This document shows positions 1-40,930 of a stretch of 40,930 bases of DNA, in pieces. The notes beneath the pieces were generated by a model that was not told where the DNA came from, did no database searches, and saw only the letters and a program-made list of their open reading frames with translations. Positions within the stretch are counted from its first letter, which is position 1, and each line of letters starts with the position of its first letter. A program made the position numbers and the translations under genes. The DNA is from Methylovulum psychrotolerans (GTDB lineage Bacteria > Pseudomonadota > Gammaproteobacteria > Methylococcales > Methylomonadaceae): contig NZ_PGFZ01000001.1 of the NCBI RefSeq assembly GCF_002923755.1, forward strand, positions 136,770 through 177,699, in the 5' to 3' direction.

Positions 1-342
1 ACTCGATCATCAAGTTTTTCATAAAACCCGCCCTGAATAGGGTAGGGAATTTGTTAAAAACACAAATGTATAGGGTAAGACTGCTCCCTCCCCTGATGGG
101 GAGGGTTGGGGTGGGGAGAATAAAATCAATGGCTTATACTTATGGCTTAGAGATTTTAATCAGACTGCTTTCTGTCTGATTAATGAAAAAAGCCTTATTT
201 AGATTCTCCCCACCCCATCCCTCCCCATCAGGGGAGGGGGACGGATTCCATTGCAACTTGTTGTTTTAAATTAATTTGTTAAACTTTTCAATATCCGGTA
301 GCTGAGCTATTTATCCGAATATTAAAAACTGGATGATCGAGT
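1..342. repeat. Complete inverted-repeat (MITE-like) element with G-rich arms
   Basis: The outer ends are inverted repeats of about 19 bp with one mismatch: 1-19 (ACTCGATCATCAAGTTTTT) against 324-342. Inside is a second pair of arms: a G-rich block at 98-116 on the plus strand and the matching C-rich block near 206-226. No open reading frame of note is present, so it looks non-autonomous. A second, truncated copy in opposite orientation begins at 40757. Whether it is mobilised by a transposase in trans is inference. No target duplication can be read because the left flank lies outside the window. Confidence 0.8.
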
Positions 343-345
343 TTT

Positions 346-628
346 ATAGACCCTAACACCCTTAGCGGGAGGTTATGCTTCTAAGGCCTATCGCACAACA
401 CACCAACGCACTTTAAGGGGAGTCGCTATTTTTGCGAAAGATTGCTTCGGCATCCTTGCCGGTCAATCAGCAAAAATCACGCGACCGCTTATGCCTTCGG
501 CTGCCCCAGCCGTCCTGGTCACTCGCTCGCCACCCAACAAGGGGTGGCTCACATGCTCTCCAATGACTCGACGCGATTTCGTATAGCCTGCATTTTCACT
601 TCCGCTTCGCTTCGTGAAAACTCAGGCA
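346..628. other. Unassigned stretch between the repeat and the first gene
   Basis: No convincing gene, RNA or structured element is recognised here. A 78-codon plus-strand frame (442-678) crosses the end of the next gene but has low-complexity, unlikely protein content. The sequence has several short inverted segments and could be the edge of another repeat or a decayed element. I cannot name it. Confidence 0.3.
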
Positions 629-1981
629 CTATCGCTTCTGGGGACTACTCGACTCCTGTCTCGCAGCGAAGGTATTAAAATCATAGATTGTCGAGTGGCC
701 GGGGTCGCCGTTGGGCATTGGGACACCACGGGGTATAAAAAAAGTTGCCGAATGCCCCCCGAATAAAGCGGCAGGAAAAACAAACGGCTTCAAGACCACA
801 TAAGTGCCTTCATAGATGCCAGGGACTTTTGGTGTAGTCTCTTGGCCTGCAATCGGCGGTACATCGCTGGGTGCACGCTCAGCGACTTGCGCAAACCAAG
901 CCCTGGCATCTTCTTCAGTCGCTTTTCTGAGCAGGCCTTTTTTGATGCCATCCTCCAAACCTGCCTCCCCTGCAAGAGGGGCATTCTTATCGAAAAAAGA
1001 TTTCGGCGGAGTGGCCGATGAGGATAATACTTTTATATCCGGTGATAAGGGCCCGCCTACCAAGACGTTGCCATTTTCGGCAAGATACACTTTTTCTACA
1101 GGACGGCCAAACAAACGGCGGGATAAGGGGTTAAAGGCTTCTGGCTCCCATAAGTTGAAGTCTTTACACCCGCCCTCGTTTTCTATTGTCGAATTAAGCA
1201 TCGGGATACCGCGCGGCAATCCGGCCACGGCTTGCCGATGAAGACCGCCTGCAACTACGGCAATGATATGCGTCCCTTGCGTCCAATGGATGTTCCAAAT
1301 GGTCGGTTCGTACTGTCCTAAGATTAAGACTAAGGGCTTGTCGGGTCGGTTGGCCAAAACTTCAATTTGTAACGCTTGATAGCCGCTTTGGTCAATTTGA
1401 AAACCTGTTTCGTGAGAGCGTCCGCCAGATACGGCCAACACAGCAAAATCATCAGGCAGCTTAAGCTGAGTAAATTCACATCGGGTTGGTTTGCTTTTGA
1501 TTTTAATTTTGACAGGCTCAGGCGGCGGGGCTTTTAACGTTATTCCGCAATCCGCTTCAGGATCAATTTTGCCGGGGACAGCGTTTTTATGGCAGGATGC
1601 CATGCCAAACGCATCATGCCCAGAAAATCCGCCGCCACTGGGCGAGCTGTCGTAATCAAAGCGATAAATGCCGCTGCGGTTAGGTGTGCCTAAGATGCCT
1701 CTCGCCACATAAGAATCGATACCCGACCCTTCATCAGACAGATAAAACCCTTGGCTATGTTGGTAGGCAATAGTCATACACCGGATGGCTTTGGCCGCTA
1801 CCGCACCGCTCAAGTATCCAGATTTCCTGTCGTTAAAGTGAAACACCCCGCAGCGCACGGCGTTTTTGCCCACGACGCTTAACAAGCGCTGCTCCAAGCT
1901 GGTTTTTTTCGCATGGCTTTGATAGGTAAAACTTAGCGTAACGATGGTCAGTAATAGGGCATTTTTCGCTAGGCTGTTCAT
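629..1981 (-). CDS. Exported protein of unknown function
   Basis: This 450-residue protein starts with a clear Sec signal peptide (hydrophobic residues about 8-19, cleavage likely after SHA at about 24) and should be periplasmic or exported. Several cysteines are spread along the mature part (for example in RCGVF, IRCM, ASCHK, DCGI, RCEF and GGCKDF), which suggests disulphides. A central segment (about residues 215-275, with LGQYEPTIWNIHW and GGLHRQAVAGLPRG) resembles a recurrent but poorly described motif in proteobacterial secreted proteins. I recognise no catalytic domain. It stands alone on the minus strand, with the neighbouring ruvX about 200 bp upstream. Codon use and base composition look like the host genes, so it is probably a resident lineage-specific gene. 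Confidence 0.75.
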   Translation of the reverse strand: MNSLAKNALLLTIVTLSFTYQSHAKKTSLEQRLLSVVGKNAVRCGVFHFNDRKSGYLSGAVAAKAIRCMTIAYQHSQGFYLSDEGSGIDSYVARGILGTPNRSGIYRFDYDSSPSGGGFSGHDAFGMASCHKNAVPGKIDPEADCGITLKAPPPEPVKIKIKSKPTRCEFTQLKLPDDFAVLAVSGGRSHETGFQIDQSGYQALQIEVLANRPDKPLVLILGQYEPTIWNIHWTQGTHIIAVVAGGLHRQAVAGLPRGIPMLNSTIENEGGCKDFNLWEPEAFNPLSRRLFGRPVEKVYLAENGNVLVGGPLSPDIKVLSSSATPPKSFFDKNAPLAGEAGLEDGIKKGLLRKATEEDARAWFAQVAERAPSDVPPIAGQETTPKVPGIYEGTYVVLKPFVFPAALFGGHSATFFIPRGVPMPNGDPGHSTIYDFNTFAARQESSSPQKR

Positions 1982-2187
1982 CTGGGATTTTTGTTCAAGC
2001 CAATGGGAATCCGTTTAAGATGCCATGGATCAAAAAAAATCGCAAGTAGTTAAGGCTGTTTGCCAAAACTACCTCATGGTGTGCTAAGAAGGCGAGGCGT
2101 TTAGCGGGGAAACTGACGGCAAAACCTAAAGGCCCATAGTGTGTTGTGAGAAATCACGGCCTTAAGTTAGGCAAATCCGGCCTACGT

Positions 2188-2655
2188 TTAATCTATCCCG
2201 GTGTTTTTAAAATCATTCAACCAACTCTGCAAAATCAATTGCGCGGCGAGTTGGTCTTGTACGGCCCAGAGTTTGGTGGCGTTGACGTTGACTTCGTCGA
2301 ACAATAGCTGTTTGGCTTCGTAGGTGGACAGGGCTTCGTCTTGTTGGTAGACGGGCAGGTTGAAGCGGCCTTGCAGTTGGCGGCAGAATTTTAACATGCG
2401 CGGCGTGATGGGGTTGTCGGTGCCGTCGGCTTTGCGGGAGATACCGACCACCAGCCCGGCCGGTTGCCATTCGGCAATCAGCTTGCCGATGGCTTGCCAG
2501 TCGGGGGTTTCGTTGGGCGAGCGCAAGGTCTGTAGCGAGCTGGCACTGCGCGTGGTGACTTGCCCGACCGCCGTGCCGATTTTCTTGTTGCCGAAATCAA
2601 AGCCCAGGTAGGTGTCGTTACTGATGTTGGCGGCGAGGGGGTCACGGTTAGCCAT
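2188..2655 (-). CDS. ruvX: Putative pre-16S rRNA nuclease / Holliday junction resolvase-like RuvX (YqgF)
   Basis: RuvX is an RNase H-fold nuclease implicated in maturation of the 16S rRNA 5' end. The 155-residue protein matches the usual family length of about 140-160. The N-terminal motif YLGFDFGNKKIGTAVG carries the first acidic residue of the active site; VVGISRKADGTDN corresponds to the second conserved block and DEALSTYEA to the third. The start overlaps the end of algH by 8 bp (ATGGCTAA), so the two are translationally coupled. Order algH-ruvX downstream of gshB-tonB is the standard gammaproteobacterial arrangement, as in Pseudomonas. No pyrR/pyrB follows here; the next gene is an unrelated exported protein. 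Confidence 0.93.
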   Translation of the reverse strand: MANRDPLAANISNDTYLGFDFGNKKIGTAVGQVTTRSASSLQTLRSPNETPDWQAIGKLIAEWQPAGLVVGISRKADGTDNPITPRMLKFCRQLQGRFNLPVYQQDEALSTYEAKQLLFDEVNVNATKLWAVQDQLAAQLILQSWLNDFKNTGID

Positions 2656-3211
2656 GGCCTGCCATTGTCGTCAGTTTGTTGATGTCGATGCCGATTTGCC
2701 CGGCCGCCGCGCTCCAGCGCAGGTCGATGGGGGTGTCGAACAGCACTTGCTGGCCGTAAGGCGTGTTCAGCCAGGCGTTGGCGACCATTTCTTTTTCCAG
2801 TTGGCCTTCGCCCCAGCCCGCATAGCCTAAGGCGACCAGGTAGTGTTCGGGGCCTTTGCCGACGGCAATCGCCTCCAACACATCGCGGGAGGTGGTCAGG
2901 GCGATGTCGTCGGAGATGGGCAGGCTGGCGTGCCAGTCGCCGCCCGCCGTGTGCAGGACGAAGCCGCGCTCCTGCTGCACGGGGCCGCCGGCAAACACCG
3001 GGGATTCGGCCGCCACCAGCGAGGTGAAGGGGATGTTCATCTGTTTGAAGATGTCGCCCAGTTTCATGTCGGTGCAACGGTTGATGACGATACCTAGGGC
3101 ACCGTCTTTGTTGTGTTGGCACAGGAAGGTGACGGTGTGGAAAAAAATCGGGTCCGCCAAGCCGGGCATGGCGATGATGAATTGGTTATTGAGGTAAGTA
3201 GGTTCGTTCAT
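2648..3211 (-). CDS. algH: YqgE/AlgH family protein
   Basis: This is a 187-residue cytosolic protein of the UPF0301 (YqgE/AlgH) family, named after a regulator of alginate synthesis in Pseudomonas; its biochemical role is unresolved. Recognisable blocks are the N-terminal NQFIIAMPGLADPIFFHTV, then GALGIVINRCTDMKL, VFAGGPVQQERGFVLH, and GYAGWGEGQLEKEMVANAWL, all typical of the family. It is followed by ruvX with an 8-bp overlap. Upstream, 446 bp that include a repeat element separate it from tonB, although in related genomes gshB, tonB, algH and ruvX are close together. It may therefore need its own promoter in that gap; I see no strong candidate. Confidence 0.94.
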   Translation of the reverse strand: MNEPTYLNNQFIIAMPGLADPIFFHTVTFLCQHNKDGALGIVINRCTDMKLGDIFKQMNIPFTSLVAAESPVFAGGPVQQERGFVLHTAGGDWHASLPISDDIALTTSRDVLEAIAVGKGPEHYLVALGYAGWGEGQLEKEMVANAWLNTPYGQQVLFDTPIDLRWSAAAGQIGIDINKLTTMAGHG

Positions 3212-3426
3212 ACGCTTAAAATCGGCAATGGTGGGCGGTATAGGCGGCTTGGGGCATTACCCTAGGCACCCCTGGAAATCGGCAGTCCTGCGGGGCAGAA
3301 GTGCCTTAAGTACAAGGCTAATCGCTTCATGGCAAGTCCGGTCGGGCTGGGCTTGCGGTAACTTTCTTTGGTTTTTGGCTTCTATATGGGGTTCGGGGCT
3401 ATCGATAACAAGTGTTTAATAGCCCT

Positions 3427-3612
3427 AAGGAACGTGCATAAAATATAAGGAGGCGTTCCATTGCATCTCTGCGTGTTAAACCCCCTCCCTCCTGAGCGCC
3501 CCCTTGTCAGGGGGAGGGGCATTTTCCCCCTGATTTTCGCCTGTATGACGGGGAAGCCATTTGCCTCCTCCCCTGCCAAGGGGAGGGCTGGGGTGGGGTT
3601 GAATTCACGAAT
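3427..3612. repeat. Family A repeat copy A1 (end consensus AGGAACGTGCAT)
   Basis: The copy begins with AAGGAACGTGCATAAAA at 3427, followed by the family's GGCGTTCCATTGCATCTCTG and CGTGTTAAACCCC blocks, which recur at 15869-15896 and in diverged form near 21541-21574. A G-quadruplex-type core (GGGG-A-GGG-CT-GGGG-T-GGGG) lies at 3580-3598. The right terminal repeat is not present, so this copy is rearranged or truncated. It sits between tonB and algH and interrupts what is an uninterrupted operon in relatives. Confidence 0.75.
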
Positions 3613-3657
3613 GTTAAAAGATAGGCATCTTCTTAAAAGCCCGTTCTCCGACCCGCC

Positions 3658-4536
3658 CTAATGCGCACTCAGCCCCGATTGGTCGGAGAACTGCCAGACG
3701 CGGGTAATCACCAGCACGTTCGCTTCCTTGAGCAGCTCGGTCGGGAACGGGGCAAACGGGGCGCTCATTTTGACAATGTTTTTCGCCGCTTCGTCCAAAG
3801 ACGGATGCCCTGACGAGCGGGTGATGACAATGCTTTGGATGCTGCCGTCAGCCCTGACCCCGACATCCATGGTCAAACGCCCGGAAAAATTTTTGCGGGC
3901 GGCGACTTCAGGGTAATTCATATTGCCGATACGCTCGACTTTATTTTCCCAATCTTTTTGGTATTGCGCCGCCAAAAACTGATGGGTGCTGACTTGGCTG
4001 ACGCGCTTGGTTTTGTTGTTGTCCGAACTTTGCTGGCTGAGGCGGACTTCCGTGCCGAGCTGCGCCATTTGGCTGCGTAAGGTCTCCATATCCAGACGCG
4101 GGCTGGGCGTGTCGTTGTCGCCCTCATCGGCCTTGGTTTGGGTGGTGACTTTTTGCGCGGCTTTCGGTTGCACCAGCACTTTTTCTACCGCCTTAGGCTT
4201 ATTTTCCACCACGGCGGCTTTTTTTATAATCTTTTTCTCGCTTTCGCCTTCGCTGGGCAAATGCTGTTGCGGCGGCGCCGCCCGTTGCACGGTTTCCCCC
4301 GCGCCGACCTGGTTGTCCGGCGCCAAAAATTTCGCCTCAGGGGGCGGTTTTTTTGCGGGTGTGTTGACCAAAGTGATGTCGATGGCACGGTTAAACTTTT
4401 CGGTTGTGGGGGCGGTGAAATTGACCCCCAAAATGACCAGCACATGCAGGATGGCCGCCACAAACAAGGCGAGCAGCAGCGAGTCATTGTGCGGCATGAC
4501 CGATACGGGCTTAAAATCGGCCGATTTTTTAGCCAT
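3658..4536 (-). CDS. TonB family energy transducer
   Basis: TonB proteins carry the inner-membrane proton-motive force to outer-membrane receptors. This protein has an N-terminal membrane segment (DSLLLALFVAAILHVLVIL, about residues 19-37), a proline/lysine/alanine-rich periplasmic linker (about 60-200), and a C-terminal TonB domain (about 205-285) with YPEVAARKNFSG, LTMDVGVRADGSI and SSGHPSLDEAA. I place the start at 4536 (MAKKSADF), which gives the same 8-bp ATGGCTAA overlap with gshB that algH has with ruvX; an in-frame upstream start at 4554 is possible. No exbB or exbD lies nearby, so it must use a pair from elsewhere. Position after gshB is typical of this TonB paralogue in gammaproteobacteria. 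Its particular receptor cannot be inferred. Confidence 0.9.
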   Translation of the reverse strand: MAKKSADFKPVSVMPHNDSLLLALFVAAILHVLVILGVNFTAPTTEKFNRAIDITLVNTPAKKPPPEAKFLAPDNQVGAGETVQRAAPPQQHLPSEGESEKKIIKKAAVVENKPKAVEKVLVQPKAAQKVTTQTKADEGDNDTPSPRLDMETLRSQMAQLGTEVRLSQQSSDNNKTKRVSQVSTHQFLAAQYQKDWENKVERIGNMNYPEVAARKNFSGRLTMDVGVRADGSIQSIVITRSSGHPSLDEAAKNIVKMSAPFAPFPTELLKEANVLVITRVWQFSDQSGLSAH

Positions 4537-5482
4537 GTTGCAAAGTCGCGGCAATGTGGTCCATCAGCAATCCGGCAATATTGAGGTTAAATTGGCGGTC
4601 AAGTTCCTGTACGCAGGTCGGGCTGGTGACATTAATTTCGGTCAGGCAGTCGCCGATCACATCCAGACCGACAAAAATCAGGCCTTTTTCGCGTAAAGTC
4701 GGTCCTACTTGCCGGGCGATCCATAAATCTTGTTCGCTTAAAGGCCGGCCTTCGCCGTGGCCGCCTGCGGCGAGGTTGCCACGGGTTTCGCCTTGTGCCG
4801 GGATACGTGCCAGGCAGTACGGCACAGGCTCGCCGTTGACCATTAAGATACGTTTGTCGCCGTCTTTAATGGCGGGCAAGTATTTTTGCGCCATGACATA
4901 GCAACGGCGGTATTGTGTCATAATTTCGGTAATGACGCTGAAATTAGGGTCGTTCTCACGCAGATGGAATATCGACGCGCCGCCCATGCCGTCCAAGGGT
5001 TTGAGGATAATATCGCCGTGTTCGTGCAAAAAGGCACGGATTCTGTCCGGTTCGCGGGTCACTAAGGTGTCGGCGCAGCAATGGGCAAACCAGGCGGTGT
5101 ATAATTTCTCGTTGGCATCGCGCAAGGACTGCGGTTTGTTGACCACATAAACGCCCAAATCTTCGGCGCGTTCCAGCAGGTAGGTCGCGTAAATGTACTC
5201 TTGGTCGAAGGGCGGATCTTTGCGCATCAGGATGGTGTCCAGCGTCTCCAGCGGGATGTCCTGCTCTTGGCTAAAGCCGTACCATTGCTTAGGGTCGCGT
5301 TGGACGCTGAGCGTGCGGGTTCTGGCGTAAGGCCTGCCGTTGCGCAGGTACAGGTCGTTCAGTTCCATGTAATGCAGTTCCCAGCCCCGCGCTTGGGCTT
5401 CCAGCAGCAGTGCGAAACTGGTGTCTTTTTTGATGTTGATATGGCTGATGGAATCCATCACCATACCCAGTTTTATAGCCAT
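4529..5482 (-). CDS. gshB: Glutathione synthetase
   Basis: GshB is the cytosolic ATP-grasp enzyme that joins glycine to gamma-glutamylcysteine to make glutathione. The 317-residue product matches the bacterial family (E. coli enzyme 316). Visible features are the N-terminal MVMDSISHINIKKDTSFA, the segment MRKDPPFDQEYIYATYLLE, the ATP-grasp lysine/glycine loop DIILKPLDGMGGASIF, and the metal/substrate region GLIFVGLDVIGDCLTEINVT. It is first in a minus-strand group with tonB (8-bp overlap). The 117-bp gap to rpmB is a shared divergent promoter region. Confidence 0.96.
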   Translation of the reverse strand: MAIKLGMVMDSISHINIKKDTSFALLLEAQARGWELHYMELNDLYLRNGRPYARTRTLSVQRDPKQWYGFSQEQDIPLETLDTILMRKDPPFDQEYIYATYLLERAEDLGVYVVNKPQSLRDANEKLYTAWFAHCCADTLVTREPDRIRAFLHEHGDIILKPLDGMGGASIFHLRENDPNFSVITEIMTQYRRCYVMAQKYLPAIKDGDKRILMVNGEPVPYCLARIPAQGETRGNLAAGGHGEGRPLSEQDLWIARQVGPTLREKGLIFVGLDVIGDCLTEINVTSPTCVQELDRQFNLNIAGLLMDHIAATLQHG

Positions 5483-5530
5483 GGGCGGTTCCTTAGTGAG
5501 CGCGGATGGCGCTTATTTTATAGATTGCAG

Positions 5531-5559
5531 TTTACCTTGCAAAGAAATTTTGGTATAAA
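5531..5559 (+). promoter_or_regulatory. Predicted sigma70 promoter of rpmB-rpmG
   Basis: A -35-like TTTACC (5531-5536) and a -10-like TATAAA (5554-5559) are separated by 17 bp and lie 41 bp upstream of the rpmB start. The spacing is ideal and the hexamers match consensus in 4 and 5 positions. Prediction by eye only. Confidence 0.55.
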
Positions 5560-5599
5560 GCTCGGCTATTTAGCATTAAGGCACACCTAGAGGTAAACT

Positions 5600-5836
5600 A
5601 TGACCAGAATATGCCAAGTTACAGGAAAAAAGCCGATGGTCGGCAATAACGTATCACACGCCAACAACAAAACCAAAAGACGTTTTCTGCCAAATCTGCA
5701 TCACCACAGATTTTGGGTAGAAACCGAAAACCGTTGGGTGCGCCTGCGCGTCTCCGCTAAAGGTATGCGTATCATCGACAAAAAAGGCATTGACGCTGTA
5801 TTGGCGGATTTGCGTAAAAACGGCATCAACGCTTAA
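5600..5836 (+). CDS. rpmB: 50S ribosomal protein L28
   Basis: L28 (bL28) is a small protein of the large ribosomal subunit. The 78-residue product equals the usual length; [21 protein letters not shown] at the start and the segment [20 protein letters not shown] are signatures of the gammaproteobacterial protein. AGAGG lies upstream of the ATG as ribosome binding site. It is followed after 11 bp by rpmG, the normal rpmB-rpmG operon. Confidence 0.98.
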
Positions 5837-5847
5837 GAGGATAAACC

Positions 5848-6003
5848 ATGCGCGATAAAATTAAATTAATTTCTACCGAAGGCACCGGCCATTTTTATAC
5901 CACCACTAAAAATAAAAAGACCATGCCCGAAAAGATGGAGATCAAAAAATTTGATCCAGTCGTCCGTAAACACGTCATGTACAAAGAAGCCAAAATCAAA
6001 TAA
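5848..6003 (+). CDS. rpmG: 50S ribosomal protein L33
   Basis: This short gene (51 codons plus TAA) encodes L33 (bL33), a lysine-rich protein of the large subunit. The protein begins [10 protein letters not shown] and continues with [14 protein letters not shown] and a C-terminal [17 protein letters not shown], all standard for the family. The variant lacks the CxxC pairs of zinc-binding L33, so it is the zinc-independent type. A ribosome binding site (AAGAGGATAAACC) precedes the ATG, and it is co-transcribed with rpmB. Confidence 0.98.
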
Positions 6004-6399
6004 ACGTTTTGGTTGCTTGCCCGTTGCTTGCGCTAACCACAGTCCCGATGTGGTTAGTCAGGTGGCGTACCCACCCCTTTTCCTCCCCCCGCCTTTGGGC
6101 TTGCCCCACAATGCCTAGGGCATCTTGCATTGTTTTAGGTCGTCCGCTGGTGTTTGAACTAAATTGGTGCATTATAGGTCTTCCTGCTGTCGGTAAAAAT
6201 GCGCCCCTGCGTTAACCGCTTTGTCCGTTTCTGTGGGCATTGTGCCGACCCGTGTTATTTTTACTGGATATAACTGAGTCATTGGCGGTACTATTTTGCT
6301 AAGGCCGCGCTGGTTTTGCGGCCGATACGGAGATAGCCCAAAAAGGGTGGCATACTTCATGCTTCGTTTAATGTAAAAATTAATAACTATTAAAAAGCT
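6004..6399. other. Intergenic region after rpmG with one hairpin
   Basis: This is 396 bp without a gene. A perfect 9-bp stem with a 7-nt loop occupies 6033-6057 (CTAACCACA / TGTGGTTAG), 30 bp after the rpmG stop, but it has no T-tract, so it is only a weak terminator or mRNA 3'-end candidate. The rest shows nothing I can name. The promoter of the following gene pair must lie here, but I see no clear hexamers. Confidence 0.4.
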
Positions 6400-7851
6400 A
6401 TGAAATCGATCTGGGAAAACTACACCACCGAGAACGCTTACGACGAACTCATGTATTCCGAATTCCAGCCGCGTCCGGTTAGCCACAGCTTATGCCAATA
6501 TCTAAACTCGCTGAAAAAAACCGATATAGATAAGCGCAAGATCGCGGCGGAACTGGCGATTATGGAAATGGGCATTACGTTTACGGTCTATAGCGACGAA
6601 GGTAATATTGACCGGGCTTGGCCTTTTGACATCATCCCGCGCATTATGGATGCCAGGGAATGGCGGGTTATTGAACAGGGCCTTAAGCAACGTCTGACCG
6701 CCCTTAACTGTTTTATCAGCGATGTTTATGGTGAGCAACAGTTCATCAAAGACGGCAAAATCCCTAGCGAAACCATCAACAGTTCGAAAAACTTCCGTAA
6801 AGAATGCGTCGGCATGAAGCCGCGCCATAATGTTTGGGCGAATATCTGCGGCACTGACTTGGTGCGTAATAAAGACGGCATCATGTACGTTTTGGAAGAC
6901 AACCTGCGGGTGCCGTCAGGCGTGTCGTACATGCTGGAAAACCGCGTCATCACCAAGCGGGTCTTCCCCGAACTGCTGCAAGGCATTGATATTCTCCCGA
7001 TAGACGATTACCCCACACAACTGCAAGACATGCTGGCTTCGATAGCCTTCGCCGACACCGACAAGCCGCTGATTGTCGTGCTGACTCCGGGCATTTATAA
7101 CTCCGCCTATTTTGAACATGCTTATCTGGCGCAACAAATGGGTGCGCAATTGGTCGAAGGCAACGATTTGGTGGTAAAAGACGACAATTGCGTTTATATG
7201 CGCACCATTGAGGGGCTGGAAAAGGTCGATGTGATTTATCGGCGCATTGACGACGATTTCCTTGACCCCGAAGTGTTCCGCAAAGATTCTACTTTAGGTG
7301 TGCCTGGGCTGATGCGGGCATGGCAAGCGGGTAATGTCGCCTTGGCCAACGCCCCTGGGGCAGGGGTCGCCGACGATAAGGTCGTTTATGCTTATGTGCC
7401 GGAAATGATCCGTTACTATTTGAACGAAGAGCCGATCTTGCCGAACGTGCCGACTTATTTGTGCAGCAATAAAGAACATTACGATTATGTTATGGATCAT
7501 CTGGCCGAACTGGTGGTAAAACCCGCCAACGAATCCGGCGGCTACGGCATGTTGGTCGGCCCCCATTCTACCGCCAAAGAAGTTGAGGCCTTCCGCAAGG
7601 TTATCCAAGCCGACCCGCGCAATTATATCGGCCAGCCAACCTTGGCGATCTCCACTGCGCCGACTTTATGTAAAGGCAAGTTGGAGCCGCGCCATATCGA
7701 TTTGCGCCCATTTATCCTGCAAGGCGAAAACACCTTTGTCACGGCGGGCGGCCTGACCCGCGTCGCCTTGCGCAAAGGCTCGTTAGTGGTCAACTCCTCG
7801 CAAGGCGGCGGCAGTAAAGACACTTGGATCATCAATATGGAGGGCAACTAA
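6400..7851 (+). CDS. Circularly permuted ATP-grasp protein (CP_ATPgrasp, former DUF404/DUF407)
   Basis: The 483-residue protein belongs to the circularly permuted ATP-grasp family, predicted from comparative genomics to form amide (peptide-like) bonds on an unknown substrate. Diagnostic segments are RPVSHSLCQYLNSL near the N-terminus, AWPFDIIPRIM, FISDVYGEQQFIKDG, GTDLVRNKDGIMYVLEDNLR (about residues 149-168), VDVIYRRIDDDFLDP and VVKPANESGGYGMLVG (nucleotide-binding loop), ending GGSKDTWIIN. The stop overlaps the start of the alpha-E gene by one base (TAATG), so the two are translationally coupled. In many proteobacteria the pair is followed by a transglutaminase-like protease gene; none is present here. 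Cytosolic, as no signal or membrane segment is seen. Confidence 0.9.
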   Translation: MKSIWENYTTENAYDELMYSEFQPRPVSHSLCQYLNSLKKTDIDKRKIAAELAIMEMGITFTVYSDEGNIDRAWPFDIIPRIMDAREWRVIEQGLKQRLTALNCFISDVYGEQQFIKDGKIPSETINSSKNFRKECVGMKPRHNVWANICGTDLVRNKDGIMYVLEDNLRVPSGVSYMLENRVITKRVFPELLQGIDILPIDDYPTQLQDMLASIAFADTDKPLIVVLTPGIYNSAYFEHAYLAQQMGAQLVEGNDLVVKDDNCVYMRTIEGLEKVDVIYRRIDDDFLDPEVFRKDSTLGVPGLMRAWQAGNVALANAPGAGVADDKVVYAYVPEMIRYYLNEEPILPNVPTYLCSNKEHYDYVMDHLAELVVKPANESGGYGMLVGPHSTAKEVEAFRKVIQADPRNYIGQPTLAISTAPTLCKGKLEPRHIDLRPFILQGENTFVTAGGLTRVALRKGSLVVNSSQGGGSKDTWIINMEGN

Positions 7852-8786
7852 TGTTATCTCGTTCAGCAGAACGCCTGTATTGGCTGGCGCGTTACATGGA
7901 GCGCACCGAAAACACCGCCAAATTGGTCAGTGTATATATGAACCTGCTCATGGATTTGCCCAAAGGGGTGGAAATGGGTTGGCAGCAACTGTTGCGCATC
8001 AACGGCTCGGAAAAGGAGTTTTACGAGAAATACAAATCCGCCAACGAGCGTAATGTGATCCGTTTTATGCTCGCCGATGACAGTTATTCCAGTTCGTTGT
8101 TTGCTTCCCTGAGTGCGGCGCGGGAGAATATCCGCACTACCCGCGAGCTGTTGCCGGATGAGGCGTGGGAGCAGGTCAACGAAATGTATCTGTGCAGCAA
8201 AAGCGAATTGGAGATTGTCGCCAACCGCCGCAGCCGGGTGTTGTTTTTAAAGAAGATCATTGAGGGTTGCCAACGTTTTAGCGGCCTGTTGTCCGGCTAT
8301 ATGAGCCACAACCACCCTTACCGCTTTATCCGCTTAGGCAGAAACCTAGAGCGCGCCGACATGACCAGCCGTATCTTAGATTTGGCCTCGCTGTTGTTGG
8401 CCGACTCGCGCAGCGACGAATTGCGCCAGTATGAGACGATTTTATGGATGAACATCCTGACCGCCCTCAATGCCCTGTTAATGTACCGCCAGCACGTCCG
8501 TAGCCGTGTTAAAGGCGATGATGTGCTCAACTATCTGCTGCTGGACAAAAACCTGCCGCGCTCGGTCGCCCGCTGTCTGGTGGAAATCTCCGAAAGCATC
8601 GCCCAACTGCCCAACAGCGACGCGCTGCCCCAACGGGTCGTCGAGATGGAAAACTATGTCCAAGCGATAGATACCCGTGAAGCCACGCAACTGCAACTGC
8701 GCGCCATTTTGGATGATTTGCAGAATAAGCTCGGTGGGCTGCATGGCAATATTGCCGATAATTGGTTTGCCCGGATGGAGGATTAG
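7851..8786 (+). CDS. Alpha-E domain protein (former DUF403)
   Basis: This all-helical protein of 311 residues starts MLSRSAERLYWLARYMERTE, the hallmark of the alpha-E family, and contains the matching internal repeat around NHPYRFIRLGRNLERADMT. Family members are nearly always encoded next to a circularly permuted ATP-grasp gene, as here (one-base overlap), and are thought to act with it in making or modifying a peptide-like compound. The function has not been demonstrated, so this is context inference. I chose the ATG at 7851 because the TAATG overlap and the conserved N-terminus fit. A strong GC palindrome at 8850-8876 follows. Confidence 0.9.
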   Translation: MLSRSAERLYWLARYMERTENTAKLVSVYMNLLMDLPKGVEMGWQQLLRINGSEKEFYEKYKSANERNVIRFMLADDSYSSSLFASLSAARENIRTTRELLPDEAWEQVNEMYLCSKSELEIVANRRSRVLFLKKIIEGCQRFSGLLSGYMSHNHPYRFIRLGRNLERADMTSRILDLASLLLADSRSDELRQYETILWMNILTALNALLMYRQHVRSRVKGDDVLNYLLLDKNLPRSVARCLVEISESIAQLPNSDALPQRVVEMENYVQAIDTREATQLQLRAILDDLQNKLGGLHGNIADNWFARMED

Positions 8787-8849
8787 GGCTAAGGCCTTGG
8801 GTTGCTTTTACGGGTGAGGGCGGCTCTGTGCTGGCAAGGTTTCCTCTTT

Positions 8850-8876
8850 GGAGCGCGGGCAAGATGCCCGCGCTCC
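8850..8876. repeat. REP-like palindrome after the alpha-E gene
   Basis: A perfect 12-bp stem (GGAGCGCGGGCA / TGCCCGCGCTCC) with a 3-nt loop lies 64 bp after the alpha-E stop codon. There is no T-tract. It resembles the intergenic palindromes common in GC-rich proteobacteria and could protect the 3' end of the transcript. Confidence 0.6.
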
Positions 8877-9110
8877 GAAACCCGTAGCTTTTGGCGTTTG
8901 TCTGTATTATTTCCTGCCGTAAATCCTCCCTGCTGCCCACCAACAAAATAGCTCCCGCCTCAAAAGCCATCCGTAAAAACGCCACCCGGCTGATGCCCAA
9001 CCATTTGGCGGTAGCACCAGATGACAGCTTGCCTTCTTTAAACAAGCGGATAGCGGCTTGTTTTTTTCAGATGATTTTTCATAATCTTCCGCGTTCAAAT
9101 GGATGCCCAT
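8877..9110 (-). pseudogene. Frameshifted UPF0175-family antitoxin-like gene
   Basis: Reading from an ATG at 9110, the frame gives MGIHLNAEDYEKSSEK; restoring one base in the A-run at 9060-9066 continues as KQAAIRLFKEGKLSSGATAK, WLGISRVAFLRMAFEAG and AILLVGSREDL. That is the arrangement of UPF0175 (helix-turn-helix-like antitoxin) proteins: a lead-in, a LFKEGKLS motif, then the recognition-like helix. The original stop is lost: the second frame runs on through the palindrome at 8850. No toxin gene is adjacent. A sequencing error in the homopolymer is a possible alternative to a true frameshift. Confidence 0.65.
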
Positions 9111-9147
9111 TAATAATTAATGTGGGTAATCTAGGGTCATGGTTCGT

Positions 9148-9178
9148 GGAGTGCCATGGCTAAAGACCATTGCACTCC
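9148..9178. repeat. Hairpin of family C (CCATTGCAC type)
   Basis: Twelve-base arms (GGAGTGCCATGG / CCATTGCACTCC, one mismatch) enclose a 7-nt loop CTAAAGA. Related hairpins with the same loop or its reverse complement lie at 36028-36048 and 36078-36102. It separates the antitoxin relic from the 3' end of the caspase gene. Confidence 0.6.
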
Positions 9179-9234
9179 TCCCGATGTGGCCTATCCGTTA
9201 ATGCAATACGCGCTTATTGCATTACCGGAATCGA

Positions 9235-12200
9235 TTACAGCGGCGGTTTGATCGGGGATTTGGCGGGCTGTTTATGGCGTATCCGGCCTATCACCACTAA
9301 GAGGGCGATAAAGCTGGCGATAACGGCGAGTTTTGCGAGGGGCGTTAGGTGGGGCCAGAAGTCTGGCTGAGGTGCCGGTAATGGGCTGGGTAGGGCGGTC
9401 GGGGTGTTGTTGCCGATAATAAAAGACAGGCCTTGTAAATCCTGCATCGGAAATTGTTCATACCCCCATTGTTTTAAGGTGATCTCCGGCACTTTGGCTT
9501 CGATATAGCCAGCTAGCTCGCCAATGTCGATTTGCGCGTCGGCGTTATGGTCGGCGTTTTTTAAGCCTTCTAAGAGCGCGTAAGTGAATACCCCGTGCTG
9601 GCCGTAACCTTCTAAGGCCATTTTATCGTCGGCAGTTAGCGCTAACACCGCGCGTCCGGTCGCCCGCATTAAGCGGCTGATGGCGGTTTTTTGCCCGATG
9701 CCTTGTAGGGTCGAAGGACTGGCGCTATAGGTGTCTAACAGCACCAGGGTTTTGGTGGCGGCAATTTGTGCCAAGAGGTCGCGCAAGCCTTGTTCGTCCA
9801 GGCTGCCTGTGCGCAGGGAGTCGGCGTTGGTGATGACGGTTTCCCAGGGGGCAAAGTGATAATTGCCGTCTACGGCTTGGCCGTGGCCAGCCAGATAGAG
9901 GATGAACACGTCTTGCGGCTGGACGCTGGCGGCTAGGGTTTTAAACGCGGCTTGCAGGTTGGCGAGGGTCGCGTCGCGGTTTAGTAAGGGCGGCAGGATG
10001 TTGAGTTTGTCGAATGCACCTTGGCCATGCTGTTGCAAGGCGGCGGTTATCGCTTGCGCGTCTTTATCCGCATAAGTCAGTTTTAAGGCGCGGTCGCGGT
10101 AGTCGCTGATGCCTAAAGCCAAGACGTGTAAGGTCACGGGCAGTTGCGGCTGGTCGATTTGCACGGCGGTGCTGAGGGTGCTGGAAGCGACTTTGTTGGC
10201 GGCATCGTAGGCGATGATTTCGACGCGGTTAACGCCGCTGGCTAAGGTGAATTGGCGTTTTAAGGCGGTTTGTCCGGCACTGCCGACCGGATGGCCCTCT
10301 TGCACCGCGCCGTTGATTTTGTAGATAATGTTGCCGATACCGCCGCCTTGGTCGGTGATTTGGAATTCTACTGTGTAGTCGGGGCTGGTTTGGTGGCTGT
10401 CGGCAGCGGACAGTAAAGTCAGTTGCGGTGGCAAGCCTTGGGCGAGGACCTGGCGGATGTCGCCGATCTCGCGTAAGGCGGTTTGGATGGCTTGTTCGTT
10501 GCCGTTGAGGCGTTGGCTGATTAAATCGGGGCGGTAAAAGCGTTTGCCCAGTTGTTGGGCGCGGATGAAGAGGCCTTCCTTATCGTCGCCTTGGTTCAGG
10601 TGGTAGCCGACCAGTTCCTCGGCGCCTGGGCTGGCGGCGTAAAAGCCTTCGGGTGTCCATAACACCCAGCGCTGGCCGTCGGCGTGGGGGAAAAAGGCCA
10701 GTTGTTCTGTGCCGTCTTGGGTACTGAACCAGCGTATTGTGCCGTCGCCAAAGGCTGCGACGGCGAAGCGGCCGTCAGGGCTGAGGTTGACCGCCCAGGC
10801 TACTTCGGGTGTGGCTGCCTGCCATTGCGGGCGGCCTTGTTGGTCAAAATAGCGTAACCGCCAGTCTGTGCCTAATAAAAAATGTCCGTCATCGGCACTG
10901 ATGGCGAGGCTGCGGGATATTTCGTTGGGTTTTAATTCAATCGGCTGGCGGTTAAACAGTGGCGTTAAGTAGTCTTCCCAGTTGGTGATGCGATAAGCTG
11001 AAGTAGTGGTTTTGGTGGCAAATAAGCTATCCGTGCCATTTTTGGGACGGTACGCTTGCTGATTGATATCGAAGAGGCGCGGGATGCCGTTGGCCGTAAA
11101 GCGTAGCACCGAAGCGGTGGGGTTTAAGTGCAAGCTATTTATTGGGTCAGCGCTCCGGTAATCGGTAATCAGGGCGGTTTTTTCCAGTAGCTTGTGGTTG
11201 CCGTCTAATAGCCCCCAAGTCGGGTCGGCTGTGCCATACACTAAGCTCCGGTCACGCAAGGGTAAAAAGTCCATCACCGTACTGTTGGTTAAGGCCACGC
11301 GCTGAGCCGCCCCGTGTCCGGCTTGCGGCCAACTGAGCAAAGGGCTTATGCCAGAGCCATCATCATAGCGTCCGCCCGCATACAAGGTTTGTCCGTCCGT
11401 TGACCAAGCGACTTTACTTAAATCATCATTATCCACGCCTTGGGTGTCGGGTGCGTAGGCCAGATGCAGATCGTCGGCGGACAGTACGTTCACCTTGGTG
11501 CTATCGGCAAAGCCTACAGCAATCTGGTGGCCGTCGGGCGAGAAGCGCGCCGCAAACGGCTCTTTGCCATCGGTTAATTTTTGCTTATGCAGTAATTGGA
11601 ACTGCGGGCTATACAGCCGGACAAAGCCATCATCGCTGCTGCTAACCAAGCGGCCTTGGTGGTCAAAGTCCAGCCAATAACTGTCATCGCTATAGGCCTT
11701 ATCGGCGGCGACTTCCTGTAAATTGGTCGTGTCATAAACGCGGATGCCGTTTGAGCCTTTTAAGCCCGCCGCCAAAAACTTGCCGTCAGGGGAATAGGCA
11801 AGATGGTTAACGCGACTAGGTAATGCGGCAATATGCCGTTGTAAGCGGCCACTGGCACGGTCAAATAAATAAATGTGTTCAGGAGAATCAGCACGCCCGG
11901 TAAAACCGCCGACCGCCACCTCCGTTCCGTCCGGCGACATCGCCGCCGCGTATAACTTGCCTTCATCGCCTTCGCCTATGGGTGGGCGTAGGATTTGTAA
12001 CAAAGCCCCGCTGTGCAAATCCCACACCCGTGCGGTTTTATCATAGGAAGCGGTGACCAAATAACGCTCTTGGGCATCTATGGCGATTCGGCTAATAGGT
12101 GCGGTGTGCATCCCAGTTTCTAGGCGTAAGAAGGGGGTGTCGGCAATTGGGCGGGAGGGGCTGGCGGTGGTTGGGTTACTTAAGCTAGTGAAGAGCAATA

Positions 12201-12246
12201 AATAAAACAAAACCGATAAGGCAAGGCGGAGGTGTGCGGCGGACAT
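9235..12246 (-). CDS. WD40-repeat protein with caspase-like (C14) domain lacking the catalytic cysteine
   Basis: This is a large membrane-anchored protein (1003 residues from the ATG at 12246; an in-frame GTG at 12255 is the alternative). In order it has an N-terminal hydrophobic signal or anchor (about 8-25); WD40-type repeats (about 40-560: HTAPISRIAIDAQERYLVTA, TARVWDLHSG, LAYSPDGKFLAAG, NLSPDGRFAVAAFGDGTIRW); a beta-sandwich segment (about 605-690); a caspase fold (about 695-890: LALGISDYRD, then LYLAGHGQ with His at about 788); an EF-hand-like loop DHNADAQIDIGEL (about 899-911); and a C-terminal membrane helix (about 965-985). In active bacterial caspases the cysteine follows in a D-[TA]-C-[HY]-SG motif; here the DNA reads DTYSAS (about 838-843) with no Cys. 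It is therefore probably a pseudo-caspase, as scaffold or sensor. The WD40 part suggests protein binding. The Mrr-like gene lies upstream on the same strand. Confidence 0.88.
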   Translation of the reverse strand: MSAAHLRLALSVLFYLLLFTSLSNPTTASPSRPIADTPFLRLETGMHTAPISRIAIDAQERYLVTASYDKTARVWDLHSGALLQILRPPIGEGDEGKLYAAAMSPDGTEVAVGGFTGRADSPEHIYLFDRASGRLQRHIAALPSRVNHLAYSPDGKFLAAGLKGSNGIRVYDTTNLQEVAADKAYSDDSYWLDFDHQGRLVSSSDDGFVRLYSPQFQLLHKQKLTDGKEPFAARFSPDGHQIAVGFADSTKVNVLSADDLHLAYAPDTQGVDNDDLSKVAWSTDGQTLYAGGRYDDGSGISPLLSWPQAGHGAAQRVALTNSTVMDFLPLRDRSLVYGTADPTWGLLDGNHKLLEKTALITDYRSADPINSLHLNPTASVLRFTANGIPRLFDINQQAYRPKNGTDSLFATKTTTSAYRITNWEDYLTPLFNRQPIELKPNEISRSLAISADDGHFLLGTDWRLRYFDQQGRPQWQAATPEVAWAVNLSPDGRFAVAAFGDGTIRWFSTQDGTEQLAFFPHADGQRWVLWTPEGFYAASPGAEELVGYHLNQGDDKEGLFIRAQQLGKRFYRPDLISQRLNGNEQAIQTALREIGDIRQVLAQGLPPQLTLLSAADSHQTSPDYTVEFQITDQGGGIGNIIYKINGAVQEGHPVGSAGQTALKRQFTLASGVNRVEIIAYDAANKVASSTLSTAVQIDQPQLPVTLHVLALGISDYRDRALKLTYADKDAQAITAALQQHGQGAFDKLNILPPLLNRDATLANLQAAFKTLAASVQPQDVFILYLAGHGQAVDGNYHFAPWETVITNADSLRTGSLDEQGLRDLLAQIAATKTLVLLDTYSASPSTLQGIGQKTAISRLMRATGRAVLALTADDKMALEGYGQHGVFTYALLEGLKNADHNADAQIDIGELAGYIEAKVPEITLKQWGYEQFPMQDLQGLSFIIGNNTPTALPSPLPAPQPDFWPHLTPLAKLAVIASFIALLVVIGRIRHKQPAKSPIKPPL

Positions 12247-12255
12247 GGCGGGCAC

Positions 12256-12539
12256 CGGGTGGTTAGGAAGTTGGCAAGCCCGCGTGACGGTGGGGCGGGG
12301 TAATACTTGGGGTTTTTATCATAAAACACCTGTGGTGGCAAGGGGCTATAGTGGCCCTTAATAGGTGGCGGCATGGGCTAGCGGGTAATCTTGGCATTCC
12401 CTTCGGCTACGCTCAGGGAACGGCCTTTCGGCTGCGCTTAGGGAGCGTTCGCTCAGAGGGCGGCAGGGATAAAAAGCTTAACTGATTAATGGGCGGTTAC
12501 TTATCCCCCCCGATGTGTAACACCTTCAAAAAGCCAAGC
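12256..12539. repeat. Intergenic region with TTCGGCT-CGCTCAGG palindromes
   Basis: Between the Mrr-like gene and the caspase gene, 12397-12420 forms an imperfect hairpin (TTCCC TTCGGCTACGCTCA GGGAA), immediately followed by diverged repeats of the same unit (TTTCGGCTGCGCTTAGGGAG, then GTTCGCTCAGAGGG) up to about 12460. The same unit recurs at 15996-16013, 20226-20247 and 34909-34927. It is a dispersed small repeat found only between genes in this window. Confidence 0.6.
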
Positions 12540-13325
12540 TTATTCCCGTTTGATGTTCATTATCATTCGGCACTTGGGGTAGTTGACGCAGCCCCAAAAT
12601 TCATTGCCGGCATTTTTGCCGGTTTTAGCGGTGCGCCTGACCATTTTGGTATCGCATCTTACGCACGTCGGGGTGGTGTAATCGCCTTGGGTGGCGATGT
12701 CGCCAAGGCGTTTTTTGTTGGTGTCGTCTAAGCCATTGATTAGGGCGATGAGTTCGTCGCTGTCGATTAACAGCAGGTTTTTGCCTTTGGCAAAGGCCAG
12801 CGCGGCTGAGGTGTATTCGGAGGTGGTCAGAAAAATCCCGTGTTTGACTTTCTCGGCCGCCATTACCCCGTAGAGCTCGCGGATCAGGTTGACCCCGATG
12901 GGTCTGCTCCAAGCTTTGCACTGCGCCACCGCAAACACCTTGCCTTCTGGGTTTTTGATGCGTATATCAATGCCGCCGTCTGCGCCTATGCAGGTGACTT
13001 CCGCCATGCAGTTTTTGATTCTCAGGTATTCCATGCAAATTTCTTCGTAACGCTTCCATTCTAAGGCGCGTAAAAAGGTTGTTGTCCAGTGGATGGCCAC
13101 CTCTTTGCGGTGTGGGGTGGGTGCTGGGGCGTTAGTGTGGGCGTTAGGCGTAAAGGCTTTTTTTAACGCCTGATGGTCACTAGATTTGGCGGTGGCTGTC
13201 CGTTGCGGCCTTGCTTTGCGCTTTGCCGTGTTGCGCCGCGTCGGTTTAGCGGCTTTTTTAACCCCTTTCACCAATACGTCTATGACGGCGATAACAACGA
13301 AACAAGTAATGATTAGGCTCCACAT
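12540..13325 (-). CDS. Membrane-anchored Mrr-like restriction endonuclease with C4 zinc finger
   Basis: The protein has an N-terminal membrane helix (WSLIITCFVVIAVIDVLV, about residues 2-19), a basic, alanine/threonine-rich linker (about 25-75), and a PD-(D/E)xK nuclease domain of the Mrr_cat type (about 80-195). The catalytic signature is clear: GADGGIDIRI supplies the acidic residue and FAVAQCKAW the QxK element. It ends with a topoisomerase-type C4 zinc finger, CVRC...CVNYPKC (about 222-256). Mrr-domain nucleases cut modified or foreign DNA; tethering to the membrane suggests surveillance of incoming DNA, but that is inference. The start is uncertain: ATG 13325 (261 residues) is chosen, and a TTG at 13388 would add a second hydrophobic segment. 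No methylase is adjacent. Confidence 0.85.
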   Translation of the reverse strand: MWSLIITCFVVIAVIDVLVKGVKKAAKPTRRNTAKRKARPQRTATAKSSDHQALKKAFTPNAHTNAPAPTPHRKEVAIHWTTTFLRALEWKRYEEICMEYLRIKNCMAEVTCIGADGGIDIRIKNPEGKVFAVAQCKAWSRPIGVNLIRELYGVMAAEKVKHGIFLTTSEYTSAALAFAKGKNLLLIDSDELIALINGLDDTNKKRLGDIATQGDYTTPTCVRCDTKMVRRTAKTGKNAGNEFWGCVNYPKCRMIMNIKRE

Positions 13326-13388
13326 GATAGTGATGTTTGTTAGGGTAATGGGAATGGCGATAAGCCCACAAAAAAACGGCGTGAGCAA

Positions 13389-13910
13389 TGTCGGGTCGTC
13401 TGTGGTGAATACGGGTTAAACCCCTATTATAAAGGTTTTAAAGCAAGCGCGGGGGATAGGATGACGGCTATGAAAAGCCGTCGGATTATGTGCTGGGTTG
13501 GTGATTTTTTAAGCGTAGCTTATCGATTTAAGCGCCAAATTGGGCGGCGATAGCCACGCTAATTGATCTTTGATGACAACCGCGTTAGGAACGTGCATGA
13601 AATAAAAGCTGTTGTCGGGGCGAAAGTATGGCAAGCCCCGCCCACCCCATTGCCCGCCTTACGCCGGATGGTAACGCCGATAGATCATCCCCATTAACTG
13701 GCGCTTTCGTAATACTGTCATTTTGCTTGGGTACACTAGGCTAGCTGCTACCTTGAGCAGGGCTAAAACGTTAACCGCCAAGCGATTGAAAAATCATGAC
13801 GACAGGGTTTGCCCCTATATTTTTCAATGTTTTTAGTCTGGCTGGGGGTGCGCAGTATAACGTGAAGCCTAGTATCAGGTTAATCCATCTACTATCAAAG
13901 GGGTTTATCG
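13389..13910. repeat. Intergenic region holding half of a family A repeat (A5)
   Basis: At 13587 a copy starts AGGAACGTGCATGAAATAAA and continues with a GCGAAAGTATGGCAAGCCCC block; this is the inverted right end of the family A element seen complete at 15841-16074. The other end is absent, so it is a solo half. A small hairpin (GACGGCT / AGCCGTC) lies at 13463-13482. The last 100 bp must contain the nucleotidase promoter, which I cannot pinpoint. Confidence 0.55.
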
Positions 13911-15818
13911 ATGTTGTTTAAAATGAAAAAATTAGTCTTGGGTTGTGCGTTAGCCGCCGCCTCTACTGGCGCGTTTGCCGCTACGTCTACCACGGTGCGG
14001 ATTATCGCTTTTAACGATTTTCACGGTAACTTGCAATCGCCGGGTAACTTCAGCATTCAGCCGGGCGGGTCGGGTACGGCGTTAATTTCCAAACCGTCCG
14101 GCGGGGTTGACTATTTGGCGGGATATGTCGAGTCTTTGAAAATCGGTTATCCTAATAACATCGTGGTTTCGGCAGGCGATTTGACGGGTGCCAGCCCGCT
14201 GATTTCCGGCGCTTTCCATGACGAACCGGCCATTGAAACCATGAACCTGTTGGGTTTGGAATTTAATGCCGTGGGCAACCATGAGTTTGATTATGGCCAA
14301 ACGGAAGTCCTGCGCAAACAACATGGCGGCTGTTATCCTAAGGGCGTAGTGGGTGTGGACACTTGTTTGGGTGCTACGTCAACAGCTACTCCTGTGCCGG
14401 TCGCCTATCCGTTTGAAGGCGCTAAATTTAAATATTTGTCCGCCAACGTTACCCGGCCTTCAGGAAAAACCTTGTTCCCGGCTTATGGCATTAAATCGTT
14501 TGACGCGCCATTAAACAAACTGACGGGCAAAGTGAAAGTGGCCTTTATCGGTATGACCTTGAAAGACACGCCGAGCATTGTCACCCCGACAGGTGTGGCT
14601 GGCCTGACCTTTAAAGACGAAATACAAACCGTTAACGCGCTGATTCCTGAATTACGCGCCAAAGGTGTGGAAAGTATTGTCGTCTTGATCCACCAAGGCG
14701 GTTTCCAAGGTTCAACCGGCCCTAACTACATCAACGATTGTTCGTTGGCTTCTAACGGTACGGCAGATGCCACCGCTTTGGAACCTTTGCGCAGTATTGT
14801 CAAAGGTTTGGATGACGCGGTCGATTTGGTCGTCTCTGGCCATACCCATACCGGTTACACTTGCCAATTGCCGAACAGCGTAGGCCGTAGCATTCCTGTT
14901 ACCCAAGGCGGAAACTATGGCCGGGTGCTGACGGCGATTGATTTGACGGTCGATACCAAAAGCCGTGATGTGATCGGCGCGTCGTTCAGCAACACGGTAG
15001 TTGACCGCAGCAATGTTGCCATTACCCCCAATGCGACTATCAAAAGTGTTGTCGATGCTTACGCGACTAACATCTCACCGATTGCCAACCAAGTCGTGGC
15101 CACTATCGCCGCGCCTGTGTTGAACAGTGATACCGCCAATGGCGGTACAGGTGAAAAACCGGCCGGAAATTTGATCGCTGACAGTATGTTGGCGGCAACA
15201 TCGCCTGTTAAATTTGGCGGTGCAGTCATCGCTTTCACTAATGCAGGCGGTGTGCGTGCCGATTATGCCAACAAAGCCATTCCGGCAGTCTACCCTTATA
15301 ACCTGACGTATGGCGATGCTTTTACGGTACAGCCGTTCGGCAACAATATGGTGACTATGACGGTTACTGCCCAGCAATTGAAAGACGCGCTGGAAATGCA
15401 GTTCCCAGGCAGCAACTGTGTTCTGCCTAGCGGTGTCAACGGCCAAATCCAACAACGGATTTTGCAGCCATCGAATGGCTTCAAATTTTCTTGGAGCGCG
15501 ACGGGCGCAAGCTGTAGCAAAATCCAAGACGTGAGCCTGACGACGTATGACAGCTTCGGCACGGTCAGCAATGTCGACCAAATCGTCAGTGCGGGTGTGG
15601 TACTGAACCCTAGCCAAACTTACCGGGTAACGGTTAACAGCTTTATGGCGACAGGCGGCGACGCTTTCGCGGTATTCAAATTAGGCACTAGCCGTTTGGG
15701 CGGCGCGCAAGATATTGATACGACGGCGGCTTATTTGGCGCAGTTTAAAGCCCCTAACCCTGCTTATGATCCAAGCGCGGCCAGTTTGCACACACCGCGT
15801 ATCGTTAAACTGCCTTAA
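13911..15818 (+). CDS. Exported bifunctional metallophosphatase / 5'-nucleotidase
   Basis: This UshA-like enzyme of 635 residues has a signal peptide (cleavage after GAFA, about residue 23), so it acts in the periplasm or outside the cell to remove phosphate from nucleotides. The calcineurin-like metal site is complete: FNDFHGN (about 34-40), SAGDLTGASP (about 86-95), GNHEFDYG (about 121-128), LIHQGG (about 259-264) and SGHTHTGY (about 305-312). The C-terminal 5'-nucleotidase substrate domain (about 390-600) is recognisable by NAGGVRADY and YGDAFTVQPFGNNMVTM. The start at 13911 follows AAAGGGG by a good spacing. It is monocistronic: a repeat element lies between its stop codon and the terminator at 16075-16105. 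Substrate specificity cannot be read from sequence alone. Confidence 0.92.
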   Translation: MLFKMKKLVLGCALAAASTGAFAATSTTVRIIAFNDFHGNLQSPGNFSIQPGGSGTALISKPSGGVDYLAGYVESLKIGYPNNIVVSAGDLTGASPLISGAFHDEPAIETMNLLGLEFNAVGNHEFDYGQTEVLRKQHGGCYPKGVVGVDTCLGATSTATPVPVAYPFEGAKFKYLSANVTRPSGKTLFPAYGIKSFDAPLNKLTGKVKVAFIGMTLKDTPSIVTPTGVAGLTFKDEIQTVNALIPELRAKGVESIVVLIHQGGFQGSTGPNYINDCSLASNGTADATALEPLRSIVKGLDDAVDLVVSGHTHTGYTCQLPNSVGRSIPVTQGGNYGRVLTAIDLTVDTKSRDVIGASFSNTVVDRSNVAITPNATIKSVVDAYATNISPIANQVVATIAAPVLNSDTANGGTGEKPAGNLIADSMLAATSPVKFGGAVIAFTNAGGVRADYANKAIPAVYPYNLTYGDAFTVQPFGNNMVTMTVTAQQLKDALEMQFPGSNCVLPSGVNGQIQQRILQPSNGFKFSWSATGASCSKIQDVSLTTYDSFGTVSNVDQIVSAGVVLNPSQTYRVTVNSFMATGGDAFAVFKLGTSRLGGAQDIDTTAAYLAQFKAPNPAYDPSAASLHTPRIVKLP

Positions 15819-15840
15819 GCGTTATTTTTGTTAGGGATGC

Positions 15841-16074
15841 CTTAAGAGCGTGCATAATAGGTAGGCGTTCCATTGCATCTCTGCGTGTTAAACCCCACCC
15901 CAGCCCTCCCCTTGGCAGGGGAGGGAGCAAATGACATCCCTGTTATACAAGCGAAAATCAAGGGAAAAATGCCCCTCCCCCTGCCAAGGGGAGCCCTTCG
16001 GCTTCGCTCAGGAGAGAGGGGGTTGCCGTACTTTCGCCTGATCAACAGATTTTATTTCATGCACGTTCCTTAAG
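15841..16074. repeat. Family A repeat, complete copy A2
   Basis: Terminal inverted repeats CTTAAGAGCGTGCATAAT (15841) and TTTCATGCACGTTCCTTAAG (ending 16074) bound a 234-bp element. Inside are the GGCGTTCCATTGCATCTCTG block, a C-rich core at 15893-15911 (G-quadruplex type on the minus strand), a second G/C-rich arm near 15972-15992 and a TTCGGCTTCGCTCAGG unit. It has no coding capacity and lies between the nucleotidase stop and its terminator. This is the best reference copy of the family in the window. Confidence 0.8.
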
Positions 16075-16105
16075 AAAGCCGCACCTTCGGGTGCGGCTTT
16101 TTTTT
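16075..16105 (+). terminator. Rho-independent terminator
   Basis: An 8-bp GC stem with a UUCG tetraloop (GCCGCACC TTCG GGTGCGGC, 16078-16097) is followed by eight T residues. It is oriented for plus-strand transcripts from the 5'-nucleotidase, 257 bp upstream. The strand-reversed read has only a short T-rich tail, so it may act weakly for the opposing gene too. Confidence 0.88.
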
Positions 16106-16111
16106 GGCCGC

Positions 16112-17515
16112 TCAGTTAGCCACCACAACCTGCACCACGGCGGGCTGCAATTTTTCGTATAACTCTTCAACCGACGGGTTAACCGTGTGGGCTTTGCCCC
16201 GCTTAGGGCGGGCTTGTGCGGTTTTCGGCACTAACGCCCGCAAGGCTTCGGCGCGGACAGCAAAAGCACCCTTGCCTAATAGGCTGTCGCGGTCGGTGAT
16301 GCCTTTGAGTGGCTCGTGCGGGCCTAGCGTCATGCCGATTAACTGGCCGGACGGGTCGAACACCGGGCTGCCGCTATTGTCCGCCCCCCCTAGTGAGCCG
16401 CTCATCTGCATCAACCCGCCCACACCGACCTCAGGCCTGACCACGACACTGGGGGCTACCAGCGGGTAGCCCGCCTCCACACCGTCGGTGACCGGATAAC
16501 CGAACACAAAGCAAAATTTCAGTTGCTTCGGCATGGGCATTAAGCCGGGCAGGCTCCACACTTTCGGGTAAGCTTGGGGTAAGCGCAGCAAGGCCAAGCC
16601 TTGCTCAGGCAAAACTTTCTCAACTTGGGCGGCGCGGACTTCGCCCAAGCCATTGCGCACCCAGATGTCCTTAGCCCCATTGGCGACTAAACTGGCATTG
16701 GTTACGACCCGCCGCCCTTGATCGACGACAAAGCCGTTACCGGATGTTACCGCGTTGGTGGTCAGCGGCAAGGCGGCAAAATAAGGTGCGGGCCAGCGTG
16801 AGGTAGTGGCGGCTGGCGGCGTTGGGCTGGCGGTGTCCGGCGGTGTCGCACCGGGCAAGCGGGCTAACCACGCCCGCAACGGTTTGGCCGCGTCAAGCTC
16901 GCCGTTGGCCTCGTAAGCCAGCGCGGCTTTGAGCCGCCAAACCGCGACGGCTTCGGTATCGCCCGCCGCCAAAGCCGCACGGGCGCGGAGCCGATAAATA
17001 TCGCCGTGCGGCGGGTTTTTGGCGATCCAAGCATCCAGTTCTTTTAGTGCTTGCGGGATAGCCATCCGGTCAATGAGGATTTCACTATATGCCCCCATTA
17101 ACGCGGCATCATGCGGATGGTTTTGTAACGCGGCGTTGATTTTCGCCAAGGCCGGGACAGTTTGGCCTTCGCGGTCTTCCAAATAGGCCAGCAACGCGGC
17201 GGTGTCGTTGACATCGGGGTGTTCGGCGGCGACCAGATTGGCGAAGGCGATGGTTTTTCTAAACTCCCCGGCTTGCAAATACGCCCGCACCATACCGATT
17301 TCTGCGGCCGCCGACTCGCCAAACCCGGCGGCTTTATCATAAAGCTCGGCGGCCTGTTGGGGGTGGCCGCTAGCCATTGCGGCTTGGGCGCGGGTGACCA
17401 GGTCTTGGATAACCGCCTCGGCAGGGCTGGGGTCGGCAAAGCCGGGTGCGGCCAACAGCAGGCCGGCCACTAAGGCAAGGTATCGGGGCGCGGGTTTATT
17501 CAGGGTAAAAGCCAT
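16112..17515 (-). CDS. TPR protein with degenerate trypsin-like (S1/HtrA-type) domain
   Basis: The 467-residue protein (start ATG 17515; ATG 17533 would add six residues) has a signal peptide ending near GFADP, TPR-like helical repeats (about 25-215, for example AASGHPQQAAELYDKAAGF), a proline/threonine linker, and a C-terminal trypsin-fold domain (about 240-440). The latter has SGNGFVVDQGRRVVTN, where proteases continue with the catalytic His (TNxHVV), but here the text is TNASLV. The Asp position (usually D-LALL) reads QGLALLRL, and only the serine region DNSGSPVFD is kept. Two of three triad residues are thus missing, so it is probably a binding protein rather than a protease. It is likely periplasmic. 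It is convergent with the nucleotidase. Confidence 0.85.
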   Translation of the reverse strand: MAFTLNKPAPRYLALVAGLLLAAPGFADPSPAEAVIQDLVTRAQAAMASGHPQQAAELYDKAAGFGESAAAEIGMVRAYLQAGEFRKTIAFANLVAAEHPDVNDTAALLAYLEDREGQTVPALAKINAALQNHPHDAALMGAYSEILIDRMAIPQALKELDAWIAKNPPHGDIYRLRARAALAAGDTEAVAVWRLKAALAYEANGELDAAKPLRAWLARLPGATPPDTASPTPPAATTSRWPAPYFAALPLTTNAVTSGNGFVVDQGRRVVTNASLVANGAKDIWVRNGLGEVRAAQVEKVLPEQGLALLRLPQAYPKVWSLPGLMPMPKQLKFCFVFGYPVTDGVEAGYPLVAPSVVVRPEVGVGGLMQMSGSLGGADNSGSPVFDPSGQLIGMTLGPHEPLKGITDRDSLLGKGAFAVRAEALRALVPKTAQARPKRGKAHTVNPSVEELYEKLQPAVVQVVVAN

Positions 17516-17533
17516 TAGCGGGAATTCCATCAT

Positions 17534-18004
17534 CGGGGTTAAAGGCGGCGGGCGTTTAAGGCCCGACGTATCAGCCTTAACATTATGGCATTGCCTTTAG
17601 ACAGTTATGTGACAAGGCTTAACGGGGCGGGGGGCGGATTAGGGTGTGGATAGCAAGCGTATAATCGCGTAGTAATTGGGCTGCCATTCGGCTGTAAACA
17701 AAACCCGAAACGTTTCTTCTTTCATGCTTGGAAAAGTTTATCAGGCGGTGTATCGGCGGTAATCAGTGCGGAGATCAGAATACAGGTGTCTAAAACTATT
17801 CCCTTGACTTGGTTTAACAGTTTAGGTTTCTGGACAGGTAAATTATCTGACGGGTATTGCGTAAATTATAGGATGTGCTAAATTTCGCTAAGTTTATAAA
17901 AGAAAAGAGCTATATGTTTTTAAAATAACTATGGGCAAACGGATGACGCAATATCTTGCATTATTTAGGCTGTCTGCATTACGTTGCGCATTAAGGAGAG
18001 GATA
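17534..18004. other. Intergenic region with a toxin-gene fragment
   Basis: Apart from the PIN-domain fragment at 17722-17820 described separately, the stretch holds no gene. The right half (from about 17830) becomes AT-rich, the composition shift that marks the entry into the accessory patch. The promoter of the following small gene is not obvious. Confidence 0.35.
17722..17820 (-). pseudogene. Fragment of a PIN-domain (VapC/PIN_3-type) toxin gene
   Basis: On the minus strand 17820-17722 reads LLNQVKGIVLDTCILISALI then TADTPPDKLFQA and a stop. The pattern hydrophobic-V-L-D-T-[NC]-[IV]-L-[IV]-SAL, followed by PP-[DA]-[KR]-L, is the N-terminus of PIN_3-type toxins, with the first metal-binding Asp retained. 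Only about 30 codons survive and no downstream PIN motifs are legible, so it is a remnant. Confidence 0.5.
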
Positions 18005-18391
18005 ATGGGTAAATACGGAATAGCGGCTAAACATGCTGTAATGTTAGTCGCAGAAGGGCTGGATAAAAACCCTCGTTCCGCTTGGGAAAAAGTTATATTG
18101 AAGGACTTTCAAGATTCAAAATCCTCCCAAGATAAGAATTGTCCAAAATCCACTTTTCTTGCTTTATGTGAGGCTGGCCTTGTTCAAGGGATTGTTGCGG
18201 GAAGTTATACGGGTTCAGTAAAAAACAAGAAATATGCACTCAACGCAGTAGGGCACTTAAAAACAAACCCTGAACTTGTGGCAGATGAAAATAAGCTTTG
18301 GATGCTAGCAATTGAAGGCAAGGATATAAAAGAAAATTCGCAAATGGATGTTGTCATCACGTTATGGTCTGAAGGTTTGATTAAACGATAA
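18005..18391 (+). CDS. Small conserved protein of unknown function (DUF6979-like)
   Basis: This 128-residue soluble protein begins MGKYGIAAKHAVMLVAEGL and contains SAWEKVILKDF, SSQDKNCPKSTFLALCEAGL and NSQMDVVITLWSEGLI. I recall this pattern as the DUF6979 family, found sporadically in bacteria with no known function; that name should be checked. The ATG at 18005 is preceded by AAGGAGAG at ideal distance, which decides the start over a TTG at 17984. The gene is more AT-rich than its neighbours, flanked by REP palindromes and a toxin remnant, so horizontal acquisition is likely. No signal peptide or membrane segment is present. Confidence 0.8.
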   Translation: MGKYGIAAKHAVMLVAEGLDKNPRSAWEKVILKDFQDSKSSQDKNCPKSTFLALCEAGLVQGIVAGSYTGSVKNKKYALNAVGHLKTNPELVADENKLWMLAIEGKDIKENSQMDVVITLWSEGLIKR

Positions 18392-18407
18392 TTTATGTTG
18401 GGCTGTT

Positions 18408-18548
18408 GTAGGGTACGCTGTGCGTACCTTTTTCCGGCAATAGGGTGTTGTTACAAATCAACGCTCTTTTTAGTATTCGTGGATAGATAACCGCATTTTT
18501 GTCCGTCTTTGGGATATTCGGCTAAATGGTACGCGCAGCGTACCCTAC
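18408..18548. repeat. REP pair upstream of the RAYT gene
   Basis: GTAGGGTACGC-TGT-GCGTACC (18408-18427) folds into a 7-bp stem and is followed by a T5 run. The same unit in inverted orientation (GGTACGCGCAGCGTACCCTAC) is at 18528-18548, 19 bp before the RAYT start. Together they form an inverted REP pair (BIME-like). Recognition by the adjacent RAYT is expected from family knowledge. Confidence 0.8.
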
Positions 18549-18567
18549 ATTTGAGTGATTTTTGCTT

Positions 18568-19131
18568 ATGTCTGATTATCGGCGGGCTTATGTGCCGGGC
18601 GGTTCGTTTTTTTTCACGGTGGTGACTGAACGTCGTGCGCCGATATTTCGCGCCGAAACTGCCCGCATGTTTTTGGGTACGGCATTACGCGATTGCCGCC
18701 GGAATTGGCCATTTCGTTTGGATGCTTTGGTTTTGCTGGACGAACATTGTCATGCAATATGGACATTACCCGAAGGTGACACCCGCTATTCGGCGCGGTG
18801 GGGCTTCATCAAAAAGGAATTTACCAAGGCATGGTTGGCGGTGGAAGGACACGAACAAGCATGTAGCTCATCACGGTTAAAACAACGGCGGCGCGGCGTA
18901 TGGCAACGCCGTTTCTGGGAACACGCCCTTCGCGATGAAAACGACTACGCCCGACATTTTGATTATGTGCATTACAATCCGGTGAAACACGGTTATGTCG
19001 AACGTGTGCAAGATTGGCCTTATTCAACTTTCCATCGTTATGTAAAACAAGGCGTTTATGATACCGATTGGGGTGGTGGAAATTTTGACACATCGGTATT
19101 TGATGATTTGGATACCACCGCAATGGAGTAG
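18568..19131 (+). CDS. REP-associated tyrosine transposase (RAYT, Y1_Tnp / TnpA_REP)
   Basis: RAYTs are HUH single-strand endonucleases that recognise and cut REP hairpins. The 187-residue product starts MSDYRRAYVPGGSFFFTVVT, typical for the family. The metal-binding HUH motif appears as DEHCHAIWTLP (about 55-65), followed by FIKKEFTKAWL, a basic stretch, and FWEHALRDENDYARHFDYVH with YNPVKHGYV, where the catalytic tyrosine and helix are expected. The ATG at 18568 is chosen over a TTG at 18562. The gene lies between inverted REP copies, and its own TAG stop codon (19129-19131) is inside the downstream REP. It looks intact and potentially active. Confidence 0.92.
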   Translation: MSDYRRAYVPGGSFFFTVVTERRAPIFRAETARMFLGTALRDCRRNWPFRLDALVLLDEHCHAIWTLPEGDTRYSARWGFIKKEFTKAWLAVEGHEQACSSSRLKQRRRGVWQRRFWEHALRDENDYARHFDYVHYNPVKHGYVERVQDWPYSTFHRYVKQGVYDTDWGGGNFDTSVFDDLDTTAME

Positions 19132-19258
19132 GGTACGCTGTACTCTCAGGGGCATAAATGCGTACCTTTTGCACTGATTTTTATGAGGATTTTTTAAAGG
19201 TACGCACAGCGTACCCTACGGTGAATTGTAAAAGCCGAAAGCTGGCCGTTCACAGTAT
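19128..19258. repeat. REP pair overlapping the RAYT stop codon
   Basis: The left unit GTAGGGTACGC starts at 19128 and contains the RAYT stop. It pairs with GCGTACCCTAC ending at 19219. The inner stem GCGTACC (19160-19166) / GGTACGC (19199-19205) closes a 32-nt loop. A tail (GGTGAATTGTAAAAGCCGAA) follows to about 19258. A near-identical copy with an inverted loop lies at 34982-35112. Confidence 0.85.
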
Positions 19259-19278
19259 ATTTACCTAATATACCTCGC

Positions 19279-19416
19279 CCATTTTGAAAGCCGTAGTTTC
19301 AATGGGTGGCCGAGGATTAACCGTTCGCCTGTCCCCAGGCTGGAGCTTGTCGAAGGGTTCACCACGAACGGATTAACTGGCAACGTCCTTAAGTTAAACT
19401 ACGGATTTCAATATGG
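19279..19416. repeat. Nested palindrome
   Basis: The outer arms of 21 bp (19279-19299 and 19396-19416, built on TTGAAA-GCCGTAGTTT and its complement, few mismatches) enclose an inner pair CCGTTCG (19321-19327) / CGAACGG (19365-19371). The inner part has the GAGCTTGTCGAAGGGTTCA unit that is dispersed in many bacterial genomes. No coding capacity. Confidence 0.6.
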
Positions 19417-19441
19417 ACGGGGTTTATCAAATTTCTTAAAA

Positions 19442-19462
19442 GGTACGCGCAGCGTACCCTAC
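19442..19462. repeat. Solo REP unit
   Basis: GGTACGCGCAGCGTACCCTAC is identical to the unit at 18528-18548 and in the same orientation. It lies 45 bp upstream of the next small gene. Confidence 0.8.
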
Positions 19463-19506
19463 ATGTTACTGCATTACGTTAGGAGTCAACCAAAAGGGGA
19501 TAAGCT

Positions 19507-19998
19507 TTGGGGAATTCGTTCACTACAATGGTCAGGGAGTACCTTTCAAGGCTAGAAGTCCCGTTGGTCGGGGCGTTGCAAAAGTTGGTACAGTATAAGT
19601 ACCCAAAAGAAGTCTATGCACTGGCATTCGAAATATTTAGCGATGGTTTTACATCCCAATTTCCCGCGCGTGTTTTCTTCATGGATCGTACAAATACCGA
19701 GTGCTTTTTGTATGAAAACGGAGTGGCAAAGTACCCATCCCCAATTGATCCAAATATTTTGGAAGTTGAGTATGTGTATCCACAGGAAATTGAAGAAGAG
19801 TTTGCCGCGAAAGATCCAGAGCTTGACCCTTGGAATATTGCAACCCTCGAATTTATTGCCTGGTTCTATTCCTGCTGGACTAAGGCGGGAGGAAAGAATT
19901 TCCCTTTGGTTGCTACCATCGCACATCATGATTCATCAAGAGAATTCAATCTTATAACTGGTCAATGGCAAGAGTCCTATGCGCAATTTAACGCCTAA
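19507..19998 (+). CDS. Small protein of unknown function (possible integron-cassette gene)
   Basis: This soluble 163-residue protein has no recognised domain. The N-terminal half has TMVREYLSRLEVPLVGALQK, and the C-terminal half an acidic, aromatic-rich stretch (QEIEEEFAAKDPELDPWNI, then FIAWFYSCWTKAGG). The size and composition would suit an immunity- or SMI1-like protein, but I cannot support a family. The start is a TTG at 19507 preceded by AAAAGGGGA at good distance; the ATG at 19528 lacks this. The gene is AT-rich relative to its neighbours. The stop codon overlaps a GCCTAAC motif and the upstream region ends in CGTTAGGA, the two half-signals expected around an integron gene cassette, so it was probably acquired that way. 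Confidence 0.72.
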   Translation: MGNSFTTMVREYLSRLEVPLVGALQKLVQYKYPKEVYALAFEIFSDGFTSQFPARVFFMDRTNTECFLYENGVAKYPSPIDPNILEVEYVYPQEIEEEFAAKDPELDPWNIATLEFIAWFYSCWTKAGGKNFPLVATIAHHDSSREFNLITGQWQESYAQFNA

Positions 19999-20040
19999 CA
20001 AGTCGGTCAAAGGCTGCCCGCCGTTCCGCTGGCGAAGTTG
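19993..20040 (+). other. attC-like (integron recombination site) remnant
   Basis: GCCTAAC (19993-19999) fits the RYYYAAC box of attC sites and is followed by AAGTCGGTCAAAGGC, as in many chromosomal attC sites, and a CGCC/GGCG stem (20019-20034). The matching GTTRRRY end is missing downstream, so the site would be truncated. No integrase gene is in the window. Confidence 0.35.
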
Positions 20041-20141
20041 GTTTTTTTGTCACAGGTAAGCGGCTTCGTTGTAGGCCATCAAGAGGTAGCCCTTTACCGT
20101 AACCTTGGGCATAAGGGTCTGCATTGGGAGCTTGTCGTGAC

Positions 20142-20295
20142 CTTAGAAACGTGCATGAAATTAAGTAGGCGTTCTATTGCACGGGGTCCCGGCTCTAAGT
20201 CTTTGGGCGAAGCCGAAGAGCCGCTCCCTTCGGCTTCGCTCAGGGAACGGCTCTTCGTCTCTACAACGGATTTTTATTTTGTACGCGTTTCTTAG
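20142..20295. repeat. Family A repeat, diverged copy A4
   Basis: The left end CTTAGAAACGTGCATGAAAT (20142) and right end TTTTGTACGCGTTTCTTAG (ending 20295) are imperfect inverted repeats of family A. The interior shares AAGTAGGCGTTCTATTGCAC with other copies but then carries TTCGGCTTCGCTCAGGG palindromes instead of the G-rich core. Its right end covers the stop codon of the cytochrome peroxidase gene. Confidence 0.7.
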
Positions 20296-21296
20296 TTAAA
20301 GGTTTTACCAGGTGTGCCGGGCAGTTGTGGCATGGTTTGTTTTGGGAATTCGCCAGTCAGGGCGTTCAGGAACGCGGTGATGTCGGCGACATCGTCTTTA
20401 GACAGGTCTTTGCCTAATTGGACTTTTGCCATGACGGTGACAGCTTGCTCTAGGGTTTTAACCGAGCCGTTATGGAAATACGGGGCGGTCAAGGCGATGT
20501 TGCGTAAGGTGGGCACTTTAAACAAATGCGCGTCGGCTTCGTTTTTGGTCACTTCGGCTAAGCCTTGGTCTTTTTTGAAGTGGTATTGGGCTTCAAAATA
20601 ATCGTTGCCGATGACCGGGAAGCGTTGGAACGCGCCGCCGCCGTTTAAGGCCGGGCCGCTATGGCAACCGGTACAGCCGAGTTCTTCCATTTTGGTCATG
20701 CCGCTGACTTGTTGGGTGGTCAGGGCGGCTTTGTTGCCGTTGACGTATTGGTCGTAAGGGCTGTTAGGGGTGATTAAGGTACGTTCGTAAGCGGCAATGG
20801 CTTTGGTGGCGTTATCTTTAGAGATGGCATCTTTACCGAAGGCTTGTTCAAAAGCTTTGTCGTAGCCTTCGATGGCTTTCAGGCGGGCGACGACATCATC
20901 CCAGCTTTTCATGCCCATTTCGATGGGGTTGGTAACGGGGCCGGCGGCTTGGGCTTCTAGACTGGGGGCGCGGCCATCCCAGAATTGGACGCTGTTAAAC
21001 GCGGAGTTCCAGACGGTCGGGGCGCTGCGGCCACCGGTTTGGCCGTGGACACCCATAGAGTTGGGGCGGTTGTCTTCGCCGCCTAGCATGGTGTTATGGC
21101 AAGACGAGCAGGACACGGTGCCGGTTGAGGACAGGCGCGGGTCGTGGTAGAGCATTTTGCCCAATTCGACTTTTTCTGGGGTAGTGGGGTTGTCGGCAGG
21201 GGCGGGGGCTTCGGTCGGCAGGGTTTCCCAAGCGTTGGCGACTGACAGCGAACCTGCCAGGGCGAGTGCGGAAACCAATAAGCGAATTTTAAACAT
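20292..21296 (-). CDS. Di-haem cytochrome c peroxidase (CcpA/MauG family)
   Basis: This periplasmic enzyme of 334 residues reduces hydrogen peroxide with electrons from small c-type cytochromes. It has a signal peptide (cleavage near VANA-W, about residue 22) and two haem-binding motifs, CSSCH (63-67) and CTGCH (208-212), with the family blocks GRSAPTVWNSAF, QFWDGRA, EMGMKSWDDV and KVPTLRNIALTAPYFHNGS. The start at 21296 is decided by GGAGGATAC directly before the ATG; a longer frame to 21362 has no such site. A promoter-like sequence lies at 21386-21415. Family A repeat A4 abuts and overlaps the stop codon. MauG-type maturases share the fold, but the length and motifs favour a peroxidase. 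Confidence 0.93.
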   Translation of the reverse strand: MFKIRLLVSALALAGSLSVANAWETLPTEAPAPADNPTTPEKVELGKMLYHDPRLSSTGTVSCSSCHNTMLGGEDNRPNSMGVHGQTGGRSAPTVWNSAFNSVQFWDGRAPSLEAQAAGPVTNPIEMGMKSWDDVVARLKAIEGYDKAFEQAFGKDAISKDNATKAIAAYERTLITPNSPYDQYVNGNKAALTTQQVSGMTKMEELGCTGCHSGPALNGGGAFQRFPVIGNDYFEAQYHFKKDQGLAEVTKNEADAHLFKVPTLRNIALTAPYFHNGSVKTLEQAVTVMAKVQLGKDLSKDDVADITAFLNALTGEFPKQTMPQLPGTPGKTFN

Positions 21297-21385
21297 GTAT
21301 CCTCCAAATATTATTTTTATGGTTGGTGAAAGGGCCATTAACCAGCCCTTGCGGTAAAACAAGGTATAAATGGCCCATGAAACGT

Positions 21386-21415
21386 ATTATACCTGCTTGG
21401 ATTGTAAAATATTAA
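21386..21415 (-). promoter_or_regulatory. Predicted promoter of the cytochrome c peroxidase gene
   Basis: On the minus strand a perfect -10 TATAAT (21391-21386) is preceded by TTAATA (21415-21410) with an 18-bp spacer. The -35 is weak (4 of 6 matches). It lies 90 bp upstream of the start codon. Confidence 0.5.
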
Positions 21416-21585
21416 CCGGGTTAGGTACAATCAAATTACGGTTACAGGCGATTTGCTTTAGCTTTGGCTCACATTACGTTTTGAGGGCATAGGCAAATAA
21501 GGCGTTAAACCCGATTAGGATCGTACATAAAATTAAGTAGGCGGTTCCATTGCACCTCAGCGTGTTAAACCCCACCCCAGCCCTC

Positions 21586-22905
21586 CTTACAAGTGTAGGT
21601 TTTCTTACCCTCCACCCCCTTCTGCGTAAATAGCCAAAGTCACGCCGTTGATTTCCGTCAAACCGGGCCATGCCTCAGGCCGCCCCGGTTTGACGGGCAG
21701 GAGTTGGTGGTTCAGCAAGGCGGCGACAATCAAAGACCAACCGTGTTGGAAAATGCCGACCATCCGCCAGCGCTTCCCTTGTCGCCGTGCCGCACCCGGC
21801 ACTGATGGTTCCTTGATGTCCAACGGCGTGTCGGCTCCGGCCTCGGCTTCGCCACCGACGGAAAGCAGCCACCAGGTGGCGATGGCAATGGCCATCCACA
21901 GCCGCTCCGCCCGCGCCGGATCATCCATGCGCGTATGTTGCCATTGCCAACCGCCCCGCTTGCTGTGCTTGAAGCCCTGTTCTATCCATGCCCTCAAACC
22001 GTACCAGCAGGCGTCGGCGCATTCGGGCGCCAGATCGGTCAGCACCAGCCACGGGCCGTTGTGCCCTTCGCCCCAACAGCCCAACAACGTGCAGGGCAAC
22101 TGTGTCTTTTTGCCGCTGAACGCGGTGCCGCGCCCCTGCCAACGGCGGCCTTCCGCAGGCACCAAACTGCAAAAGGGATGCCAGCGGCACCAGCCTTCGG
22201 GACGGAACGAACCTTGGACATTGACGCGCAGGAACGGATGCCATTTCAGTTCCACGATGGCCCCGAACAGCCATTTCGCGTATAAGCCCCGGTCGGCCAG
22301 CACGATGACCGTCCAGCCCTCCGGCAACAGTCCCCGGAAACGCCCCAACAACGCCAGCCATTCCGGTTTCCAGGCGTGTTTCTCCGTGGCTTTCAGCACC
22401 TTCCAGGCGATCGGCACGGCACAGCCACGGTACACGACACTGATGGCCAGCACGGTGAACCGATCCCCCAGGCTCGTCGCATCCATGGCGATGGCGAGCT
22501 GGCGGCCTGCCCAGCCGTCCAATACCCAGGCCAGCCACGGCGCCCAACACTCGGTGACGCAAAGGTCGGCACGCCGCCGCCCCGATTTCGCGCCCGCTTC
22601 CCGATAGGTGTCACGCAACCTTTCACGCAGCGTGTTGTACTTTTGCCCCAGCAGCGGCGACAACACGTCGGCCACGGCGGTCAGGCTGCATGAACGCGCG
22701 ACGACCATGCCAAAACTCCACAACGCCAAGCCCAATGCCTGTGGCTTGCTGAGGGACGGAAAATGCATGGCAATCGTGTCGATCCATTGGTATAGTTCTG
22801 GATGGCGGGGCATGGCGGCACCTTCGGTAAACGGATGTTGATGACACTCATCAATTTACTCTCAACGCTTTGCCCCGTCACTTTTTAAAAACCTACACTT
22901 GTAAG
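21586..22905 (-). mobile_element. IS4-family insertion sequence (complete)
   Basis: This 1320-bp element has perfect 18-bp terminal inverted repeats (CTTACAAGTGTAGGTTTT at 21586-21603, its complement at 22888-22905) and an 11-bp direct target duplication CCCCAGCCCTC (21575-21585 and 22906-22916). It carries one transposase gene and no passenger. The intact ends, clean duplication and full-length gene point to a recent insertion. Confidence 0.93.
21605..22813 (-). CDS. IS4-family DDE transposase
   Basis: The 402-residue transposase has the DDE catalytic residues in AMDATSL (about 109-115, first Asp), VLADRGLYAKWL (about 172-183, second Asp) and a textbook YREK signature Y-GL-R-AWI-E-QGFKHS-K (about 269-283, Glu). 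These place it in the IS4 family. The gene fills the insertion sequence, with its stop codon two bases inside the left inverted repeat. The frame is uninterrupted, so it is probably functional. Base composition is GC-rich. A 319-codon frame on the opposite strand is an antisense shadow. Confidence 0.94.
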   Translation of the reverse strand: MPRHPELYQWIDTIAMHFPSLSKPQALGLALWSFGMVVARSCSLTAVADVLSPLLGQKYNTLRERLRDTYREAGAKSGRRRADLCVTECWAPWLAWVLDGWAGRQLAIAMDATSLGDRFTVLAISVVYRGCAVPIAWKVLKATEKHAWKPEWLALLGRFRGLLPEGWTVIVLADRGLYAKWLFGAIVELKWHPFLRVNVQGSFRPEGWCRWHPFCSLVPAEGRRWQGRGTAFSGKKTQLPCTLLGCWGEGHNGPWLVLTDLAPECADACWYGLRAWIEQGFKHSKRGGWQWQHTRMDDPARAERLWMAIAIATWWLLSVGGEAEAGADTPLDIKEPSVPGAARRQGKRWRMVGIFQHGWSLIVAALLNHQLLPVKPGRPEAWPGLTEINGVTLAIYAEGGGG

Positions 22906-23034
22906 CCCCAGCCCTCCCCTTCGCAGGGGAGGGAGCTTATGCCTTCCCCGTCGTACAGGCGAAAATCAGGAGGGAGGGGTTGCCGTACTTTCGCTTCTAC
23001 TACAGATTTATTTCATGCACGTTCCTTATCGCGT

Positions 23035-25680
23035 TTAATGCTCGGCTTCTAACATCGCGGCCATTTCATTGTAGATGTGCTGTTGCCGTACCGGGTCGGT
23101 AATCGGCTGGTTTTGTGGGTCGGTGACGTAAAACAAATCCTCGGCGCGGCTGCCGATGGTAGTGATCTTGGCGCTGTGCAGGTTAATGTGCTGTTTGATG
23201 AAGGCTTGGCCGATTTGGGACAGCAGGCCGGCGCGGTCGGTGGTGACCAGTTCGATAACGGTATGCCGCCCTAGCGGGTCGTCTAAAAATTGGATGCGGG
23301 TCGGAATCGGAAAATGGCGGGCCTGGCGTGATTGGCGGTGTAGGTTTTTGTGTTTTTTAACTTCTTGTTTGCGCAAGCTGGTTTGCAGGGCGGTGCGGAT
23401 ATGTTCCTCGCGGTAATGGTCTTGGATAGGCTCGCCGGACTGTTCCAACACTTGGAAGCTATTGAGGGTGTAATCGTTCAGCGTGGTCATGATCCGTGCG
23501 TCTAAGATGGTCAGGCCCAGTTGGTCGAGGGTGGCGGTGCACAGGGAAAAAATTGGCCCGCAGTTTTCGGTATAGACGAATATTTCCGCGCTGCCGCGTT
23601 GGGTATGCGGCTCCAATAACACCAGCGGCAGGTCGGCCGGGTCGGCGTAGGCGATGGCGCGGGTATGCCAGACAATTTCATCGGTGGCGTAACGTAAGAA
23701 GTAATCGTCGCTGAGGTTGTGCCACGTCTTGTCAATGACGCTTTCACATAAGCCCAGTTGGCGCAGTTCGTCTTTGGCTTCGGCTTTGTTCTCCGCCAGC
23801 CGTTCCGCGAGAGTGACCGGATTTTGCAGGCCTTTGTGCAGGACGCTATGGGTTTTGTTATACAGCTCTTTGAGCAGCACGTCTTTCCAGGAGTTCCACA
23901 GTTCCGGGTTGGTGGCGCGGATGTCGGCGACGGTGAGCAGGTACAGGTAGTTAAGGTATTCGATGCTGCCGACCAATTGCGCGAATTCGTGGATGACATC
24001 GATGTCGCTGATGTCTTTGCGTTGGGCGGTCATGGACATCATCAGGTGGTTGCGTACCAGCCAAGCGGTCAGTTTGCTGTCGTGGTTGGACAGCCCGTGC
24101 TGTAGGCAAAATTGGTAGGCGATGTCTTCGCCGATGGTGGAGTGGTCGCCGTTGCGGCCTTTGGCAATGTCATGGAACAGCCCGCCGAGGTAGAGCAGTT
24201 CGGGTTTTTGGATTTGTAAAAAAACTTTGTGGCAAAACGGCATTTCGTTGCAATGGGCTTCAATCGAGAAGCGGCGCAAGTTGCGGATCACGAACAGGGT
24301 GTGTTCATCGACGGTGTAAATGTGGAACAGGTCGTACTGCATCCGCGCGACGATGTTGGCGAAGCTGGGCAGGTAGGCGGCCAGGACACCGTAGCGGTTC
24401 ATGCGTTTGAGTTGGGTGGTGATGCCGCGCGGTTGCCGCAACAGTTCGATGAACAACTGGTTAGCGGCCTTGTCGGTGCGGAACGCGTCGTCCATCAGGT
24501 GCAGGTTTTTGCGGATCAGGCGGATGGTGGTGGCGCGGATGCCGCTTAAGCTGGTATTTTGTTGGAGGATGAGGAAAATTTTCAGCAATAAGAGCGGGTT
24601 GCGGGTAAACACGTCTTCATCGACCGCTTCCAGATAGCCGTTGATGGCGACAAAGTCCTCGCTGATGTCGGTGGGCCGGCAACCGGTTTCGCCACAAACG
24701 AAACGCTCGTTAAACAGTTGCAGAAGCATTTCGTTCAGCCGCTCCAGGCCTTGTACGGTTTTAAAATAAAACTGCATGAAGCGTTCAACGTCTTGGTTGT
24801 ATTGCTGGTCTGCGCCGCTAAAGCCGAATTGTTGGGCGAGGTCGCGTTGGTAGTCGAAAATCAGGCGGTCTTCGCCGCGTTGCGTGAGCAGGTGCAGGGC
24901 ATAACGGATGCGCCACAGCACTTCGCGGGCGGCAATCAGCTCGTTATATTCCGACTCCGGCATGAAGTTGTATTTGATCAGCTCTTTCAGGGTGGAAGAA
25001 TGGTAATGGCGCTTGAACACCCACGCGATGACCTGCATATCCCGCAAGCCGCCGGGGCCTTCTTTGACGTTCGGCTCCAGATTGTAGGCGGTGTTATGGG
25101 CTTTGGCGTAGCGTTGCTCCTGTTCGGCCATTTTGGCTTGAAAGAACAGGTCCGAAGGCCAGATATGGTCGGGCGAGGTCTGTTCTTTCAGTTCATCAAA
25201 TAAGTCAGGGTTGCCGGTAATCAGACGGATTTCGGTCAGGCTGGTCATGACCGTCTGGTTTTTAATGGCTTCGGCCACGCATTCGCTAATGGTGCGCACG
25301 CTTTGTCCGGGTTTGAGGCTGATGTCCCAGAGGAAGGTGAAGAAGTTGCCCAAATCTTCTTGGTAGCCGCTGTCGTCGCCGTCCTCTTCGCCGTTGTCGA
25401 GCATCACTAAGATGTCGATGTCGGAATAGGGGAACAGTTCGCGCCGCCCGTAGCCGCCGACGGCGATGAGGGCGAAGCGGGCGGCTTTGATGCCGAGAAA
25501 ATGCCGCCACGCGCTGCTGAGCAGATTGTCGATAAAGTCCGAGCGTTCTTTAATAAGCGCCGACACCGATTGGTGCGGGTCGAATTTTTGTTTAAGTTCC
25601 GCCTCGTTGTGTTTCAGCAAAAGCTTAAACTGTTGCAGGTGGTCGGGCTGGTCAAAGAGTTCAGAATACAAAGGCTTCAC
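23035..25680 (-). CDS. glnD: Bifunctional [protein-PII] uridylyltransferase / uridylyl-removing enzyme
   Basis: GlnD is the glutamine sensor that adds UMP to, or removes it from, PII proteins and so controls nitrogen assimilation. The 881 residues match the family (E. coli 890). Domains in order are nucleotidyltransferase (GGYGRRELFPYSDIDILVM, about 73-91, with the metal Asp pair), the helical linker with KEGPGGLRDMQVIAWVFK, the HD hydrolase domain (GLFHDIAKGRNGDHS, about 500-514), and two C-terminal ACT domains (about 695-770 and 805-881, the second with VIELVTTDRAGLLSQIG). It starts with GTG at 25680 and overlaps the end of map by 4 bp (GTGA), the usual map-glnD coupling. Confidence 0.97.
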   Translation of the reverse strand: MKPLYSELFDQPDHLQQFKLLLKHNEAELKQKFDPHQSVSALIKERSDFIDNLLSSAWRHFLGIKAARFALIAVGGYGRRELFPYSDIDILVMLDNGEEDGDDSGYQEDLGNFFTFLWDISLKPGQSVRTISECVAEAIKNQTVMTSLTEIRLITGNPDLFDELKEQTSPDHIWPSDLFFQAKMAEQEQRYAKAHNTAYNLEPNVKEGPGGLRDMQVIAWVFKRHYHSSTLKELIKYNFMPESEYNELIAAREVLWRIRYALHLLTQRGEDRLIFDYQRDLAQQFGFSGADQQYNQDVERFMQFYFKTVQGLERLNEMLLQLFNERFVCGETGCRPTDISEDFVAINGYLEAVDEDVFTRNPLLLLKIFLILQQNTSLSGIRATTIRLIRKNLHLMDDAFRTDKAANQLFIELLRQPRGITTQLKRMNRYGVLAAYLPSFANIVARMQYDLFHIYTVDEHTLFVIRNLRRFSIEAHCNEMPFCHKVFLQIQKPELLYLGGLFHDIAKGRNGDHSTIGEDIAYQFCLQHGLSNHDSKLTAWLVRNHLMMSMTAQRKDISDIDVIHEFAQLVGSIEYLNYLYLLTVADIRATNPELWNSWKDVLLKELYNKTHSVLHKGLQNPVTLAERLAENKAEAKDELRQLGLCESVIDKTWHNLSDDYFLRYATDEIVWHTRAIAYADPADLPLVLLEPHTQRGSAEIFVYTENCGPIFSLCTATLDQLGLTILDARIMTTLNDYTLNSFQVLEQSGEPIQDHYREEHIRTALQTSLRKQEVKKHKNLHRQSRQARHFPIPTRIQFLDDPLGRHTVIELVTTDRAGLLSQIGQAFIKQHINLHSAKITTIGSRAEDLFYVTDPQNQPITDPVRQQHIYNEMAAMLEAEH

Positions 25681-26441
25681 CGTTCTTCTTGGCGTAAGGT
25701 CAGGATTTCATAGCCGGTCGGGGTGACCAGTATGGTATGTTCCCATTGCGCAGATAAGCTATGGTCTTTAGTGACCGCCGTCCAACCGTCCGCTAAAACT
25801 TTGACATGGCGTTTGCCCAGGTTAATCATGGGCTCGATGGTGATAATCATGCCCGCGTCCAGCACGTCGCCGCTACCCGCCTTGCCATAATGGAGGACTT
25901 GCGGGTCTTCATGGAATTTTTTGCCGATGCCGTGCCCGCAGAATTCGCGTACTACCGAATAACGGTTGCCTTCGGCATGTTTTTGGATGGCATGGCCGAT
26001 GTCGCCCAGGGTAGCCCCGGCCTTGACTTGCTCAATGCCTTTGTACATGGATTCTTGGGTGATTTTTACCAGCCGTTTGGCGTGGGGGCTGACCTCGCCG
26101 ACACAAAACATTTTGCTGGTGTCGCCGTGATAGCCGTCTTTAATGACGGTGATGTCGATATTGACAATATCGCCGGATTTAAGTTTCTTGTCGCTGGGGA
26201 TGCCGTGGCAAACCTGCTGGTTGATCGAGGTGCAGATCGATTTGGGGAAGCCTTTGTAATTCAGCGGCGCGGCAATGGCTTCTTGGACATTGACGATATA
26301 GTCGTAGCAAATTTGGTCTAGCTCGTTGGTGGTGATGCCGGGGACGACAAAAGGTTCGAGCATTTCTAAGACTTGTGCGGCCAGTCGGCCTGCCACACGC
26401 ATTTTGTCGATTTCACTGGCGTTTTTTATAATGATGCTCAT
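25677..26441 (-). CDS. map: Methionine aminopeptidase, type I
   Basis: This cytosolic metalloprotease removes the N-terminal methionine from new proteins. The 254-residue length is normal for type Ia. The motifs CHGIPSDKKLKSGDIVNIDIT, GYHGDTSKMF, FCGHGIGKKFHEDPQVLHYG and GMIITIEPMI carry the metal-binding Asp, Asp, His, Glu residues, and the final Glu is in QWEHTILV. ATG 26441 is preferred to TTG 26447. It is divergent from rpsB across a 263-bp regulatory region and overlaps glnD by 4 bp, the arrangement seen in many gammaproteobacteria. Confidence 0.97.
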   Translation of the reverse strand: MSIIIKNASEIDKMRVAGRLAAQVLEMLEPFVVPGITTNELDQICYDYIVNVQEAIAAPLNYKGFPKSICTSINQQVCHGIPSDKKLKSGDIVNIDITVIKDGYHGDTSKMFCVGEVSPHAKRLVKITQESMYKGIEQVKAGATLGDIGHAIQKHAEGNRYSVVREFCGHGIGKKFHEDPQVLHYGKAGSGDVLDAGMIITIEPMINLGKRHVKVLADGWTAVTKDHSLSAQWEHTILVTPTGYEILTLRQEER

Positions 26442-26524
26442 AGTCAATTAGCAATGGCTACTGCTGTCGGCAGTATTTCAGGGTCAAAAAGTATAAGGAA
26501 CTGGAGAGTTTAACAGAGATTGGC

Positions 26525-26553
26525 TTGTTGTAAAAAGCTTTATATGGTATAAA
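26525..26553 (+). promoter_or_regulatory. Predicted promoter of rpsB-tsf
   Basis: TTGTTG (26525-26530), a 17-bp spacer and TATAAA (26548-26553) lie about 150 bp upstream of the rpsB start. The -10 is close to consensus and the -35 is weak. This gives a leader of roughly 145 nt. Confidence 0.5.
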
Positions 26554-26559
26554 GATAAG

Positions 26560-26704
26560 TTCATTTTTGTACCAATACTCACATTTATCGTCACGTTTGG
26601 AAGGGTGCCGGGCCGCCGTGTGCGGACTGGTTTCCAGACGGGATAAGTGGAGGCGTAACCCACTCGGGACAAGTGTCCCGAATTTTAATCTTTAGGAGAA
26701 ATAA
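26560..26704 (+). promoter_or_regulatory. rpsB 5' leader, candidate S2 autoregulatory region
   Basis: The long leader ends in a 7-bp hairpin TCGGGAC AAGT GTCCCGA (26664-26681), followed by an AU-rich stretch and a strong AGGAGA ribosome binding site. In enterobacteria the rpsB leader is a target of S2 feedback control; that this leader does the same is inference from position and structure. Confidence 0.4.
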
Positions 26705-27448
26705 ATGGCAGCAGTATCTATGCGTCAAATGCTCGAAGCGGGTGTCCACTTTGGCCACCAAACCCGTTACTGGAACCCCAAAATGGCTAACTACCTGTTC
26801 GGTTCGCGTAACAAAATCCACATCATCGATTTGGAAAAAACGCTTCCTTTATTTAACGACGCTATGAACTATCTGGGTCAAATGGCGGCTAACAAAGGCA
26901 CTATTTTGTTTGTCGGCACCAAAAAAGCCGCGCGTAAAGTGGTCGCCGAAGAAGCGGCGCGTTGTGGTATGCCTTACGTCAACCATCGTTGGTTGGGCGG
27001 CATGATGACCAACTTTAAAACCATCAAAAAATCAATTAACCGCCTGAAAGAGCTGGAAGCGATGAAAGCGGACGGCACTTTGTACCAACGTTTCGGCAAA
27101 AAAGAAGCCTTGGGTATGGAGCGCGAACTGGAAAAGCTGGAACGCAGCCTCGGCGGCATTAAAGACATGAAAGGCGTGCCTGATGTGATTTTCATCTTGG
27201 ATGTCGGCTACGAAAAAAATGCCATCAGCGAAGCCAGAAAATTGGGCATTCCTGTGGTCGGTGTGGTTGACTCCAACAACTCACCTGACAAAGTGGATTA
27301 TGTCATTCCGGGTAATGACGATTCAATCCGCGCCGTTAAGCTGTATTGCGAAAGCGTGTGCGCGGCGGTATTGGATGCCAAAGCGGCGACTTTAGGCCTG
27401 TCCGCCAAAGCCGACGACTTTGTTGAAGAAGCGCCAGCAGCAGAATAA
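26705..27448 (+). CDS. rpsB: 30S ribosomal protein S2
   Basis: S2 (uS2) is one of the last proteins to join the small subunit. The 247-residue protein has the N-terminal signature [20 protein letters not shown], then [36 protein letters not shown], the coiled-coil region [20 protein letters not shown], and [20 protein letters not shown]. The AGGAGAAATAA site precedes the ATG. It heads the conserved rpsB-tsf-pyrH-frr cluster; a terminator-like hairpin at 27501-27526 separates it from tsf. Confidence 0.98.
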
Positions 27449-27500
27449 AGGCCGCTTCCGGCCTACGGCAAATGCTGTAAGGGCCGGGATTGGATTAGAC

Positions 27501-27526
27501 AACGCCTCCTTAACGGGGGCGTTTTT
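27501..27526 (+). terminator. Terminator or attenuator between rpsB and tsf
   Basis: AACGCCTCC (27501-27509) pairs with GGGGGCGTT (27515-27523; one G-T pair), with a TTAAC loop and a run of T residues. An intercistronic partial terminator at this place is known in E. coli and would make tsf expression lower than rpsB. Confidence 0.75.
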
Positions 27527-27572
27527 ATAGTGACACAGACTATTTTTAAAAAACAGGCGAGGAAAACGAGCA

Positions 27573-28460
27573 ATGAGTATTACTATTAGTGCAGCAATGG
27601 TGAAAGAGCTACGCGAGAGAACCAGTTCAGGCATGATGGAATGTAAAAAAGCGTTGGTTGAAGCCGAAGGCGACATGGAATTGGCGATTGAGAACATGCG
27701 TAAGGCCGGTTTGGCGAAAGCCGACAAAAAATCAGGCCGTATCGCTGCCGAAGGCATCATTGGCGTACAAGTCAGCCCCGACGGCAAAACTGTCGCTATC
27801 GTTGACATTAACTGCGAAACCGACTTTGTTGCCAAAGCCGACGATTTTGTCAGCTTTGTCAAAAACGTGACGGTCGGTATCTTAAATGCCGATATTCAAA
27901 CCGAAGAACAATTATTGGCGATGCCGTTGGAAGATGGCGTTACTGTCGACGAAATGCGCCGTGGCCTGATCGCCAAATTGGGCGAAAACATCACCGTCAG
28001 ACGTTTTGAAAAATTCACCGCCTCAGAAGGCGGCACCGCTTGCTATCTGCACGGCAGCAAAATGGGCGTAATCGTTGAGTTGGCGGTTGCCGACCCTGAG
28101 TTAGGTAAAGATGTCGCCATGCACATTGCCGCCAGCAAACCCATTTGCGTGTCCGAAGACCAAGTGTCGCCTGAAACTATCGCCAAAGAAAAAGAAATTT
28201 TCATGGCGCAAGCGGCAGAAAGCGGCAAGCCTGCGGAAATTATCGAAAAAATGGTGGTCGGACGGATCAGCAAATTCTTGGCCGAAGTTACCCTGTTAGG
28301 CCAACCGTTCATTAAAGACGATAAAATCACCGTCGGTAAGTTGGCAGCTTCTAAAGGCAATAAAGTCATCCGTTTCAGCCGTTTTGAAGTGGGCGAAGGT
28401 ATTGAGAAAAAAGAAGAAAACTTTGCCGAAGAAGTCATGGCGCAAGTACGCGGCAGTTAA
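27573..28460 (+). CDS. tsf: Elongation factor Ts
   Basis: EF-Ts is the cytosolic guanine-nucleotide exchange factor that recycles EF-Tu. The 295-residue product (E. coli 283) begins with the UBA-like domain AAMVKELRERTSSGMMECKK and ALVEAEGDMELAIENMRKAG. The core TDFVAKADDF motif that inserts into EF-Tu is at about residues 82-91. The second repeat contains HIAASKPICVSEDQVSPETI. GAGGAAAA is the ribosome binding site. It sits 124 bp after rpsB in the standard order. Confidence 0.98.
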   Translation: MSITISAAMVKELRERTSSGMMECKKALVEAEGDMELAIENMRKAGLAKADKKSGRIAAEGIIGVQVSPDGKTVAIVDINCETDFVAKADDFVSFVKNVTVGILNADIQTEEQLLAMPLEDGVTVDEMRRGLIAKLGENITVRRFEKFTASEGGTACYLHGSKMGVIVELAVADPELGKDVAMHIAASKPICVSEDQVSPETIAKEKEIFMAQAAESGKPAEIIEKMVVGRISKFLAEVTLLGQPFIKDDKITVGKLAASKGNKVIRFSRFEVGEGIEKKEENFAEEVMAQVRGS

Positions 28461-28539
28461 TGTCCGCCTCCCAAGCAACTTGGGATAAAATGCTTGCCAC
28501 TTAGACGTAACCCTTTAAAAGCCGACCTCCGATAAAACT

Positions 28540-29253
28540 ATGACCAAGCTGATTTGCCAAAGAATATTGTTGAAATTAAGCGGTGAAGCCTTAATGAGCG
28601 ATGTGGGCGGCAGTATCGATGCCGACATTGTGCAGCGGCTGGCGACCGAAATTAAAGAATTGTGTGACTGCGGTGTTCAGGTAGGTTTGGTGATCGGCGG
28701 CGGCAACATCTTGCGCGGTGCGGAAAAGGCCTCCCAAGGCCTGGACCGCGTCACCGGCGACCAGATGGGAATGCTTGCCACCGTCATCAATGCCTTAGCC
28801 ATGCAGGATGCCATTGAGCATTTAGGGCAACCGGTACGCGTGATGTCCGCGCTTAAGATTAATCAGGTCTGTGAAGATTATATCCGCCGCCGTGCCGTCC
28901 GGCATTTGGAAAAAGGCCGGGTGGTGATTTTTGCTGCCGGGACGGGTAATCCGTTCTTCACCACCGATTCCGCCGCCAGCCTCAGGGCGATAGAAATCAA
29001 CGCGCAATTGATGATTAAGGCCACGAAAGTCAAAGGCGTGTATTCGGCCGACCCTGAAAAAGTTAAAGATGCGACGTTTTACCCGCGTTTAAGTTATGAC
29101 GAAGCCCTGGACCAACGCTTAAATGTTATGGACACCACCGCTTTGGTATTGTGTAAGGAAAACAATATGCCGATGCGGGTCATGAATATTTTTGAGCAGG
29201 GGGCTATTATGCGGCTGATGACCGGCGAAGACATCGGCTCACTTATTCAATGA
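28540..29253 (+). CDS. pyrH: UMP kinase
   Basis: PyrH phosphorylates UMP to UDP in pyrimidine synthesis and is hexameric and cytosolic. The 237 residues match the bacterial enzyme. Signatures are [60 protein letters not shown] and [14 protein letters not shown]. It lies between tsf and frr in the translation/pyrimidine cluster, 10 bp before frr. Confidence 0.98.
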
Positions 29254-29263
29254 GGAACACAAA

Positions 29264-29821
29264 ATGATTAATGATATTCAAAAAGATGCCTCTATCCGTA
29301 TGGGTAAAAGCATCGACGCTTTGAAACATGAATTTTCTAAAATACGCACAGGCCGTGCGCATCCGAGTTTGTTGGACCAGGTGACGGTGTCTTATTACGG
29401 CACTGAGTCCTCTATCTCCCAAGTCGCCAATGTCGCGGTGGAAGATTCGCGTACCCTGACTATCACGCCTTGGGAAAAAGGCATGGTGCAGGCGATTGAA
29501 AAGGCGATCTTAAAGTCCGATTTGGGGCTTAACCCGGCGACTAACGGTATGGTTATCCGGGTGCCGTTGCCGTCTTTGACGGAAGAGCGCCGCCGGAGTT
29601 TGGTCAAGGTCGTTAAGCACGAAGCTGAAAATGGCCGCGTGGCGATCCGCAACATCCGCCGCGATGCCAATTCCGACATTCAAAAAGCGTTAAAAGAAAA
29701 GTTGATTTCAGAAGACGAGGCACGTTCAGGCGAGGACAAAATCCAAAAGCTGACCGACCAGTTTGTCAAAGATGTGGAGAAGTTGTTGGAAGCCAAAGAA
29801 GCTGACTTATTGTCCATTTAA
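29264..29821 (+). CDS. frr: Ribosome recycling factor
   Basis: RRF, with EF-G, splits the post-termination ribosome. The 185-residue length is exact for the family. Key blocks are the start [40 protein letters not shown], the central ALRTITPWEK-like segment [12 protein letters not shown], and [20 protein letters not shown] seen here as [20 protein letters not shown]. It follows pyrH by 10 bp and precedes uppS by 16 bp, so all are probably one transcript. Confidence 0.98.
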
Positions 29822-29837
29822 GACTGGGATTAACGTT

Positions 29838-30596
29838 ATGTCCAATGATGACCTGAACTTTTCGGCGGCGACTCCCCGCCATATCGCCATTATTATGGAC
29901 GGTAATGGGCGGTGGGCGCAGAAGCGTTTTATGCCCCGCGCGTTCGGTCATCAGGCAGGCGTTAAGACCGTCAGGAAGATGGTCGAGTATTGCGCCAGAA
30001 ATAAGATAGAGGTGTTGAGCCTATTTGCGTTCAGCAGCGAAAATTGGCGGCGGCCGCAAGATGAGGTGTCCATGCTGATGAACCTGTTTTTGGCGACGCT
30101 GCAAAGTGAAATCAATAAGCTGGACCGCAACAATATCCGTTTGCGTTTTATCGGCGACCGGAGCCAGTTTTCTGACAGTTTGCAGAAAAAAATGGCCGAA
30201 GGCGAAACGCAGACCCAGAACAATACCGCCCTGACCTTAGTGATTGCCGCCAATTACGGTGGCCGCTGGGATATGTGCCAGGCCTGCCAGCAAGTGCTGG
30301 ATAAAATGGCGGCGGGCGAATTGCCGCCGCAAGCGATTACCGAGCAGTTGCTGAACCAGCATTTGTCTACCGCCGGGTTGCCGGAACCGGATTTGTTTAT
30401 CCGTACGGGCGGCGAGCAGCGGGTGAGCAATTTTATGCTGTGGCAACTCGCTTACACGGAAATGTATTTTACCCCGACGCTGTGGCCTGATTTTGACGAA
30501 GCAGCGCTGGAAGCGGCGGTTGTCAGCTTTACGGGCCGGCAACGCCGGTTTGGCCATACCGGCGAGCAGATAGCTAACCGATCCGTTACCTTATAA
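29838..30596 (+). CDS. uppS: Undecaprenyl diphosphate synthase (di-trans,poly-cis)
   Basis: UppS extends farnesyl diphosphate to the C55 lipid carrier needed for peptidoglycan and surface polysaccharide. The protein (252 residues from ATG 29838) has the catalytic loop IAIIMDGNGRWAQKR (about 17-31, Asp at about 22), SLFAFSSENWRRP, and PDLFIRTGGEQRVSNFMLWQ near the C-terminus with LAYTEMYFTPTLWPDF. An upstream in-frame start inside frr (29763) is disregarded because the conserved N-terminus begins after 29838. Confidence 0.97.
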   Translation: MSNDDLNFSAATPRHIAIIMDGNGRWAQKRFMPRAFGHQAGVKTVRKMVEYCARNKIEVLSLFAFSSENWRRPQDEVSMLMNLFLATLQSEINKLDRNNIRLRFIGDRSQFSDSLQKKMAEGETQTQNNTALTLVIAANYGGRWDMCQACQQVLDKMAAGELPPQAITEQLLNQHLSTAGLPEPDLFIRTGGEQRVSNFMLWQLAYTEMYFTPTLWPDFDEAALEAAVVSFTGRQRRFGHTGEQIANRSVTL

Positions 30597-30615
30597 TTTA
30601 TCTTAAGACCTACCC

Positions 30616-31488
30616 ATGTTATTACAGCGAATTATCACAGCATCTATCTTGGCAACCTTGATTGCCCTCGCCGTCTTTTTGTTGCCGATTGACTATTTCT
30701 CCCTCGTGTTGGCGATTATCGCCCTAATCGGCGGCTGGGAATGGGGCAACTTGATTGGCATCAACTCATTGCTTAAGCGCGTGTTGTTTTTGGTGATGAT
30801 GATAGTTCCGATGTTAGGCATCCATTTTTGGACACAACTGCTGGAAGTGGTGGCCACCCTGTTAGATTGGACGGAAGTCAGAACCTATTCGGGGGTGTTG
30901 GACTGGCTGGCGGTTCCGCCCGTGATGTTTTGGCTGCTGATGATGATTATGATCCGCAACGCCCCCGGCGGTGTCTTGGCGTTGCAATTAAAACCCCGTT
31001 ACAAGGTTTTTATCGGTTGGTTTGTGCTGTTGGCGACATGGATGTTCCTGTCACGCTTGCGGTCTTTTTATGGCTCAGAAATGACTATGTATTTTTTATT
31101 GCTGATTTGGGCTGCCGATGTCGCCGCCTATTTCGTCGGCAAAAAATATGGCACGGTCAAGCTGTCGCCTGAAATCAGCCCCGGCAAAACGGTTCAGGGC
31201 ATGTACGGCGCTTTGGCGGCGGGGGCGTTGTGCGGCGTTATCCTGTGCCTGATTTACCTGTTCCCGATTATGATTTCTGCCGACTTTGTGTTGCTGTCGG
31301 CTTTGACGGTGCTGATTTCGATTTATGGCGACTTGTTTTTCAGTGTCGTCAAACGCCAAAGGGGCGTTAAGGACAGTGGCTCGATATTACCCGGCCACGG
31401 CGGTATCTTAGATCGGATAGACAGCATTATCGCCGCCGCCCCGTTCTTTTATGCAGGCGTGTTCCTGATTTATCGGAGCGTATCATGA
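30616..31488 (+). CDS. cdsA: Phosphatidate cytidylyltransferase
   Basis: CdsA makes CDP-diacylglycerol, the precursor of phospholipids. It is an integral inner-membrane protein of 290 residues with about eight hydrophobic segments. The C-terminal signature is intact: [20 protein letters not shown] and [13 protein letters not shown] (about 240-272). It overlaps dxr by four bases (ATGA at 31485-31488), which shows tight coupling. Confidence 0.97.
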
Positions 31489-32669
31489 AAGGGATTTGCA
31501 TACTCGGCGCGACCGGCTCTATTGGGGTCAGTACCTTGGATGTCGTGGCACGGCATCCGCATTTATACCGGGTCGTAGCCTTAACCGCCAACACCAATAC
31601 CGATCTGCTGTTTAGTCAATGCTTGGAGCACCACCCCGATTATGCGGTGGTGGTGGATGAAAAGCGGGTACAGGCGTTTCGGGAAAAAATTAAAGCCTCG
31701 ATAGTATCCGACATTAAAGTGTTGTCGGGGGCTAAAGCCTTGGAGCAAGTCGCCAGTTTGCCCGCTGTCGATTCGGTCATGGCGGCGATTGTCGGCGCGG
31801 CGGGGCTGTTGCCTTCCCTAGCCGCCGCCAAAGCGGGCAAAACCGTGTTGCTGGCGAACAAAGAAGCCTTAGTCATGTCCGGCGACATTTTTATGCAGGC
31901 CGTCACCGCCGCCGGGGCGCAGTTACTGCCGATTGACAGCGAGCATAACGCCATTTTCCAATGTATGCCCGCCGCTTATCAAGCCGGTCAGCATAGTCCG
32001 CTGGTACGGCGCATTTTATTGACTGCCTCCGGCGGCCCGTTCCGGCAAACCCCTTTAGAACAATTACCCGATGTCACCCCCGCGCAAGCGGTCGCCCACC
32101 CTAATTGGGATATGGGCAAAAAAATCTCCGTCGATTCGGCGACCATGATGAACAAAGGCTTGGAAATGATCGAAGCCTGCCTGTTGTTCAATATGCAGCC
32201 TGAGCAAATCCAAATCGTTATCCATCCGCAAAGCGTCATCCATTCGATGGTCGATTATGTCGACGGCACGGTGCTGGCGCAAATGGGCAACCCCGATATG
32301 CGCATCCCTATCGCCCATGCCCTTGCCGCCCCCGAACGCTTTGACTCCGGCGCTGAGCCGCTAGACATCTTTAAGGTCGGGCGTATGGATTTTGAAGCCC
32401 CTGACTTCCAACGCTTCCCTTGCTTGCGTTTGGCTTACGAGGCCATCCATGCGGGCGGCATTATGCCGACTGTGTTAAATGCCGCCAACGAAATCGCCGT
32501 CGAGGCCTTCCTGCAAGGGCAGATCCGCTTTACCGACATCGCTAAGGTGATCGAACGCAGTATGGCGGCGTTTACCGTCCGCCCAGCCGACACGCTGGAG
32601 ATTGTCTTGGACGCAGACCAGCAAGCGCGGGTAGCCGCCAACCAAGTGTTAAGCCAATTGGACCGTTAA
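31485..32669 (+). CDS. dxr: 1-deoxy-D-xylulose 5-phosphate reductoisomerase
   Basis: Dxr (IspC) carries out the first committed step of the MEP isoprenoid pathway with NADPH and a divalent metal. The 394-residue protein has the NADPH-binding [17 protein letters not shown], the [11 protein letters not shown] block, the metal/substrate segment [21 protein letters not shown], and the [20 protein letters not shown] signature. It overlaps cdsA by 4 bp and rseP by one base (TAATG). It supplies the precursor that UppS, two genes upstream, eventually consumes. Confidence 0.97.
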
Positions 32670-34039
32670 TGGCCTTCTTACATACGCTGTTTTATTTTTT
32701 CCTCGCCATCGGGCTATTAGTGTCTATCCATGAGTTTGGGCATTTTTGGGTGGCGCGTAAAGTCGGCGTAAAGGTGTTAATATTTTCGGTCGGCTTTGGC
32801 AAAATTCTCTGGTCGTACCAAAAATCCCCCACCGACACCCGTTATGCCTTTTCGGCGATACCTTTGGGCGGCTATGTCAAAATGGTTGACGAACGCGAAG
32901 GCGAAGTCAGCCCCAAGGATTTGCCGTTTGCCTTTAACCGCCAAGCCCTGTGGGCGAGGTCGGCTATTGTCGCCGCCGGGCCGGTTTTTAACCTGGTGTT
33001 GGCGGTATTGCTGTTTTGGAGCGTGCTGGTGATCGGCGAGGCCGATTTTAGGCCGATTATCGGGGTTGCCGAGCAAGGTACCTTGGCGGCGCAAGCGGGC
33101 TTTGCCGACGGTGAAGAAATTATTGCCGTTAATGGCAAAACCTCGCCGACCTGGACAGAAGCCATGGGTTTGCTGATGGCGGCGGGTATGGACGGCGATC
33201 AGAGCATTCAGGTCACGGTCAAAAATCCAGCGGATGAACAACGGGAGCGGGTTATCACGTTGGCCGAAGGCGATGCCGAAAGCCCCGATAAGCTTTATCA
33301 GCATTTTGGCTTTAAGCCGTGGTCGCCAAAGCTCAAGCCTATTATCGGCACAGTTTTGCCGGACAGCGCCGCCTTGGCCGCTGGTTTAAAAACGGGCGAT
33401 GTGTTGCTCAGCGCCGACGCGATACCGCTAGATGACTGGCTGCAATGGGTCGGCATCGTCAAAAAACATCCGGGCAGCCCGATTAGCCTGATGATTGAGC
33501 GTGATGGCGTAGCCATGCCTATAACGATTATTCCCAACGCTGTGGTAACGGATCCCCAAAGCCAGCAGAAAGAAGGCAAGATCGGCGCTTCGGTGCTGTT
33601 TCCTGACGAGTTGCGCAAAAAAATAAGCGTCGATTATGTGTTGCCGCCTTGGGAAGCTATCCCGATTGCTTTTGAAACCACCTATTATAATGCCAGCGGC
33701 ACGTTGAAAATGATCGGCAAGATCATCATCGGCAAAGCGTCGGTAAAAAACTTAAGCGGCCCGCTGAGCATTGCCGAATATGCGGGTAAATCCGCCGAGG
33801 TCGGTTTAGTGCCGTTTTTGAAATTTTTAGGCTTAATCAGTGTCAGTTTAGGTGTGCTGAATTTATTGCCGATTCCGGTATTGGACGGTGGCCATCTGTT
33901 GTTTTTTGCCTTGGAAGCCATTTTTGGCCGACCCATGCCGGAACGGGTGCAAATGGCATTCCAGCAACTCGGTATGCTGCTGCTGTTCGCGGTGATGGTT
34001 TTGGCGTTGGTTTTGGATATGCAGCGCAAGTTTTTTTAA
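32669..34039 (+). CDS. rseP: Site-2 intramembrane zinc protease RseP
   Basis: RseP cleaves the anti-sigma factor RseA inside the inner membrane during the envelope stress response and clears signal peptides. The 456-residue protein has the zinc site SIHEFGHF in its first membrane helix (about 18-25), two periplasmic PDZ domains (about 115-200 and 215-300) and the third metal ligand in the LLPIPVLDGGHLLFF motif (about 400-414). In many gammaproteobacteria bamA follows directly; here 142 bp and dsbC follow instead. Confidence 0.95.
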   Translation: MAFLHTLFYFFLAIGLLVSIHEFGHFWVARKVGVKVLIFSVGFGKILWSYQKSPTDTRYAFSAIPLGGYVKMVDEREGEVSPKDLPFAFNRQALWARSAIVAAGPVFNLVLAVLLFWSVLVIGEADFRPIIGVAEQGTLAAQAGFADGEEIIAVNGKTSPTWTEAMGLLMAAGMDGDQSIQVTVKNPADEQRERVITLAEGDAESPDKLYQHFGFKPWSPKLKPIIGTVLPDSAALAAGLKTGDVLLSADAIPLDDWLQWVGIVKKHPGSPISLMIERDGVAMPITIIPNAVVTDPQSQQKEGKIGASVLFPDELRKKISVDYVLPPWEAIPIAFETTYYNASGTLKMIGKIIIGKASVKNLSGPLSIAEYAGKSAEVGLVPFLKFLGLISVSLGVLNLLPIPVLDGGHLLFFALEAIFGRPMPERVQMAFQQLGMLLLFAVMVLALVLDMQRKFF

Positions 34040-34181
34040 GCGGATTTAAAAACCCGCTAACAATAAGGGGCGTGTAGGATGTTGCCCCGCAGGCAGGCTT
34101 ATCTTAGGCCTATATGAACAAATCCATGTTACTGCTGTCGGACAGCCACAGCATTCTATATTTGTAACCCACGAGAAAACC

Positions 34182-34904
34182 ATGAAAAAACTACTTAAGA
34201 TTGCCGCGTTATCGGTGACGGCGTTAAGCTTAGCCGTTGCCCATGCCGATGAAACCGCCATTAAGCAAATGTTGGCGAAATCTATGCCGGATGTGCGCGT
34301 GGACTCTGTCCGGCCTTCGGATATTAAAGGCATTTATGAGGTTATGGTGGGGGCAAATATTTTGTACGCCACGGAAGACGGCAAGTATATTTTTCAAGGC
34401 CGTTTGATTGATGTCGAATCACGCGCCGATTTGACCGAACAGAAATTAGGCGCTGTCCGTCTGGCCGCTTTAGATAAGCTTGGCGAAGCGAAGATGATTA
34501 TCTTTAAGGCGAAAATCCCTAAATATACCGTCACTATTTTTACGGATATTGATTGCGCTTATTGCCGCAAGCTGCATTCGGAAATTGATTCTTACATGGC
34601 GCAAGGCATTACCATCCGCTATGTGTTCTTCCCCCGTGCCGGCAAAGGCTCCGAGTCTTACAATAAAGCCGTGTCGGTTTGGTGCGCTAAAGACCGTAAC
34701 GCCGCGTTAACCGCCGCCAAGAAAGACCAGTCTATCGATAACAAATCCTGTGAAAATCCGGTTGATGAACACATGCAGCTGGCCGCTGATTTTGACGTAA
34801 AAGGCACCCCGATGATTATCACCGAAAAAGGCAATGTCTACCCCGGTTACTTGCCTGCGAAAGAATTGGTGCAAGCCTTGGAAATTGAGAAAAAGCCCCG
34901 CTAA
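34182..34904 (+). CDS. dsbC: Thiol:disulfide interchange protein DsbC
   Basis: DsbC is the periplasmic disulphide isomerase. The 240-residue protein has a signal peptide (cleavage after VAHA, about residue 22), an N-terminal dimerisation domain (about 25-85), and a thioredoxin fold with active site DIDCAYCRKLH (about 122-132) and cis-proline loop KGTPMII (about 206-212). The E. coli active site is CGYC; the CAYC variant here keeps both cysteines. Two more cysteines (VWCAKD, SCENP) form the usual structural disulphide. It is separated from rseP by a 142-bp gap. Confidence 0.94.
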   Translation: MKKLLKIAALSVTALSLAVAHADETAIKQMLAKSMPDVRVDSVRPSDIKGIYEVMVGANILYATEDGKYIFQGRLIDVESRADLTEQKLGAVRLAALDKLGEAKMIIFKAKIPKYTVTIFTDIDCAYCRKLHSEIDSYMAQGITIRYVFFPRAGKGSESYNKAVSVWCAKDRNAALTAAKKDQSIDNKSCENPVDEHMQLAADFDVKGTPMIITEKGNVYPGYLPAKELVQALEIEKKPR

Positions 34905-34908
34905 CTCC

Positions 34909-35112
34909 CTTTCGGCTACGCTCAGGGCAAGCTTCGAGGCTCAGGGTATACACTTCAAATGGTCAAGTTTTCGGCTTTTTGGTAGGGTACGCTGTACCCT
35001 CAGGGGCATAAATGCGTACCTTTAAAAAACCATCATAAAATCAGTGCAAAAGGTACGCACAGCGTACCCTACGGTGAATTGTAAAAGCCGAAAACTTGGC
35101 CGTTCCAGTATA
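34909..35112. repeat. REP-pair element with inverted loop
   Basis: A TTCGGCTACGCTCAGGGC unit at 34909-34927 precedes a long palindrome from 34962 (TCAAGTTTTCGGCTTTTT) to about 35100 (its complement). Inside, GTAGGGTACGC (34982) and GCGTACCCTAC (ending 35072) are the RAYT-type REP units, and the loop (35021-35051) lies between GCGTACC and GGTACGC. The element matches 19128-19258 except that the loop is reverse-complemented. Confidence 0.85.
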
Positions 35113-35116
35113 GCGT

Positions 35117-35154
35117 AACGGCTAACATCGCTTGTCAAGGATGTTAGCCGTTTT
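35117..35154. terminator. Hairpin between convergent dsbC and dedA
   Basis: A perfect 13-bp stem AACGGCTAACATC / GATGTTAGCCGTT with a 10-nt loop is followed on the plus strand by TT and AGTG. It lies between the convergent stops of dsbC and the DedA gene and probably ends dsbC transcription; a stabilising role for the opposite transcript is possible. Confidence 0.65.
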
Positions 35155-35163
35155 AGTGTGGCC

Positions 35164-35778
35164 TTATGGTTGGCTGGCTTTTTTATGGTGCAGATACCAT
35201 TTTCCGGCGATAAAGGCAATAGCGGCGACTACGGCAAAGACGATCAGGTGTTCGACATCGCGGATGGCGTTGTAAACTTGGTCGGCTAAATGGCCAAAAT
35301 GGTAGACTACCCAAACAATCAGCGGCACACTGATTAACGCCGCCAAACCGTCGTATAAAAGAAACACTTTATAAGGCAAATGCAGCGACCCGGCGCAGAA
35401 AAAAGTCGGTGCCCGCAGGCCGGGCATAAAGCGTGAGACAAAAATGACCTTATTGCCGTGCTGGTGCAGCTTTTCCTTTACATTATCCAAGCGTTCGGGG
35501 GTCAGAATCTTACTGAAAAAAGGTTTTTTGGTGATTTCCGACCCGTATTTCGCACCCAAGAGAAAAATGCTGCTGTCGCCGATCAACACCCCCGCCATAC
35601 TGACGATCACCATCGCCACAACATTCACCTTGCCGTAATAGGCCAGCATTCCGGCTACGAATAAGGTGATGTCTTCAGGAATCGGCAACCCCAGACCACA
35701 GGCCAGCAAGACCACGAACACCAGCACATAAGGCATCATGCCCCCAAAACTCTGTGCGAAATTTAATAGCTCCTCCAC
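35164..35778 (-). CDS. DedA family (SNARE-associated) membrane protein
   Basis: DedA proteins are inner-membrane proteins needed for proton-motive-force homeostasis and, in some, undecaprenyl-phosphate flipping. The 204-residue product shows the family motifs GLPIPEDITLFVAGMLAY (about 31-48), a GDSSIFLLGAKYG loop, and FVSRFMPGLRAPTFFCAGSL (about 112-131), with four or five membrane segments and a C-terminal KWYLHHKKAS tail. The member cannot be assigned to a named paralogue. It is convergent with dsbC. Confidence 0.92.
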   Translation of the reverse strand: MEELLNFAQSFGGMMPYVLVFVVLLACGLGLPIPEDITLFVAGMLAYYGKVNVVAMVIVSMAGVLIGDSSIFLLGAKYGSEITKKPFFSKILTPERLDNVKEKLHQHGNKVIFVSRFMPGLRAPTFFCAGSLHLPYKVFLLYDGLAALISVPLIVWVVYHFGHLADQVYNAIRDVEHLIVFAVVAAIAFIAGKWYLHHKKASQP

Positions 35779-36333
35779 GGTTTAACCCCTCTTATTATCA
35801 ATAATTATTTGCCGGCACAGGCAGGTAGACGGCTGTCTTTAGCGCCTGTAGCCGGGCGATTGTTATATGGCAATGCTTAGCCCGAAGATAATCGCTGATA
35901 GCGGCGGGATTGTCAATTTAACAGGGCGGGGAAGTGGGTTTATTTGTTTTTGAGGCGGATGGATAGTAAGTACTACAGAGGCAAGCCAACCTGATTTGTT
36001 GGGTTAGGCGAGAGCTTAAAGCCCTCGGCAAAGGCTAAAGACCTTTGCACTCCACTGGAGAGGCCGCACCGAACGGAGTGCAATGGTCTTCAGCCATTGC
36101 ACGGTCAACAGGTGCTGGGCAGATGACGGTGTTGCCGTTATCGTTGTGGTTGGTGAAGGTTGGCATGGGATGGCCTTTTTGTGTGTCCTAAACTGCGCCG
36201 ATTTTAGGGTGGTAGCGGTTTATTGGCAAGGGTTGTTTGGCGGTTAGGCCTAATGACGCGTAAGCAGCTAGTCTTGCTGGCAATTGGCTCCCCGTTCCTT
36301 AATTGTCAGAAAAATATCTGTAAAAAAGTATTC
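35779..36333. other. Intergenic region with family C hairpins
   Basis: This is 555 bp without a gene. It contains the family C hairpin pair (36028-36102) described separately. The rest shows only short imperfect palindromes (for example TTAGGCCTAA near 36244). The sequence becomes AT-rich from about 36300, where the HNH gene pair begins. Confidence 0.4.
36028..36102. repeat. Family C hairpin pair, inverted
   Basis: GCAAAGG-CTAAAGA-CCTTTGC (36028-36048) and GTGCAATGG-TCTTCAG-CCATTGCAC (36078-36102) are two hairpins with complementary-type loops in opposite orientation. They are related to the single unit at 9148-9178. Confidence 0.6.
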
Positions 36334-36645
36334 TTATGTGTTGTTTTTAAGTAAATCTATAAATTCTCCAATGTTACGATGCTTTAAATCATTGGGTGTT
36401 TCATCTGTTAAAGAGAAATTATGAAATTCATGCCAATCATGGTCAAGCTGTGGATTATATTCCTTAAAATGTAAGTCTGGTATGTCTATTTTGTTAGCAA
36501 GAAAGTAACGCCTTTCTATAAAGAGATTCTCCGCTATTAAATTAAGTCTGTCGGGTTTTAGGTTATATTGGTTGGAAAAGATAACCTCGCCCCAGTTTTT
36601 AAAGTTTCCTGCATCCCGATAAAGATATTCAAATTTGACATTCAT
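36334..36645 (-). CDS. Small protein of unknown function next to an HNH endonuclease
   Basis: This soluble protein of 103 residues starts MNVKFEYLYRDAGNFKNWGE and is rich in acidic and aromatic residues; the middle has LNLIAENLFIERRYFLANKI and DIPDLHFKEYNPQLDHDWHE. I have seen similar small proteins of about 100 residues in bacterial accessory regions but know no function. The ATG at 36645 (not 36672) is used because it is the conserved start and lies 8 bp after the HNH gene stop, suggesting coupling. It is AT-rich like its neighbour and unlike the rest of the window. It could be a partner or immunity factor of the nuclease; that is inference. Confidence 0.75.
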   Translation of the reverse strand: MNVKFEYLYRDAGNFKNWGEVIFSNQYNLKPDRLNLIAENLFIERRYFLANKIDIPDLHFKEYNPQLDHDWHEFHNFSLTDETPNDLKHRNIGEFIDLLKNNT

Positions 36646-36653
36646 AACGGCTT

Positions 36654-37421
36654 CTACTTTTTGAAAATACATTCCCGATGGTAGCGTAAAAAATCGGCAA
36701 GAGGGCTAAACTTTTGGGGTAAAAAAATTGGCTTACCCTCGTAAGCCAATATTGCAGAATTAAAAAAAAGATCGTCATGGCTGGTATATTTTTTTGAAAC
36801 GCTGATAGTCATGTTTTCAGCAATTGTCAAAATGCCCATATCAAATGCTTTGTCATGTAGCATTGATAAACAAAGCCCGTTACTAGGATTTAATCGATTT
36901 GTTTCATCTATTCGCCACGGCACTATATGACTGGCTACCAATAGTTTTGTATTGGCAAGTCCTGTTATGCAGCAACGGTTATTGTAAGCACTCAGCACTG
37001 AACGTCGGAAAAAAGTTTGACCAACTCGGCTTGTCGATTGGATGGTTTTGTTGCTTCCGGTATAATCAGCGGCATCATATAGTTCGTCTATGTCTAAAGA
37101 CAATTCCGGTATTTCAAAAGTATTTATAGCTTGTTGCATTTTATTGGCAAAAGCATCCCTGTCAAGTTGCATTTCTTCCCACATCGCTCTATCTAATGTT
37201 GATGCTCCTTTTAGTCCACTACGTCCGGTTGATATTATTGCAGGATCAATACTAGCAATATTCACTAATTTCATTGCTAATGCTGACGGAGTTCTATCAA
37301 TAATTTCCGCATATTTAATAATTTCAGGATTTTTTTTGTGCATTTTCCCAAAGGGCATTTGACAATATAAATTGAAAGCGATTAGCAGTTGATTGTATGT
37401 CCAGCTATTTTTAGTTGCCAT
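36654..37421 (-). CDS. HNH endonuclease family protein
   Basis: The 255-residue protein has an N-terminal helical DNA-binding-like region (about 5-60, with NQLLIAFNLYCQMPFGKM and DRTPSALAMKLVNIASID) and a C-terminal HNH nuclease of the HNH_2 type (about 150-200): RCCITGLANTKLLVASHIVP with the zinc or metal cysteines and histidine, then NPSNGLCLSMLHDKAFD carrying the Asn and final His. This architecture is common among putative restriction-like HNH proteins that act on foreign DNA. The gene is clearly more AT-rich than adjacent genes, and its partner gene follows 8 bp downstream. No methyltransferase is nearby. The exact target is unknown. Confidence 0.86.
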   Translation of the reverse strand: MATKNSWTYNQLLIAFNLYCQMPFGKMHKKNPEIIKYAEIIDRTPSALAMKLVNIASIDPAIISTGRSGLKGASTLDRAMWEEMQLDRDAFANKMQQAINTFEIPELSLDIDELYDAADYTGSNKTIQSTSRVGQTFFRRSVLSAYNNRCCITGLANTKLLVASHIVPWRIDETNRLNPSNGLCLSMLHDKAFDMGILTIAENMTISVSKKYTSHDDLFFNSAILAYEGKPIFLPQKFSPLADFLRYHRECIFKK

Positions 37422-37593
37422 TATAGAGTCCGAAGCTGATTATGCGACATAATAAACGTATAACTTAAGAACGGTCATTGATTAGTATGGGGCAAACGGT
37501 TTTACCTGACATTTCTCAAAACTACCAGATTCAATTTATCCCTATTAACGGCTTTATTTCGCGCCAAAAGGTACGACAAGCCTAATGGCTGTT

Positions 37594-37617
37594 GTCGGGC
37601 AGAACCGCTTGCCCGAC
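37594..37617. repeat. Hairpin downstream of mutS
   Basis: A perfect 8-bp stem GTCGGGCA / TGCCCGAC with an 8-nt loop lies 53 bp beyond the mutS stop. No T-tract is present. It may protect the mutS transcript end or be a solo REP. Confidence 0.45.
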
Positions 37618-37669
37618 CTACTGGCTATTTTCATTCAACTTATTGATTAATATTTAATTAATCGTCTTT

Positions 37670-40228
37670 TTAAACCAAACTTTTCAATTTATACAGCCAA
37701 TCTAAAGCCTGCCGGGGGCTGAGTTCGTCGGGTTTGACTTCTTCTAGCAGGGTGACTGCGGGGTGGCATTCGGGGGCGGAGAACAAGTCCAGTTGGTTGG
37801 TGCCGGTTTCTTTTTGCTGTTCTTGGTAGGCCATGTTTTCTAGGTGTTGTAGTTTGTGTTTGGCTTTTTCGATCACTTGTCGGGGTACGCCTGCTAGGGC
37901 GGCGACTTGTAGGCCGTAGCTTTGGCTGGCTGCGCCTTCTTTGACGGCGTGTAAAAAGATAATCCTGTCGTCATGCTCCATCGCATCCAGGTGGACGTTG
38001 TGGATGATTTTCTGCTCTTCCGCTAAGGTGGTGAGTTCAAAATAATGTGTGGCGAACAGGGTGAAGGCTTTGCATTCTTTCGCCAGATAGTCGGCGCACG
38101 CCCAGGCTAAGGACAGGCCGTCGAAGGTGCTGGTGCCGCGGCCTATCTCATCCATCAGCACCAAGCTTTTGGCGGTGGCGTTGTGGAGGATGTTGGCGGT
38201 TTCTGACATTTCCACCATAAAGGTCGAGCGGCCGCCGGAGAGGTCGTCGGACGCACCGATGCGGGTAAAGATTTTGTCCACAGGGCCGCAGTGTAAGGCT
38301 TTGGCGGGGACGTAGCAGCCGATATGGGCGATGAGGACGATTAAGGCGGCTTGGCGCATGTAAGTCGATTTACCGCCCATATTGGGGCCGGTGATGACCA
38401 GCATCCGCCGTTGTGGGGAGAAAACCAAATCATTGGCGATGAAGGGAATGTCGGAGACTTGCTCAACCACTAAATGCCGCCCGCCCGTAATGCGGATGCC
38501 GGGCTTGTCGCTCAGTACGGGTTCGGCGAGGTTGAGGCTGTCGGCGCGTTCGGCAAAGTTGGTCAGCACGTCCAGTTCCGCTAAGGCGGCGGCGCAGTGT
38601 TGCAGCGGCACGAGGTCTTCGGCGATGGTGCTCAGCAGGCCGTCGTAGAGGGCTTTTTCACAGGCCAGGGCTTTGTCACGCGCACTCAGGACTTTATTTT
38701 CAAAGGCTTTCAGTTCTTCGGTGATATAACGCTCCACGCCTTTTAAGGTTTGTTTGCGGGTGTAATGGGCGGGGATTTTCGCGCTGTGGGCGTTGGCGAT
38801 TTCGATGTAATAGCCTTGGACGCGGTTGTAGTTGACTTTGAGGTTGGCGATGCCAGTGGCGGCTTTCTCCCGCGTTTCCATGTCCAATAAAAATTGGTCG
38901 GCGTTTTGGCTCAGGTCGCGTAATTCGTCCAATTCGGCGTTAAAGCCCGCCGCCAAGACGCCGCCGTCGCGGATCAGTACGGGCGGGTTGTCGATCAGGG
39001 CGGTTTGCAGTAAGTGCAATAAGGCGGGTTGTTCGCCGATGTGGCCGCGTAACTGGGCGATTTGCGGGTTATCGCTGTCGGCTAGGCACTGTTGCAAGTT
39101 GGGCAACACCGCTAAGGTATTGCGCAGTACCAGCAAATCGCGGGGCCGTGCCGATTTTAAGGCCACCCGCGAGCTGACGCGCTCAATATCGCCGACTTGT
39201 CTGAGTAAGGTTTGTACGGTTTGGTAATGTTGGTGGTTGAGTAGGCTGCCGACACAGGCATAGCGGTTTTTCAGCACCTCATGGTCACGCAAGGGGCGGT
39301 TGAGCCAACGGCGCAGGCAGCGGCCACCCATGGCGGTGGCGGTTTTGTCCAGCACCCCGAACAAGGTGTATTGCAGTTGTCCGGTCGGGTGGCTGTCCAG
39401 TTCCAAATTACGGCGGCTGGCGGCATCGAGCAGGATGCAGTCGTCGGTCTGTTCGACACGGATGCCTTGGATATGCGGTAAGGCGCTTTGTTGGGTGTCC
39501 TTAACGTATTGCAATAACGCCCCGGCGGCGGCAATGGCGGTGTGCAGGTTGTCGCAACCGTAGCCTTTCAGGTCTAGGGTGTTAAATTGCCTAAGCACCA
39601 ATTGCCGGGCGCTGGCCGTGTCAAAATGCCAAGGCGGGCGTTTGCATAAGCCGCTGCGCTGTTTAAGTGCGGCGGGGGCTGACCAGTCTTCGCCGAATAA
39701 CAGCTCGGCGGGGTTTAGTCGGGCGATTTCGCTCAGCAGTTGGTCTTCGCCGTGCAGTTCTTGCAGGATAAACCGCCCGTTGCTTAAGTCCAGGCTGGCG
39801 ATGCCGTAGGTTTGTTGGTTTTGGAACACCGCCACTAAGAGGTTGTCCTTACGGTCTTCCAGCAAGGCTTCGTCGGTGACGGTGCCGGGGGTGATGATGC
39901 GCACCACTTTGCGCTCGACCGGGCCTTTACTGGTGGCGGGGTCGCCGATTTGTTCGCAAATCGCCACCGAGAGGCCGTGTTTTAGCAGGCGGGCGAGGTA
40001 GTTTTCCGCCGCGTGGTAGGGTATGCCCGCCATGGCGATAGGTTCGCCCGCCGAACTGCCCCGGCTGGTCAGGGTGATGTTGAGCAATTGCGCGGCTTTT
40101 TTGGCATCGTTAAAAAACAGCTCGTAAAAATCGCCCATGCGGTAAAACAGCAGGGTGTCGGGGTAATCGGCCTTGATGCGGAAATATTGCTGCATCATGG
40201 GGGTGTGCGGTGTCGGGCTGGAAGTCAT
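37670..40228 (-). CDS. mutS: DNA mismatch repair protein MutS
   Basis: MutS binds mispaired bases and starts repair with MutL. The 852-residue protein (E. coli 853) has the mismatch-binding [12 protein letters not shown] motif near the N-terminus (Phe-x-Glu as F-Y-E), connector and lever domains, and the ATPase with Walker [15 protein letters not shown] (about 610-625), [20 protein letters not shown], and Walker [16 protein letters not shown]. Near the C-terminus TNQLDLF fits a sliding-clamp binding motif (QLxLF). ATG 40228 is preferred to TTG 40234. A tetramerisation tail follows. The gene is intact. Confidence 0.98.
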
Positions 40229-40271
40229 TAACAAATAACGGCAAAGGTGGATGGGGTTGGGCTGGTAGGGC

Positions 40272-40688
40272 TTAGGCTTCGCTCAGTACGAGTGACACTT
40301 CGCGGCTGCTGTGTCCGTGCAGATAAAACCCGCGCATTTCCAAAATGCCTTTGGTGTCTAGGGAGATGATTAAATATAGGGCATCGGGGTAGGCGGCCAG
40401 TTCCAAATCCGTCGCCGAGGGCAGGGCGGGGGCGTGGGGGTGGGAGTGGTAAATGGCGAACAGGCTCTCGCCGTGCCCGCGCATGGTGCTGAACGCGGCG
40501 ATTTGTTGCGCCGGGTCGAGTAAAAACCGTTGCTCAGGCAACTCGGCAATGTTGGTGATGGGGTAGCACCGGGTCGGTACGCCTGAGATAGCGCCCACTA
40601 AGCCGCAGACTTCTTGCTCTGGGGCAAGTTGGGCGTTATGCAGCAGTTGGTTGGCGATTTTGCGCGGTATTTGGATGGCTTCGGTCAT
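40272..40688 (-). CDS. JAMM/M67 family metallopeptidase
   Basis: The 138-residue protein has a complete JAMM zinc motif: the Glu in [10 protein letters not shown] (about 25-34) and [14 protein letters not shown] (about 81-94: H-x-H-x(10)-D). Bacterial stand-alone JAMM proteins cleave small ubiquitin-like sulphur carriers or isopeptide bonds. No ThiS/MoaD-like gene or sulphurtransferase is next to it here, so the substrate is unknown. It is upstream of mutS on the same strand with a 43-bp gap. Confidence 0.88.
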
Positions 40689-40756
40689 GGGTGTACGGAG
40701 GGCTGAAAAGTAGAAGGGGTAAAGTTTAACATTTCAACCGCAACACATCGACTGTA

Positions 40757-40930
40757 ACTCGATCATCAAGTTTTTAATATTAGAATAAGCAACTTAGCCA
40801 CTAGATATTGGATTAGTATTTTAATTAAGTAAAAACAACAAGTTGCAATGGAATCCGTCCCCCTCCCCTGATGGGGAGGGATGGGGTGGGGAGAATCTAA
40901 ATAAGGCTTTTTTCATTAAACGAAATAAAA
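40757..40930. repeat. Second copy of the terminal repeat, truncated by the window end
   Basis: It begins with the exact ACTCGATCATCAAGTTTTT end and aligns over its whole length to the reverse complement of 342 down to about 181, including AACAACAAGTTGCAATGGAA and the G-rich core GGGG-A-GGG-AT-GGGG-T-GGGG (40873-40891). The right part lies outside the window. The AT-rich spacer next to the end is diverged, while the G-rich arm is nearly identical. Confidence 0.85.

Follow-up and report, generated by a model that had tools for sequence, protein, structure and literature searches.

Few repeats in bacterial genomes are as common as REP doublets, and small inversions at stem-loops are known as plastid hairpin inversions, which have the stem-loop site in common with the case reported here but lie in organelle DNA. 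REPINs (Bertels and Rainey 2011, PMC3116915) are inverted pairs of REPs around a spacer that form a hairpin, are dispersed, and have a RAYT gene in the same genome, all of which applies here as well; the available portion of that paper does not mention inversion of the spacer. The GTAG repeats described with RAYT/TIRYT genes (PMC3733652) share with our elements the REP itself, GTAG followed by GGTACGC-TGT-GCGTACC, and the setting, in which RAYTs are flanked by GTAG repeats, some of them overlapping the end of the gene. The string "Methylo" is absent from the main text of that report. Spacer inversion in yeast (PMC8604942) also shows unchanged arms around an inverted spacer, recurrence, and homogenisation of arms alongside, and the microinversions between human and chimpanzee (PMC8755829) are 17 to 33 nt long, every one flanked by inverted repeats.

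The window analyzed here, a stretch of 40,930 nt from Methylovulum psychrotolerans, contains two related elements, copy A at the end of a RAYT gene and copy B farther downstream, with the following features.

18408..18428, + strand: REP upstream of the RAYT gene (REP pattern match)
18528..18548, - strand: inverted REP immediately before the RAYT start (REP pattern match)
18568..19131, + strand: RAYT gene (REP-associated tyrosine transposase; NCBIfam NF047646, E=4.7e-56)
19128..19166, + strand: left REP arm of copy A plus the CAGGGGCATAAAT spacer; the outer part is the RAYT gene's own terminal REP (comparison with relative G002)
19167..19198, - strand: loop of copy A, reversed relative to the family standard (loop comparison, family count)
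19199..19219, - strand: right REP arm of copy A, an inverted REP (REP pattern match)
19220..19259, - strand: terminal repeat of the G type, the sole surviving MITE end of copy A, which lacks a T-type end
19442..19462, - strand: another inverted REP, downstream of copy A (REP pattern match)
34947..34981, + strand: T-type MITE end of copy B
34982..35020, + strand: left REP arm of copy B and spacer
35021..35051, + strand: loop of copy B, in the family-standard orientation (loop comparison, family count)
35052..35072, - strand: right REP arm of copy B
35073..35112, - strand: G-type MITE end of copy B

The RAYT gene is recognizable by its NF047646 match and by the REPs flanking it on both sides; its product matches no Pfam family at E<=0.001, and it is the only RAYT match in the genome at E<=1e-20. 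As originally predicted, the REP pair of copy A overlaps the RAYT stop codon, with the GTAG at 19128 lying over the TAG at 19129-19131. The REPs are of the GTAG type, GTAGGGTACGC-TGT-GCGTACC, a pattern with 42 matches in the genome at up to two mismatches and none for the reversed control. The terminal inverted repeats that enclose the doublets are also present in many copies (113 end matches at up to two mismatches; reversed control, 0). A and B both belong to a short MITE-like element whose terminal inverted repeats enclose a GTAG-type REP doublet, or REPIN.

The loops of the two copies match only when one of them is inverted: loop A in inverted reading has 29 identities to loop B (score 25), compared to 16 identities (score -5.5) in direct reading. 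Chance similarity was ruled out, since none of 10,000 dinucleotide shuffles (mean 4.8, maximum 17) reached the score of the inverted match. The flanks stand in the same order in both copies, as the original prediction had read them, with a single difference among the 39 bases of the left arms, none among the 21 bases of the right arms, and near-identical tails. Folded as single-stranded DNA, both copies have two stems, the inner one 11 bp and the outer one 13 bp long, divided by an 18-nt one-sided bulge that in B contains a 3-bp hairpin of its own. The hairpins are more stable than those of shuffled sequences, with z-scores of -6.8 (A) and -8.0 (B) and 0/200 shuffles as stable in each case. 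A mediating repeat limited to the 7-bp stem, across which recombination had been proposed, is not supported by these stems.

To place A and B in a family, we parsed copies from the stretches of the genus that were fetched, obtaining at least 98 copies in 10 genomes, one genome per species; the set is incomplete, as the first scoring covered at most 40 candidates per genome and the parsed copies are among the matches listed. The two MITE ends differ, so that the orientation of the loop can be read against them. Both ends are readable in 75 of the 98 copies (70 standard and 5 inverted, of which 4 are clear and 1 weak), one end in 13 (11 standard and 2 inverted, namely A, which is clear, and a weak copy), and orientation is unreadable in the remaining 10. 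The family count is therefore 81 standard to 7 inverted. The difference noted between A and B is seen in other copies of the genus as well, so that the condition named for refuting the original prediction, the absence of any other orientation pairs, does not hold. None of the 98 calls, 75 of them with two readable ends, was of an element whose ends are both of one type. The arms measure 21 bp on each side in 76 of the 88 orientation-readable copies and are perfectly complementary in 22 of these.

Read from the unequal ends, A and not B is the inverted copy, and B was rejected for that role by its orientation in the parsed family; for A itself, orientation is readable from one end only. B was likewise rejected as the parent of A. 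The loop of A, when inverted, is identical at 32/32 positions to those of copies L009 and L010, and A is for this reason no duplicate of B. Of the earlier proposal that the loop flipped after duplication, then, the difference in loop orientation relative to arms and ends holds, for other copies in the genus too, but the view of A and B as a duplication pair is not supported.

Since both MITE ends are present in 75 of the 98 parsed copies, the moving unit may be the MITE rather than a REPIN mobilized by RAYT, although the queries that found these copies largely included the ends. REP doublets that lack MITE ends also occur (L039, L056, and L060). Both tips were recognized in 44 of the 75 two-end copies, and 30 of the 44 start with TATA at both tips. 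At one locus, L293, a disrupted gene encoding a DDE_3 domain (E=7.3e-22) lies between the same MITE ends. The MITE of this family may be of the IS630 type. Viewed by eye outside the parsed set, L015 is standard, and L018, L019, L021, and L131 are truncated or broken. Short forms with a 3-nt center are found among the two-end copies of the M. psychrotolerans genome, GCT in 10 and AGC in 5; this pair was not scored as inverted and standard, since the long form would yield the same two products by mirrored deletions.

The five clear inverted copies come from four genomes: A, L077/L114 (genome G001), L108 and the first element of L112 (both G009), and L130 (G010). Their loops are 0.93 to 1.00 identical to standard loops when inverted, compared to 0.62 to 0.70 as read, and the loop of L108, inverted, exactly equals those of L104, L105, and L088. 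Because the inverted loops match standard loops and the nearest ends of every clear inverted copy are the ends of standard copies (for A, one end counts), these copies look like singletons and not like one spreading inverted subfamily. The two weak calls are L111 (0.84 inverted, 0.75 as read) and L080 (one end; 0.84 and 0.72). Inverted copies are absent among the 35 readable copies of G002, of which only 2 have perfect 21/21 arms. Counting two-end copies, 3/11 are inverted in G009 and 0/31 in G002 (p = 0.014), a single chosen comparison in which the weak L111 is included. A strict pattern of the inverted form, too narrow for variants such as L130 and the first element of L112, was run over 237 genomes of the family and matched nothing beyond the two copies already known, in G001 and G009. 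Comparing the fetched loci all against all, with one genome per species, gave shared flanks, among which an inverted element occurs at the RAYT locus alone, and no locus present in both orientations.

The RAYT locus has a counterpart in G002. The same REP lies at the RAYT stop codon of this relative, the homology stops at that REP, and the relative's locus has no MITE. Judged from this junction, one end of copy A has very probably been replaced at the RAYT REP.

The best explanation, which we hold with moderate confidence, is an occasional microinversion of the hairpin loop through template switching during replication, with a two-step origin for A. The two REPs pair as a hairpin whose loop is about 31 bases long (30 to 32); a polymerase at the hairpin would jump from one arm to the complementary arm, copy the loop from the opposite strand, and jump back, leaving the loop alone inverted between its arms. 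In A, one step would be this inversion and the other, in either order, the joining of the MITE, through its REP, to the like REP that overlaps the RAYT stop codon, with loss of the T-side end. The events would be separate in each genome. The expected outcome, an inverted loop between unchanged arms, is what the inverted copies show, although only two of them have unequal arms, from which the position of the arms can be read. In yeast, template switching between short inverted repeats homogenizes arms and inverts spacers (PMC8604942), and L007, in which the spacer is present on both arms, looks like a case of arm homogenization, which would be a companion product. For the primate inversions it is argued that double-stranded DNA that small is unable to loop for ordinary recombination (PMC8755829).

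Several observations were counted against template switching. No locus has two orientations, G002 has no inversion, and two of the inverted calls are weak. Perfect stems of at least 20 bp are not significantly associated with inversion (3/7 inverted and 20/81 standard copies, p = 0.37), and the arms are interrupted in A and in the first element of L112, both inverted. The inverted yeast spacers are 2 to 5 bp, and template switching favors short spacers (PMC8604942); for many of its inversions PMC8755829 prefers break-induced replication, the repeats there being short or imperfect.

Gene conversion seems rather unlikely. Here a copy elsewhere would pair in the opposite orientation, as the palindromic arms permit, and donate its loop reversed. 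Donors are available in the same genome, the arms supply some homology (up to 21-25 bp), and the loops of A and L108 equal loops of other copies in their own genomes, although such identity is also expected if the flip came soon after spread. Single arm exchanges would yield elements with same-type ends, which are missing from the parsed set; selection could have removed such products.

Inversion of a larger unit, both REPs together with the loop, across the outer 13-14-bp repeat is a variant of the template-switching explanation to which we give little weight. In copies with symmetrical arms the two are indistinguishable, and the side of the spacer is what separates them. Among the 7 spacer-bearing standard copies, 5 have it on the T side, 1 on the G side, and 1 on both; the two inverted copies that carry it have it on the T side as well, namely the first element of L112 and A, where the RAYT gene replaces the T end. 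The numbers are small, but this is the position expected if only the loop moved.

Inversion catalyzed by RAYT, which would nick the two strands at C|T immediately internal to both REPs and join the ends crosswise, we regard as improbable. TnpA-REP is able to join strands, and it cuts REP DNA, when single-stranded, at a C|T on the 5' or 3' side of the REP (PMC8266576); all five clear inverted copies have C|T at both loop edges; so, however, do 53 of the 81 standard copies (p = 0.17). A RAYT match lies within 5 kb of 2/7 inverted and 0/81 standard copies (p = 0.005), the two being A, which adjoins the gene, and L080, a weak call with a RAYT fragment 2.5 kb away. But A was noticed for its RAYT, and without it the figures are 1/6 and 0/81 (p = 0.07); the other four clear inverted copies have no RAYT match within 80 kb on their own contigs. 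An inverted REP is neither bound nor cleaved in the available account (PMC8266576), which complicates a two-strand reaction, yet on either strand one of the REPs reads in the active sense. The broader proposal, that RAYT itself flips REPIN loops by cross-joined C|T cuts on opposite strands and that REPINs are invertible hairpins, is likewise improbable. A mosaic history of A without any flip, in which an element with a G-side spacer joined the RAYT REP and gained a foreign G-type end, is very unlikely: L014 and the truncated L021 do have the spacer beside the same loop end as A, and one end replacement at the RAYT REP is already very probable, but two end exchanges would be required and the four clear inversions in copies readable at two ends would be left unexplained.

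If loops invert occasionally, their orientation would be an easily scored marker for replication errors linked to hairpins, or for RAYT action, and local transcripts might be altered by asymmetric loops; if RAYT flips them, loop orientation would record past transposase activity. Orientation can be read in this MITE-like family from its unequal ends, whereas a symmetrical REPIN does not permit this. Loop inversion as an outcome of RAYT action had been put forward as not known to be described; among open-licence papers we found no report of inversion for REP or REPIN loops, although spacer inversion at inverted repeats has been reported for yeast and primates (PMC8604942, PMC8755829). Compared to REPINs (PMC3116915), 75 of the 98 parsed copies lie inside MITE-type terminal inverted repeats and the spacer occurs in two orientations. 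The terminal repeats of PMC3733652 flank transposase genes, whereas those described here enclose a geneless REP doublet. The yeast inversions (PMC8604942) concern coding genes and spacers of 2 to 5 bp, and those of PMC8755829 concern primate genomes, compared at the same locus, with break-induced replication favored for many of them; here copies of a repeat family are compared, and the inverted segment is a 30-32-bp loop in a bacterial mobile repeat.

Two GTAG-type REP doublets (REPINs) lie 15.8 kb apart in the window, the first overlapping the stop codon of a gene for a RAYT (REP-associated tyrosine transposase).

17984-18391, forward strand: DUF6979-family gene adjoining the RAYT gene (E=8.6e-46)
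18568-19131: RAYT gene (NF047646)
19128-19259: copy A, loop at 19167-19198
21605-22813, reverse strand: transposase with a DDE_Tnp_1 domain (E=5.4e-7)
34947-35112: copy B, loop at 35021-35051
180-276 and 40823-40919: 97-base inverted repeat pair, 98% complementary, near both window ends

The original prediction that the two pairs have common arms and tails and opposed loops is confirmed, as are the coordinates of both. There is one difference in the 39 bases of the left arms and none in the right arms; loop A matches loop B in 29 columns with one gap when inverted, against only 16 matches as read, and the inverted-match score was reached by none of 10,000 shuffles. On folding, both copies form an 11-bp inner stem and a 13-bp outer stem with an 18-nt one-sided bulge, so that the mediating repeat exceeds the 7 bp first proposed.

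Within the genome that contains the window (5.19 Mb, 97 contigs), a search gave 127 matches, which are fragments of several tens of copies. These share a plan: a G-type end (TATACTGTGAACGGCCAAGTTTTCGGCTTTTACAATTCACC), the GTAG REP, the loop, the inverted REP, and a T-type end (TATACTTCAAACGGTCAAGTTTTCGGTTTTTTTG, reading inward). Both ends are MITE-type terminal inverted repeats, their pattern having 113 matches, compared to 0 for the reversed control. Other family members have different palindromes, or next to nothing, inside the same ends, and in a 1.15-kb member (L293:97-1248; G000:C23:70346-71497) a DDE_3 transposase domain is encoded by a broken gene. The REP doublet thus resembles cargo carried by a MITE. 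This 1.15-kb member, whose broken gene we take to be of the IS630 type, is likely a relative of the MITE-moving element. Loci L280-L299 of this genome have MITE ends around palindromes of the GGATTAACCG... and GGAGCGCGGGCATC... types, or ~62 bp with almost nothing, and constitute a single MITE family with exchangeable palindromic cargo. By eye, the pairing between outermost tips (CTCTGAACGG or CTTCAAACGG) and inner end types varies among L101-L108 of genome G009, perhaps as a result of flips at the level of the outer repeat.

The two end types have different bases beside the REP, and the direction of a copy can therefore be read independently of its loop. By this reading B is standard and A, which lacks a T-type end, is inverted. 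Matches occur in at least 16 of 20 genomes of the genus. From fetched stretches and search loci, a script parsed 98 copies with a loop fitting the family, in 10 genomes: 70 standard and 5 inverted with two readable ends, 11 standard and 2 inverted with one, and 10 without a readable end.

Inverted copies
Clear: A (window's own genome); L077/L114 (G001); L108 and the first element of L112 (G009); L130 (G010)
Weak: L111 (G009); L080 (G008)

Compared with standard loops, the clear inverted loops reach 0.93-1.00 identity once inverted but no more than 0.70 in the orientation read; for the 81 standard copies, the smallest margin in the opposite direction is 0.12. Every clear inverted copy is a singleton whose nearest ends come from standard copies, consistent with separate events. 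The loop-orientation observation is correct and more general than could be seen originally.

The proposed duplication linking A and B, on the other hand, is wrong: reversed, loop A is identical (32/32) to the loops of L009 and L010, and loop B is more distant. In G002, which has the closest RAYT relative (87% identity over 676 bases), the stop codon is overlapped by the same REP with no MITE after it, and homology to the window stops at that REP. Copy A is thus very probably a fusion in which the RAYT's own REP was joined to that of a MITE, the simplest route being a deletion between direct REP copies. Such a fusion accounts for the missing T-type end but leaves the inverted loop unexplained.

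A replication error of a known type, in which template switching would occur between the arms of the REP hairpin, is the most likely cause of loop inversion. Where copies carry a spacer, 5 of 7 standard copies and both inverted ones have it on the T side, a pattern that, in these small numbers, agrees with the loop alone having flipped while the arms stayed in place. Counting against template switching, inversion shows no significant tie to stem perfection (p = 0.37), and G002 has no inversions in 35 readable copies, although just 2 of the 35 have perfect 21/21 arms. Our literature search found no report of such an error at this kind of repeat.

It is improbable that the RAYT flips the loops. 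TnpA-REP enzymes cleave between C and T next to REPs, according to PMC8266576, and this dinucleotide is at both loop edges in all five clear inverted copies, but also in 53 of the 81 standard copies (p = 0.17). Two inverted copies of the 7, A and the weak L080, have a RAYT match within 5 kb, whereas none of the 81 standard copies does (p = 0.005); A, however, was noticed for its place, and without it the count is 1 of 6 (p = 0.07). The other four clear inverted copies all lack a RAYT match within 80 kb on their own contigs, a weak test as several contigs are short. L080 is 2.5 kb from a RAYT fragment (L233) on a 5.3-kb contig (G008:C330). Crossing-over between copies is disfavored because no element with two same-type ends was called among the 98 parsed copies, and double-stranded DNA looping because, by the argument in PMC8755829, a 31-base segment is too short.

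Two side observations concern hairpin length. L078 (G007) and L085 (G016) occupy a common site, with 89% identity over 1578 bases, where the former has the long hairpin and the latter a collapsed single one. Short single-hairpin MITE copies have a 3-nt center that, relative to the ends, is GCT in 10 (L020, L022-L027, L061, and two in L063) and AGC in 5 (L030, L062, L064-L066), a difference that could stem either from very small inversions of the loop or from mirrored deletions.

PMC8755829 favors break-induced replication for many of its own cases, and the yeast template-switch spacers in PMC8604942 are only 2-5 bp, compared to ~31 bases for the loops here; both count against template switching. 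PMC8604942 also gives two products of template switching between inverted-repeat arms, homogenized arms and inverted spacers. Inverted loops, the second product, are observed here, and L007 (G000:C12:310239-310381), with the long spacer CAGGGGCATAAAT on both arms, looks like the first, as though one arm had served as template for the other.
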